DNA of 64,000 nt from Agarophyton chilense (lineage: Eukaryota; Rhodophyta; Florideophyceae; Gracilariales; Gracilariaceae). The DNA is taken from positions 1,116,001-1,180,000 of the forward strand of contig JARGXX010000129.1 of assembly GCA_030374765.1 (NCBI GenBank). Reading direction: 5' to 3'. The notes beneath the pieces are model-generated. The model was not told where the DNA came from and did not search any database. It was given only the letters and a program-made list of their open reading frames with translations. Shown here in pieces: positions 1-64,000 of this stretch. Position numbers and translations under genes: made by a program. How positions within the stretch are numbered: the stretch's first letter is position 1; each line of letters begins with the position of its first letter.

Positions 1-246
1 GTTCCCTAATGGACGTCTAGCTACAATGGGTAGTAAAACCTGCAACGTGGATCGCCACTACATGCGCCGTTGCAAGCCAGACCACTCGTGATACCACATG
101 TCCCAACACTGTACCCTGCCTCCTGGCACCCTACGCGGTGTGCCGTTTCATATCACAAGTTTGATGACATCACTCACTTATGAGTTCCAACCGCGACTTC
201 GCGAAAAACCAACATATCGGATTCCCGGACATAGTAGAATACTACA
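1..246 (-). repeat. 3' LTR of element A (partial)
   Basis: This matches 10070-10315 and, in the opposite orientation, 45281-45530. It ends at the inner boundary ACTACA, the complement of the LTR start TGTAGT. About 420 bp of the LTR lie beyond the window start. Confidence 0.92.
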
Positions 247-262
247 TACCCCCCTCGTTAAG
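247..262 (-). other. polypurine tract of element A
   Basis: On the minus strand a purine run (GAGGGGGG followed by TA) sits directly upstream of the 3' LTR start TGTAGT. This is the usual site of plus-strand DNA priming. Families B and E have similar tracts (TTAAGGAGGGAGA type). Confidence 0.7.
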
Positions 263-414
263 CGCGAACCATGGGGGACGCAAGAAGCGTTTATACGCAG
301 TCTGACTGGTGTTCCGGGTACTCATCGTCATCACGAAATCCTCGCCGCACGACCAACTCTTACAGTTCTCAACAGCATTCTGTTCCTCACCGCTCTTCAG
401 CTCGATCTCTCGCG

Positions 415-2097
415 ATGGATCCGAACGCCGGGTCCAACCCGTTTCAGCCCTCCTCTGAGGATGTGCCTTCTGAAGCTCCGTCCAACACTGCTGGTTCTGC
501 GTCGCAGCCTACTGCTCAACTCGGTCCATACTGTTCGTTCCCCACACCGTTCACCGGATTCCGGTCGGTACCGTTACCTCAGCCAACCGTGCCTCCGATG
601 CCAAACGCGGCTTACGTCGCCTCTGCGGGTGTGATTCGAGCTCCTTCTCGTCGTGCTCAGCGGAGCTACCCGCACCCTGCTGATTTCTATGGACGAGATC
701 CTCTCAACAACGTTGAACTTTTCGCGCAAGCGCCCTGGTTTGATCCAGTTGTTATCCGCGATGACGCGTTGATGCAACAGTATGTACACGGTGGGTACTT
801 CCCTAACGGTATTCCGGAACACGCGATTTATAGCGACGACTGGGCGAGCCATATTGCTTTGCCAGACAACGCCATTGCGCGACATTCAACGGAAGCCTTG
901 TCCGAAGCCCGTACACGGTTCACCAAGCTGATTTACCAGCGTCTTCAACGATTTATCAGTACGGTTCTCCTCCTGTAGGACTGGGAAATAGATACCTGGA
1001 AAGCCCGTATCGACGTTGAAGGTTACTCGTATATCGAGACAATCGTTGAAGTCGATGTTAGCGGTTGGCGCGGTGTGCGCGGTGTGCGTGATGCAGCTCT
1101 CTGCTTTCAGCAACCTCTTCTCCGTGCGGAGTTCCGCTTCCTTCGAAAGCGTGACATTCCCTATTGGGATTATCCCCGTTGGGAACGTCGTACTCGATCA
1201 CGTTTGGGCTATTTGGTGCCGTATCAAATGATCGAGATTGACCGCATCCGGCGGAACGCGCGCTTCGGGCGCTAAATCGGTATTCCGGAGCATTGGGCGG
1301 CGATCGAGAGTCCTCGTGGTTGCCCTGTGGAGCTCCCACCGGCGATCTCCTACATCGGGTCCGCGTTGGTTAACGACCCGTTCTCGGGATATTGGACGGT
1401 TGTTTATACCGAGTTTATCGCCAAGATGGCCGTCTTCCTCCTGTGGGATGCTTATGATACCTTTAGAGTTTGGTACATGTCGCCCACAGCGCGAAAGTAT
1501 GCGAGAGAACTCGATCTTTCCCTCGTCCTGGGATCCCGTGCGAACCTTGCCGACTTCATCCATCTTGTGGATTTGATCGACAGTGTCGATTGGTCTGGAG
1601 TGCCAGCTGATCAATCCGCTCGCGGAACCCGTGCAAGACTCTACGACCATTCTCCTGGACGAACAGCAAGTGCTGGAGATTTCGTTTGGTACGACCCCTG
1701 GACGCGCCAGTTGATCACCTCCGAGCAGGCTCGCTTTCTTTGGGAGAACCTGGGTGACATGCCACCGAACCAGCTTACTGGATACGTGTACGATAGTACT
1801 CCATCCGAGAACGGAGAGGAACCGTATGAGGAAGCACCGGGAGCTGAGGCTGAACTCGATTACGAGGACGAGCCAAAGCTGGTAGGCGTAGCGACTTCCG
1901 TCGATCCATCCGCATCGGCGGGAGTTGCTCAAGAGTACTCTCATGGGTTTATCCAACAAACGAGTGCAGTGCCGGTCGAAGATCCAGGCTTGGATCCGCT
2001 GAGGCAGTTCCTCTTAGATGCGGGCTTTCCCCTTGACCAAGTTGAGGGTGATCGCGCACAGCTTCTTGAAAACCTGCGTGCTCGCACGTCTCTTTGA
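415..2097 (+). pseudogene. antisense ORF of element A (unknown protein, two in-frame stops)
   Basis: About 560 codons in a single frame, opposite to gag-pol, beginning next to the 3' LTR. I chose the ATG at 415 (MDPNAGSNPF) because element E starts similarly (MNPYVLNPL); an earlier in-frame ATG lies at 271. Stops at 976-978 (TAG) and 1273-1275 (TAA) break an otherwise open frame. Clear homology to the antisense ORF of element E: APWFDPVVIRDDALMQQY here and APWFHPTAVRDDELIDSY there, ELPPAISYIGS and ELPPCIYYIGS, LLWDAYDTFRVWY and LLWDAHDHFRIWY. The C-terminal part is acidic and ends in a short motif (LRQFLLDAGFPLDQV) also similar to E. There is no signal peptide, no convincing membrane segment and no recognised domain. 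Function unknown. Confidence 0.8.
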
Positions 2098-2455
2098 TAA
2101 TCCTAGAAAAGACTCCTAGTCAACACCCTTGCGATGATATCTTGATACCAATAAACTCCGGTGACTTCGTGTCTTCACGTTCCCTTCTTATCTTCTAGTC
2201 TTCATCTCTTCTCGCTTCTCGAGTTCTTAACTTCTTCTTCTCGTTTCTCGAGTTTCACACTTCCCTTCTCATCTCTCGGGTTCTTCAATCATCTCTTCTC
2301 GCTTCTCGATTTCTTCAATCCTTCTTCTCGCTTCTCGAGTTTGTCCTAGGTGATAATCAGTAAATATCCTGGGCTTGCGTGTTTTCACGTTTCTTCCACA
2401 TGACTTCTTGTTTTCTTCTCGCCTTTCGAGTTTTTACTACCTTTGTAGCCCATAC
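2098..2455. repeat. degenerate tandem CT/GA-rich repeats between convergent ORFs
   Basis: Five or more degenerate units of roughly 29 bp, each built around CTTCTCGCTTCTCGAGTT, fill about 2205-2345, with another unit near 2410. The strand that is sense for gag-pol is purine-rich (GAGAAGCGAGAAG). This is the zone where pol and the antisense ORF converge. Element E has a GA-rich tract in the same place. There is no gene here. Confidence 0.7.
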
Positions 2456-3829
2456 TTAGAAATGAGATGTGCCCATGAGCCCGACTATCGAGGAGTCGAT
2501 CTCCCTGGGGAGTGGTAATCGCATGCGTCGATGATATCGCACGAGCTGCGAACGGGGGATATGAGCTATAGGTTCCCACTTATCCGCTTCCGGAGGAAAA
2601 CCGTATCAACGGACTCGATACAGTAATTATCTGGTATCTTCATTCTCACCATGTTCACATATGCGATCCATAACATATTCTTGGGCGTTTCCCAATGCTT
2701 TCGCTGTTGGCGCGAGACTCCTGTTAACAGGTTTGAAATGCCTTAGGGCTGACCCAAGCGTCTCTGTGTTAGCAGTCTCCGCGTCGCTAAGCGTTTGCTT
2801 GTCGACTAACTCTCGTTCTGCCTGCAGGGGCAGTGTACTCATTTCTTGAGAACCTTTCTCAGATAAAGAGCTATCCTGTTTTCCAGGTTCCATAGAAGCG
2901 TACTTCTTGCTACTTCTCAATTCCATTCGTAAATGAACTTCCTTCGGTTTATCCGATTCTGACCCCTGTTCGGTGGATGATGGTGCTTGCACCACGATAG
3001 AAGGCGATACCTCTTCTTCTTCGTGCACACGAGGGATGGGAGCCGATATCGGCGGAACAGCGAGTGGGGCTTCACCTGACGGTTCAGCCTGAAGCGGCAA
3101 AGGCACGTTTTCGCGTGCACTCGTTTCCAAGTCCTTGGAGCCAAAGTCCAAGACATCTTTCCTGCTTTCAGGTTCCATTTCTGTACTTACGGGTGTGCCC
3201 GTGCCACGGAGCATATCCCGATACTTCGGAAGCTGTCCGTGATTGGCGTACGCAACCGCCGGCGGTGGGAGATCAGGAGCGTTCTCCTCCGCTCGAGCCA
3301 TTGGTGGTGGTTCACTCTCCCCAGAGTCACTTGGGCTTTTGCCTTGACGTTCCGTCGCACTAGCCTCCTCAGTTCTACCAGATACCTGGACTTCCACTTG
3401 CGGGTCAGGCGCGACTTCAACGCTATCGCGCGATACACGTTCAACGTCCTCCCCTGTCTTGATGACCACTGTGTCTTCATCAAGGTCCACCAATTTGAAG
3501 GGTCCAGCCGCTATCGGCAACAACTTATGACGAGATTCTTCCTGTTTGTCCGGTCTTTCAGCTCGTACGAAGACGTGACCTCCTACTCGAATCGCCGGAT
3601 TTCCTCTTCGCCTTCTGGTGTCGTAGTTTCGCTTATACCGAGCTTGCGTCTTTGATAACTCTTTAGCGGCTTCTTCCGCTCTGGCCTTCAGGTCATTCCT
3701 CCATTTCAGATGGTACTTAGCCGCGGTCGGCGCGTCCAATTCTGTCTCGTCGTCGAGCGCAACCGCTAAAATCGGAGGGCTACGTGAGCGCACGAGGTCG
3801 AACGGTGCCGTCTTTGTGGAGGTATGCAC
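2456..3829 (-). pseudogene. pol: pol A: integrase C-terminus, disordered tail and chromodomain
   Basis: The segment opens right after the stop in YNT*VH and encodes the end of the integrase (basic linker, then an RVGGHVFVRAERPDKQEESR block and a GPFKLV motif). A long Ser/Glu/Pro-rich tail of about 250 residues follows, then a chromodomain beginning EYVMDRICEHGENED. The chromodomain continues past TAA at 2627-2629 and past a TGA in place of the Trp of the usual RVRWYGF motif, then reads YGFPPEADKWEPIAHIPRSQ. All of it is in the frame of the upstream pol pieces. Chromodomains at the integrase end are thought to steer integration to marked chromatin. The domain is identifiable but interrupted. 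Confidence 0.82.
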
Positions 3830-4738
3830 TTAGGTGTTGTACGCGTAGTACAGAGTATCTGTAAACATGTCCCATTCTTTCGGGTGATCCGCGATGTAGT
3901 GTCGTAATGCTGCTATCAGCGTGCAGTTGAAATGCTCCACCTGACCGTTGCATTGCGGATCATAGGTCGTGGTAAACAAGTTTCGAATGCCCATAATGCG
4001 GCAAACATTCTGAAAGAACTTCGCAACGAATTTCTTCCCATTATCTGATAACAGAACTTCTGGTGGTCCGTATTTAAATACCCAGTGTTTGATAAACGCC
4101 TGTGCGATTACGGTTACGGTTATCCGCTTCAGCGGCACAGTCCGCACTAGCTTCGAGAAGCGGTCGGTGATTACCAATAGGTAGCGATAACCTCGCCTTG
4201 AGAGAATCAATTCCCCTAGGATGTCGATACTGACGTATTGTAAAGGCGCTTTCGCCTAGAATAACGTCATAGGTGTCCGCTTCCTGTAAAGCTTCACGTG
4301 ATTCTTCGCACATGTTGTACACAACCTCACTGTAGCATGGCAGACCGTTGCCAAAGTAGGCCAGTAAAAATCTCTTCTTAGAGTCGTGAACAACTTCGTT
4401 CCTCCTGGATGACCAGACAGTCTGCTGTATTGTGCCAGATGGAGTACTCGACTCTTCAAGACGTGTGGAATCACGATTTGATCATGCTTTTCGACATGTC
4501 TTAACAGTATTCCTCGTGAATCGAGTGAAAAGGGGAGCTCCTCCCCCCCGTTAAGACGAGAGCGTATCGACGCACAAAACTTGTCGGCGTGTTGCTCATT
4601 GAGGAGCTCAGTGCACGAGATTCGCTCGAGTTGAACGGAAGGGTCAGTGTCTGCTAATGCAAGGAACGGGTCTGCATCCGAATCATCATCAAGGGTCTCT
4701 TGTTCTTCTTCTTCAAAAGATGGTGAATGGGTCTCCAT
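3830..4738 (-). pseudogene. pol: pol A: integrase zinc-binding and catalytic core
   Basis: The zinc-binding domain is seen as LHLAQYSRLSGHPGG, then FYWP and CTTCAK (HHCC type). The catalytic core shows the first Asp in VSIDILGEL, the second in LLSDNGKKF and the Glu in CNGQVEHFN, so the DDE triad is present. Stops lie at 4256-4258 (between the zinc domain and the core) and near 3830 (CAA to TAA in the YNTQVH motif). The normally invariant TTYHPQ motif reads TTYDPQ. The segment is in frame with the RT piece upstream. Confidence 0.88.
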
Positions 4739-4765
4739 GTAGAAGCAAGGTATCTCTTCATCTAT

Positions 4766-5932
4766 TTAGCCTTTGGTTTCGCCCAGTCTTTTGAGTCGCG
4801 ATAGCGCGTCAGCTTGGACATTGGCCAATCCCTTCTTATACTTCACTTCGAAATCGAATTCAGAAAGGCGTAAGCGCCTTCGTGTGAGACGACCAGACGG
4901 ATCTGTAATGGAAAGTAACCATCGTAGAGACGAATGATCCGTATTGACGGTATAACGTTCTCCTTGGAGATACGGTCGCAATGTGGTTAGAGACCAAACG
5001 ACTGCAAGGCATTCCTTTTCTGAAACTGAATACTTCTTCTCAGCTGCGTTCAGCGATCTTGACCAGTAACCAATGGGTTTGCGTTCACCATCAGGGTGTG
5101 TTTGAAAAAGCGCACACCCTACTTGGTACTCGCTAGAGTCGGTATCCACTGAGTATGGCGGGTTGGGGATGGGCAGCGCCAGGACTGGGGCTGTAATAAT
5201 CTTTGTCTTCAGCGTGTCGAACGCTTCCATTTCAGCTTGTCTGAATTGTTCCAGCTGTACTGGTTGTCCTTTACGCAGCTTTGCGTTGAGCGGTGCTGCT
5301 ATATGCGAGTATCGCGGCACGAATCGTCGGTAGACGTTGCACAAGCCGAGGAAAGAACGCAATTGCTTCTGTGTCGATGGAGTTTGTACTTCGCGGAGAG
5401 CCCCTGTTTGTGCCTCTTGAATGGCAAGCTGTTCCGGCTTGATCACATGTCCTAAGTATCGGACGGTGCCAGCGAACCATTCGCATTTCTTGCATTTCAA
5501 GGTGATACCTGCGCTCTGTAGTGCTTTGAGGATCTCCTCTACATGCCGTAAATGGCTTTCCACATCCTGGGAAAAGATGATCACATCGTCCAAATAGACT
5601 AAACAAGTCTTCCATTTGTATCTTGAGAGCAAGATGTCCAGAGTACGCTGGAAAGTAGCCGGTGCATTCGTTAAGCCAAAGGGCATTCTTTTGAAACGGT
5701 AGAGACCGGCGTGCCACGAAAATGCGGTTTTGTCCTGGTCTTCTTCCGCTACAGGCACCTGCCAATAGCCAGAGTTGGCGTCCAACGTGGTGAACACGTT
5801 CGCTTCTCCTAAGCCGTCAATACATTCGTCCATTCGAGGCAACGGGTATGTATCCCGAACTGTAACTGCGTTAAGTTTTCGATAATCGATACAGAATCGT
5901 AAAGAACCATCAGGTTTTGGAACCAGCACCAC
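4766..5932 (-). pseudogene. pol: pol A: reverse transcriptase and RNase H
   Basis: A 388-codon open stretch. RT motifs in order: VLVPKPDGSLRFCIDYRKLN, LPRMDECID, LDANSGYWQVP, MPFGLTNAPATFQR and the catalytic YLDDVIIF at 5585-5596. RNase H follows with VDTDSSEYQVGCALFQ, YSVSEKECLAVVW, TVNTDHSSLRWLL and VQADALSRL, giving the expected acidic residues. The end is a stop at 4766-4768; integrase continues in the same frame beyond it. The catalytic residues are intact, so the defect is confined to flanking stops. Confidence 0.93.
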
Positions 5933-5974
5933 TGGTGAGGCCCAAGCAGATTGAGCTGCTTCGATTACTCTTTC

Positions 5975-7093
5975 TTACAGCATTTTGCTGACATTCTCCT
6001 CCTCGATTTGGCGAGTTCGCGGTCCCGCTCTGTAGGGTGGTTGGGAGATGGGTCGTGACCCTGGGACCAAATCAATGTGGTGTTCCGTAGCGGAGAACTC
6101 TCCTAGTTTTCTATTCCACATGGATGTATACTTCTTCACCATGGACCTGATCTTCGCTCTGTAGTGTTCCGAAACATGTGCTAAGTCTAGCTCATCGACC
6201 AGGCTCTCTGGATCCTTTGCCGTTTGCAATTGATCTCCAGACGGAGTTTGCAGTTCTTCGTCTGTGTCACCGACATGGGTTAATCCCAATACTTCTGCAG
6301 TATAAATATGAGTAGGGACCACCACTTTGGGATGAGGCAAAGCTATTGCAACGACCTGATTCTTCGGTATCTGATAATCGTTATCGGTGAAGTTACTCAC
6401 TAGTATCCAAAAGGGGCTACCAAGATCAACCTGAACAATGCCGTTAGCGATGACCAATCCACGGGATTCGTACATCCGAGTATTCGGTTGAATCACCACC
6501 AGTCCGTGTCGTTCCGTTCTTACTTGAACCCAAGTTTGGGTTCGCGCCTTCAGCATGGCACTCTTCGCTTCTCGAATCATCAACGAGACACCTCCTCGAG
6601 ATTTCCCGTATTCCATAGATGGTGGAAGTGGAAGTGCTTCGGGGAAACGACGCATTGGCTTGCGAAGAATTCGTACCATTGATCCATCATCTGGTTCCAC
6701 TAGTTTTTTTCGCGGGCGAATGGCTTCGACAAACTTGTCGCAATAATCACATCCCAGTACCACTGGTGCAGCTAACGTTTTACAGACGATGAAGTCGACT
6801 AGGACTACAAAGCGTCCCAAACGCACCACGAGTAGAACTGTTCCGAATGTCTTCACAGCATTTTTGTTGGCATCCCGGATGTCCGGTAAAGGACCGTATC
6901 GAATACCTTCTAAGTCATCAGGAGCGAGCTCCGATTCCCGTATAAAGTTTGGACCAGCACCTGTGTCCAGGATAGTCAATCGACGAGATAACAGATTCCT
7001 GTCAGAGCCGATGTCGGCATAGACCTTATAGTTTCTTTTAGACACTACCATGAGGTAACTTTCCGTTTTGACGGGCAAGTATAACGTCTCCAA
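5975..7093 (-). pseudogene. pol: pol A: aspartic protease and linker to RT
   Basis: The active-site motif ILDTGAGPNFI lies near 6940-6970 and the second protease strand reads VVLGCDYCDKF. A long linker follows with IDLVPGSRPISQPPYRAGP, the standard N-terminal part of gypsy RT. The stretch ends at TAA 5975-5977 inside the conserved V.KML..GVIEPA region, and the same frame resumes as RT. Upstream sequence (7045-7233) in another frame resembles the start of pol in element E (RPWRR.), which suggests a frameshift between gag and pol plus a later lesion. Confidence 0.88.
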
Positions 7094-7274
7094 GGACGAT
7101 GTAACTCACAGTCAAACTGTACTCGCTTTCCGTCCGCCGGATTGATTCCGTACGGCGGAAATTTGTGAGGCCTCAAGAGAATCTTGGGCTTCCAAACGCG
7201 AAAGCAGGGAGGCCAGCCCTTCCTAGTCAACACTACGGGATCGACTAGTGTCGACCCCCTAGGGGCTCCCTCAC

Positions 7275-9434
7275 TTAGTTTTCCGGTTGCACCGGCTGAT
7301 TCGCCTCAAAGGCGCCTCTTCCTACCGGGTTTCCGGGTTGTAACACTTCAGCATTCTGAGAAACCGGTCTGTCCGTCCGGCGCATTGGTGTCTGAGAAAA
7401 CCAACTTTTGGCTTTCCAATACATGCCCGCCGGTACGCGGCTCCTTTCCTCTTCTGAGAGTGCTTCATAATTCGTCATGATACGACTCAGATCCTTTGCA
7501 GGAACCGTGCATTCTGCACTCAAATGGTGTTTTCCATAACATGAATAACATATCCAACCGTCACGACGGTTGTTCAACATAGGTTGTGAACGGTATGCCG
7601 TGCGAGTATTCACCCATCCGGGTTTCCCGTTCTTAAAACCTCCTTGTGGTGGCACCGTGTAGGGACAGTACATAGGGCGACGGCCGTTCATAGCCATTAG
7701 GGCTTCCTGGCCCTGAGACTCCGAGTATAGGAGATCCACTGTAGGTACAGAAGAGTCCGTATATTCCATTAAATGGACCGCCTTCTCATGCGAGTCACTC
7801 CATTTGGGTGCCAAAGACGAATCTCGTGAGTGCACTGGAGATTCCAGATGTAGCAGTGTGCTGCGCTGATTAACTCTGGCGGAGATCTTCGCCTTATCCA
7901 TTGAGGTTCCAAAAGCCACTGAACGACGGGGGCTACCACGCGCTCTGGTCGCGTCTCCCTCAGCTTTCGCAAACTGAACTAACTCCAAAAAGGAGACTCT
8001 TCCATGCTTCTCTCGATATCGAGCTACCAACGACTTGATGCTCGGGTCCAGCCCGTCGATGTACAAGTTAATCTTGTCCTTCGTCGAGTGGACGTTTCCA
8101 CAGCGGACTGAAGCTTTGTTAAGCCTGGAGCCGTACTCAACTTTGCCCTCCTCAGGTTTTTGAGTCACATCTCTTAGGTCCAGGATCGCCTGACGTATCG
8201 CGTTTGAAGTCGCGTAACTGCGCAGCAAAAACTGCACCGCCTCCGGCCATGAGGTAACGCCGCCTTCATCGGCTGTCAATGATCCGCAAACGGAACGATA
8301 TTGCTCTAAAGCAAAACCCTTCAGGAAGTGTGGTAAAGACTCAAATGCCTGTGGTTCACTCATCTCTAGAGTGTCTGCTTCGGCAACGAATCGAGTGAGA
8401 AACTCGATAACGAGAATGGGGGTTTTCCCATCAAATGTTAAATCATTAAGGCCGATCTTCAATCGTTTGATGTGATCCTTCACCTTCGCGGTTTCGCGTC
8501 CTGAGCGCTTCCTTCTCTTTACCTTCAGACGGTAGTACCTGTAACTCAGGACCTTCCGATAAAGCGGATTCGTGCACGGGAGCACCTTCAATCCTCTGTA
8601 AGGTGAGCCTTTTTTCTCATTAACGACGAAGACGTGTTCTTCTTCCGAGATCGGGACCTTCGATGACCATCATCACTCATCACTGTCGTCTTCATCTGAC
8701 GTATCTGAATCATCAGAATCATCAGTACTGGAACTGAAGCCCTCCGTACTTGACGATTCATCACTCGAATCACGTGCGGACTTCCGCTTCTTACGTCGTG
8801 AATTCGACTTCTTCGAACGAGCTTCCTTCAAAGGAGCTCCTTCCTCTTCCAGCACGACTGGTTTAGCAGCAGTCTGCGCATGAACTGCCGCCTCCAGGCG
8901 TTTTAAACGAGGGTTAACTCGAGTAAGGACTTCCTCTTCATCCACGGTTAAGCCGGGTAGCGCATCGGGCGTATTCCCGTACCTCTCCAGTATATGGTTC
9001 AAATCCTCACGTAGTGTTTTCATTGATGCAGAGACCTGCTTCCCATCGTCTTGACGAACGAGTGCTTGATGCGCACTGCGTAATTGTTCGACATCGGCGA
9101 TAAGAGCAGCGATCTGCGATTCCATCGCAACCATGCGCACACGCGAAGCGCTTGACTCAGACTTGAGACGACGCACTTCCCCGTGCAAATCATCCTCTTC
9201 TTAACGTCCGACGAACTCAGGGTCAACTACGGCTTCTGTGGTGGGCGTTACTGCTGCTGCCACAGGGGCCGGTACATCCAAGAGATCTCGTTCATTATTC
9301 ACCAAGCGTGAGCACGACATCGCTTGACGATACAGCCGCTCTCCGGCTTCAACAGATGAGGCGATCCTCGATTTCGGGGGTGGTTCCGCAGGACCGGGGC
9401 GTCCAGTACTCGACTGGCTTCGGGTCTTCGGCAT
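7275..9434 (-). pseudogene. gag: gag A
   Basis: The start is taken at ATG 9434 (MPKTRSQSSTGRPGP). A coiled-coil-like N-terminal region (residues rich in Leu/Glu/Gln around 8960-9190) is followed by a Lys/Arg block and a Ser/Asp/Glu block near 8673-8830, then a capsid-like region with TNPLYRKVLSYRYYR and WPEAVQFLLRSYAT. A CX2CX4HX4C zinc knuckle (CYSCYGKHHLSAEC) lies near 7510-7551. The reading frame is continuous but interrupted by TAA at 9201-9203 and tandem TGA near 8668-8675. It aligns along its length with the intact gag of element E. Confidence 0.88.
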
Positions 9435-9629
9435 CCTAGACCAAACCCGAGTCCAGGGGCGAACCAAATGGTGTCTTCGACTTCTAGACCACGTCTTCAA
9501 CCACGATGAATTCCGCAATTTCCGGAGGTGGTTCGATAAACAATAACTGTAGTGATTCCACTTCTTCCAAGTATCGATATCGATTCCACGTTCCAGGAAC
9601 GAATTGTTCAGTGCAGCTGAATACAGTGG

Positions 9630-9647
9630 TTCTAAGTCGGGAGACCA
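9630..9647 (-). other. primer-binding site of element A
   Basis: On the minus strand TGGTCTCCCGACTTAGAA begins 2 bp after the 5' LTR end. It would pair with a tRNA ending TTCTAAGTCGGGAGACCA. The same 18 bases follow the left LTR of E. Confidence 0.85.
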
Positions 9648-9649
9648 CT

Positions 9650-10315
9650 TGTAGTATCCGCTCTAACGGAGAGAGCAGACACCTGCGACAGCGTTCGGAC
9701 TGCCGATGGGTCGCTTGCGGCGAAGGAAAAGGGGTGGTAGAGCTACAACACCAGCGAGCTGGAAGTGGGGTGTAAGGCCATTACTCGCCAGCGGGGTGAA
9801 CAGTGCAGCTGTAAAACGTTGAGGGAACGTAGGTACGAGACGGCTCATGAAGTGGTTGGGGGCTGACTATCTATTATAGCTCGTCCGGATCTCCGGTTAG
9901 GGAATCCTAAGCGAGGAACAGAATAGTCATGATGCCCATGTTGTCTCCTTTACTTGGAGTCGGCGCTCACCTCTGGTGCACTATATACTGTATGCCAGGG
10001 TAAGTGCCCAAATAAGTATATAAATAATACCCAGTGGTCAGCCGCTTAGCCAAACCACTGTATGGGTATGGTCCCTAATGGACGTCTAGCTACAAAGGGT
10101 AGTAAAACCAGCCACGTGGATCGCCACTACATGCGCCGTTGCAAGCCAGTCCACTCGTGATACCACGTGTTCCACTAATGTACCCTGCCTCCTGGCATCC
10201 TACGCGGTGTGCCGTTTCATATCACAAGTTTGATGACATCACTCACTTATGAGTTCCAACCGCGACTTCGCGAAAAAACAACCCATCGGACTCCCCGACA
10301 TAGTAAAATACTACA
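9650..10315 (-). repeat. 5' LTR of element A
   Basis: 666 bp with TG...CA ends on the minus strand (TGTAGTATTT ... GGATACTACA). It is nearly the same as the solo LTR at 45281-45947. It contains an AT-rich stretch (about 10000-10040) that could hold the promoter. It is directly followed on the minus strand by the primer-binding site. Confidence 0.93.
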
Positions 10316-11404
10316 TTCGGGGTTGAATTCTCGGTATCAATGCTGGTAAAAAGGTTTCCAACAGCATTATTTGTTGAGTCTTCTGAACTTGACGTCATTA
10401 TTGTCTTCTGTTCTTTCTTTGATGTTGAAGAATGTGTCGACGTCCTCGGTTTCTGAGGGATCTTCATCCTGTTCGCATGGTTCGTAAAGTACCTGCTTCA
10501 GAGCACGGTTTTGATGGGATTATTGCCTGGATTTCTGATAAAGCTGGACTTTTCTTGCAGCGATGGCGGCTGAATTTTTTGGATGCCGACAATATCACAA
10601 GATATATCCTTTTTCACCCCAGTTGAAGCAAGTTCTCCCATTCATTTTAGGCTTCTTATTTTTCTTATGGCGGCCATATCTAGCAGGAGGAAGATAGGGT
10701 TTCGATGAAGACTGATAGAGAACATCTGCGGATTTTGAATTTTTAGAGAACTTGAATACATTAATTGATTTTCGTTCGTTACCCTCTTCCTTTTCGGGCT
10801 GAATAGCACATTCTAGCTATGTGTAGAATTCTCGATAGGAAAGGGTTTCTGATTCCCGTCGGCTAATTGGATTACTAGCCCATGAATGTCCAATAACTGC
10901 TTTCTTAAGATAAAATATCTTGTTTGCATCAGTACGGAAATGCGGTGGACCTTGAGCAGCTAATTTTGATATTTTCGAATCCAATTTGTCAATGGCCTGA
11001 GTTGCAGTTGCAGTATATTCTTCCGCTTGGAAAGTATCAATTTGCATGTTCATTAAACGAATTTCAATGCGCTTCTGTTTAGAGGTGGAATGAAAATGTG
11101 ATTCAATAAAGTTCGTAGCATCAGTGAGAGATTGAGCTTTTTGAACAACATGTTCATTGAAGAAACGCTTTGCATTATCCCTTAGAATATTATGCATAAG
11201 CTGAACATGTTTGTAATCAGGTATCCTCGAATCTTCTAATGCGATACGATATTCGATCCATCCAAGATTCTCCAATGGCTCCGGAAAACTTAGAATTCTT
11301 GCCCTTGAAACGCATTGCCAGATTTTGTGAGACCTTTGGAACATCTATGTTATTAGTGCTCACTCTGATCGTTTGCGAAGGAATAATATACTGATAATTC
11401 ACAG
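10316..11404 (-). pseudogene. gag: relic gag of an older, probably copia-like retroelement
   Basis: The minus strand reads a gag-like protein: FKGKNSKFSGAIGESW, then MHNILRDNAKRFFNEHVV and LTDATNFIESHFHS, then FYLKKAVIGHSWASNPISR. A decayed zinc knuckle (CFNWGEKGYIL*YC) follows at about 10589-10630. A frame change near 11217-11260, the knuckle Cys-to-Trp and His-to-Tyr changes and stop codons show it is long dead. The sequence is clearly more AT-rich than the gypsy elements. Element A cuts its C-terminal side and B2 cuts its N-terminal side. The copia-like label rests on remembered resemblance of the gag pattern and is less certain than the gag call. Confidence 0.6.
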
Positions 11405-11850
11405 TGTAACGAAATGACTGGTGGGTCAGCGTACGGGTCTCGACCGGTGGTAGCGTGGTAGAGCGGGTCCTAAGGTTCGAATCCTTGACGGCGGCACTCC
11501 CAGAGTACTTGGTGCAATGGGCTGGAGTTTACTGTGTAGTCCTATAGGTTGGAGCTACCAAAACGATGGCTTGAAGACCAATTGGTGGAACTAATATACC
11601 AAAGGAAGTTATTTAGTATCCTAACGGTGCCTTCCTTACTCTAAGGGAGAAGCGTCACTCGAGCCAAGTAAATAGTAACGGCAAGGCGCTGGAATCTCTC
11701 TGGAACTGTAATGCTAATCTATAACACTAATTAAAATAGAAAGATAATCTTAATCAGTCCAGCTGAGGTTGGACAGTCCACGTGGTATCTGTTAGTTCTC
11801 TCAGGGCCCGGCGGCTTACAGGGCTCAACCGTTATCGTTGCTTCTTCACA
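11405..11850 (-). repeat. 3' LTR of element B2
   Basis: 446 bp that match 29197-29634 and 31333-31783. Ends are TGTAAC at 11405 and CTTCACA at 11850, so TG...CA on either strand. The plus strand carries GGTTCGAATCC at 11474-11484, an exact pol III B-box type sequence. Confidence 0.92.
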
Positions 11851-12286
11851 TATCTCCCTCCTTAGGATTCGACCGTCACTGCGAAGGGCAGATGGCCTCA
11901 TGATTTACCCAGGGAGCACAAGCATTTTGTTGCTCCCAGTACCACTGGGGGTGACGGGAAGTGGGGTCGACATCACCTGCGGGGGTACGAGGCAGCGTGA
12001 GACAACCATTGGCGCCAGGGTGGAAATTAATTTTCCTAAGGACTGAAACCCCAGCGCGCCGTGAGCGCTGCCCATAGGTGCATCGCCGGTGCATTCCTGC
12101 AGTCGCGTTGCTGAGATGGTCGATTGGCTTCCTCTCTTTTAACGGTCATTGGGGCCTTCCTTGGTCTCCGTTCTTTCGTTAGCGACCCTCCGCGCTTCTT
12201 CCACCGTGGTTCACGTCTGTCAGTCCGCTCGGGTCAATTCCGTCACTCGTCTTCCCATCGTGGTACTTTTTCATTGGTCGCACGCG
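11851..12286. other. polypurine tract and leader of the B2 antisense ORF
   Basis: 11851-11866 is the complement of a purine tract (AAGGAGGGAGATA) that precedes the 3' LTR on the minus strand. The following 420 bp have no supportable ORF and form the 5' leader of the plus-strand antisense ORF. The same leader occurs inverted at 28762-29180. Confidence 0.65.
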
Positions 12287-14369
12287 ATGCCGAACTCGTC
12301 TCATAAGCCCGTTGGATACTCTATTCTCCCTCCGGACTATGTCGCTTACGTCGGCTTTCCTATCCACTTCCCAGCGGACCACCCTGTGGACAGCGGCACC
12401 ATGGCTTCGAACAACCAAGCGGGGTGCTCCTCGGGATACCAAGTGGCCTACGAACGTTCCGGGGACCGCTATGACCATACAATCGGACGAAACCCGCGGG
12501 CAGTGCGTCATGCAATTTCTTACGTCCTTTGTGGAAGAATACCAAACGTTCTGCCATATGCATCTCGAAGCCCGGAGGTTCGCGACGATACCCGATTTCC
12601 GGAGGGTCAGTAAGAACGCGCGCAGCGTCTTGTGGTACAAAAGGTGGCTACATTGTCCTATGGATCCGCGTTCGACAACGCGCTGTCGCACTCTCATCTA
12701 AGCTGAAATCCCGTACGTCCGTTGCGAGGGGGAAGCCGAGTACCAGTTCAGGGTGAACAAACTCCTTTCGGACCTATACACGGACTTCATCTCGCCTCAT
12801 GTGAGTTTTCTTCTGGCGGGTTAGAACCTCTTGGCGCTCATGTACTTTCGACCGCCATATGAACTCCTGTTCTGGATATCCAATAGGGTCTGTCGGAACG
12901 AGATGCACGAGCCCGATGGTCGTTTACGTCAATCCCTGGAGTTCTTCTTCTGCTGGCAAAAGGTAGAGTTTCACGACATGAGTGCCGACAAGTGTCCTCC
13001 GTTATATCTCTCGTTGCCCCGTGCGGATGAGAACCAACGGGCCATGTACTGGCTTGTCTCACCGCTACTTTTGGTCCCCACGCCGTCCGTGATGGCGTTT
13101 AATTCGTCCCAACTCATGGGTGACGACAACGATCGAAGGTCTTGGTTGTGCTGGCAGGTAATCTTCGCTGAGTTTAGCCTGATGTCCCTTATGGGCTTCC
13201 TGGATACCACGAAATACTGCGTCCGTGGTAATGTGCGTTCGGAGGATTGCAGGATAAGGTATGACGAGAACCTAGGCATTTTTCGAGGTCGCCTAATCTC
13301 GCTCCTGGACATCATGATCCGCTTCCTAAGGAACCTGGGCATCCAGAATATCTTCCGTGGTACCAAGTTCGACGTCTAGGAGACCGAGGCCCTTTTTGAT
13401 CATGTTCTACAGGTGGAATGGCGCAAGACTCCCTGGTTCCTTTGGTATGACCACGATTCCGACTCGTTCGCGCCGATTCCACTACATCCGCAGGGTTGGG
13501 ACGACGCTCGCGCCTATCCCGCCAAGCCTCTGAGGAATTATCCATCGGACACCCCGAGGCGTCATGTGACCCACTATTACCCGAAGGCCATTGGTTTTGA
13601 TCCCCTTTGCTTCGAGCCTGATGTGGAAGCCACGTCGTTGGTTCCCGCTGGTATATACGATGGAGAATCCTTCGGTGAAGATCCCGTCGTCCTACCCGTC
13701 GAGGGCGTTAATCCTCCGGTCGACTCCGCTGTTGTGTTGCCGACCGCTTCCCCTCCCCCAGCTCTTCCGGGCGTTGCTTCTCAGGGTAAACTCTCCTGTG
13801 AGCCGCCCATTTCCCAAGTGGACATCCCTCCTGGCAAGGTTACTGTCGAAGCCGAAAGACCTGTAGGTGATGCGCTTGCTCAAACGTCCACTGGGGGCGT
13901 CGACATCGCTCCGTGCTCTGCGTTGCTACGCTTTCCCGCTTCGGTCCCGGCCGCGGCTTCGGATCTCCATCATTTCTGCCGTACCATTGGTATTACGGCC
14001 TTAATGGACATTGCTACAATTCTGAGGGAAGCTTGCTCCTGTGCGCGTCACTTGGCGCGCTACGCCGCAGTTGTCCAACAGGGTCAGGATCTGAAGACCG
14101 CCATGGCCAATACCCTGCAGCAGAATGCCCAAGTGATGTCCCAGAGGATTGCTACCGACTTGGATGCCCGGTATGATTTAAATTTGAGCGACCGGGATGC
14201 TTCCAATGGTGACAATAGTTCCTCAGGTGACTCTCCGCCAAAGAAGCGTGCTCGCCTCGCTGGGGCCGGTCCTAGTGGTTCAGTAGGTTCCTTGGGTGAC
14301 TCTAGTCCCGGTTTCGCCTCTGCAGGTTCCAATGAGGACGACGGAGTTACTCCTGCGCCACCCCAATGA
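12287..14369 (+). pseudogene. antisense ORF of element B2 (unknown protein)
   Basis: About 690 codons opposite to gag-pol. The start is ATG 12287 (MPNSSHKPVGYSILPP), which lies in the context CGCGATG also seen in A and in B1. The frame changes around 12500-12700, TAA occurs near 12700 and TAG at 13377-13379. The last 318 codons (13413-14369) are open. Visible motifs: YVRCEGEAEYQFRVNKLLSD, PPLYLSLPRAD, VPTPSVMAFNSSQLMGDD, LGIQNIFRGTKFDV and VEWRKTPWFLWYDHDSD. A Pro/Val-rich linker, a helical segment (CARHLARYAAVVQQGQDLKT) and a basic PPKKRARL stretch, a plausible nuclear localisation signal, come near the C-terminus. It is homologous to the antisense ORF of C and more weakly to A and E. No known domain recognised. 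Confidence 0.78.
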
Positions 14370-14520
14370 GTCCTGTTGGTGTTAAGAGCGCTTTTGCGAA
14401 CCTTGAGGTCATGGAGGGGGCTTTCAGGCTTCTGTTAGTTAGTCAAATTAAGTGATGCTTGTGCTTTCCAAAGATGGTTCCGGTATCTCAAACGTGCGTG
14501 CCCCGGGACGTCGTCAAAAC

Positions 14521-16110
14521 TTAAGAGCGTCTCAGCTCTTCCTTAGGTGTTGCCGAAAACTGGCTTTGTTCCCTGATGCGGGCACTCTGGCGATCTGTCG
14601 TGCGCCGGCGAACCGTCGTGTTAGGAGGCGTTTCGAGAGGCGTTTTGGGATTATTTGGGCCAATAGCTGCCCCCTCCTGAAGGCTGCGCTCCGGGCTGCC
14701 GATGTTGCGCCAATAACGGGCGATAAAAGTAGCCGGAATGGTTTGAGGCTCTTGCCAAGTGTCTTCCTCAGGTGTGTAGCCGAACCAACGGACGCGATAG
14801 CGCAGCGTTCCATCTTCGCCCCGACCGGGGGAGATGATGCGCTCAATCACATATTCCGGTTGGTGTTCATTCTCCGGAAGCAGAGTGTGGTCCAGAGGCG
14901 CGAATCCATCAGAGTAGGTTTGTAGAGATGAGGCATAGTAGTTGGCGTCGACCATCGGTTCCGTGGGGCTAGTCGAGTCCGCGGGAGCTGCCTTAGGGAA
15001 TGTGGAGACTTGAGCGTCGACCTGAGGTTGTGGAGCTTCCGTTGGGTTGGGGGGCTAGGACTTTGGTGGTCCGGAGGAACTAGGAGCTCGTGTCACGCGG
15101 TCAATAGAAACGGTGTCCTGTAGGCCGTCAACTAGTAACGTGATGGTGTGTTCATTGGACTTAAGAACTTTGTATGGTCCCGTAGAGCAAGGTAAGAACT
15201 TCCGCGTAATGTCCTCAAGTTTCTCACTTTCCTTCGGTGGCCGGTCCAGGTAAACAAGTTTTCCTTTCCCAAAGGTCGGTGTGTTCGAGATGGCTTTATC
15301 GAAATTGTCCTTTTATCGCCGTTTGGTTTTGGACAGTACAGCTCTAGCCGATTGGATAATGCGGTCGATGCGTCGGCGCGAGTAGCGCTTAGCCTGGGTA
15401 GGAGCCATTCCTTCGGTTAGTTCATGGGGTTTGATAGATTCCTGAAGGTAAACAGCTATCGGCGGAGTCGATCTCGTTAGCGTTAAATCGAAAGGCGTTG
15501 TCCCTGTGGAAGCGTGCACTTGCGTGTTGTACGCCTAAACCAGAGGCTCAACGTAGTCGTCCCAGTCGAATTGGTGCTCCGATACGTAGTGTGCCAATTG
15601 GTCCAGAATGGTGCAGTTGAAGCGTTCGGCTTGGCCATTTGCCTGCGGGTGGTACGCCGTGGTGTTCACATGTTTGATTCCTAAGGTAGCACAAACGTGT
15701 GAGAACAATTTGGATACAAACTGGCTGCCGTTTTCCATGAGGAGGTACAGTGGCATGCCATATGGAGATACCCAGTGAGACAAGAAGGCTGTGGCGACAT
15801 TCGTGGCTGTTGTCGTTGCTAGTAGTAGGGCTCGTGAGAGTTTGGTAAACCTATCGGTTGTGACCAAAATAAACCGTTTCCCATGAGACGACTTAGGCAA
15901 AGGGCCAAGTATATCCATTGCGGAAATTTTTATCGGATTTGCGGCGCGGAAGAGCTTCAAATTGGCCTGATGGTTGGCGCGAGACCCTCCGATTTGTGCG
16001 CACGAAGTACAGTTCCGTGTGGTTTGCCATCGGTCTTGAGCCATAAATGGCCAGTAGAAGAACTTCCTTAGGGTCTGGTACATTCGTCGGCCTCTAGGAT
16101 AACCAGCCAA
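14521..16110 (-). pseudogene. pol: pol B2: integrase and chromodomain
   Basis: 15535-16110 encodes the integrase: FFYWPFMAQ, CTSCAQIGG, then AMDILGPL (first catalytic Asp), LLMENGSQF (where the second catalytic Asp would be, replaced by Glu) and QANGQAERFN (catalytic Glu). Stops at 15535-15537 (TAG) and 15313-15315 (TAA) are shared with B1. At 14521-14955 in the same frame is an intact-looking chromodomain: EYVIERIISPGRGEDG, LRYRVRWFGYTPEEDTW and IPATFIARYWR. The interval 14956-15312 is the linker, with the GPYKVL integrase C-terminal motif readable. Confidence 0.87.
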
Positions 16111-16230
16111 GCGAGGGAAATGGGCGAGGTATGGGAATCGCGCCCTTAGTGAGCTTGGTATAACCCGTTGGAGTGCGCCATCCAGCAGTGGGCGGCGACA
16201 CAGTTGTCCAAATCGGTCATAGTCGAATAG

Positions 16231-17252
16231 TCATCCAGAAGTTCTTACCAATTGGGCTGTTTCCTTGCAGTACTCGTCTTCGACCTGCGCCTGTAGGAGT
16301 TCCTCAATAGTTATATGGAGGAGCTCTTTTTCCTCCGGGGCTATCGCATTAACCTGAGGTGGTATCGAAATGGGCGGTACTGCCTCCCAGTGCAATAGGT
16401 ATACTTCGTTCTCCTTTACCTCAGGATCATCCGATTGGACCTTAGCAATAAGTTCATCCGTTTCCGTATAACCCTGAAGCCCATCATCTGTGAAGGGGGT
16501 AGGAATCAGGTCGTCCAATGGAGTGTCATCAGTTTCGTCGGTAATGATTTGCGAGAGGGCATGTGCTGCCTGGTGTTGAATGCCTGGCCTAAAGGTTATC
16601 TCGTAGTCATATTCTGAAAGCCTGAGGCGCCACCGAGCGAGGCCACTGGATGCATCGGTCATATTGAGTAACCAGCGGAATGAATCGTTGTCTGTCATAA
16701 TGGTAAACCTAGTTCCCTCGAGATATGGACGGAGTGTCAATACGGACCATACGTTGGCTAGACATTCCTTTTTGGTAGTACTGTAGTTTCGCTCCGCGCT
16801 GGTGAGCGTTCTGCTCCAGTATGCAATAAGTCGATAGTCCATCGGTGACTCCTGTTACTATAGCAGTGTACAACCCACATGGAGATCAGAAGCGTCTGTG
16901 TCCAGGACAAAAGGCCTACTGGGCTTTGGTGAAGCCAATATAGGTGGGTTCAGCGATTTGTTCTTTAGGGTCTTAAATGCCCCGTATTGGTCGTCGGTCA
17001 GGGCCTCCAATTCCGAAGGTGTTCCCTTCTTCAGAATTGCATGGAGAGGGGCCGAGATTTTAGCAAACCTTTGGACAAACCGTCGGTAAACATTTCACAA
17101 GCCCACGAAGGATCGTAGTTCCGTGTGGGTTCTAGGAGGTCTAGCCTGGCGGATAGCATTTGTGGTCCGTGTGGCTACCTTTAGCTTTCTTGGGAGGACG
17201 ACGTGACCGAGGTAGTTCACAGAAGCCTGGAAGAAGGCGCATTTGCGGAGTT
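16231..17252 (-). pseudogene. pol: pol B2: RNase H and RT connection
   Basis: Encodes LRSFVGLCNVYRRFVQ-type connection sequence, then RNase H with RLIAYWSRTLTSAERNYSTT, KKECLANVWSVLTLRPYL, TIMTDNDSFRWLL and HQAAHALSQI. A TAG at 16858-16860 (expected Gln after CTLL) is shared with B1. A TGA just upstream of 16231 (Cys to stop after RTSG) is private to B2. The 203-residue block at 16231-16842 is identical in protein to B1 24237-24845. Confidence 0.86.
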
Positions 17253-17885
17253 TCAGTTTACTCCAGCGTCCTGTAGGATTGTTAGCACCTTCTTCACAGG
17301 GCGAAGGTGTTCCTTCATGGTCCGCGAGAAGAATGTTACGTCATCCAAATAGACCAAGGCGAACTTCCATTTGACTCTGGACAATATGATGTCCATTACC
17401 CGTTGAAAGGTTTCTGGCGCATTCTTTAAACCAAAGGGCATGCGAGTAAATCTGAAGAGATCTTCATGGGTGGTGAAGATTGTCAGCGCTCTCGCATCTT
17501 CGGCCAAAGGGATTTTCCAATATCCGAAATTAGCGTCCAGTGTGGTGAATACGGCTGCTTCACCTGAGGAATCTAGACAGTCATCCATACGGGGTATCGG
17601 GTGTGAGTCCATCTTGGTTACTCCGTTCAGCTTCCTGTAGTCGACACAGAACCTGACGGAGCCATCCTTCTCAGCCACAAGAACAAGCGGACTTGACCAT
17701 TCGGACTGGTTAGGAAGCGCCGGCTCTATGACGTGAACTTTGCGCATTATGTCCATCTGGTCGGCGACAATTTCCCTATCCTTCAGGCCTGTACAGTATG
17801 GGTGCGGGAACTGTGGTCTAGCATCATCCAGAAGGTCAATGCGGTGTGTAGTGGCTCTGATTTTTCCCAATCTACCTGACCACAA
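17253..17885 (-). pseudogene. pol: pol B2: reverse transcriptase
   Basis: RT fingers and palm: ATTHRIDLLDDARPQFPHPY, EWSSPLVLVAEKDGSVRFCV, PIPRMDDCLD, LDANFGYWKIP and MPFGLKNAPETFQR, with the catalytic YLDD intact at 17340-17351. The open stretch ends at a frame break after DAGVN; the sequence LKLRKCAFF continues one base out of frame. The same lesion exists in B1. Confidence 0.9.
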
Positions 17886-17963
17886 GGTCTGGTATTCCCT
17901 GAAGAGATCAAGTACCTGAGGCCTATAAAATTCGAATTCTGCGCCGGTAGCGACTGTCCCTTA

Positions 17964-18839
17964 TCAAGAGTCGACGTCCTCGTCGGAAGTTGTAGTTGAA
18001 AAGTTATCCATTTGGCCCTCCAAAATGGCCACAGGGGCAGGGAGAGTGATGCCAATCAATATACCCTTACGTAGCCGTACGGGCATATCTCGGAAGTTGC
18101 TGACCGTGACCAAGAAAGGCCTCTTGGGGCGGATGCCTATTACTTTATTGTACATTAAGGTGCGGTGCTTCAGAACCGTTTTCGGGTGGTTCTGAATCTT
18201 TACGAGACCTGAGGACTGGGAATGGACCGATACAGCGATTTGGGTCATCGACGGTATCGTTATGGCCTTGGACAGGCAAACCTTATTGGACTTAGTATCT
18301 TCGGAGATAATTGCTTGTTTGAGATTAGCTTCGGGCCTTGGGGCGGAACCGATAATGGAGATGGAAGGAGCGCGATAGAACGCAACGTTCCTAAGGACTG
18401 GATGAATGGCCTTAATATATCGATCGATGAAGGAGGTCCCTAGGATTGCATCAGTGCCCAAGTTAGGACATATAAGGAACCACGTGCAGACTTTGAATTG
18501 TCCTACCTGAAGGTAAAGTGGTACTATCCCTCTAATGTCCATTGGTCTACATGATGCATCGGTATTTCTTGGGGTCTTCCTTGCCTGAACGAAATCTTGC
18601 CACCCCAGAGGCAGTAGCTTAGGATAGACCAAGTTGGGACCAGCGCCTGTGTCTCATACAGCTGTGGTCACTCGAGAGTTGTTGGAACGAAGTCCTACGG
18701 TTACTCGAACTTTATAATTATCTTTCCTGAGGATACAGACGGGTTCATTAGAGTGATTTAATTGTGGTTCATCCTGAGTGGTCGATTGGGGGTGGTTTGT
18801 ATTGGAAGGTAAGGAGCTGTTTGGCTCATGACCATCCAA
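17964..18839 (-). pseudogene. pol: pol B2: N-terminus and protease
   Basis: NYKVRVTVGLRSNN leads to the protease motif DTGAGPNLVYPK. The catalytic Asp codon at 18651-18653 survives, but a TGA (18654-18656) sits immediately before it. The second half reads GTDAILGTSFIDRYIKAIHP. It ends in TGA after DEDVDS. Both stops also occur in B1, so they predate the two copies or were exchanged between them. Confidence 0.84.
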
Positions 18840-19770
18840 TTGGTTGAGGCAGGGGCTTAAAGAGGGAGGATTTGCCTCGAGTCGTCCCTCTAGGAGTTTC
18901 CGATGGGGTTTTCGTTTCTTCCTGAGGATAGGATTCTTTGACGGGGTCGTCCGTTGGATCTACAATGGCGTGGACCTGTGGGGCTTTGATCGGAGTATCC
19001 GGAGGCGTGGCATAGCGTGAACTTCCAGGGGTCCATGTGGTTCGTTGCTGTGCCCTGTTATATATTCCTTCGGATCTCCGCACCCGGTAATTCTCTTCCC
19101 TGAAGGCTAGGAAGGTTCTACGTTCGTCTTCAGGCAGATACCTCGTACAGTCATAGAGTTGGACCTTGTAAAGGCAGAGGAAGCATGCCATTGGTGAGCG
19201 AACAAAAACGTTTTTGCGGGATGGAAAGGGGGAATCCTTGGGTTTGGGTGGTCCAGTGGTCGCTGTAGTTCCCTGGGAGGTTTATGATGGGGGCCCGGAC
19301 GGAGGGGCACTGAAATTAACCGCGAGGATATCTCCCGAGTCGGCCTAATGGAGTGATGAATCCATGTCCGATTCCGTGGAGCTAACCAAATGGGCTTGGT
19401 ACGGTTTACGCAATAGAGTTTCGTGTCCTCTAGTTATATTAGCGTTGCGATTGGAGGTCCTGTAGGTTTTTCAATAGCCCTAGGCGTAAGCAACGAGCCT
19501 TCGGAAGGAATATTGCGGGGTTTCCGTGTGGTAATTGCGCACATGTGTCCGAATGGCAGGGAGCAATGCCGTGATGAAGTGACGTTTAAGCCGTCATTTG
19601 GAGAATACGGTTCCACATTGGTAAGCTTTCTTCCATAAATCGTCTGCGAAAGCGGATTCTGTCATGTTGGAGCTCTGCCTAGAGAATATTAATTCCTGGT
19701 GAGCATCCATTATGACGTCATCCGTGGCGTAAGTTTACAAGAGATTATGAACAACCTGAGGGTGTGATTT
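18826..19770 (-). pseudogene. gag: gag B2, 3' portion only
   Basis: Matches gag of B1 from about 21313 onward. A degraded zinc knuckle (CFLCLYKVQLYDC, one residue short and His replaced by Gln) is followed by YLPEDERRTFLAFREENYRV. Several stops occur in 19440-19600. It is joined at 19770 to a plus-strand LTR fragment, so the 5' half of gag and the 5' LTR of this copy are gone or displaced. Confidence 0.82.
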
Positions 19771-19925
19771 CATAGCTCCAACCAGTAGAACTAGGAAGTA
19801 AAAGCCAGCCCATTGCACCAAGTACTCTGGGAGTGCCGCCGTCAAGGATTCGAACCTTAGGACCGACTCTACCACGCTACCATCGATCGAGACCCATACG
19901 CTGACCCACCAGTCATTTCGTTACA
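19771..19925 (+). repeat. truncated 5' LTR of B1
   Basis: Only the 3' end of the LTR remains (CATAGCTCCAACC ... CATTTCGTTACA), aligning with the last part of 29197-29634. It carries the CAAGGATTCGAACCTTAG hairpin at 19843-19860. Confidence 0.88.
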
Positions 19926-19928
19926 TTT

Positions 19929-19946
19929 TTGTCTCCCGACTTATAA
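19929..19946 (+). other. primer-binding site of B1
   Basis: TTGTCTCCCGACTTATAA, a mutated form of the TGGTCTCCCGACTT site shared by the other elements, follows the LTR end after a short T run. Confidence 0.7.
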
Positions 19947-20050
19947 TGCCATTGGAAGAATTGAACGGACCACTGGAACGAAGAATTATCCGTATTCTAA
20001 CCTTTGGTTGAATTCCCTAACGGACCAGAAGTACAGAAGCACCCGCCATT

Positions 20051-22189
20051 ATGGATACAGGAAACACAGCCAACCAACCAGACAATAGGACTCCTACGGC
20101 AGGACGAAGTGCGACTACAACGCCGGCAATTTCACGTGACCCTCAGCTTGGTACCGCTAGCGACCGCAGGAGCACGTGGAGCCAGCTGCAAGAAGTACTG
20201 ACCCCCCTGGATAACCCTGAAAGGATTCGCCGAGAACCCACAGTTGCAGCGCGTTTACGAGAACGCCTCACCAGGGCCACCTCTAGACCAGGGACACCTC
20301 AAGGAGAAACCCACCAGACCGAAGGACTTAGAGAAAACCTGCCCGCAGGGCTTGCCGACCTTCTCTGGCCCCGTCTCCGTGAGCTCTTCTCAGCCCATGT
20401 GGATTCCATTATGGACGAGCGACGCGCTACGGCGATCGCTGACCATACGGACTACCTCGGTACGCGAATAGTTCTTAAGGCAATGGAGTCTGAATTATTC
20501 ATAGACTCTCTCCTACAGGCCGTTCAAGGAGAAGTCACCCGCCAGGCAGGTAATTTGGTCCCTAGGACCACTCCACCACAAATTAACCATCCGGTCTCCA
20601 TATGGCAACCCCCTACCGAACCCCCAAGAGTAGTGGAATTATCGGCCTCTCGCCGGGAATACAATCAGGAAACCCCCACGGTGGGACAATCTAGGATCAG
20701 AAGAGAAGCTCCGCGTCTAGAAGAGAGACCGCTTGCCCCACTAGACGGATTATATGAGGTACAGCGACTTCATGGCTCCATCGAATCTGAGAGAGAGATT
20801 GATCTTTTAGGACCCTATTTCGCTGGAAAGAAACGAAGTAACCGCAGGAGAAAGAAGAACGGAAGGAGTAAAAGAAGAGACCATTCGGACACGAGTGATT
20901 CCGAATCGGCCTCGACCGAAACGACCGACTCGAAAGTGGATGAGGCTGCCGCTAGAGACCTCAGACCACTCACAACCACAAAAGAACTTTTCCTCAAGGT
21001 TCTACACTACCGGAATTACCGGCTGGCCAACAGGTACCCGAAATATTCTGGTTCGGTGGCTCGTAGAGTCGCCAAATTAGCCAAACAGAGGCAAATAACC
21101 ATTACGGACAAGTTCTTGGGTTCCGATCCCATTGATTTCTTTAGGTTTCTCAGTTTGTTCCGTACGGCCTGCGATCAAAACAGTGTCCACGAGGGCACCT
21201 CTCTCTACCTTTTCTAATTCTTCCTTACAGGACAGGCGCGTGACCGAGTGGTTTCGAAGATATCTGGCACAACTGACCTCGTGGATGCTCAAAACAGTGA
21301 GCTCCTCAGGTCAAATTTTCAGGTTGTTCATTACCTCCGGAAAACTTGCGCCACAGATGACGTTATAATGGGTGCCCATCAGGAAGTAATCTCCTTTAGG
21401 CAGAGCTCCAACATGACCGAATCGGCTTTCGCAGACGACCTATGGAAGAAAGTTTACCGATGTGGAAACTTGTTCTCCGAAGGACGGCTTAAACGTCACT
21501 CCATCACGGGATTGCTCCCTGCCATTCGGACACATGTGCGCAATTACCACACGGAAACCCCTTAATATTCCTTCCGAAGGCTCGTTGCTTACGCCGAGGG
21601 CTATTGCAAAACCTACAGGACCTCCAATTGCAACGCTAATATAACTAGAGGACACGAAACTCTATTGCGTAAACCGTGCCAAGCCCATTTGGTTAGCTCC
21701 ACGGAATCGGACATGGATTCATCACTCCATTAGGCCGACTCGGGAGATATCCTCGCGGTTAATTTCAGTGCCCCTCCGTCCGGGCCCCCATCATAAACCT
21801 CCCAGGGAACTACAGCGACCACTGGACCACCCAAACCCAAGGATTCCCCCTTTCCATCCCGCAAAAACGTTTTTGTTCGCTCACCAATGGCATGCTTCCT
21901 CTGCCTTTACAAGGTCCAACTCTATGACTGTACGAGGTATCTGCCTGAAGACGAACGTAGAACCTTCCTAGCCTTCAGGGAAGAGAATTACCGGGTGCGG
22001 AGATCCGAAGGAATATATAACAGGGCACAGCAACGAACCACATGGACCCCTGGAAGTTCACGCTATGCCACGCCTCCGGATACTCCGATCAAAGCCCCAC
22101 AGGTCCACGCCATTGTAGATCCAACAGACGACCCCGTCAAAGAAACCTATCCTCAGGAAGAAACGAAAACCCCATCGGAAAACTCCTAG
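20051..22189 (+). pseudogene. gag: gag B1
   Basis: Starts at ATG 20051 (MDTGNTANQPDNRTP). The first 388 codons are open: a helical N-terminal region, a Lys/Arg-rich block (KKRSNRRRKKNGRSKRR), a Ser/Asp/Thr block, then FLKVLHYRNYRLANRYPK and DPIDFFRFLSLF of the capsid. TAA at 21215-21217 and at 21563-21565 interrupt it. The region continues through a damaged zinc knuckle at about 21893-21931 (CFLCLYKVQLYDC). An extra A in the run near 22179 relative to B2 truncates the end. Confidence 0.87.
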
Positions 22190-22198
22190 AGGGACGAC

Positions 22199-23115
22199 TC
22201 GAGGCAAATCCTCCCTCTTTAAGCCCCTGCCTCAACCAATTGGATGGTCATGAGCCAAAGAGCTCCTCACCTCCCAATACAAACCATCCACAATCGACCA
22301 CTCAGGATGAACCACAATTAAATCACACTAATGAACCCGTCTGTATTCTCAGGAAAGATAATTATAAAGTTCGAGTAACCGTAGGACTTCGTTCCAACAA
22401 CTCTCGAGTGACCACAGCTGTATGAGTCACAGGCGCTGGTCCCAACTTGGTCCATCCTAAGCTACTGCCTCTGGGGTGGCAAGATTTCGTTCAGGCAAGG
22501 AAGCCCCTAAGGATTACCGATGCATCATGTAGACCATTGGACATTAAAGGGATAGTACCACTTTACCTTCAGGTAGGACAATTCAAAGTCTGCACGTGGT
22601 TCCTTATATGTCCTAACTTGGGCACTGATGCAATCCTAGGGACCTCCTTCATCGATCGATACATTAAGGCCATTCATCCAGTCCTTAGGAAGGTTGCGTT
22701 CTATCGCGCTCCTTCCATCTCCATTATCGGTTCCGCCCCAAGGCCCGAAGTTAATCTCAAACAAGCAATTATCTCCGAAGATACTAAGTCCAATAAGGTT
22801 TGCCTGTCCAAGGCCATAACGATACCGTCGATGACCCAAATCGCTGTATCGGTCCATTCCCAGTCCTCAGGTCTCGTAACGATTCAGAACCACCCGAAAA
22901 CGGTTCTGAAGCACCGCACCTTAATGTACAATAGAGTAATGGGCATCCGCCCCAAGAGGCCCTTCTTGGTCACGGTCAGCAACTTCCCAGATATGCCCAT
23001 ACGGCTACCTAAGGGTAGAGTGACTGGCATCACTCTACCTGCTCCTGTGGCCATTTTGGAGGGCCAAATGGGTAACTTTTCAACTACAACTTCCGACGAG
23101 GACGTCGACTCTTGA
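22199..23115 (+). pseudogene. pol: pol B1: N-terminus and protease, active site lost
   Basis: As in B2, but the DTG triad reads VTG at 22426-22434, so the catalytic aspartate is gone. TGA at 22423-22425 and TGA at 23113-23115 are both shared with B2. The second protease strand (GTDAILGTSFIDRYIKAIHP) is intact. Confidence 0.85.
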
Positions 23116-23193
23116 TAGGGGACAGTCGCTATCGGCGCAGAATTCGAATTCTATAGGCCTCAGGTACTTGATCTCCTCAGGGAATACCAGACC

Positions 23194-23826
23194 TTGTGGT
23201 CAGGTAGATTGGGCAAAATCAGATCCACTACACACCGCATTGACCTTCTGGATGATTCTAGACCACAGTTTCCGTACCCATACTGTACAGGCCTGAAGGA
23301 TAGGGAAATTGTCGCCGACCAGATGGACATAATGTGCAAAGTTCACGTCATAGAGCCGGCGCTTCCTAACCAATCCGAATGGTCAAGTCCGCTTCTTCTT
23401 GTGGCTGAGAAGGATGGCTCCGTCAGGTTCTGTGTCGACTACAGGAAGCTGAACGCAATAACCAAGACGGACTCATACCCGATACCCCGTATGGATGACT
23501 GTCTAGATTCCTCAGGTGAAGCAGCCGTATTCACCACACTGGACGCTAATTTCGGATATTGGCAAATCCCTTTGGCCGAAGATGCAAGATCGCTGACAAT
23601 CTTCACCACCCATGAAGATCTGTTCAGAGCTACTCGCATGCCCTTTGGTTTAAAGAATGCGCCATCAATCTTTCAACGGGTAATGGACATCATATTGTCC
23701 AGATTCAAATGGAAGTTCGCCTTGGTCTATTTGTATGACGTAATATTCTTCTCGCGGACCATGAAGGAACACCTTCGCCATGTGAAGAAGGTGCTAACAA
23801 TCCTACAGGACGCTGGAGTAAACTGA
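23194..23826 (+). pseudogene. pol: pol B1: reverse transcriptase, catalytic site mutated
   Basis: The RT motifs are as in B2 but the catalytic YLDD reads YLYD at 23728-23739, losing one of the two metal-binding aspartates. About 18 of 210 residues differ from B2, unlike the identical RNase H block downstream. The frame breaks after DAGVN at the same place as in B2. Confidence 0.9.
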
Positions 23827-25028
23827 AACTCCGCAAATGCGCCTTCTTCCAGGCCTCTGTGGACTACCTCGGTCACGTCGTCCTCCCAAGAAAGCTAAAG
23901 GTAGCCACACGGACCACAAATGCTATCCGCCAGGCTAGACCTCCTAGAACCCACACGGAACTACGATCCTTCGTGGGCTTGTGCAATGTTTACCGACGGT
24001 TCGTCCAAGGGTTTCATAAAATCTCGGCCCCTCTCCATGCAACTCTGAAGAAGGGAACACCTTCGGAATTGGAGGCCCTGACCGACGACCAATACGGGGC
24101 ATTCAAGACCCTAAAGAACAAATCGCTGAACCCACCTATATTGGCTTCACCAAAGCCCAGTAGGCCTTTTGTCCTGGACACAGACGCTTCTGATCTCCAT
24201 GTGGGTTGTACACTGCTATAGTAACAGGAGTCACCGATGGACTATCGACTTATTGCATACTGGAGCAGAACGCTCACCAGCGCGGAGCGAAACTACAGTA
24301 CTACCAAAAAGGAATGTCTAGCCAACGTATGGTCCGTATTGACACTCCGTCCATATCTCGAGGGAACTAGGTTTACCATTATGACAGACAACGATTCATT
24401 CCGCTGGTTACTCAATATGACCGATGCATCCAGTGGCCTCGCTCGGTGGCGCCTCAGGCTTTCAGAATATGACTACGAGATAACCTTTAGGCCAGGCATT
24501 CAACACCAGGCAGCACATGCCCTCTCGCAAATCATTACCGACGAAACTGATGACACTCCATTGGACGACCTGATTCCTACCCCCTTCACAGATGATGGGC
24601 TTCAGGGTTATACGGAAACGGATGAACTTATTGCTAAGGTCCAATCGGATGATCCTGAGGTAAAGGAGAACGAAGTATACCTATTGCACTGGGAGGCAGT
24701 ACCGCCCATTTCGATACCACCTCAGGTTAATGCGATAGCCCCGGAGGAAAAAGAGCTCCTCCATATAACTATTGAGGAACTCCTACAGGCGCAGGTCGAA
24801 GACGAGTACTGCAAGGAAACAGCCCAATTGGTAAGAACTTCTGGATGCCTATTCGACTATGACCGATTCGGACAACTGTGTCGCCGCCCACTGCTGGATG
24901 GCGCGCTCCAACGGGTTATACCAAGTTCACTAAGGGCGCGATTCCCATACCTCGCCCATTTACCTCGCTTGGCCGGTCAGCCTAGAGGCCGACGAATGTA
25001 CCAGACCCTAAGGAAGTTCTTCTACTGA
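23827..25028 (+). pseudogene. pol: pol B1: RT connection, RNase H and integrase zinc domain
   Basis: One frame from LKLRKCAFF through LRSFVGLCNVYRRFV, VLDTDASDLHVGCTLL, TAG at 24219-24221 (shared), then RNase H (TIMTDNDSFRWLL, QHQAAHALSQI). The integrase zinc region reads FPYLAHLPRLAGQPRG. The end is TGA in FFYW (TGG to TGA), private to B1. The block 24237-24845 is identical in protein to its B2 counterpart. Confidence 0.87.
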
Positions 25029-25034
25029 CCAATA

Positions 25035-26547
25035 ATGGCTCAAGACCTATGGCAAACCGCACGGAACTGTACTTCGTGCGCACAAATCCGAGGGTCTCGC
25101 GCCAACCATCAGGCCAAATTGAAGCTCTTCCGCGCCGCAGGTCTGATGAGAATTTTCGCAATGGATATACTTGGCCCTTTGCCTAAGTCGTCCCATGGGA
25201 AACGGTTTATTTTGGTCACAACCGATAGGTTTACCAAACTCACACGAGCCCTACCCCTAGCAAAGACAACAGCCACGGATGTCGCCACGGCTTTCTTGTC
25301 ACACTGGGTATCTCCATATGGCATGGCACTCTACCTCCTCACGGAAAACGGCAGCCAGTTTGTATCCAAATTGTTCTCACACGTTTGTGCTACCTTAGGA
25401 ATCAAACATGTGAACACCACGGCGTACCACCCGCAGGCAAATGGCCAAGCCGAACGCTTCCACTGCACCATTCTGGACCAATTGGCACACTACGTATCGG
25501 AGCACCAATTCGACTGGGACGACTACGTTGAGCCTCTGGTTTAGGCGTACAACACGCAAGTGCACGCTTCCACAGGGACAACGCCTTTCGATTTAACGCT
25601 AACGAGATCGACTCCGCCGATAGCTGTTTACCTTCAGGAATCTATCATACCCCATGAACTAACCGAAGGAATGGCTCCTACCCAGGCTAAGCGCTACTCG
25701 CGCCGACGCATCGACCGCATTATCCAATCGGCTAGAGCTGTACTGTCCAAAACCAAACGGCGATAAAAGGACAATTTCGATAAAGCCATCTCGAACACAC
25801 CGACCTTTGGGAAAGGAAAACTTGTTTACCTGGACCGGCCACCGAAGGAAAGTGAGAAACTTGAGGACATTACGCGGAAGTTCTTACCTTGCTCTACGGG
25901 ACCATACAAAGTTCTTAAGTCCAATGAACACACCATCACGTTACTAGTTGACGGCCTACAGGACACCGTTTCTATTGACCGCGTGACACGAGCTCCTAGT
26001 TCCTCCGGACCACCAAAGTCCTAGCCCCCCAACCCAACGGAAGCTCCACAACCTCAGGTCGACGCTCAAGTCTCCACATTCCCTAAGGCAGCTCCCGCGG
26101 ACTCGACTAGCCCCACGGACCCGATGGTCGACGCCAACTACTTTGACCCATCTCTCCCAACCGAATCTGATGGATTCGCCCCTCTGGACCACTTCCTGCT
26201 TCCGGAGAATGAACACCAACCGGAATATGTGATTCAGCGCATCATCTCCGCCGGTCGGGGCGAAGATGGAACGCTGCGCTATCGCGTCTGTTGGTTCGGC
26301 TACACACCTGAGGAAGACACTTGACAAGAGCCTCAAACCATTCCGGCTACTTTTATCGCCCGTTATTGGCGCAAAATCGGCAGCACGGAGCGCAGCCTTC
26401 AGGAGGGGGCAGCCATTGGCCCGAATAATCCCAAAACGCCTCTCGAAACGCCTCCTAACACGACGGTTCGCCGGCGCACGACAGATCGCCGGAGCGCCCG
26501 CATCAGGGGACAAAGTTAGTCCTCGACAACACCAAAGAAAGACCTGA
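25035..26547 (+). pseudogene. pol: pol B1: integrase core, linker and chromodomain
   Basis: The integrase core has AMDILGPL, LLTENGSQF (catalytic Asp replaced by Glu as in B2) and QANGQAERFH. TAG at 25542-25544 and TAA at 25764-25766 are shared with B2. The chromodomain runs EYVIQRIISAGRGEDG, LRYRVCWFGYTPEEDT, then TGA at 26322-26324 where B2 keeps Trp, then IPATFIARYWRKIG. Confidence 0.86.
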
Positions 26548-26709
26548 GACGCTCTCAAGTTTGGACGACGTCCCGGGGCACGCACGTTTGAGATACTGGA
26601 ACCACCCTAAGAAAGCATATGCATCAATTTATTTGACTAACTAACAGAGGCCTAACAGCCCCCGACGTGACCTCAAGATTGGCAGAAGCGCTCCTAACAC
26701 CAACAGGAC

Positions 26710-28761
26710 TCATTGGGGGTCGCGCAGGAGTAACTCCGTCGTCCTCATTGGAACTGCAGGAGCGAAACCGGGACTAGGGTCACTCAAGAAACCTACTGAA
26801 CCACTAGGACCGGCCCCAGCGAGGCGAGCACGCTTCTTCGACGGAGGGCCACCTGAGGAACTATTGTCACCAATGGAAGCATCCCGGTCGCTCAAATTTA
26901 AATCATACCGGGCATCCAAGTCGGTAGCAATCCTCTGGGACATCACTTGGGCATTCTTCTGCAGGGTATTGGCCATGGCGGTCTTCAGATCCTGACCCTG
27001 TTGGACAACCGCGGCGTAGCGCGCCAAGTGACGCGCACAGGAGCAAGCTTCCCTCAGAATTGTAGCAATGTCCATTAAGGCCGTAATACCAATGGTACGG
27101 CAGAAATGATGGAGATCCGAAGCCGCGGCCGGGACCGAAGCGGGAAAGCGTAGCAACGCAGAGCACGGAGCGATGTCGACGCCCCCAGTGGACGTTTGAG
27201 AAAGCGCATCACCTACAGGTCTTTCGGCTTCGACAGTAACCTTGCCAGGAGGGATGTCCACTTGGGAAATGGGCGGCTCACAGGAGAGTTTACCCTGAGA
27301 AGCAACGCCCGGAAGAGCTGGGGGAGGGGAAGCGGTCGGCAACACAACAGCGGAGTCGACCGGAGGATTAACGCCCTCGACGGGTAGGACGACGGGATCT
27401 TCACCGAAGGATTCTCCATCGTATATACCAGCGGGAACCAACGACGTGGCTTCCACATCAGGCTCGAAGCAAAGGGGATCAAAACCAATGGCCTTCGGGT
27501 AATAGTGGGTCACATGACGCCTCGGGGTGTCCGATGGATAATTCCTCAGAGGCTTGGCGGGATAGGCGCGAGCGTCGTCCCAACCCTGCGGATGTAGTGG
27601 AATCGGCGCGAACGAGTCGGAATCGTGGTCATACCAAAGGAACCAGGGAGTCTTGCGCCATTCCACCTGTAGAACATGATCAAAAAGGGCCTCGGTCTCC
27701 TAGACGTCGAACTGGGTACCACGGAAGATATTCTGGATGCCCAGGTTCCTTAGGAAGCGGATCATGATGTCCGGGAGCGAGATTAGGCGACCTCGAGGAC
27801 TTCGTAGGTTCTCGTCATACCATACCCTTCAATCCTCCGAACGGACATTACCACGGACGCTGTATTTCGTGGTATCCAGGAAGTCCGTAAGGGACATCAG
27901 GCTAAACTCAAAGAAAAGTACCTGCCAGGACAACCAAGACCTTCGGTTGTTGTCGTCACCCATGAGTTGAGACAAATTGTACGCCACCACGGACGGCGTG
28001 GGAACCAAAAGGAGCTGTGAGACACGCCAGTACATGGCCCATTGGTTCTTATCCGCACGGGGCAACGAGAGATATAACGGAGGACACTTGTCGGCGCTCA
28101 TGTCGTGAAACTCTACCTTTTGCCAGCAGAAGAAGAACTCCAGGGATTGACGTAAACGACTATCGGGCTCGGGAATCTCGTTACAATAGACCCTTTTGGA
28201 TATCCAGAACAAGCGGTCATGCGGCGGTCGAAAGTACATGAGCGCCAAGAGGTTGTGACCCGCCTGAGGAAATAGGTCTGAAAGAAGTTTGTTCACCCTG
28301 AACTGGTATTCGGCTTCCTCCTCGCACCGGACGTATGGCATGTCCTCTTGGATGAGAGTGCGAAATCGCGTCGCCGAAAGCGGATCCACAGGAAAATGAA
28401 ACCATCCGTTTTACCAAGAGACGCTACGCGCGCTCTTGCTGCCCCTCCGGAAATCGGGTATCTTGGCAAACATTCGGGCGTCGAGATACAAAGGACAAAA
28501 CCGCTGGTATTCTTCCACAGAGGACGGAAGAATGGCATGACGCACTGCCCGCGGATTCCGTCCGATGGTATGATCAAAGCGGTCCCCGGGACGTTGGTAA
28601 GCAACTTGGTATGCCGAGAAGCACCCCGCTTGGTTGTTCGAAGCCATGGTCTCGTTGCCCACCGGCTAGTCCGACGGGAAGTGAATAGGACGACCAACGG
28701 AAGCGACAAAGTCCGGAGGGAGAACGGCATATCCGACGGGCTTAAAAGGCGAGTTCGGCAT
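26710..28761 (-). pseudogene. antisense ORF of element B1 (unknown protein)
   Basis: The mirror copy of 12287-14369, starting at ATG 28761 (MPNSPFKPVGYAVLPP). A long open piece at 27829-28389 holds YVRCEEEAEYQFRVNKLLSD, PPLYLSLPRAD and VPTPSVVAYNLSQLMGDD. The last 318 codons (27666 to 26710) are open and nearly identical to B2. The TAG at 27700-27702 after FDV is shared with B2; another stop (TAG after HFPSD) near 28670 and one near 28410 are private. It contains the same PSKKRARL basic stretch. Confidence 0.78.
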
Positions 28762-29196
28762 CGCGCGCGACTAATGGAAAAGTACCACGACGGGAAGGCG
28801 AGTGACGGAATTGAGCCGTGTGGACTGACCGGCGTGAACCACGGTGGACGAAGCGCGGAGGGTCGCTTAAGAAAGAACGGAAACTGAGGAAGGCCCCAAT
28901 GAACGTCAAAGGAGAAGAAGCCAATAGACCTTCTCGGCAACGCGACGCGATGAATGCGCTGGCGATGCATCTATGGCCAGCGCTCACGGCGCGTGGGAGT
29001 GTCAGTCCTTAGGCAAATTAATTGCCCTTCGGCCCCAATGGTCAGCGCACGCTTCCCCGCATCCCAGCCGGAAATGACGAAGTGACGTCCCGTCGAGCCC
29101 AATGGTACCGAGAGCAACGAAGTGCTCGCGTCCCCTGGGTCAATCATGAGGCCATCTGGACTTCGCCGTGACGGCCGAATCTTAAGGAGGGAGATA
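28762..29196. other. leader of the B1 antisense ORF and polypurine tract
   Basis: About 420 bp without a supportable ORF, the mirror of 11867-12286. 29181-29196 is the plus-strand polypurine tract (TTAAGGAGGGAGATA) that abuts the 3' LTR. Confidence 0.65.
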
Positions 29197-29634
29197 TGTG
29201 AAGGAGCGATGATGACGGTTGAGCTCTGTAAGCCGCCGGGTATCTTACAGGCGACACGTGGACTAGTCGACCGCAGGTGGACTCATGTAGATTATTAATT
29301 TATTTTAATTAGTGTAATAGAGTAGCATTACAGTGCCAGGGAGATCCCAGTGCCTCGCCGGTATTATTTACTTGGCTCCAGTGACGCTTCTCCCTTAGAG
29401 TAAGGTAGGCACCGTTAGGATACTAAATAACCCCCTTTGGTGTATTAGTTCCAAAATTTGGTCTTCAAGCCATCGTTTCCGTAGGTCCCACCTGTAGGAC
29501 TACGCAGTACACGCCAGCCCATTGCACCAAGTACTCTGGGAATGCCGCCTTTAAGAATTCGAACCTTAGGAACCGCTCTACCACGCTACCATCGGTCGAG
29601 ACCCGCACGCTGACCCACCAGTCATTGCGTTACA
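29197..29634 (+). repeat. 3' LTR of B1
   Basis: 438 bp, TGTGAAGG ... GCGTTACA. Directly followed by B3 gag sequence with no intervening host DNA, so B1 sits inside a B-family element. Confidence 0.92.
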
Positions 29635-31207
29635 GGAAGCCCTGCAGGTTTTTCCATAACCTTCGGCATAAGTGACGAGCCGTCGGTAGGAGTATTGTGG
29701 GTTTTCCATGTGGTAATTACGGACATGTGTTAGAATGGCAGGGAGTAGTCCCGTGATGAAATGACGTTTGAGCCGTTCTTTGGAGAATACGTTTCCACTT
29801 CGGGAAACCTTCTTCCATAGGTCGTCTGCGAAAGCCGATTCGGTCGTGTTAGAGCTCTGCCTAAAGAATATCATTTCCTGGTGGGCATCCATTACAACGT
29901 CATCCGTGGCATAGGTTCCCGAAAGGTAATGAACACCCTGAGAATATGACCTGAGGAGCTCGTGGTCTTGAGCATCCACGAGGTCATTTGTGCCAGATAT
30001 TTTCGTAACCACTCGGTCACGCGCCTGTCCTGTGAGGAATAATTGGAAAAGGTACAGAGCGGCGCCCTCGTGGACACAGTTTTAATCACAGGCCGTACGG
30101 AACAAACTAAGAAACCTAAGGACAGAAATGAGAACGGAACCCAAGAACTTGTCCATATTGGTTAGTTGCATCCGTTTGGCCCATTCGGCGACTCTACGAG
30201 ACACCGAACCAGAATTTTTCGGAAACCTGTGCACCAATCCGTAATACCAGTAGTCTAGAACCTTAAGAAAAAGTTCGTTAGTTGTTGTTACTGGTTTGAG
30301 GCCTCGAACGGCAGCCTCATCAACTCACGAGTCGGTCGTTTCGGTCGAGGCCGATTCGAAATCACTCGTGTCCAAATGGTCTCTTCTTTTAATTCTTCTG
30401 TTCTTCATTCTCCTGCGGTTACTTCTTTTCTTTTCAGCGGAATAGGGACCTAAAGGATCGAGCTCTCTATCAGATCCGATGGAGCCCTGAGGTCGCTGTA
30501 CCTCATAATGTCCTTTGGGTAGGACAATTTGTCTCTCTTCTACAGGCGGAGCCTCTCTCCTGCTCCTAGATTTTTCTTTCCATTGGATTTTCCTGATGAT
30601 GTTTCCGGCAAGGGGCGGATAATACCGCCACTCCCGGGGGTTCGGTAGGGGGCTGCCCTATGGGAGCCGGATGGTTAACTTGTGGGGTGGTCCTCGGGAC
30701 CGTGGTGCCTGACTGGCTGGTGAGTGCTCCTTGAACGGCCTGAATGAGGGAGTCTATGAATAGATCAGACTCCATGATCTTGGGGACGTTTCGCGTAACG
30801 AGGTAGTCCGTATGGTCAGCGATCGCCGTGGCGAGTTGCATGCCCACACTGGAATCCACATGGGCTGAGCAGAGGTAACGGAGACGGAGCCAGAGAAGGT
30901 GGCCAAGTTCTCCGGGAATGTTTTCTCTAATTCCTTCGGTCTTCCGGGGTTCTCCTTGGGGTGTTCCTGGCCTAGAGGTGGCCCTGGTGAGGCGTTCTCG
31001 TAAACGCGCTGCCACCGTGGGTTCTCGGCGAATCCTTTCAGGGTTATCTAGGGGGGTCAGTACTTCTTGCGGCTGGCGCCTCCTGCTCCTGCGGTCGCTA
31101 GAGGTATCAACCTGAGGGCCAGGCGAAATTGCCGGCGTTGCAGTGGCAACTGGTCCTGCCGTGGGAGTTCTATGGTCTGGTGGGTTGGGTGTGTTTCCTG
31201 AATCCAT
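29635..31207 (-). pseudogene. gag: gag B3, 5' portion
   Basis: Starts at ATG 31207 (MDSGNTPNPPDHRTP). It is similar to B1 gag throughout and ends at AEGYGKTCRAS, where the B1 LTR begins. The Lys/Arg and Ser/Asp blocks are at about 30330-30440. The open frames are broken around 30030-30560. This copy is less similar to B1 and B2 than they are to each other. Confidence 0.82.
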
Positions 31208-31311
31208 ATTAGCGGTTGCTTCTGTACTTCTGGTCCGTTGGGGAGTTAAACCAAAGGGTGAAATCCGGCTAATTCTCCGTTTCAGTGATCTGTTTATTTA
31301 TTCCTGAGGTA

Positions 31312-31329
31312 TTCGAAGTCGGGAGACCA
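31312..31329 (-). other. primer-binding site of B3
   Basis: The minus strand reads TGGTCTCCCGACTTCGAA, the best preserved B-family site. It complements a tRNA end TTCGAAGTCGGGAGACCA. Confidence 0.8.
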
Positions 31330-31332
31330 AAA

Positions 31333-31783
31333 AGTAACGCAATGACTGGTAGGTCAGCGTATTGGTCTCGGCCAGAGGTAGCGTGGTAGAGCGGGTCCTT
31401 AGGTTCGTATCCTTGACGGCGGCACTCCCAGAGTACTGGCCGCGATGGGCTGGCGTTTACTGCGTAGTCCTACAGGTCGGAGCTACGGAAACGATGGCTT
31501 GAAGACGAATTGGTGGAACCAATGTACCAAAGGGGGTAATTTAGTATCCTAACGGTGCCTAACTGATTTTAAGGGAGAAGCGTCACTCGAGCCAAGTAAA
31601 TATCAATGGCGAGGCGCTGGGATCTCCCTGGCACTGTAGAGCTGTTCTATTACACAAAATAAAATAAAATAAAATAATTATCTAAATGTGTCCAGCAGAG
31701 GACGGCCAGTCCACGTGGCGTCTGTAATATACTTCAGGCCCTGGCGGCTTACAGGACTCAACTGCAATCGTCGCTCCTTCACA
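31333..31783 (-). repeat. 5' LTR of B3
   Basis: About 450 bp matching 11405-11850. It holds a run of AAAAT units at about 31657-31677 and a mutated B-box-like sequence (GGTTCGTATCC) near 31402. Confidence 0.9.
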
Positions 31784-34303
31784 TTGAAGAATGTAACCAG
31801 ATTGGGTGGAATGGGAATTTCACTAAACTTAATCTCTAGCGTTGTACAATAATAGAAGCATGTGTATTTTATGGAGACGTCTCGCGTTTCTATGCACATG
31901 GTATGACCTGGAGATGCAAAATAGTAAGCGCTACTCTGCTTTGGGTGAGATGTTTGGGAGGCTTTAGATGGTTTTGTTATTAATAAGGGTTCCTTACAAA
32001 TCACTCTATGGAATAAACCGCAAAAATCATGCGCGGAGTACTAAGCTAAATCTATAGAGGGAAAAAATGCTTCTTTGATAGTTGTGTTTGATATATTGCC
32101 TGTAGTGATATCTGCATCCAGCCTCCAGTTGGCGTTTCAACCAGCGATCTTGCAACCCCGAACATAAACGAATAGGCTGTCTAGCTTACCAGCTTATTAA
32201 GATGCCAGATTGTCTTATATATCATCCGCACGGTGAGAAAGTAGGTAGATGAGACGATCTTACTCTGCCGCACAGCAGCGGAGTTGGAGATAAGTTTGGC
32301 GAATTTTTACTGATCAGCGGTCGTCAATTCTATACGTACAGAGATGCTTCGTACTTATTACGTCCGTGGTTTCACATCACCTTTGATATTGCTATTGGTA
32401 CAGATGCTGAAGCGTTATATAAGTATGAGTGCAGTTTGAGTTGCGGTCGCGTGGAGCTTTCAACACATGAAGCCCTCCTTTAGTAGAAATGGATTTGTTC
32501 GTCTGCTGAAGATACAAAAACTCCTCTTCGGACTACTCTTTAAAGCATCAGCACTGCTGCTGAACTTCAAGATCAAGTTCTAGCTTCAGAACCATGATTT
32601 CCTACTACTTCGGCATTTTACAGCTTGCCAGTTGTTATGGTTCTTGCTCTTACCAGCGGAGCATCATTTCCCGACGGACTGGTCGTGCGCGCGAGGTGTA
32701 CAAATGTGCACCTACCCCTGCTGGTTCGTTTACATATTTTATTTGCATTATTTTTATTAAGGTAGGAAGTTTACCATAGTATTCTACACTATATAGCGAC
32801 GCGGAGATCTCGCCGTACCGCTCAGTAAATTTTCCCGAACCGGGTTTTGTAGCTCTAACCCTTTTCCGCTTTTTCGAGCTTCTACTCTCTTTGGAGGTTG
32901 AGCCGGGTTAACTGTGGTAGAATTACCAACCCCACGTCTTCGAGAAAACTGCTTCCGACTTAAGCGTCCTTTATTTGATATTTGCCGTGTTCTCGCCCAA
33001 GCATAGGGTTATATATTTTTTTCTTTGGATCCTGTTCCCTACGCCCCGTCCGCCGTACTTTGTGGCACGCTTTTTCTTTCCCACACTCTCTTTGTACAAT
33101 TTTCCTATTGTTTGTTGGCGGCTTTTCTCGAAGTAATGTACTGTAAAATCCGGCTCATTATCTCGTGGGCGCCTCCTATCTTGAACCAATACACGGAAAC
33201 CCCGCCTTTCCAATTACTTTCCCCGCTTGTCGTGCATATTTCTCTGGAATTACAACCCGACTCCTTCCAGAAATCTCAGAGAGGCTCTGTTGATGTGCTA
33301 CCCGCATAGAAGAAAAGATCCCGAACTTGTTCGTGTCATATGGTCTACTCGCCTCGAATCACACAAGAAATGTAAAGAATAAATCTACTAAGTCTCTAGC
33401 TTCTCCATTTAAGAACTGTGATCTTTTGATGCGTATAAAAATGCAGAATGAGAGAAGTTGAGCTGCTCGACGACGAAGTCGGTGAATGCCAGGCCCAAGA
33501 GAAGCGAGGAAAAGGCCCGGCTTTCCAACTACATCCGCGCTACCGCAGCTTCTCCAGCTTCCACAGCTTCTTTGAAAGTGCGTTCCCCAGCTTCTTTGCC
33601 AATGCCACCAATTCATCTGCCATTCCCGAAAACTTATACATAGAAGCTCTTCTTTTATCTGTTCTAAGTGCAAAACGCTTTTCATATAGATATAAGCGAC
33701 GTTTCTCCGTAATATCCATTTTCTCCATTTGAGCAAACAAAAGTTTCGAGACATAGTTTTCAAATACAAAAAACGACTTGCACTTATTCTTCGTAATCGT
33801 AGAAACTTACGTGCCCGCTTCCTCTCTATAATTCATACGTTAAACTTCTTCTTTTTACTAAAAAGACGAAGAGACGAGTCCCGTATGTATGAAAAAGCCG
33901 CCTCTAAGCGCTGCTTCTGCTGTTTTCTTATCTTTCATAGCTCTAATGACCTCATTTGGCTCTTCAATCTCCAAAATTAAGACAATCGAGAAGCTAATTT
34001 TCGAATGCGAGTGCCGCAATATCAAAAATAGCAAAACCCAGATGCAAATCTTGGCAAAGGCGCACTAGCACGCACTTATTATTATAGTTTATTATGTGAA
34101 GGAAGGAAGAAAATAGGAAAGAAGAGAGTCAACAACTGAGACATAAAAATCGATTACAATCTTTTCATAAAACCCTTTCATTTTATTTTACTTTGGGAGA
34201 TTGGCCTGAAAAGTCGATAATTATATGAGTATAGCAATATCATACAGTTTGTTTAAAAAATACATTCCTTGACAAAAACTGCGCCATCAAGGCATTTCAT
34301 GTA
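31784..34303. other. AT-rich spacer, no confident gene
   Basis: About 2.5 kb of lower-GC sequence. The minus strand near 33540-33740 could encode a short charged, helix-prone segment (EKRRLYLYEKRFALRTDKR, then LVALAKKLGNALSKKLWK), which may be the tail of an unknown protein or a relic. The minus strand just right of the B3 LTR (31784-32004) is open but unrecognised. I see no RNA gene or repeat array. Confidence 0.4.
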
Positions 34304-35451
34304 CAGTGGAGCTCATTTCACACCAAATAAAAACAAGTCAAAAACACTGTTTCAAAAGTATATCCTTTATACAATCAATAGATAAACTTGGCTTGTGGCC
34401 CGCTTATGACACGCTCTGAACAGTTGATAATCGTGTAGTTAGTATGTCAGGGTGTGATTTCAGCAGATATAGCTCGAAAAATCAAGCGCAGCCCGAAAAT
34501 TATCAGCAACGTCATCAAAACTGCTACAATATAGGAAATAAAGCGTTCATCCGGCCGTTTTTCGTCACTATCTCCCACTGATAAGGTCTAAGGTAAGCGA
34601 AAACTGTGCCGTAGCATTTGATCATGCAGCAAAATTGTCAAAAATCCGAATTTGCCCTAATGAAGATCTACTATATGGAATAAAGATTATACTCAAAATT
34701 TGTTCAAGTACACAAAGATGACGAAATATCTTTTTAAACCCATGACAAGAACAACTTTCTATATTGATCTGCTAAAAAAGCCTACTAGAAAACTGAAATG
34801 AATAATGTTATCTTTTCTGACGACAACATTTTGGCCTTGATGGTAAGGATTGCTTTAAATTTATTGGCATTATCTACGAAAAGAGTTTATTTTCGAGAAG
34901 GCATTAATGATGCGCATCTGTTATGGTTTGGCTTGGAATATTGTCAAAAAGGCAACTAATATTGCTATTTTGAAAGCACTATGAAATATGAGAAGTATGA
35001 TGACGTTCTAGAAAACAATTTGCTACCATTTTCATACTGTATGTACGGAGAAAACCTTATTTCTCAGCAGTATAATTGTTCTGTGCATATGTCTAAATTT
35101 ACGAAAAAGTGGTTCAACGCTTTAACTATGACGGTTATGGACTGATCTGGGCGATTTGTTGACCTTAAAAATCCTATCAAAAACAGTTTGGAAATGGTGG
35201 TCCGAATGAGTTATTAGCAAAAAAGGCAATTCGAGACATTGTTTTACGTGAAAAACTGTATTAAATATCGATAGGAAAAAGTGGACAGTAGTGTCATCAA
35301 TTCTTTCATAGAATCAATTTTTGAGCGCTTTTTGAGCGTTTTCCAGGATAATGAACTAAAACAAACTACTGAACTTGCGTTAAAGTGAAGATGATACAAT
35401 AAAGATTATGTTTTTGAGTCAGTATTTTTACCTTAAATTTTTGTCACACTG
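34304..35451 (+). mobile_element. Tc1/mariner transposon relic
   Basis: The left end CAGTGGAGCTCATTTCACA follows a TA dinucleotide; the right end is the inverse of CAGTGTGACAAAA. Across multiple frames the plus strand gives transposase fragments: a helix-turn-helix region (ISADIARKIKRSPKIISNVI), SDDNILAL at the first catalytic Asp (VFSDE position), LLWFGLEY (normally VMVWG) and VMD*SGRFVDLKNPIKN, which corresponds to the DWPARSPDLNPIEN motif. Many stops and frameshifts show it is ancient. The right-hand TA is not preserved. The size of about 1.15 kb fits the family. Confidence 0.72.
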
Positions 35452-35914
35452 TTTTTGTTATCTTTCCTGTAGCCAAAACGTCAATTTTCGGAATTTTTGG
35501 GCCAGGAATATGATTTTGAAACAGACATAACGTCTCGATAAAGCGAAAGCGGTTTTGCTTCCCTAAAGCTGCCCGAAGAATGAAGGGTTTGCATGCATGA
35601 TTTGAAGCAGTTAAAGCGGCTGTAGGGCATCTTCGAGACGCATGTGAGGAAAGAATGCTGTCGGGAGGAGGTGATCTTGCTTCAGCCTTAAGAACAGACG
35701 CCAGTTTTCGGTGGGTTTTGACGGTGGTGGTCAAGTGTGATTGCAATACTAGAGGGTTTTGGTAAACACAGTTCGGTAATTTTTTCTCGGTAGGAATGAA
35801 AAGAGTTTTGGAAATCGTACCGAAAAAAAGGGTTTGGCATTTAGTTCGATATTATTGTTGTGGGTAGCATCCGGGGTGGTGGAGACCGATGCGTAGCATC
35901 TGTAGCACGACAAG
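35452..35914. other. spacer upstream of the Harbinger transposase
   Basis: About 460 bp between the Tc1 relic and the Harbinger-like ORF. It probably contains the 5' end of the Harbinger element, but I could not identify a terminal inverted repeat or a 3-bp target duplication. Confidence 0.4.
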
Positions 35915-36991
35915 ATGCGCATCAGAGACGGCGAAATCCCGGAGATAAGGTGTCGAGCCAGCATGGCGCTGCTTTGCATAGCGAGATGTCGCAGAGCTGA
36001 CGTATCTAATGAACTTACAGCCTTTTTCATGCAAAAGGTGCAATATGAGGCAATTGAAGAAGCTCTCCAGATAGAAGGGCTGTTGAGTGTACGTTCCATA
36101 CGGTTCTATCTGGAAGTTCTAGTCGACACAAAGTGTTTGAAACGATTTAGATTCTTCAAAGCAGAAATACACAAGATCGTCGGCCTGCTGTCGTGGCCTG
36201 AAGCTCTAAAAGTGACTAAGAGAAGACGTTACAGGACAAGTTTTTTGGTTTCCTTTTGCTTGCTTGGTAGGAGGTTGAGCACTACATGTAGATGGTGGGA
36301 TTTGGAGCAGGAGTTCGGAATAAGGTCTTGACATCTGAACGAATTGTTCCAAGAGGCGTTGGGGTATGTGCAAAGCCGCTTTGGGAAAGCCCTTAGAGAG
36401 TATCGAGATAGTTTTCTGCAGGACCGTGCTCATGTTTATTCCGAATGTATCATAAAGGCTGGTGCGACCTACAGCGGTCATAAGCGACGCAATTGCTTAA
36501 AGTTTTAGGCCATCAGCCTGCCTGAAGAACTGATATTCAACCTCTTCGGTCCGTTAGAAGGACGAAGGCACGATATGACGCTTTACAGAAGATCGAACAT
36601 AGCTGTTGATCTGGAAAGGTCTTTGATGATCGGAGGTAGGCAGTTTTACCTGTCAGGAGACCCGGCGTATGTGTTGCGTCGGTAATAACAGATTGGTGTT
36701 CAAGGTGCTGCGTTGACGGACGGTGAAAAGGAGATTAAAAAACTGATTTAGGCATGCAAGATTGCAGTGGAGTGGGGTTTCAAGGATATCAAGAAATACT
36801 TTAGTCATGTTGCTGCACCACGAAAGCTATTCATTAGTCGGACACCGGCTGGACAATGGTATAATGGAGCAGCAATTCTATGAAACATGCGAAATTTTCT
36901 GTATGGCTCGCAAACCTCACAGCTCTTAGGCTGCCCATCACCTGACCTAGAGACCTACTTGACTGGGATGGGCATCTTGACAACCGAGTGA
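35915..36991 (+). pseudogene. PIF/Harbinger-type transposase relic
   Basis: From MRIRDGEIPEIRC the protein has the N-terminal pattern of HARBI1-like nucleases (RFFKAEIHKIVGLLSWPEAL, VTKRRRYRTSFLVSFCLLGR, CRWWDLEQEFG). After stops and a frame break near 36330 come FGKALREYRDSFLQDRAHVY, YSGHKRRNCLKF, LFGPLEGRRHDMTLYR (a hallmark with a catalytic Asp), DPAYVLRR and FKDIKKYFSHVAAPRK. It ends at TGA 36989-36991. The usual GFIDGT segment is not clear. It is convergent with the coiled-coil ORF that ends at 37088, an arrangement expected for a two-ORF Harbinger element. Confidence 0.78.
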
Positions 36992-37087
36992 AATGTTGCC
37001 AGCCCGACTCACTTTCGCCAGTACCGCATGGCGCCGCATTGAACGACCTGGCTTTCTATTATCGCTCGGAAAAACCTACAATACCAT

Positions 37088-37160
37088 CTAATCCTTCTTG
37101 GATCGCATCTCCTTTATAAATTCCAGCATCGACCTTTGCACTTCCAATCAAAGAGGTTTG
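37088..37160 (-). pseudogene. 3' end of Harbinger second ORF, detached by element C
   Basis: After the target site the minus strand reads L*LEVQRSMLEFIKEMRSKKD and then TAG at 37088-37090. It continues in frame from the coiled-coil ORF whose main part lies at 60791-61832 on the other side of element C. Confidence 0.6.
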
Positions 37161-37769
37161 TGTCGTAAAGTGGCAGAAGGGCTGACCTTTGAGGTTGTCA
37201 ATATACTACACTGACCTTGTAGGTGATGGATGCGAGGAATCATCGGCCATGCAGCTCCGGGCGAGCTACCATCTAGGTGTTGTCAGCCACGTGTAGTGTT
37301 GACATTTACCTTCTGGTTGAGTAATTGTTAGTAATTGTAATTGTAATTTTATTCATTTTAGTACAGTAGTGGAGTGGCCACCTGTCACTGTAGCCAGTGC
37401 TGGCCAGGTCTCTGACACTAGGTCAGAGACCGTGCCTTGCTGGCACCTCCCGGGTGATCTGGAGAGTGCAGTCCACTGCATATAGGGAACTGCACCTCCC
37501 CCATTCTTATCTGATAAAGACAGGCAGCATTTGGGTCACGACTATACCTTTTGGTTCATCGTTTCTCAACTACCACACAGGCTTTCCCGCGCGTCGACGC
37601 CTACCATCGTTCATCTACACGTTACAGGCTAGTTGCCCCGCCTTTTGGCCCTGCGCGTTTTCACGGTGCCCCGTTACCATCGAGGTTTACTACGTCTTCC
37701 TTCTTAGGTTGAGCGTCACCACGCTTCCGAAACAAGACAGAAGCATACTCCAGAGGTGATTGTACGACA
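37161..37769 (+). repeat. 5' LTR of element C
   Basis: 609 bp, TGTCGTA ... GTACGACA. It matches 60157-60790 with few substitutions, apart from an insertion in the right copy near 60710. Confidence 0.9.
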
Positions 37770-37772
37770 TCT

Positions 37773-37790
37773 TAGTCTCCCGATTTAGAA
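37773..37790 (+). other. primer-binding site of element C
   Basis: TAGTCTCCCGATTTAGAA, two changes from the site in A and E, 3 bp after the LTR. Confidence 0.75.
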
Positions 37791-37916
37791 CGTATTTTTA
37801 GGTTTCATCGTACCTTCACGGTTCACACGAGATTCCGAGAAGGATTGGACGGTCGTACACCTATTTGGTTTCAGGAAATCCCGCAAAGCAATACAGGACA
37901 CTACTATGGATCACAA

Positions 37917-40127
37917 ATGGAACGACTTAAAAGGAATACGCGAGGTGCAAGCGCCCCGCCAAGCCATAAAGGTCGTAAAGGAGCCCCATCGGCTCAACCG
38001 ATTCTGAAAAACGCCGAGGAGCTGCTCCGGCACCCTCGAAACAAAACCGGAAAGGTACATGGTCCGCCACCTATGGCAACGGAACCTCAAAGGGAATTAC
38101 CAATTGAGGTTGCAGCGGAGGAACTATGGCCTCAACTCGAAGAGTGAGCAAAAGTGTTCGTCACTTTCGCGGTCGAGGATGCATTAACCATAAAGGAGAA
38201 GTCGGATACCCGGATGGTTCCGCCCTCAATGGACGTCGATGCATTTACCCGTATTGTGGTTGACCGAGCAGCTCAAGAGCTATCGGACAGGATACCTGAA
38301 ATGGTGAAAGAGTATCTCTTTACAGATGCTAGAGAGCATATTTACCGTGCTGTGCGGGACCTTTGAGTTTCCCGAGGGATTCGCAGAATCCCGACCTACA
38401 CAGGTGACCATCGCAAAGCACATACCACAAGGGTTCGAAATGGGTCATTCCAGCCATTCCAAACACTTAAATACTGATAGTGAGTACCTACAAGGTCCAA
38501 GGCAGAGTCAAGAGGTCCTGGAAAAGGTAGATCCTCAAGACATTTATCTGCCACCAATTACTGGTTTCGTTCAAAATATACCCATGGAGGTGGTCCCAAG
38601 GACGATTCGTCTGACTCGTTGGATGAGCAACGAAGAAACCAAAAAGGGAAGAAGCGGAGGACGAAGAGGGGAAAGAATCAAGAGGATGATTCAGACCCCG
38701 ACTCGTCAGACTCCAGTTCCGATACGAGTTCATCGTCGGATGATGACCGTAAAGGTAAGAAGAAGAAGATACCGAACAGGTCGACGAAGAAGTCGTCGAA
38801 AAAGAACCGAAAGGGTAAAAAGTGATACAATGAGTCGCCCGACTCTGAGTCGGACACCGAAATAGACTTGGAGGTGCACCAGCCCTTGAACGATATTTTC
38901 ACCAAAAAGGTTGACTACAGGACTTATCGGTTGATCAACAAGTCTTCTGAATACACCCAAGAGGTTGCTCAGAAGATTACTAAGCACCACAAGAAGCTCA
39001 GCTTCCAAATGGGTGACGCAACCTTCACAGGTACGGATCCTATTGCGGTTATTGAGTTTATTCAGAAGTTCAAGCTTGCATGTGACCAAAATGGGTTTTC
39101 CGACGGCGCTGCTGTGTGACTATTTCAGTTTTACATGAAATGACAAGCACACTACTTGCTGCAGGGTAGGCTCCGCGGCAATACCTAAGCGATGGATGAC
39201 GATGGCACAGAGATGTTGGAGTCATACCCAGAAGTGGTCAATTTCCTTTTGGAAACATACGATACCGATGATGTTATCCAAGAGGCTTATTCGGAAGTCC
39301 TCGCCCACCATCAAAGGTCTGGGCAAACCGAATCGGAGTTTTCGCTCGCGCTGTGGAATCTGGCAACCCGCTGTGGTAAATTGTTCACTATCTCTCGGTT
39401 GAAGTCGCTATTTGCCGACAATGTCGACAAAGCGATCCTTTCCCAGGTACGCAATTACCTGGCCACTAACCGAATAGTAGACTACAATGGGCTGGCTCGA
39501 TACTTCCAGGGCCTTGGAGATACCCTTCGGCTGGGAAAGAGACCAGCCGTGCCTCCAACCTCGAAGGATAAACCGAAAAGGTCGGTCTTGGAAATTGAAG
39601 ATACCACAACCGCAGAGGGTAGCTCGCACCTCGAAGTACCTACAGGAACCGCCATTTACTTGGTAGCGACCCAGGGGCGCTTCTCGAAACCTTCGACGGT
39701 AGGAAATTGGTCGTCAACGCGTACAACACACTCGGTACAATCGCCGCCAAGTGCGGTGAGCTCGCATAGGATGCAGGGAGCGAGCTCCCATAATTCGCCA
39801 CCCACCTCCTAAGCCACTGCTCCTACCAACCATGCTTCGAGGCCCCCCTCAATGGTAACGTGAGACCCCCAAACTGGAGGCCTGGTTTGCTTGTTTTGTC
39901 TCGCGACATACCATTTGGCAAACAATTGTGCTAACTTACCTCCAGAGATGAGAGACCAGTTGATTCAGGCTCGCATGCAGAATCACCAACGCCTCTATGG
40001 GTCTTCAACGCAAGCACCAAATAGGTTCCAACCCCGTACACCGGTACAGGTCAATACCATCGAGGAAACACCAAACTTGGACTCAACCCCTCCCGTACAG
40101 GAGAAAAACACCGAGCGGTTGGCGTAA
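37917..40127 (+). pseudogene. gag: gag C
   Basis: All segments share one frame, interrupted by stops at 38145, 38364, 38823, 39117 and 39810 and by others between the pieces; no frameshift is needed. Start ATG 37917 (MERLKRNTRGASAPP). A Lys/Arg and Ser/Asp-rich region lies at 38619-38825, then the capsid with DYRTYRLINKSSEYTQ and TDPIAVIEFIQKFKLACDQN, and VVNFLLETYDTDDVIQEA. An intact CX2CX4HX4C knuckle (CLFCLATYHLANNC) is at about 39888-39930. The terminal TAA overlaps the pol ATG as TAATG. Confidence 0.86.
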
Positions 40128-40762
40128 TGGCCGAACCCAACCTGCAATCGGAAGGCCAATCGATACCCGGAACCTTGAAGGTGGAAGAGAACACGTCACA
40201 ACAAGTTCCACTTTGTCATATGAAGTACAACAACTATAAAGTACGTGCTTCAATGTGTCTCTCCGATCGCCTTGCGGTTCCGGTCACCTGCGCGCTGGAT
40301 ACGGGGGCCGGCCCAAACGTCCTGAACTCCCGCGTCATCTCTGAGGCGATACTTTGGAACTTGAGCCGACCTCCTGACAACAACCCGCTGGTGGACGCAA
40401 ATGAGCGCCCATTAAACCTTCGAGGTATGCTCACCACTGTGGTGCAGATAGGACACCTCAAGGTAAGACTGCAATTCTTTGTTGTCGACCGTTTGCCGAC
40501 AGAATGCCTACTAGGTACGAACTTCATTGACAGACATGTCAAATCAATCCTTCCTGGTTCCCATACCGTCGCCCTACGTCAGGGGGGACGAATTGCCATT
40601 TTAGGTAATATGGAAACCAAACGGGGGTGGTTCGTCAACCCGAAGAAGACGACATCCACCGAAACGGTCTATAACAAAGTGCACATTACCAAACAGGTTC
40701 TTATCCCGCCAATGCACCAAATATTGGTACCGGTGTCATGTGCGACCCCGGGCTGGTCATAA
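40127..40762 (+). pseudogene. pol: pol C: protease
   Basis: Starts with the ATG of the TAATG overlap. KYNNYKVRASMCLSDR precedes the active site ALDTGAGPNVLN (near 40300); the second strand reads PTECLLGTNFIDRHV. A frame change at about 40740 passes the reading to the next segment. The protease catalytic motif is intact. Confidence 0.85.
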
Positions 40763-41724
40763 TACAAAACCATCCGAGGTTAGCACATCGACCCCTCACC
40801 TTGATGGCCAACGGGATTGTCGACAACATCCCAAATCAACCCTTTAAGGTGTGTCTCAGTAACTTCAGCAGTCACGACGTGAAGTTGCCGAAAAGTACCA
40901 ATGTTGGCATCGCACTACCGGCACCACAAGGGGTCTTCACCGTAGCTCACACTGATCTCGGCGAGGTCGCCTTCGATAAGGAAGGTGGGTGCGCCAATAC
41001 GTCCACAACCACAAAGGTATCGATAAATACCAACTTGGAATCAAAGCTAACCGATAAGGCATCGGTAGACAAAGAAAAGGAACCTGACCCTGACAGGCAA
41101 TGGCAAGATACAGTCCAGATCGGTGAAGAAAACGGCGAACTGCGGGGCCGTATTCTCGACCTTCTGGAGAAGTTTGAAACTATGTGGTCACGCCATCTGG
41201 GCCAAATGAAGGCCACACAGCATCTCATCGAGCTCCGCCCTGACTCGAAGCTCATTTATCAGCAACCATACTGTGCAGGTCCGAAGGCGGGAGAAGTAGA
41301 ACTCAAAGAAGTGGAGCGAATGCTCCAAGAAGGTGTAATTGAACCACCCAACTCAGATTGGGCTAGTCCCGTGGTTCTGGTTCAGAAGAAAGGGGATAAC
41401 CGTATGAGGTTTTGCGTGGACTACAGGAGGTTCAATAGCGTGACCATCAGGGATTCGTACCCGATACCTAGAATGGATGAGTGCATCGACTCCTTGGGAG
41501 ATGCGCAGATATTTACCGCGTTGGATGCCAATTGTGGTTATTGGCAGGTACCTGTAGGTGAGGAAGATCGAGACAAAACGACCTTTACGTGCCATTCAGG
41601 TTTGTTTCCTTCATGCGGATGCCATACGGGTTGCACAATGCTCCAGCCACCTTTCAAAGGGCGCTGGAAATCATCCTTTCGAAGGTTAAATGGACAACCG
41701 CCTCGGTATACATCGATGATATAG
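40738..41724 (+). pseudogene. pol: pol C: linker and N-terminal reverse transcriptase
   Basis: Reads GLVIIQNHPRLAHRPLTLMA, then HLIELRPDSKLIYQQPYCAG, VIEPPNSDWASPVVLV, MRFCVDYRRFNSV, YPIPRMDECIDSLG and LDANCGYWQVP. A second frame change near 41590-41620 precedes the MPYGLHNAPATFQR motif. Confidence 0.87.
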
Positions 41725-42932
41725 TCATCTATTCCAGTTCGGTAGAAAAGCACTTTGCACACGTACGCACCGTACTAACCCTCCTAGCTAAGGCGGGGGT
41801 GACGCTGAAGCCACGCAAATGCGTCTTCTTTACCAGAATGGTTGAATACTTGGGCCACATTATAGGCCCTGGTACCCTAGAGGTTGCGCCGAGCAACATT
41901 AGAGCCGTACAGGAGGTCAAGTTGCCACGATCCCAGACAGACTTACGATCCTTTATAGGTTTATGTAACGTCTATCGTCGCTTCGTGAAGGGATTCGCGA
42001 AAATAGCGGCTCCCCTCAACAAAAAGCTCCAGAAAGGTGAACCTGAACGGTTTGAGAATCTATCGAACGACGAAATGGATACCTTTGAGGAATTGAAACG
42101 ATCGCTGGTGTCGCCTCCAATCTTAGCGTTACCGAAAACAGGTCTGCAGTACACGCTAGATGCAGATGCATCCCATGCCCAAATCGGTTGTTGTCTCTTG
42201 CAGGAGCGTCACAACGGAGAAAAACTACCTATAGGACACTGGAGACGCTCTATGAACGAGGCGGAACAGAACTACACGATAACCGAGAAGGAATGTCTAG
42301 CAGTAGTGTGGAGCATGTTGATGCTCCGTCCACACCTTTATAGTTAGCGCTTTACATTGCGCAAGGACCACGACGCCTTAAGATGGATCCTCGGACTCTC
42401 AGATGCGTCTGGTAGAGTTGCCCGTTGGAGGTTGAGACTGTCGGAGTTTGAATACGACGTACAGTACCGTCCAGGTATCAAGCACAACATAGCTGATGAT
42501 ATTTCACGCTTAAAAACCTCAGGGTTAGAGACGGGACCGGTGGACGATGATATCACTTGTTTTTTGGTGTCATCAAACCAAAATGGTACCGGCGAACACC
42601 TAGAAGGATGTTGGGACATACCTGAAGAAGGTGCCTTGCGGAACACCGACATGGCAACGCAGATATTGACCCTAGAGGAAACGAACGTCATGCCCGTTAC
42701 CCGAGAGCAATTTCTACGAGAACAGGCCCAAGATGCTTACTGCAGAACCCTGGCTGACCAAATTGGTTCCAAAGGATCACCATTTGATGTGGACCTCAAT
42801 GGGTACATCTTGAGAAGATCAACCTTGGATGGTAGCCTTCAAAAGGTGGTTCCGAAGGCGCTGCGCCCGAGAGTCTTGTATCTCGCGCAATACCCGCGAC
42901 TATCGGGACACCCCGGTGCCACCAGGATGTAA
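41589..42932 (+). pseudogene. pol: pol C: RT palm, RNase H and integrase zinc domain
   Basis: RMPYGLHNAPATFQRALEI, the catalytic YIDD at 41709-41720, then LRSFIGLCNVYRRFVKG, TLDADASHAQIGCCLL and EKECLAVVWSMLMLRPHL. A stop (TAG) at 42345-42347 is followed in the same frame by RNase H sequence (DHDALRWILGL, DISRL) and the integrase zinc region (YLAQYPRLSGHPGATR) to a TAA at 42930-42932. Catalytic residues are retained. Confidence 0.88.
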
Positions 42933-42938
42933 TATACC

Positions 42939-43777
42939 TTGAGGAAACAGTTCTATTTGCCTCATATGGCCCAGGATGTCTATATCTTTGTAGGTCAATG
43001 GGAATCCTGCGTTCGTTCCCGCGGTGGTATTCGAAAGCATCGAAAGTACCTCAAGCTGTTTCCAGCAGCGGGTTCACTGGAGTTTGTTTGTGTAGACCTT
43101 GTAGGACCACTTTCCAAGACCAAGAATGGGTATCACACGTTCTGGTGATCACCGACAGGTTCTCGAAGCTCACGAGAGCGATACCTTTAAAGGAGACGAA
43201 GTCAACAACGCTGGCAATCGCGTTCCTCAACAATTGGGTCTACCCGTACGGTGCACTACTGTACCTACTTACCGATAATGGTTAAAACCTGGCATCGAAG
43301 TTCTTCGAAGCAGTCTGTAACCTCTTGGGTTTCAAGCACTATTTCACTACTGCCTACCACCCGCAGACGAACGGACAGGTCGAGCGCTTTAACTTCACAT
43401 TGGTATCAAGGCTACGACACTACACGGAAGAGCACTAAACCGGGTGGGATGAGCTGGTGCAACCGCTCACCTACTCCTGTAACCTTCAGGTACACCGGTC
43501 AACGCAGACCACTCCCTTCGATTTGGTTCTTTCGCGCCACCCCCCAGGTATTGTAGTGCAGGGAGATCATACCACCAGCACTGCAGCTGGCGCACTGACC
43601 CCTGCCCAGGTCAAGCCAAATACCCTTGTGAGGTTGAGGAGGGCTCTCAAACATGCAGAGAGCCGTCTCACTGCAGCGCAGAAGCGGTACAAGGCCGACT
43701 ACGGCCGTAGGGTAACCAACGTGGTCTCTGTATCCTCGGGAAAATATGTCTACATAGACAACCCACCTTCAGGTTGA
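42939..43777 (+). pseudogene. pol: pol C: integrase core
   Basis: Across frame breaks near 43060-43150 and stops near 43285 and 43438 it reads LRKQFYLPHMAQDVY, FVCVDLVGPL (first Asp), ITDRFSKLTRAIPLK, LYLLTDNG (second Asp), FTTAYHPQTNGQVERFN (catalytic Glu) and TPFDLVLSRHPP. The triad is readable although the ORF is broken. Confidence 0.84.
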
Positions 43778-43825
43778 AGACCACGACCGAGTGATGAAGC
43801 AGAAAATGAAGCTTTTAATAGAGAT

Positions 43826-44362
43826 ATGAATTCGAAGCTTCTATCCCAATCAGTGGGACCTTATAAGGTATTGAACGCATCAGACCACACTGTTACTGTT
43901 GACCAAGATGGAATACCGAATACGATATCAATTGACCGTATTACGGTAGCACCTGAAACCGTTCAACATCGCATTGAGGCAGGCACCTCAGCCCGAGAGC
44001 CCAGAGCGATAGCCCTGGGCACTCGACCCTCGCAGGACCCCACCCAAATTGGGGCGGAAATGGAACCTCAAACGGTAACAGCGGGAGCTCCCGACCCGGC
44101 TCCCACACACGAAGTTCCCAACTCGGAGCATATGAACCCTCGAGGTGGCGTTCCCCCGAACGATCAGGACCAAACCTCAGAGGAATTTCCAGTTGACCAT
44201 CTTGTGAAACACACGCGAACCTACAATCGTCTGAATTACACCGTCAGATGGTACGGCTGGGGCTCAGAAGGGGACACCCTCGAACCCCCAGCCGCAATAC
44301 CCCCACACTTCCGTATCAGGTTTTGGCGCCGATGCAAGGAGCCGATGCCTGCAAACGGCTAA
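43826..44362 (+). pseudogene. pol: pol C: integrase C-terminus and chromodomain
   Basis: An open 178-codon piece with GPYKVLNASDHTVTVDQDG, a Pro/Glu-rich linker, and a chromodomain at about 44190-44340: VDHLVKHTRTYNRLN, YTVRWYGWGSEGDTLE and IPPHFRIRFWRR. It ends at TAA. A purine-rich stretch (AAGGAAGGGGAAGGAGAG) follows at 44390-44412 in the gap before the antisense ORF. Confidence 0.82.
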
Positions 44363-44740
44363 CCTTAGACCTTCGTGGTACTCAGGCCTAAGGAAGGGGA
44401 AGGAGAGACGTCGTTTTCCGCAGAAGGTGGACGCATATGCGTATCAGACTACCTACAACGGAGGACACGAAAGAACAACCGAATGGAACAGTAGACGAGA
44501 CATGAAGGGACAGCAATTTACTTGAAGAAGGACCTGTCGGTTTAGGAGCAACGGAATCAGGAATACCCGTGTTATTGACTACCCACGGAGGAAAACATGA
44601 AGAAATGCTAGGAGCCATCGACCTAAGAGGTAGTGAAGGAGCGGTAGCCCCGCCACTGGGGAGAGGAGTCGAAACCAAAAGAGGATGAACGAAAGGAACC
44701 GCCGGAGCAGGTTGCAAAACCGCACGGTTCAAGTTGGAAC

Positions 44741-47665
44741 CTAGAAGGGGATCTGTAAAAGAAAAGGATCTGATGGCGCAGAAGCAGAGACACTTGCCAG
44801 ATTGGCAACCTGGCGGTTGGCCAGTTGGTACATGTCCAAATGGAACTGGTTCCGCAACTCCCCAAGTCGGTTAAGCGCCTTCATGTACTGCGCCTGGCGC
44901 GGCAGCAAACCTTCAGGGAGCGTTAATGCAGCAACCACGGAGGTAGGCCCAGCCCTCTGAAAGTTGGTGACGCAAGACTGACGAATTCGAGCCAGAAGAC
45001 CGACCACGGCCGGAGAATCCATCAAAGGTTGAGGCAGAGAACGAGCAATACCCACCAACAGAGGTCGAACCGGACCAGACACCCGCGAGGAGCTCGGTTG
45101 AGTAGGAGTCACAGCCGTAGGGATACGCGACTTTCGACCTTGAGGTAACGGCTCGGACGGGAAGGGACCAGCATAAGGATCAACTGGTGTCTCCACAGTA
45201 CCGTGATAAGGCTCAGGGCTCGCGGGAGCTCCATAAACAGGAGGCTCCCCGGGATAATATTGGGCGTGGAGAGACACAATTGTAGTATTCTACTATGTAG
45301 GGGAATCCGATATGTTGGTTTTTCGCGAAGTCGCGGTTGGAACTCATAAGTGAGTGATGTCATCAAACTTGTGATATGAAACGGCACACCGCGTAGGATG
45401 CCAGGAGGCAGGGTACATTAGTGAAACACGTGGTATCACGAATGGTATGGCTTGCAACGGCGCATGTAGTGGCGATCCACGTGGCTGGTTTTACTACCCT
45501 TTGTAGCTAGACGTCCATTAGGGACCATACCCATATATTGGTTTGGCTAAGTGGCTGACCACTGTGTTTTGTTTATATATTTATTTGGGCACTCACCCTG
45601 GCACACAGAATATAGTGCACCAGAGGTGAGCGCCGACTCCAAGTAAAGGAGACCACATGGGCATCATGACTATTCTGTTCCTCGCTTAGGATTCCTTAAC
45701 CGGAGATCCGGACGAGCTATAATAGATATTCAGCCCCCAACCACTTCACGAGCCGTATCGTACCTACGTTCCCTCAACGTTTTACAGCTGCACTGTTCAA
45801 CCTCGCTGGTGAGTAGTGGCCTTACACCCCACTTCCAGCTCGCTGGTGTTGTAGCTCTACCACCCCTTTTACTTCGCTGGAAGCGACCCATCGGCAGTCC
45901 GAACGCTGTCGCAGGTGTCTGCTCTCTCCGTTAGAGCGGATACTACAACAATCTCCCAAGTTGCGGGATCGAAAGCCTCCCAACCTTGATGGGAATCCCA
46001 ATGGTAATTCTTGCTCTGCTCGAGATACGAGTCCAAATCCTTCACGGTATAATCGGTCCCCTGAACGATGTTCTTGTAACCAAATCGGAGAATATCCTGG
46101 ACAACCCTCGGAGATATGAAGAAGATGTGACCTACAGGTTGAACACCATGTCGGTATATGTCAGAGTCGGGATTACGACAATCCCAATCGATACCGTAAC
46201 GGGCGGCCTCCAGAGCCAGGATGGCAACCAACACGGTCCACTTCGAGAGGGCAATTGACCAAATGAGGTAATACCGTTCAAGGTTACGGGAGATCTGACT
46301 CCCGAAGTTCGCCAAAACCGGCGGAGTGAGCACGCTCAGCGACAACGGAACCTCATAGGACTCCCACCAATCTGGTCGAAGCACGTCCCAATCGCGTTTA
46401 CCCTTCGTAGGTTGTGAGAAGTGCTCGACGTTATGAAACATATGCATAACGCGAGTGTTAGAGTTGCGAGTGCAAACGCGACTCTCCGTCGCTGCATCCT
46501 CGCCCCACCTACTACGGTCAGCCCAATTGATAGTGGTGAAAGGCCGATTCAGGGAAACCAAGTCAAATGAAACCGGAAGGTAAGTCTCCGGAATAGACGG
46601 GTACTGGCACACTTGCGCCATCAATCGAAGGTAATAATCCAGCTCCGGTTCGATTCCCACATCCGGCAAGTCGCTCGGATATATCGGCGGGATGAAATAC
46701 CTCAAAGTTTTATGACGTTGCCGACTCTGGAAACATTCCAGTCGACCCTGACGAGGTTGAGACTCTTGGTCCCGTTTCTTCAAGAGCAAGGGAACGGAGC
46801 GAAGGCGCTCGCAGTCCCCACGGGACAAACCCAAGTAGGTATCCAATTGTGGTCTGGTAAGAGCTGCCGGAAACGACGAATTACCCACTGCCACAGGCCA
46901 ATCGTGCTTCAACAGGTCATTGTTCGTCACCTGGTCGAAGGTAATACCAAAAGGTCCATACTGACTCGTCGTCCGGTTCGCCGCACCGAACGCGAGATTG
47001 TGAGCCCAATTGGTTGGGGTCGTCGAAGGAAGTCCACCACTGCGTTAGTACGGGTCAGCCGGAGTCCCAGGGCAGAACTCAGTCGCAGGGACAGGCTTAC
47101 TGCGAAACCGAATGTTGGTAGGTGTTCGCGAAGTCAAGCGAGGTGCCCTCTTGGTAATACCACCGCTTCCACGGCCACGAGATGGGCCGCTACCTGACAT
47201 GTTTGGGAAGGCCGTAGCTCGACCCGACGAACGAGGTGATGACTCGACCTCCATTGCTGCGGTGAACAACAGCGGGTATTCATCCTTCTGAAATAGAGCC
47301 TCCTCGGTCCGTTCTGAGGAGACGGCCAACGGATCCAACCTTTCCGGTAGTACCGAAACTGACCTTTCGGGTACAAAAGTGGCCGGCGTGCGATCGCAAG
47401 TGGTTCCAGACCTTTTAGGTATCGTGGAGCGGGACCAATCCGACCTTAAAGGCATAACTGCAGGGGTATCAATCCCCTCGGAATCGCCGACTTCTTCAAC
47501 CTCAATGGTAACCGGCATCTCACGTCTCTCGAGCGCTGGTGCTTTTTGTAGGGACAACCCACCCCTTCGAGGTATCGGTGACGAATCCACGATGCGGCGC
47601 GAGGTGCATTGACGTGGCACCGAATGGGTTCGAACGCTTGCGTGGAAGCGGCGCGATCCTGTCAT
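44741..47665 (-). pseudogene. antisense ORF of element C (unknown protein), split by a solo LTR
   Basis: Reads right to left from ATG 47665 (MTGSRRFHASVRTH). It consists of a basic, Ser/Pro-rich N-terminal region with an SGPSRGRGSGG stretch, one TAG near 47045, then an open 340-codon core (46930 to the insertion), the A-family solo LTR, and a C-terminal 178 codons to 44741. Without the LTR the frame joins exactly (TWEIV to SLHAQYYPG). Matches to B: DLPDVGIEPELDYYLRLM with DMPYVRCEEEAEYQFRVN, LTPPVLANFGSQISRNL with VPTPSVMAFNSSQLMGDD, and FGYKNIVQGTDYTV with LGIQNIFRGTKFDV. About 750 codons without the insertion. No known domain. Confidence 0.8.
45281..45947 (+). mobile_element. solo LTR of family A
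   Basis: 667 bp with the same TG...CA ends as 9650-10315, inverted relative to that copy. It is flanked by ACAAT at 45276-45280 and ACAAT at 45948-45952, a perfect 5-bp target duplication. No internal element remains, so it arose by LTR-LTR recombination after insertion. Confidence 0.97.
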
Positions 47666-48059
47666 CGCCTTGAAGGTAAACCGGAATGCAAAACCGGAAA
47701 AAGGTCGCGCAATTACCGACGGGGCCGCTCAACACCAATAAGGTCTCAAAACAGGAAGCTTCCACCACGGTCCCAGGCCAACACCTCAATGGTTGTATCG
47801 ACGCAGGCTCAGGCCCCACCGGGCGCCACGAGTCATTCCTGACAGGTTAGACGAAACCCGAAAGGTCGAGAAGCCGGAAAATGGTCAGGGAATGCCGGAC
47901 AGCACGGTTACGGTCGCGACGCCGCCAATTAAGGGCAGCAATACCTGAAGGGTTGTCACTTCGTGGGAATGACCAGGCGGGATGGCGCGCGCAGGGACCT
48001 AGGAGGTAACTGAAGTTTGAGTAACCGGGAAGGGTGAGACACCAACTTGGGTAGACAGC
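47666..48059. other. leader of the C antisense ORF (left part)
   Basis: About 400 bp of element C between the antisense start and the insertion point of E. No convincing ORF. It resumes at 59855. Confidence 0.5.
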
Positions 48060-48982
48060 TGTAGAGCAACGCCCAGTTAGGGGATACTTGAAGATGCAAC
48101 TCATAGAATGAGGATTGAACCCTCCGAGGGTTATGACTATGATCCCCTCTAAGGTGTGCCGAGGTGGCACTGTTTTCTGGATAGAGTTCGCCTATGAAGT
48201 GAAGATTCGGATGGCCCATGGTTGGATTGGCCCCGTGATACACGTGGCTTAATTCTGGCACCGATTTTCGGATATTTGTTAGAACGTTGGACATTTGGGC
48301 TCTGACAGTGGGATCTCCACGTGTATGGCCCTTAGCAGGTGTGCACTACTGTAATTAGTAGAGTTTAGTTAGTGGGCCCTACTTAGGGAGGCGAGATCTG
48401 ACAGTCCGAAGCTCAGAGTATATGGTAGCCAAGGTTGGTCTTCGATACCTTTAGAGGTTCTTCGTCGCCATCGTTTCGGCCTTACAACCCGGAACGGGCT
48501 CTGGTTAGCAACGCCTGCGTAGGGACACGACTCCATTTGGAGAGTGCCCACGTTTGGGTTCCGTGCAACCACCCCCTTGGGACCGCTCAGACGACCTGTG
48601 TGCATGATACCCCGTGGGGGTTCTGCTTACTTGTTGCGTGCTTTTTGTGTTTCCTTTCGAGGACAGGTTTTCGCCCCTGTGTTGGGTTTTTTTTGTTGTT
48701 TCGCCCCTTTTCTGGTTCGCGGGTCCGGTGCTTGTTAGTGCCCGACCCTCGCCCCGTTTTTCCTCTTCGCCGGATTTTCCCCCATTCTTTGGGATACCCA
48801 TACCCATTCCCAACCCAACGGTTTCTACCCGTCACCTCCGTCGGTACTGCCGGAATTCCCCGTGGGAGTTACACCCCACACTACGGGTGGAACGGAGGGC
48901 TCTGTCTCTGAGTCTGCCTCCCCCAGGGAGCAAGGCTTCGAACACCTTGAGAGCACTTCCCGTCGCTGGGTTTTGCTCCACA
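48060..48982 (+). repeat. 5' LTR of element E
   Basis: TGTAGAGCAAC ... TGCTCCACA. A perfect stem CAAGG/CCTTG around CTTCGAACA lies at 48931-48949, 33 bp before the LTR end. Several short ORFs inside are not conserved genes. Confidence 0.95.
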
Positions 48983-48984
48983 AG

Positions 48985-49002
48985 TGGTCTCCCGACTTAG
49001 AA
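48985..49002 (+). other. primer-binding site of element E
   Basis: TGGTCTCCCGACTTAGAA, 2 bp after the LTR, identical over 18 bases to element A. Confidence 0.88.
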
Positions 49003-49210
49003 TCCATTCTCGGACTTTTGGGTTGGTCATCCACGTGTTGGAATATCTCTTGGAAGAGGAAGCACCGTCGTGAAGATTTGTTGTAATGGTCCCCTTTGGA
49101 AAGGGTGGAATTGGTTTTTATTTTTTGTTTTGTGTTACGTCATTTGTTCTCCGGGAATTTCGTGATCGAATTTCATCGTTACCCCGAATCGTCGGTGTCG
49201 TGTCTGCAGC

Positions 49211-51241
49211 ATGTCGCCGCCTAGCCGTGGTTCCAGGACTGGATCGAACCGTCAAGCGGATTCAGTGCCCCCGGCCCCGCCTAGGTCGAGGAGCTCAATT
49301 CCCGAAGATCGGAACGATTCCGGTATCGATCCGGACACTCGGAAAGCACTCTCAGTGGTTTCAGGTCCTCGAGAGGTCGTGGCTGTGGGCCCAGCTCCAG
49401 TTATGGGGACCCCGTCAGCAGCACCCCGAAGTCGGGCCGACCCTGAATTACAGCGCCTAGAGACTCGAATCGATATCGCCAACGCGGCTCACGTCGAGCT
49501 CCTTCAGGAGGTTACTACCCTCCGCCGCAAGGTGGAGGACGCCCAGGTGCGGGGAGTCGCCGATGACCTTCGTACCCTGAGGAGGGATGTGAACTCCCTT
49601 TTGGAAAGCGTTGGTACCCCTGGGGTCTTTATCCAGGAGTACCGGAGCCTTGTGGAGGAACACCGCGTGCAAGCGGAACGCTTCCGAGCTCGGCTCGACA
49701 CCCTCGAGGCCATTATCCGTATGGACGGAGACACAGAAGCCTCGAAGGATAAACCCGACGTTTCGGAAAACGAAGAACACCGCTCCGCTAAACGGGACCG
49801 CCGCAAGTCCAAGAAGAGGGTTCACCTCCAAGAGGATTTATCGGATTCCGATCCCAATCGCTCGTCATCGAGTTTGTCCTCCGAATCTTCGGATAGTGAA
49901 GATGGGCGCCGGTCATCCCGGGCGACTCGGTCGAAGGCTACTTACACCTCTCAAGGGCCAATCCGTACCCGGAAGAACGGTAGGAAACACCTTGGATTAA
50001 GGGAGCTGAACCCGACGAATCCTCTCTATCGGAAGCTGCTATCGTACCGCTATTACCGGTTGGATAACCCTTCGGGAAATCGAACATCCCGCGGAACGGG
50101 TAAGGTCAAGGACTACATCAAAAGACTGAGCAGTACCCTACAGAAGAGGGAGTTCACAGGAACAGACCCAATTCTGGTGCTCGATTTCCTTGCGAGGTTC
50201 GTCCTGGAGGCTGACATCCTCGGTATGAGTGAAGCGCAAGCGTATCTTGCATTACCCTATTTCTTAAAGGGGATGGCTGGAGACCAGTTCAACTGCGTCC
50301 GTGGATCATCCCGAGCCTCGGAAGGGGGAGTCACGTGCTGGCCCGAAGCGGTGCAGTACCTCTTGAGGTCATACGCTACTGGAAATGCGATTCAGGAAGC
50401 AATCCTTGCATTAAGGGATACGCCGCAGAAGCCGATGGAAACCGAAACGGTGTATTCAACTCGCTTGGATAAAGCGTTTCACCGATGCGGGAATGTATTC
50501 TTCGCCTACGAGAGATGCACCATGTTTGTGGATGGTTTGGACCCCTCGATATGGGCATTGGTTGCCCGACATCGGGAAGAGAAGCGCAAGCTGACCTACT
50601 TGGAACTGGTTCAGTACGCCCAGGCTGAGGGGGATACTCTCCGTGCCCGGCAGAACCGAAAGAGTCGGCCGACACGTGCACTCCTCGCCGGTGGAAGTAA
50701 CTCGTCTTTGTCACTCGCAGGAGGCCCTGCCCCTGTGGGGGTCAATGATAACATTCACTTCATGGGAAGTAACCCCGAATCTATGGGTACGTCTGAGTTG
50801 CCGTCGACATCCGCTCCGACTACGGATGAAGACCATGCGCTCTATACCCAAGGACGGAGGGTGCCAGCCGCATCGCTACCTTTTGCGAATACCGCTGCTC
50901 GGTTCTCTCGCCCCGGATGGAGGGATACAGCACTACGTCGCGTGGATTCACGTCCACAACCGAACCCGGCAGAGCTGATTTGCTATTTGTGTTACCTCCG
51001 TGGTCACAAAGCACCAGACTGCACATTTCCCCTGCGGGAGGGTTCACGAATTATCGCTCAGTACGAGGCTCTGACCCCTGAGGAGAAAGCTCGAGTCCCG
51101 AGTAGGTCCTATGAGGAACAAAGGATACTCCGAGCTCACCTTGCTGACAGGGATACAGAACTTGTACCCGCGAACGGGGAACAACCGGTCCCCTTCGAGG
51201 CAGCTGCACCGAATTCGGTGGGGTCCGCTTCGAAAATCTAA
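49211..51241 (+). CDS. gag: gag of element E (intact)
   Basis: A 676-codon ORF starting MSPPSRGSRTGSNRQ (ATG 49211). Order: a Ser/Pro-rich N-terminus; a coiled-coil-like segment (LETRIDIANAAHVELLQEV, LRRKVEDAQV, about residues 78-190); a Lys/Arg then Ser/Asp-rich block (residues about 175-240); capsid-like sequence (NPTNPLYRKLLSYRYYRL, DYIKRLSSTLQKREFTGTDP, WPEAVQYLLRSYATGNAIQE); and a CX2CX4HX4C zinc knuckle at 50981-51022 (CYLCYLRGHKAPDC). It should package element RNA and form the capsid. It is the only full-length gag in the window and the reference for the broken copies. Confidence 0.94.
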   Translation: MSPPSRGSRTGSNRQADSVPPAPPRSRSSIPEDRNDSGIDPDTRKALSVVSGPREVVAVGPAPVMGTPSAAPRSRADPELQRLETRIDIANAAHVELLQEVTTLRRKVEDAQVRGVADDLRTLRRDVNSLLESVGTPGVFIQEYRSLVEEHRVQAERFRARLDTLEAIIRMDGDTEASKDKPDVSENEEHRSAKRDRRKSKKRVHLQEDLSDSDPNRSSSSLSSESSDSEDGRRSSRATRSKATYTSQGPIRTRKNGRKHLGLRELNPTNPLYRKLLSYRYYRLDNPSGNRTSRGTGKVKDYIKRLSSTLQKREFTGTDPILVLDFLARFVLEADILGMSEAQAYLALPYFLKGMAGDQFNCVRGSSRASEGGVTCWPEAVQYLLRSYATGNAIQEAILALRDTPQKPMETETVYSTRLDKAFHRCGNVFFAYERCTMFVDGLDPSIWALVARHREEKRKLTYLELVQYAQAEGDTLRARQNRKSRPTRALLAGGSNSSLSLAGGPAPVGVNDNIHFMGSNPESMGTSELPSTSAPTTDEDHALYTQGRRVPAASLPFANTAARFSRPGWRDTALRRVDSRPQPNPAELICYLCYLRGHKAPDCTFPLREGSRIIAQYEALTPEEKARVPSRSYEEQRILRAHLADRDTELVPANGEQPVPFEAAAPNSVGSASKI

Positions 51242-51243
51242 AC

Positions 51244-51543
51244 TTGGGAGTCTCCCCTGCGGGAGGGGCGTCTTCTAAGCCGGAGTTGAAGACGCCCGAG
51301 GCGCTCCAGCTTCGCTCCCCAGCTGTGACTATCCTTTCAAGGAGAACGGCTGACACCGACGTTAACTCGGGATACTTTAGTGTCCTCCGTCGCCCGTGGA
51401 TGCGGTCCCGTAATCTCCGTATTCCGGATCGAGTTATGGTAATGGCCAAGCGGAATTATAAAGTATTCGCCGACTTCGGCCTGTCCAACCAGTTATGGTT
51501 CGTCAAATATCTGTCCTGGATACAGGAGCCGCTCCTAACTTAA
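51244..51543 (+). pseudogene. pol: pol E: N-terminal segment before a frame break
   Basis: In the -1 frame relative to gag, this reads KTPEALQLRSPAV, LRRPWMRSRNLRIPDRV and AKRNYKVFADFGLSNQL, matching the sequence before the protease in element A (SKRNYKVYADIG). A one-base change near 51485-51495 shifts the protease into the next frame. So gag and pol lie in different frames and this copy has an additional indel. Confidence 0.72.
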
Positions 51544-53531
51544 TTCATGTTGAATTGTTACCCCCGCTGCTCCGGGTTCAAGTTCGTACCGGTCCACGTT
51601 TGGATATCGCCGATGCGAACAACAACCCGCTACGGACACTGGGTACAATTTCCCTCATGGTGAGGTTAGGCTCCTATCTCGTTCAGCTAGAGTTTATTGT
51701 ATGCAAGTCACTTGCAGCACCAGTCATACTGGGTTGTGACTTTTGCGACCGCTTCGTAGAAGCCATCCGTCCTCGGAATAGAACTGTGGAACTCGAAGAC
51801 GGGTCTACGATTTCAATCGTTCGTAAACCCTTACAGGGAGCAGCGCGAACACGCGTTCCTCTCCCTGTCGCGCAGGAATCTGTGAAGAAGGACCCGGTGT
51901 CTACACGGGTAAAAGTTGCGAAGTCAGTGGCTATCCCGCCAGAAACCCAGGTTTCGGTCACAGTTGTTACCAAGCAAATTGGTGTGCATGTGGTACAACC
52001 GAACCCGTCTCTGTATACGCGGCGTCAACTCGCCCTTGCGAATGGAATTGTCTCCGTGGAACCGGATAAACCTTTCAAGGTTTTGGTAGCCAACTTTGGG
52101 AAGACAACGCAGCATTTGGTCAAACACCAGATCCTGGGTTCTGTTCTTCCACACCCGCATGCAGTCGTACCTACAAAGATCTCTATCGCAGAGGTCCTTG
52201 GTGTGGCGGACCCTAAGGAGGGGGAGGACACTGCCGAAACCGCGAAAGACGGTGAGCATACGACTGCAGCTCCACACGCTGAACACTTTAAACCTCAGGA
52301 GGTTACCGCCCCTATCACAGGAGCAGACCAGACGGATCCTGTTCAGGAATTGGAGAAATGGGATCTCAACCATGTACCCGCATCTCATCGGGAGAAGCTG
52401 AGGCACATGCTTCGTGAATTCACCCCCATGTGGGATGGTTCCCTTGGAACTATTGGGATTACAGAACACCGCATCGACTTGTTACCGAACACTCGGCATA
52501 TTGCCCAACACCCTTACAGGGCTGGACCGAAAGCTCTGGAAGAGGAGAAATCTCAGGTGGAGAAGATGCTTAAAGCGGGCGTAATTGAACCTGCCCAGTC
52601 CGCTTGGGCCTCACCCGTGGTGTTAGTTCCGAAACCGGATGGATCGTGGCGTTTCTGCATCGATTACAGATGCCTGAACGAGGTAACCATTAAGAATGTG
52701 TACCCGATCCCTCGGATGGACGAATACATCGACTCCCTTGGGAGCGCTACTGTTTTCTCTACCCTCGACGCCAATTCGGGCTACTGGCAAGTCCCTATTA
52801 GGGAGGAAGATCGAGACAAAACGGCGTTCGTGTGTCATCAAGGACTTTTCCGATTCCGGAGGATGCCTTTTGGGTTGACAAATGCCCCCGCAACCTTTCA
52901 ACGGGCAATAGACATTCTGTTGGCTCCCTTCAAGTGGAGGACGTGTCTAGTGTATTTAGACGACATTATTGTCTTCTTCAAAAACCTGGATGACCACCTC
53001 GAACACGTCAGGGACGAAATGAAGATACTCCGCGACGCGGGAATCACCTTGAAACTCAAGAAGTGCGAGTTTTTCACCGATTCGGTTAAGTATCTGGGTC
53101 ATATCGTCCGTCCCGGACAGCTTTCAATCGATGAAGTGCGAGTGAAATCCTTGAAGGAAGCAAAACACCCGAAAACTCAAACGGAGTTGCGATCCTTCCT
53201 AGGTCTGTGTAACGTGTATCGCCGATTCGTCCCGAACTTTGCGGATATTGCCACCCCCCTCAACAGGCTCCTGACGAAGGGACAACCAGTTGAACTGGAA
53301 CCTTTTGGCGACGCGGAAGCGTCTGCCTTCACGGCACTGGTGAATGCCGTAACATCACCGCCAATCTTGGCTCTACCCAATCCTGGGCCCCCTTACGAAG
53401 TGGACACCGATGCTAGTGCAAACCAAGTAGGGTGTGCACTGTTCCAATCCTCTGAGGATGGCGAAGGTCACCCTATTGGGTACTGGTCTCGTTCCCTGAA
53501 TGTCCATGAAAGGAACTACTCGGTCTGCTAG
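51495..53531 (+). pseudogene. pol: pol E: protease, reverse transcriptase and RNase H (first part)
   Basis: A 678-codon open stretch. Protease VLDTGAAPNLI starts about 51516, second strand VILGCDFCDRF. RT: VVLVPKPDGSWRFCIDYRCL, YPIPRMDEYID, LDANSGYWQVP, MPFGLTNAPATFQR, catalytic YLDD at 52953-52964. Connection LRSFLGLCNVYRRFVPNFA, then RNase H VDTDASANQVGCALF. It stops at TAG 53529-53531 inside YSV.EKECLAVVW (expected Glu), and the same frame continues. All PR and RT catalytic residues are present. Confidence 0.93.
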
Positions 53532-54179
53532 AAAGAATGTTTAGCCGTTGTGTGGGCCTTAGCTGCACTTCGCCCCTATCTGATGGGTACTCGTTTCAAA
53601 GTCCATACGGACCACGCATGCTTGCGTTGGCTCCTGGAGATCTCCGAACCCTCGGGCCGCCTTTTGCGCTGGCGTCTCCGACTGTCGGAATTCGACTTTG
53701 AGATCCTGTACAAGAAAGGGAAGCTGAACACTCAGGCTGATGCACTATCCCGCTTGGGAACCACAGCGGAAACGGAACCCTACGAGGACGATGACATCCC
53801 ATGTTTTATGGTATCGGACCTCGAGGGAGGAGCTCAACCGCTGACGGATGATGTTTGTGACGATATACTCGTCAACGAGAGTCTGGATTCGCCGACCGGC
53901 TCTTTTATACCTATCTCTCCAGAGGAGATGATACGCGAGCAACAGCTCGACCCATTCTGTACACGGATTCGGGCTCGCCTCAACGGAGGATTTCAGTTAC
54001 CTTTCGAGGACGACGATCAGGGTTTCCTAATCAGGACCGTTGGACCTCGCCCGAGGATAGTGGTGCCGCACACCGTACAACAGAGGGTATTACACCTCAC
54101 TCACTATGTGAAGGTTGGCGCCCACCCCGGGGGAAGAAAACTGTACCTCACGTTGAGAAGGGACTTTTACTGGCCGTAA
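53532..54179 (+). pseudogene. pol: pol E: RNase H end and integrase zinc domain
   Basis: Same frame as upstream: KECLAVVWALAALRPYL, KVHTDHACLRWLL, LNTQADALSRLG, then ILHLTHYVKVGAHPGGRK-type zinc domain sequence (HLTHYVKVGAHPGG) and LTLRRDFYWP, ending at TAA 54177-54179 before MAFDCYAV. This is the second of two stops in the enzymatic part of pol. Confidence 0.9.
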
Positions 54180-55775
54180 ATGGCATTCGATTGTTACGCC
54201 GTCATACGAGCCTGCGCCAATTGCGCCAAGAATGACGTCAAACTTCGGAAGCACTCTAAGAAGTTGACGCTGTTCCCGGCACGGGCTCCACTCGAATTCA
54301 TGGCCATAGACATCCTAGGGGAGTTTATCAGGACGCCCCGAGGTCATCGGTATCTGCTTGTCATTTCTGACAGATTCTCTAAGCTAACGAGAACTGTGCC
54401 GCTGAAGCGGATCACCGCCGCTACCGTCGCGCAAGCGTTCGTGACCCATTGGGTGTTCGTATATGGACCGCCGGTGCAGTTTTTATCCGACAACGGAGGG
54501 CAATTCGCATTAAAGTTCTTTCAGGATGTATGTCAAATCCTTGATGTAAGGAATTTATTTGTTACTACGTATCACCCTCAGGGGAATGGCCAGGTGGAGA
54601 GGTTTAACCGCACGATACTCAACGCTTTGAGATCGTATGTTGCGGATCACCCCAAAAATTGGGACTTGTACACAGACGCTATCACGTATGCATACAACAC
54701 CCAGGTACATCGGGTTACATCGTTATCCCCATTCGAACTGGTACTGTCGAGGACACCGCCGCCGGTCGCCATCGAGGCTCAACCGACGCTGTCGACGTAC
54801 TCATCACCGGGATTGTACCGAGAAGCCTGGAAGGAGTGGCTTACGAAGATGGTGCCGATAGCCCGGAAAGCAATGGACAAAGTTCAACGCGCCTACAAGA
54901 AGGACTTTGACAATCGGGTTCGCAAACCTCTACCTCAGGTGGAGCCCGACGACTTCGTTTTCCTTCGAAAGGAATACTACACTCCTGAAAAGGAACGTAG
55001 GCAAAAGCTTTCGCCAATTGTGAACGGACCCTATCGTGTGGTTTCTGTAGACCCGGACACAGTGGTATCGGATATCGCTAACCGCCACGAACGGATCTCC
55101 AGGGACCGCATCACACGAGCGCCCAACCCAAATGTGAAAGTGGTGTCGGCACCAACGCCCTCCATAGGGGATGATTCAACGGAAGTTAACCCGTCAGGCG
55201 GAGATTCGAACACCCGCCCCGTTATACTTCCGCACCCGGAACGTGGTTTAACCGACCTACCGGAAACTTCGGATACTCCCGAACCTGGGCCCGCTCCCTC
55301 AAGGGCCCAGTCAACGAACTCTTACAGAGTTACTCCCCCACCGGAGGTAATCAAGCCTCCTGGCTCTCCGCCTAAGGAGGGGGAGGAGGACTTAGTTCCT
55401 TCGCAGGACGATGTTTCGGCGTCAGCCAGTCGCCCTAACAGGGAATCTAGTTCTCACAGTGAGACAGCGAGCCCGACCGAGCCGGCGACAGAGAAGTCAC
55501 AACCCCAGCGTATGGGTAGCGACATTACCGCCGACCCAGCCGAGCACGACGTCAGAAAAGATAACGAAACCCCGCCTAGGGAGAGTCCTGTGGAGAACTC
55601 CGCACCCGGAACGCCTACAGAGCCGACGATCACCCGCCGCCGCGGACGAGACACTGAGGTGTCGCACACTCAAACCCCGCTTTATCGGGAACGAGCTGTG
55701 TCAGCGGACCCACACGGGGAAGATCTCGACGACGAGGTTGACCAAATTGGGCTCTCCGTTATGGAATGGGAATAG
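54180..55775 (+). pseudogene. pol: pol E: integrase core, C-terminus and tail
   Basis: CANCAKN completes the zinc site. The DDE core reads FMAIDILGEF, VQFLSDNGGQF and GNGQVERFNRTILNALR; then YNTQVHRVTSLSPFELVL, NRVRKPLPQVEPDDFVFL and the GPYRVVSVDPDTV motif. A tail of about 200 residues is rich in Pro, Ser and Glu and predicted disordered. It ends at TAG 55773-55775. The chromodomain follows about 600 bp later in the same frame. Confidence 0.92.
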
Positions 55776-56300
55776 AAACTCCTATGGAGACACTGGAACC
55801 CTCAGGAGTGGGAAAGAAATGAGTGAGACCCGTCGGGGACAGCTCAGGAGAGTGCTAGCGCGTGTCAAAAGCGCCACCTCACATCCGCATATGCAGATTT
55901 TCCCGCACAAGGAACGGTCACCCCACACGGGGCGCCTGCGCATTTGTGTGGCACCCGTCGAATGGCACCGAGCCATTCAAATGGCTCTGACGACCAACCG
56001 TCGCGCAAACCGCCTCCGTCGCATGGCGCGTTTGACGGGAGCAACCTTCGTCCCCGTAGCTCGGGTTGACGTTGAAGTCTTACCCCCCTGAGGTTGGAGA
56101 CGCTACTGCGTCGCGGTTTCTCAACCGTCACGGAATCTAAGAACACCGTTGCTATTGGGAAGATCTCATCTTTAAGAAGAACCCAAAACTGGGCCGTTTT
56201 GACTCCGTAGACAGAAGTTACAACGTAGCCCACAGGCCACTCGGCGCCGTTTGGACAAAGTGCTGAGACCCGCTCGCAACACGGAAAAGAACCCACCAGG

Positions 56301-56591
56301 GTGTGTCTAGACCCTACGTTGACACCCTCAAGGGAACTAGAGCGTTCCAAGATGGAAGAGAAGCCCGAACAGGGAAAAGTGTACCCGCAGGAATTCGTTA
56401 TCGATTGCATCGTGCGTCACATCTACACCCCCGAGGGAAAAGCTCGCTACCAAGTCCGATGGTACGGATTCTCGCCTGATGAAGATACAGTGAAACCCAT
56501 TGAGCACCTTCCGAGGTCTAAGGTTTTATCCTATCACCGACGCGCTTGGGTAACCTTGCCTCCAAGTCTGGATCGTGCCCAAGTCGGGTAA
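56301..56591 (+). pseudogene. pol: pol E: chromodomain
   Basis: In frame with the integrase ORF but separated by further stops (55776-56300). It reads EFVIDCIVRHIYTPEGKA, YQVRWYGFSPDEDT and VKPIEHLPRSKVLSYHRR. The usual Trp after EDT is replaced by Val. The position at the far end of pol is the same as in A, B and C. Confidence 0.82.
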
Positions 56592-57084
56592 GCCACCACG
56601 GGAACTGGTGTGGATGGCACCTCGAAGTGAGGAAGATGTTGGACCTCTGAAGAGGAATTGAGGAGAGTATCCCGAAGACCACGTATTGAGAGGGAATGTC
56701 TACTGGCCCTCGGCCTAGCGCCGTTAACCGGGGAACACAGCACCGGTTATCGGGACAGTTTATGATGAAAAAGGAAAAGAAGACCCACGAAGTGGAGAAG
56801 AAGATTAAGAAGAAGATTGGACCCTAGGAAGGGAAGAAGATGAAGACGAAGATAAAGAAGATCTTAAGAAGGAATGAAGAAGATGAAGTAGAAGTTAAGA
56901 TCCTAGGAAGGAAGAAGACAAGAAGTTATGCAAATATCAGAAGTTTACTATTGTCGCCAAGCTATGGACTCTACAATTGCCCGAAAGCGGAACTACGGAA
57001 AGCCCGAGGAGGGACCTGCCCCATCGTTGGGATTCTGACCCTGATGGTACGCCGAGGCGAAAGCCAACATCTGGCTCACATCCG
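56592..57084. repeat. GA-rich convergence region of element E
   Basis: About 56760-56940 is almost pure purine on the gag-pol strand (AAGAAGATTAAGAAGAAGAT and similar), with CCTAGGAAGG repeated twice (about 56822 and 56912). It lies between the pol end and the antisense ORF end, as in element A. No gene recognised. Confidence 0.65.
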
Positions 57085-58719
57085 TCATACCCAGGGAATC
57101 GGAATGCCCGCGTTCACGAGGCATTGTCGCACACTATCCGCTTGCGGAGTGGCAACCGGCGCCTGCGCAAGGGTGTTCACACCCCACCCGGGGGGAGCAG
57201 ATGGACCGCCACCGGATGCATTCGCCGCCGCAGCTGAGGTCGTCCCCACTGGTTGGAAGGGTGCAGATGGCTCCACAGGGAGTACTCCACTAGGAGCTGG
57301 CATGTCGTTATCCAACGCTGGATCGTCCAGGTCTACTGGAGGCTCGTACTCGTAATCGTCGGTATAAATGAACCCCGTCGGGTGTCCCACCGGCATCGGT
57401 CGAGGCGAGTCCATCAGCGCCCGTGCTTGCGCCGCGCTGATGCGAACCCCTTCGAAGGGATTGTAATAGACCTAGTTACCGAAGCCCGGATCGTACCGGC
57501 CAGGAGACTTGTCTCGCGCGGATCCTTCCCCTGCGGGCTGATTTTCCACTGGGACTCGATCCCATTGGGTGTTGTCGATCACGTCCAAGATTGGATACAG
57601 GTCATGCACGTTGCTGACCGAACCCAACGCTGGGACAAGGTCGATCGGACGCATGATGGTCCGTAGCATCGGAGGAATATACCAGATACGGAAATGGTCA
57701 TGAGCATCCCAGAGGAGGTGCGCCGCTACGCGGGCTGCCCACTCGGCTGCAACGAGGGCCCAGTATCCCGAGTTCGGGTCGTGCATCAAACGAGAACCGA
57801 TATAGTAGATGCACGGGGGAAGTTCAGCAAAGCACCCTCGGGGGACCTCGACCTTACTCCACCAAGCTGGAAGGGACACGAGTCGCCCAACCTTCGCCGT
57901 GTTACGGATACGCTCCAGTTCCACGTAAGGATACGGGACAAGGAGCCCGAAACGGGAGCGCGAGCGGCGCTCGAAGCGCACGCGTCGATCGAACCCATAC
58001 TGGGTAAACTGCCGTTGAAGGTACCTGAATTCAGCCCGAAGGATGGGACGACTCCATTGGAGCATATCTTCTCGGAGAGGAAAACCCGGTCCGCGGAACT
58101 CGGCTTCGGGAAAGGCTGCCAGGTTATCCCCGTAGGAGACCTCACCGTACGTGCGGTAATAGGCGACATCGAACCCGTACTCTGGGGGAACCAGATGGTC
58201 AAAGCGTGACCTCTCCAATCGCTGGTAGGCCAGAGCTGCCATCGCTGCGCGCGCCTTGTCCAGGGACTCCCCGCGACCGCGGTATACATACTGAGGCTCT
58301 ATGGCTACCCGCACCCTCCAATCGGGAGAACGTACAACCTCGACAGGTAGGCCACCCGGCAATAAGCCGTCCTCCTCGTAGGAGTCGATGAGCTCATCGT
58401 CGCGAACCGCTGTCGGATGGAACCACGGAGCGCGGGAATATATTACCGGATCGGTAAGGGGACTCCACCTTCGAAAGGATTCGTTTGAGATCCAACCTCT
58501 GGAGTTTGCTACCAAGGGCATCACATGAGGGGAGTTCCACGCCACCGCGTTAATGTCCAAATCCTCCTGAGGATGTCGGTTGCTCGCCGAGGCGGAAGGT
58601 TCGGTACCTGACGGAGCCGCATGCAAACCGGAGAAATATCCACCCTGCTGCGGAGCTTCGTTGTCCGCCGGCGCGGAGGCCGATGGCCCCGAGAGTGGGT
58701 TGAGGACGTATGGGTTCAT
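57085..58719 (-). pseudogene. antisense ORF of element E (unknown protein, one in-frame stop)
   Basis: From ATG 58719 (MNPYVLNPLSGPSAS); an earlier in-frame ATG is at 58887. Open for about 415 codons to TAG 57472-57474, then open again to 57085, about 545 codons in all. Aligns with A along its length: APWFHPTAVRDDELIDSY, ILRAEFRYLQRQ, RSRFGLLVPYPYVELERIRN, ELPPCIYYIGSRLMHDP, LLWDAHDHFRIWYIPP, then VYYNPFEGVRISAAQAR and SVRQCLVNAGIP after the stop. The N-terminus is low complexity (Ser, Ala, Pro), the core helical and aromatic-rich. No signal peptide, zinc finger or enzyme motif is visible. Confidence 0.84.
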
Positions 58720-58916
58720 TCCCTTGAGAGGGCTGGTTGAGACTGCTGTTGCGAGAAGTTGCTTATCGCCGAAAGTCGGAGGAGTAGAAGAAAGTTGTAC
58801 CGATGTGCCGGTTTTGTGGCGATCCTCAGAAGTGGTGAAGGACCCCATTGGGAGAGAAGTATATATAGTGACCGGAAAGCGAGACACCCGCGGCTCGGAA
58901 TGTTCTTCCTCGTCTT

Positions 58917-58929
58917 AAGGAGGGGGAGA
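58917..58929 (+). other. polypurine tract of element E
   Basis: AAGGAGGGGGAGA immediately precedes the 3' LTR (TGTAGAG) on the plus strand. Confidence 0.82.
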
Positions 58930-59854
58930 TGTAGAGCAACGCCCAGTTAGGGGATACTTGAAGATGCAACTCATAGAATGAGGATTGAACCCTCCGAGGG
59001 TTATGACTATGATCCCCTCTAAGGTGTGCCGAGGTGGCACTGTTTTCTGGTTAGAGTTCGCCTATGAATTGAAAATTCGGATGGCCCATGGTTGGATTGG
59101 CTCCGTGATACACGTGGCTTAATTTTGGCACCGATTTTCGGATATTTGTTAGAACGTTGGACTTTTGGGCCCTGACAGTGGGATCTCCACGTGTATGGCC
59201 CTGAGCAGGTGTGCATTACTGTAATTAGTAGAGTTTAGTTAGTGGGCCCTACTTAGGGAGGCGAGATCTGACAGTCCGAAGCTCAGAGTAAATGGTAGCC
59301 AAGGTTGGTCTTCGATACTTTTAGAGGTTCTTCGTCGCCATCGTTTCGGCCTTACAACCCGGAACGGGCTCTGGTTAGCAACGCCTGCGTAGGGACACGA
59401 CTCCACTTGGAGAGTGCCCACGTTTGGGTTCCGTGCAACCACCCCCTTGGGACCGCTCAGACGACCTGTGTGCACGATACCCCGTGGGGGTTCTGCTTAC
59501 TTGTTGCGTGCTTTTTGTGTTTCCTTTCGAGGACAGGTTTTCGCCCCTGTATTGGGTTTCTTTTGTTGTTTCGCCCCTTTTCTGGTTCTCGGGTCCGGTG
59601 CCTGTTAGTGCCCGACCCTCGCCCCGTTTTTTCTCTTCGCCGGATTTTCCCCCATTCTTTGGGATACCCATACCCATTCCCGACCCAACGGTTTCTACCC
59701 CTCACCTCCGTCGGTACTGCCGGAATCCCCCGTGGGAGTTACACCCCACACTACGGGTGGAACGAAGGGCTCTGTCTCTGAGTCTGCCTCCCTCAGGGAG
59801 CAAGGCTTCGAACACCTTGAGAGCACTTCCCGTCGCCGGGTTTTGCTCCACAAC
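58930..59854 (+). repeat. 3' LTR of element E
   Basis: 925 bp, pairs with 48060-48982. The hairpin CAAGGCTTCGAACACCTTG is at 59801-59819. Confidence 0.95.
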
Positions 59855-60156
59855 AGTGGGCTATGCGGAAGCAGAATCGCAAGCAAGAAGGGCCACTACC
59901 GAAAAGGTGTCCGCGAGCGTGCTAGTTACACTGCATCGCCCTCATGACAATCCTTACCTGAATAATTGTCGCTCAATTCGTGCGCCGACGTCGCCGCGCG
60001 CCCTCCCCAACCGATACTGGCGCCGAGTTTTGAACCTCAAGGGATCGCGCGTTGCGCACAGACACCACTCCGATGCCCACGCCGCTGTCGCTCGCTACAA
60101 CTCTATGGTTTGATGAAAGGAGACACGGGGCGTGCCTCACGGGTAGGAAGGGAATC
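59855..60156. other. remainder of element C leader and polypurine tract
   Basis: About 300 bp of element C right of the E insertion. The purine-rich GGGTAGGAAGGGA near 60141-60153 is the likely polypurine tract before the LTR. No supportable ORF. Confidence 0.6.
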
Positions 60157-60790
60157 TGTCGTATAATGGCAGAAGGGCTGACCTTTGAGGTTGTCAATAT
60201 ACTACACTGACCTTGTAGGTGATGGATGCGAGGAATCATCGGCCATGCAGCTCCGGGCGAGCTACCATCTAGGTGTTGTCAGCCACGTGTAGTGTTGACA
60301 TTTACCTTCTGGTTGAGTAATTGTTAGTAATTGTAATTGTAATTTTATTCATTTTAGTACAGTAGTGGAGTGGCCACCTGTCACTGTAGCCAGTGCTGGC
60401 CAGGTCTCTGACACTAGGTCAGAGACCGTGCCTTGCTGGCACCTTCCGGGTGATCTGGAGAGTGCAGTTCACTGCATATAGGGAACTGCACCTCCCCCAT
60501 CCTTATCTGATAAAGACAGGCAGCATTTGGGTCACGACTATACCTTTTAGTTCATCGTTTCTCAACTACCACACAGGCTTTCCCGCGCGTCGACGCCTAC
60601 CATCGTTCACCTACACGGTATAGGCTAGTTGCCCCACCGTTTGCCCCTGCGGGTTTTCACGCTGCCCTGTTACCATCGAGGTTTACTACGTCTACCTTCT
60701 AAGGTTGAGCGTCAACACGCTCTCTACGATTGAGCGTCACCCGGCTCCCGAGATAAGACAGTAGCATACCCCAAAGGTTATTGTACGACC
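60157..60790 (+). repeat. 3' LTR of element C
   Basis: Matches 37161-37769. About 25 extra bp near 60710-60745 come from a local GAGCGTCA duplication. The last base is C where the left LTR has A, so the end is assigned by alignment. Confidence 0.88.
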
Positions 60791-61832
60791 GTTTTTGCAC
60801 GGGACCTTCTTCGGCCCTCTTTTTCTCCTCCTCAAACCTCCGGCTTTCGAATTCTACCCTCTTCTTTTCAAAATTATTACGCTTTTCAGCCGCTATATAT
60901 TCAGTCTCAGTGTGGGGGTCCTCTAACGCTACGCGCTTTGATTCAAACGCCATTCGACGCTCATCTCTGCTCTCTTGACGCGCAAGAAACGACAAACGCT
61001 CAGTCTCGGCTTCTTCGACCGCAGATATCGCCAGTCTCATCTTGGATGACGCTTGGGTGTGGCTCGTCTTTCTCTTCTTGGGCGTTTCTACAGCGTCTTC
61101 TCCACTTTCACCGCTCATTTATCTGTGCAAACCTCTAATTTTGATTGCCATATTCTGCACGCGTTGGCCAACTGCGAGAAGAGCAGCCTCCTTTTCGGCG
61201 GCTTTGGTCTTAGCTGCGGCCTTCTTCAGCTTGAAGTCAACGTTCTGGCTGACTAAGTCTTTTCAAAGCTGCTAAAGTTCACCAAGCTCTTCTTAACTGC
61301 CATAACCAGCTTTTTTTTCACGATCCTCATTACAAAACTTCCCATTCACTACAAAAAAGACGAGGGTCTGTACATGAGGCGCACAATGAGCACCTGCGAT
61401 GTAGACATCTTTTACAAGCGCCAAATTAAGATTGGTCGTGAATTTGCGGCAAGGGGACCCAGGGCGGTTCGTATTGCGATTTAGTGAAGTCTTTGGAGTG
61501 TTTTTCTTGCCTGTGGACCGCACTGTACTTGGCCGGTGTGGAAGAGCGCTTGAGGGAGCCGGAGTCGGCGTTAGAGGTGCTACAGCTGTCGGTGGTGCAG
61601 CGTGGGGTGTATCAGGGACCACAACACCACCAGAGGAAGCTGGATGTATGAAGAGCGTATGTAGTTGGTTTGGTGAAGGCATGGTGTGGGTTGTGCCCTG
61701 GCTACCTAGGGTAGTGGTAGACGTGCTCGATCTACCGAAGAAGCACTTCGGGAAATCAATACGATTGCTCAAGTGTACGAAATCTTGTGGCCAATTTTCG
61801 TTTTTTTTTCGTACAACTCCAGCTTGTGTCAT
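60791..61832 (-). pseudogene. Harbinger second ORF: Myb-like/coiled-coil protein relic
   Basis: Minus-strand frame from MTQAGVVRKKNENWPQD (61832): a Ser/Thr/Pro-rich N-terminal region, then NLALVKDVYIAGAHCAPH, which resembles a Myb/SANT-like helix, then stops at 61293 and nearby, then KLKKAAAKTKAAEKEAALLA, TGA-free sequence to a stop before MSGESGEDAVETPKKRKTS, and a long charged coiled coil (NNFEKKRVEFESRRFEEEKK) running into the element C LTR at 60790. The last codons are at 37088-37160. Together with the transposase at 35915-36991 this makes a two-ORF PIF/Harbinger element. The Myb-like assignment rests on context and weak motif resemblance. Confidence 0.6.
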
Positions 61833-63381
61833 AATTGTGTTACGTGGCTGCGAAAACTAAATGAAACTGTTTTTGCGTAAATCATCTATTGCGGTGCTTT
61901 TTCTTCAAAAGTATGCAATTGATCAGCGGTTTTGGAATGATATCAGTGAGGTTGTGGTTCAGTATCAAACGGAGACTCAAGAAGCTCCAGATCTTCAGAA
62001 ATGACCTCTTCAATGTCAAAGCTGCGCTCATCCACGATCCATGCTGAAGACGCCATGCGGGGCGAAGAGAAGTGGTCGGAGTAGAGGATAGAGAGAATGG
62101 TTTTTTTCTCTAGTTCCTCGAGCGCTATGCCAAAAAAGTCCAATCCGAACCTTCCACTTTAAACCGCCATTATCTATGCATAGTAACATCCAATTAATCT
62201 AGAAATCATGTCGTAGTAACTTTGAAACAACTAGGATTAAGGCAATGTATCTATCTCTACTTCAGAAAAAAGTACCTTTTGGAAAAAGTGAATTGCTACA
62301 TATTTACGATGGACTCTGAGTTGCATTGACTTTCACTGACAATTCTATCTCACCAGTCTAGCTCTGCGTCAAGCACTCAAGATGGGGCCGACATCTTGGA
62401 AGCATTTGAAGACTTTCCTGATGTGTGCTTGTGTCTTCTGTAGTTCGTTGTAACATCCCGCCCGATTTTCTTACATTTGGAAGAAGTGTACAGTGGCAGT
62501 AATCCTGCTTCAACACTGGGAGAAGGATTAGCGAATGGCGGAGTGTCAACCTTGCGGCGTTTCTAGTTTGTCAAAAGATATTTCTACTAGTTTGGTAGGT
62601 CCATGCCTTTTGTTTCCACTGGAAGCAACAAAACGCCCTGTTCTTGTGTCGTTACATTGATCTATGGACATTTCTTTCTGTATTTTTTGCATCCCAGAAA
62701 ATGATTCCGGTCGCCAAATTGCGCGAAAACGGGGGCGAGGACAGTTTGTTGCTCTTTCTTTGGATTTTGTGATGTTCAAACGGTGAGAAGGAAGTGAGTG
62801 CGACGATGTGAGATATAGGTGGGAGCTCGTTGAGTGGTGGAATAGGTAAACTAACAAGAGGTTCCCAACCCCGTATGGAGACACGTGGGATTTCGGTACA
62901 CAACGCCGTACAACTGCTCCAAAAGGATATTTTTTCGATCCTCGCGAACTGTGGTGACAGTGGAACGTTGAGCCATGCTGCGTACTCTGCCAGCTGCTGG
63001 GATGTTGGGGGAGGTGGCCGAAAAGACAATCTTGAACGAGAAGTATGGACATACAAGGATACGAGCAATTATTCATGAAAAGCCAGGGCTAAAGTATGCC
63101 ATAAACACTTGCGAGCACAGTCGATGGATTCTGTATCTTTTATGGACACGACTAAATAACTACACTAGTTCTCGACGCGGGAGCCAGAACTTACGCGTCC
63201 GGGGATAAAGGACCAAGTGAAAAACGAAAGTGTCCAGCTGGAGAGTACATTTGCGTTATTTTTGACGAACTTTACACGCGTTATGCATTCTTGCTCGGAA
63301 GCTCTCTCTTCGTGCTTCTTTATGTCTATTTTTCACACCAATAACAAAACGATATCTGAATGAGTTGACAATCACCATTCG
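61833..63381. other. AT-rich spacer, no confident gene
   Basis: About 1.5 kb. A short minus-strand stretch at 61943-62143 (DFFGIALEELEKKTILSILY, then an acidic tail) could be the N-terminal part of the Harbinger ORF or another relic. Overlapping ORFs around 62550-63080 have no recognisable motif. This spacer would contain the 3' untranslated region of the Dus gene at its right end. Confidence 0.4.
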
Positions 63382-64000
63382 TCATGACTTCGTGGTTTCC
63401 CAAGCATTGCTCTTGTGTCGGGGCGCAAATTGGAATTGTTCTGGAGTCTTTCCGAGCAGCATCTCTGTGATTCTTACCCAATCCTGGCTTTTCGGAGAAC
63501 CTAGTAACGTTTCAAGTTCATCACGGCCACGAAAAAATGGCGCTCTATGGGACATAGTGAGTACTGTATCTGCACCGCCTTCAACGATACCTATAGGTAC
63601 ATAACGGTATAAGAAAGACAGCCACTCCAGCAGGAATCGGCGGGTCTTCTCTACCCCTCGCTCGTCAGCACCCCAGTGATCCAGGCCATAGCGCGTGAAT
63701 TCTTTGTAAAGTTCAAGCCTTTCCGAGCTGCGTATGTCCCAGTCACGTCTTTCCTTAATCTCTGTAAACAGCCATGGTTTAATCAGTGCACCACGGGCGA
63801 TCATAACAGTATCCACACCACATCCTTCATGTTTGCCGCCCTCGAAATAGGGAGTTGCATCTCGCCAATTGTACACATCGCCGTTTCCTAAAAGCGGAAT
63901 ACCAGAGCGCCGAGCAGCAGGGGCACATTCGTTTTCGATGTAAGTCCAGTCAGCAAGCTTAGAATACCGTTGTTTTCGAGTTCGACCGTGAACAGTTACC
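63382..64000 (-). CDS. DUS3: tRNA-dihydrouridine(47) synthase, Dus3 type, C-terminal part (5' end beyond window)
   Basis: Open without interruption from the window edge to the stop at 63382. The sequence runs [55 protein letters not shown], then the C-terminal helical domain with [18 protein letters not shown] and [19 protein letters not shown], ending [11 protein letters not shown]. These are FMN-binding barrel motifs (GNGD, ARGA) and the tail typical of eukaryotic Dus3, which reduces U47 in the tRNA variable loop with NADPH. The catalytic Cys and any N-terminal zinc fingers lie outside. No intron in this 206-codon part. It is the only intact-looking host gene here, presumably functional. 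Confidence 0.9.

Follow-up and report, generated by a model that had tools for sequence, protein, structure and literature searches.

HBZ of HTLV is a nuclear protein that comes from an antisense gene, and the antisense genes of retroviruses are small ones that overlap with others. The antisense promoter of HTLV lies within the 3' LTR (PMC7264820), and APH-2 is a retroviral antisense nuclear protein (PMC11963269). The literature consulted on antisense accessory genes of LTR retrotransposons deals mainly with flowering plants and assigns them no settled function: the antisense gene of Grande has its own upstream promoter and a nuclear product (PMC7264820), and the antisense TRP28 gene of Retand elements, about half of which contain tandem repeats in the same region, has been proposed to have a regulatory function (PMC11963269). 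An earlier note on the DNA studied here named the Tat elements of plants as the known carriers of antisense extra ORFs, which is incomplete, since an antisense gene, brtn, is also present in fungal Boty elements (PMC7264820, PMC8365987). At the level of titles and the beginnings of abstracts, no report of a red-algal antisense ORF was found.

The window, i.e., the whole stretch of 64,000 nucleotides of Agarophyton chilense DNA analysed here, contains elements of four Gypsy families (A, B, C and E), in all of which a gene runs antisense to gag-pol in the interval from the pol end to the 3' LTR, the conserved position that had been claimed for it. This is the placement of the antisense 3' additional ORF (aORF-3R) of LTR retrotransposons. 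Element E is bounded by a 5' LTR (48057..48983) and a 3' LTR (58927..59853), both on the + strand and 97.3% identical, and carries on that strand a gag ORF (49211..51241), a DTGA protease-like motif upstream of the reverse transcriptase and part of RNase H (51495..53531), an integrase ORF (54180..55775), and a chromodomain (56394..56540; PF00385, E value of 2.6e-6). The gag ORF of E has no Pfam match of its own and is 42% identical to that of A, which matches PF03732. The antisense gene of E lies on the - strand at 56995..58719, these limits being the probable start codon and the frame end of the family. Element E is nested in element C, separating the 3' LTR of C (60157..60721, + strand) from the body of that element, which comprises a 5' LTR (37161..37725, +), a chromodomain-like stretch (44192..44302, +) and the antisense gene (44741..47665, -), itself split by a solo A-family LTR (45281..45948, +). 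Element A is oriented on the - strand, with its 5' LTR at 9649..10316 and its 3' LTR, cut by the start of the window, at 1..247; its antisense gene (415..2097, +) is followed by a 29-bp tandem array (2205..2341, given without strand) in the spacer separating the pol end from the antisense stop, and by a stop-containing chromodomain remnant read by eye (2525..2680, -). Family B is represented by B1, with its antisense gene at 12287..14369 (+) and a chromodomain at 14707..14853 (-; PF00385, E value of 2.2e-8), and by B2, with its antisense gene at 26710..28761 (-).

PF00385 exceeded the Pfam cut-off in E and B1 and fell below it in C (E value of 0.0089), and a 31-codon open stretch of the A chromodomain gave no match when scanned with Pfam; in C, as in A, the domain was also read by eye. 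With a chromodomain at the C-terminal end of the integrase, the elements are chromoviruses (chromodomain Ty3/Gypsy), the assignment being weak for C and resting for A on a broken copy read by eye.

The strands and positions reported for the antisense ORFs, with ATGs at 415 (A, +), 12287 (B1, +), 47665 (C, -) and 58719 (E, -), were correct. The ORFs of 545 to 750 codons that had been reported are not uninterrupted, every copy in the window being broken: that of A contains two in-frame stops over 262-2094, that of B1 is frameshifted, that of B2 has four in-frame stops and that of C is split. In E, 480 codons are open, ending at 57475; the 640-codon frame of the family, whose end is at 56995 and not at 57085 as first given, is interrupted there by three in-frame stops.

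Intact copies are found elsewhere in the 79.8-Mb genome around the window, in which at least 90, at least 115, at least 125 and at least 141 copies of the antisense gene were scored in the four families. Elsewhere in this genome the light-harvesting domain PF00504 gave nine matches, and the one such protein examined has its best PDB match in 7y5e chain 72, a structure from the red alga Porphyridium. Taken by itself this points to a red alga as the probable host, with a cryptophyte as a less likely one, other high-ranking matches bearing cryptophyte names; hydrophobin PF01185 and PF20152 gave no matches, and neither did the controls. A 640-codon frame is open from stop to stop in 10 of the 30 fetched E loci, with an eleventh open copy of 689 codons (L028), while the 10 fetched A loci, picked for long open frames, include nine with an intact frame of 611 codons (L061-L066 and L071-L073) and one of 607. 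Frames of 839, 842, 856, 861 and 876 codons are open from stop to stop in 5 of 30 fetched C loci, and frames of 698 and 748 codons in two of seven B loci. From base composition, the chance of a frame of such length being open is 1.4e-9 to 5.8e-14 per start.

The proposed homologue pairs were recovered, the antisense proteins of A and E being 36% identical over 479 amino acids and those of B and C 24% identical over 392. The short motif that was thought to link all four families turned out to be the best-kept part of a domain of 140 to 180 residues, and the link is significant: hhalign scored 60.9 for (A+E) versus (C+B), whereas 200 column shuffles reached at most 28.4 (mean, 17.5; standard deviation, 2.8). 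Full-length single-family comparisons, scored without shuffles, were weak for both A-B (22.9) and B-E (19.4). When the cores were compared with added copies of B, from which L079, where RNase H sequence is joined to a B core, had been removed before alignment, C-E, A-C and A-B each exceeded all 60 shuffles, and B-E alone was undetectable (19.3 versus a maximum of 20.8 in 60 shuffles). Between A and E, identity is 66% in pol and 42% in gag, so that the antisense protein, at 36%, is conserved to a degree similar to that of other element proteins. No other two families are as close as A and E in pol, in gag or in the antisense gene, and the same holds for two fixed reverse transcriptase stretches and for the antisense core. 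B and C, in contrast, are the least alike pair in the two reverse transcriptase stretches (57% and 48.5%), so that their pairing in the antisense gene is not mirrored there and may reflect exchange between families or uneven rates; the explanation preferred below is independent of the branching order of the families.

Codon statistics were calculated from open-frame copies (10 of 30 loci for E, leaving out the open copy L028; 10 of 10 for A; 6 of 30 for C; 4 of 7 for B), with 16 pairs each for A-E and B-C. The codon-level check for purifying selection that the earlier note had called for gave a positive answer, pN/pS being lowest of the six frames in the true frame for A-E (0.65) and B-C (0.77), at protein identities of 22 to 36% and with synonymous differences near saturation, and likewise inside families B (0.48) and C (0.60). 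Within A and within E, the all-codon pN/pS was not distinct from that of some wrong frames, as would follow if the differences mostly postdate insertion. In E, dN/dS was approximately 0.28 and 0.45 in two segments covering most of the core and near 1 over codons 1-176. Taken together, we regard the antisense gene as almost certainly a true protein-coding gene.

Searches of Pfam, NCBIfam, PHROGs and PDB yielded no relative, and hence no known domain or fold, for the antisense protein, and none was present among 162 and 61 pattern matches in IMG/VR. PF04195 is absent from the Pfam scan results, in agreement with the earlier view that there is no resemblance to the plant Tat/Retand domain. The E3-binding domain PF02817 was considered and rejected at 13.5 bits against a curated cut-off of 23.7, with no PDB support; it appeared for 5 of the 38 members listed, with a best E value of 0.0099, and is a lead only. 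AlphaFold models of full-length E (575 amino acids, 30 sequences) and of the B core (235 amino acids, 38 sequences) were unusable, with mean pLDDT values of 33 and 38, respectively.

Several other explanations of the open frames can be weighed against this evidence. Opposite the antisense gene there are secondary open frames reaching 271 codons, as would be seen if that gene were a shadow ORF held open by GC-rich codons of the other strand; however, the greater length is on the side of the antisense frame, whose codon statistics also come out best, both across families and inside B and C, and since the readable end of pol precedes the antisense stop in E, C, B1 and A, no sense gene is seen opposite it. 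The intact long frames together with the codon statistics refute such an artefact, to which we attach practically no probability. The useful product could alternatively be an antisense RNA, pairing with the gag-pol transcript to limit it or to feed silencing, the open frame being incidental. The location would fit convergent transcription, and the antisense ORFs of plants have been discussed in this light (PMC7264820), but an RNA product is made unlikely by the many copies in which frames of 600 to 870 codons stay open and by the persistence, between families at 22 to 36% identity, of both protein homology and selection by codon position.

If the product is accepted as a protein, it might be structural or serve cell entry, since the gene occupies the place of env between pol and the 3' LTR, in an unusual orientation. 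The antisense strand, the missing domain match and the lack of a convincing membrane segment in the E, A and B proteins examined (one each; maximal 19-residue Kyte-Doolittle mean, 0.93 to 1.36) speak against an env-like protein, which we consider very unlikely; only C reaches 2.09, within the conserved core. Somewhat less improbable, yet still unlikely, is that a captured host gene or a remnant of another mobile element is carried as a passenger: LTR elements are known to capture genes (PMC7264820), and no relatives turned up in the searched libraries. The presence of the gene at the same place in all four families and the selection on its core nevertheless make a recent passenger unlikely, while an ancient capture that has since come to function for the element would fit the explanation that we prefer.

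According to that preferred explanation, a chromodomain Ty3/Gypsy lineage would carry the gene as an accessory one, running antisense to pol and converging with it, and the gene would most simply date from the common ancestor of the four families. It is probably transcribed independently, driven either by a TATA promoter that lies between polypurine tract and ORF or by the neighbouring 3' LTR. Upstream of the E ATG at 58719, which is the start indicated by selection, TATAWA is present in 24 of 30 E copies and TATATATA in 21 of 30; the latter, at 58860..58867 on the - strand of the window, 146-148 nt upstream of that ATG, is a candidate antisense promoter element. Of 10 A copies, 8 have TTTATA 125 nt before the corresponding ATG. 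The TATA region is no more conserved than its flanks. The product, with a conserved central domain of approximately 180 residues and weakly constrained flanks, may be a nuclear factor with affinity for nucleic acid or chromatin that controls how the element is expressed or integrated, a role that we put forward tentatively. Hints pointing toward a regulator or nucleic-acid binding are a KKRAR-type basic motif in B (KKR[AT]RL in six of seven fetched loci), an RG-rich stretch in C (RGRGRGG) and the TATA-like site in E. An acidic net charge, as seen in the A, B and E proteins, is atypical for a protein that simply binds nucleic acid. As a whole, the proposal of a selected coding accessory gene, independently transcribed and acting as a nuclear regulator of its element, appears to us about as likely to be right as wrong.

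Compared with the systems described so far, the antisense gene appears to represent a new protein family within a known kind of antisense gene, and is carried by chromodomain elements. It is possible, though we hold it with some reserve, that this is an undescribed family with a fold of its own, fixed as an antisense regulatory gene in red-algal chromodomain Gypsy elements, and a third independent origin of such genes after Retand/Grande and Boty. If so, it would suggest that Gypsy elements generally need a convergently transcribed 3' gene. A conserved, selected and apparently unrelated gene in another lineage makes it possible to test whether such genes arise repeatedly at one site and from a common cause, and its many copies with intact frames offer a natural study system. 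It would also bring a protein family lacking known relatives into a group with little transposon annotation. The gene23 of maize Grande and the antisense ORF of rice RIRE2 are accessory genes at the same place; they belong to plant elements, non-chromodomain Tat according to the earlier note, and are compared here by description. Boty brtn, which belongs to a Gypsy element of the fungus Botrytis cinerea, is likewise likened by description. The Retand elements, about half of which have tandem repeats near the antisense ORF as element A does, are non-chromoviruses whose TRP28 ORFs carry PF04195, whereas the elements described here carry chromodomains (PF00385 over the cut-off in E and B1) and antisense proteins without a PF04195 match. 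A regulatory role has likewise been proposed for the Grande GENE23 and Retand TRP28 proteins. Unlike the retroviral antisense genes, the gene described here spans approximately 560 to 820 codons and occupies a space of its own.

The antisense gene, the long ORF opposite gag-pol between the end of pol and the 3' LTR in the chromodomain Ty3/Gypsy families A, B (copies B1 and B2), C and E, is real, subject to selection and common to these families. The two homologue pairs proposed in the earlier note were recovered, with 36% identity over 479 aa for A and E and 24% over 392 aa for B and C. A four-sequence BLASTP comparison also linked C-E (2.9e-5) and A-C (1.6e-4) and returned no link for A-B (0.73) or B-E (0.22). 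The motif previously suggested to relate the proteins (LPP.I.YIGS / VPTP.V.AY.GS) lies at the centre of the shared region, the significance of which was borne out by a comparison of the A+E and C+B profiles, scoring 60.9 over 141 columns, above all 200 column shuffles (mean, 17.5; SD, 2.8; maximum, 28.4), with reversed profiles giving 21 to 22. Full-length single-pair profiles were weak (A-B, 22.9; B-E, 19.4). For the core, the conserved central domain carrying the motif, more B copies were used with 60 shuffles per pair, and the scores of A-E (296), B-C (82), C-E (41.5), A-B (33.7) and A-C (33.4) exceeded every shuffle; the proposed link among all four families therefore stands for most pairs but not for B-E alone, which at 19.3 was not above all 60 shuffles, so that it is chiefly through C that B connects with A and E. 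A candidate second motif (aromatic-D/N-P-or-W-x-T-like), discerned by eye about 115 to 118 residues after the first in all four proteins, was left unaligned across families by MAFFT.

Purifying selection at the codon level, anticipated for A-E (pN, 0.504; pS, 0.778, saturated) and B-C (pN, 0.562; pS, 0.734), was supported by a wrong-frame control, in which the true frame was the lowest of six in both pairs, as it was within B and within C. Within-family dN/dS was 0.43 (B), 0.58 (C), 0.63 (E) and 0.80 (A); the true frame was not distinctive within E (0.63 versus 0.61 in one reverse frame) or within A (0.81 versus 0.73 to 0.96 in wrong frames). This weak within-family signal can be explained if differences among near-identical copies are, as is probable, largely post-insertion. 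Along E, dN/dS was about 1 at codons 1 to 65 and 66 to 176, 0.28 and 0.45 in two segments spanning codons 177 to 442, 1.3 over the 100 codons after that and 0.56 in the last segment; selection therefore sees the middle of the protein most, and the same profile makes the start originally chosen, ATG 58719, likelier than the upstream ATG 58848.

Identity between A and E falls from 66% in pol to 42% in gag and 36% in the antisense protein. Over two fixed stretches of RT, of 94 and 66 columns, no pair was closer than A-E (75.5% and 65.2%), which also led in the antisense core (45.8%), and in RT B-C was the least alike (57.4% and 48.5%). The pairing of B with C seen in the full antisense protein thus has no counterpart in RT, and in the core the identity of B-C (24.6%) does not exceed that of C-E (26.3%). 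The simplest account is a single ancestral acquisition, in whatever order B and C branched; exchange between families is a less simple possibility.

Pfam domains comprise RT, RNase H and integrase in E and gag, RT and RNase H in A. Against the Pfam chromodomain cut-off of 25.1 bits, E (27.7 bits) and B1 (34.3 bits) score above and C (16.4 bits) below; the open piece of A gave no Pfam chromodomain match, the domain being legible by eye across stops. In A, C and E, approximately 410 to 450 bp separate the antisense stop from the end of the chromodomain; in B1, the distance is approximately 340 bp to the chromodomain and approximately 150 bp to where the pol frame ends, so that no overlap with pol was seen in these elements. 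A 29-bp tandem array occupies the spacer between the pol end and antisense stop of A. E (LTRs at 48057-48983 and 58927-59853, 97.3% identical) is nested inside C (37161-37725 and 60157-60721, 96.8% identical) and flanked by what reads by eye as a near-perfect 5-bp target duplication (ACAGC/ACAGT, 48052-48056 and 59853-59857). A solo LTR of A type is inserted in the antisense gene of C; A itself has its 5' LTR at 9649-10316 and a 3' LTR truncated at the start of the window. Elsewhere, 32001-36000 has a GC content of 0.40 (about 0.5 in the rest of the window) and no ORF of at least 250 codons, and 63385-63999 holds part of a host gene that runs off the window and encodes a tRNA-dihydrouridine synthase domain (PF01207). 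Light-harvesting proteins, sought across the genome, gave 9 matches above the cut-off; for the protein of the single fetched locus, the nearest solved structure is 7y5e chain 72 (E, 1.1e-68), from the red alga Porphyridium, and the host is probably a red alga.

The antisense genes in the window had been described as ORFs, and none of them proved intact. In the 79.76-Mb assembly (135 contigs), at least 90 E, 115 C, 125 B and 141 A copies were scored from 1783, 2014, 791 and 1481 first-look candidates, respectively, and the matched stretch was stop free in 49 of the 90 E matches listed (hand count). Intact frames elsewhere in the genome reach, stop to stop, 640 codons (E), 611 (A), 839 to 876 (C) and 698 and 748 (B); judged solely by base composition, a frame of this kind would be open by chance with a probability of 1.4e-9 to 5.8e-14 per start. 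A and E share a PBS-like sequence following their 5' LTRs (TGGTCTCCCGAC..., 48984-49002 and 9630-9648), presumably complementary to the 3' end of tyrosine tRNA; a 13-mer taken from it is present 601 + 581 times genome-wide (reversed control, 0 times), and such elements are therefore abundant.

B1 and B2 lie as an inverted pair of 7 kb (12807-19759 and 21319-28272, 96% alike), whereas B2 shows only about 84% similarity to the B1 outer flank (11405-12777) and to a fragment at 29635-31485; B2 may have inserted, in inverted orientation, into or next to an older B element, with later gene conversion. Close, opposite matches of near-equal score in the B, A and C tables (contigs G000:C120, 137900-138859 (-) and 145288-146247 (+); C68, 1137616 (-) and 1141229 (+); C95, 131068 (-) and 137200 (+)) suggest that inverted pairs recur. 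At one fetched locus (L079:3-710), a B-type antisense core and pol RNase H sequence share one open frame, a fusion that presumably arose by inversion or recombination.

Upstream of the likely ATG of E, TATAWA occurs at 146 to 148 nt in 24 of 30 copies (TATATATA in 21 of 30) as the sole such site within 600 nt, and A has TTTATA at 125 nt in 8 of 10 copies; since the E site is no more conserved than its flanks, it is only suggestive as a TATA site. The proteins carry a net acidic charge in A, B and E, KKR[AT]RL near the C-terminus of B (6 of 7 fetched loci) and RGRGRGG in C; no convincing membrane segment was found except one hydrophobic helix in C. Searches of Pfam, NCBIfam, PHROGs and PDB gave no match; residues 68 to 83 of the translation of 1276-2094 showed a weak, below-cut-off likeness to a small helical E3-binding domain. 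Structure prediction yielded no usable model, probably because the alignment is too shallow.

A survey of mainly non-subscription literature, which did not extend to repeat databases such as Repbase, listed no description of an antisense ORF from red algae, and term look-up in the available text on Tcn1-like chromoviruses (PMC2864245) and giant transposons (PMC6431247) found no antisense ORF; with such coverage, the literature is weak evidence of novelty. The antisense protein represents a new family of an already known sort of gene. Chromovirus elements are cited to illustrate plant 5' additional ORFs (PMC11728184), and TRP28, the PF04195 protein of antisense ORFs in plant Retand-lineage Gypsy elements, is present in 97% of Retand clusters.
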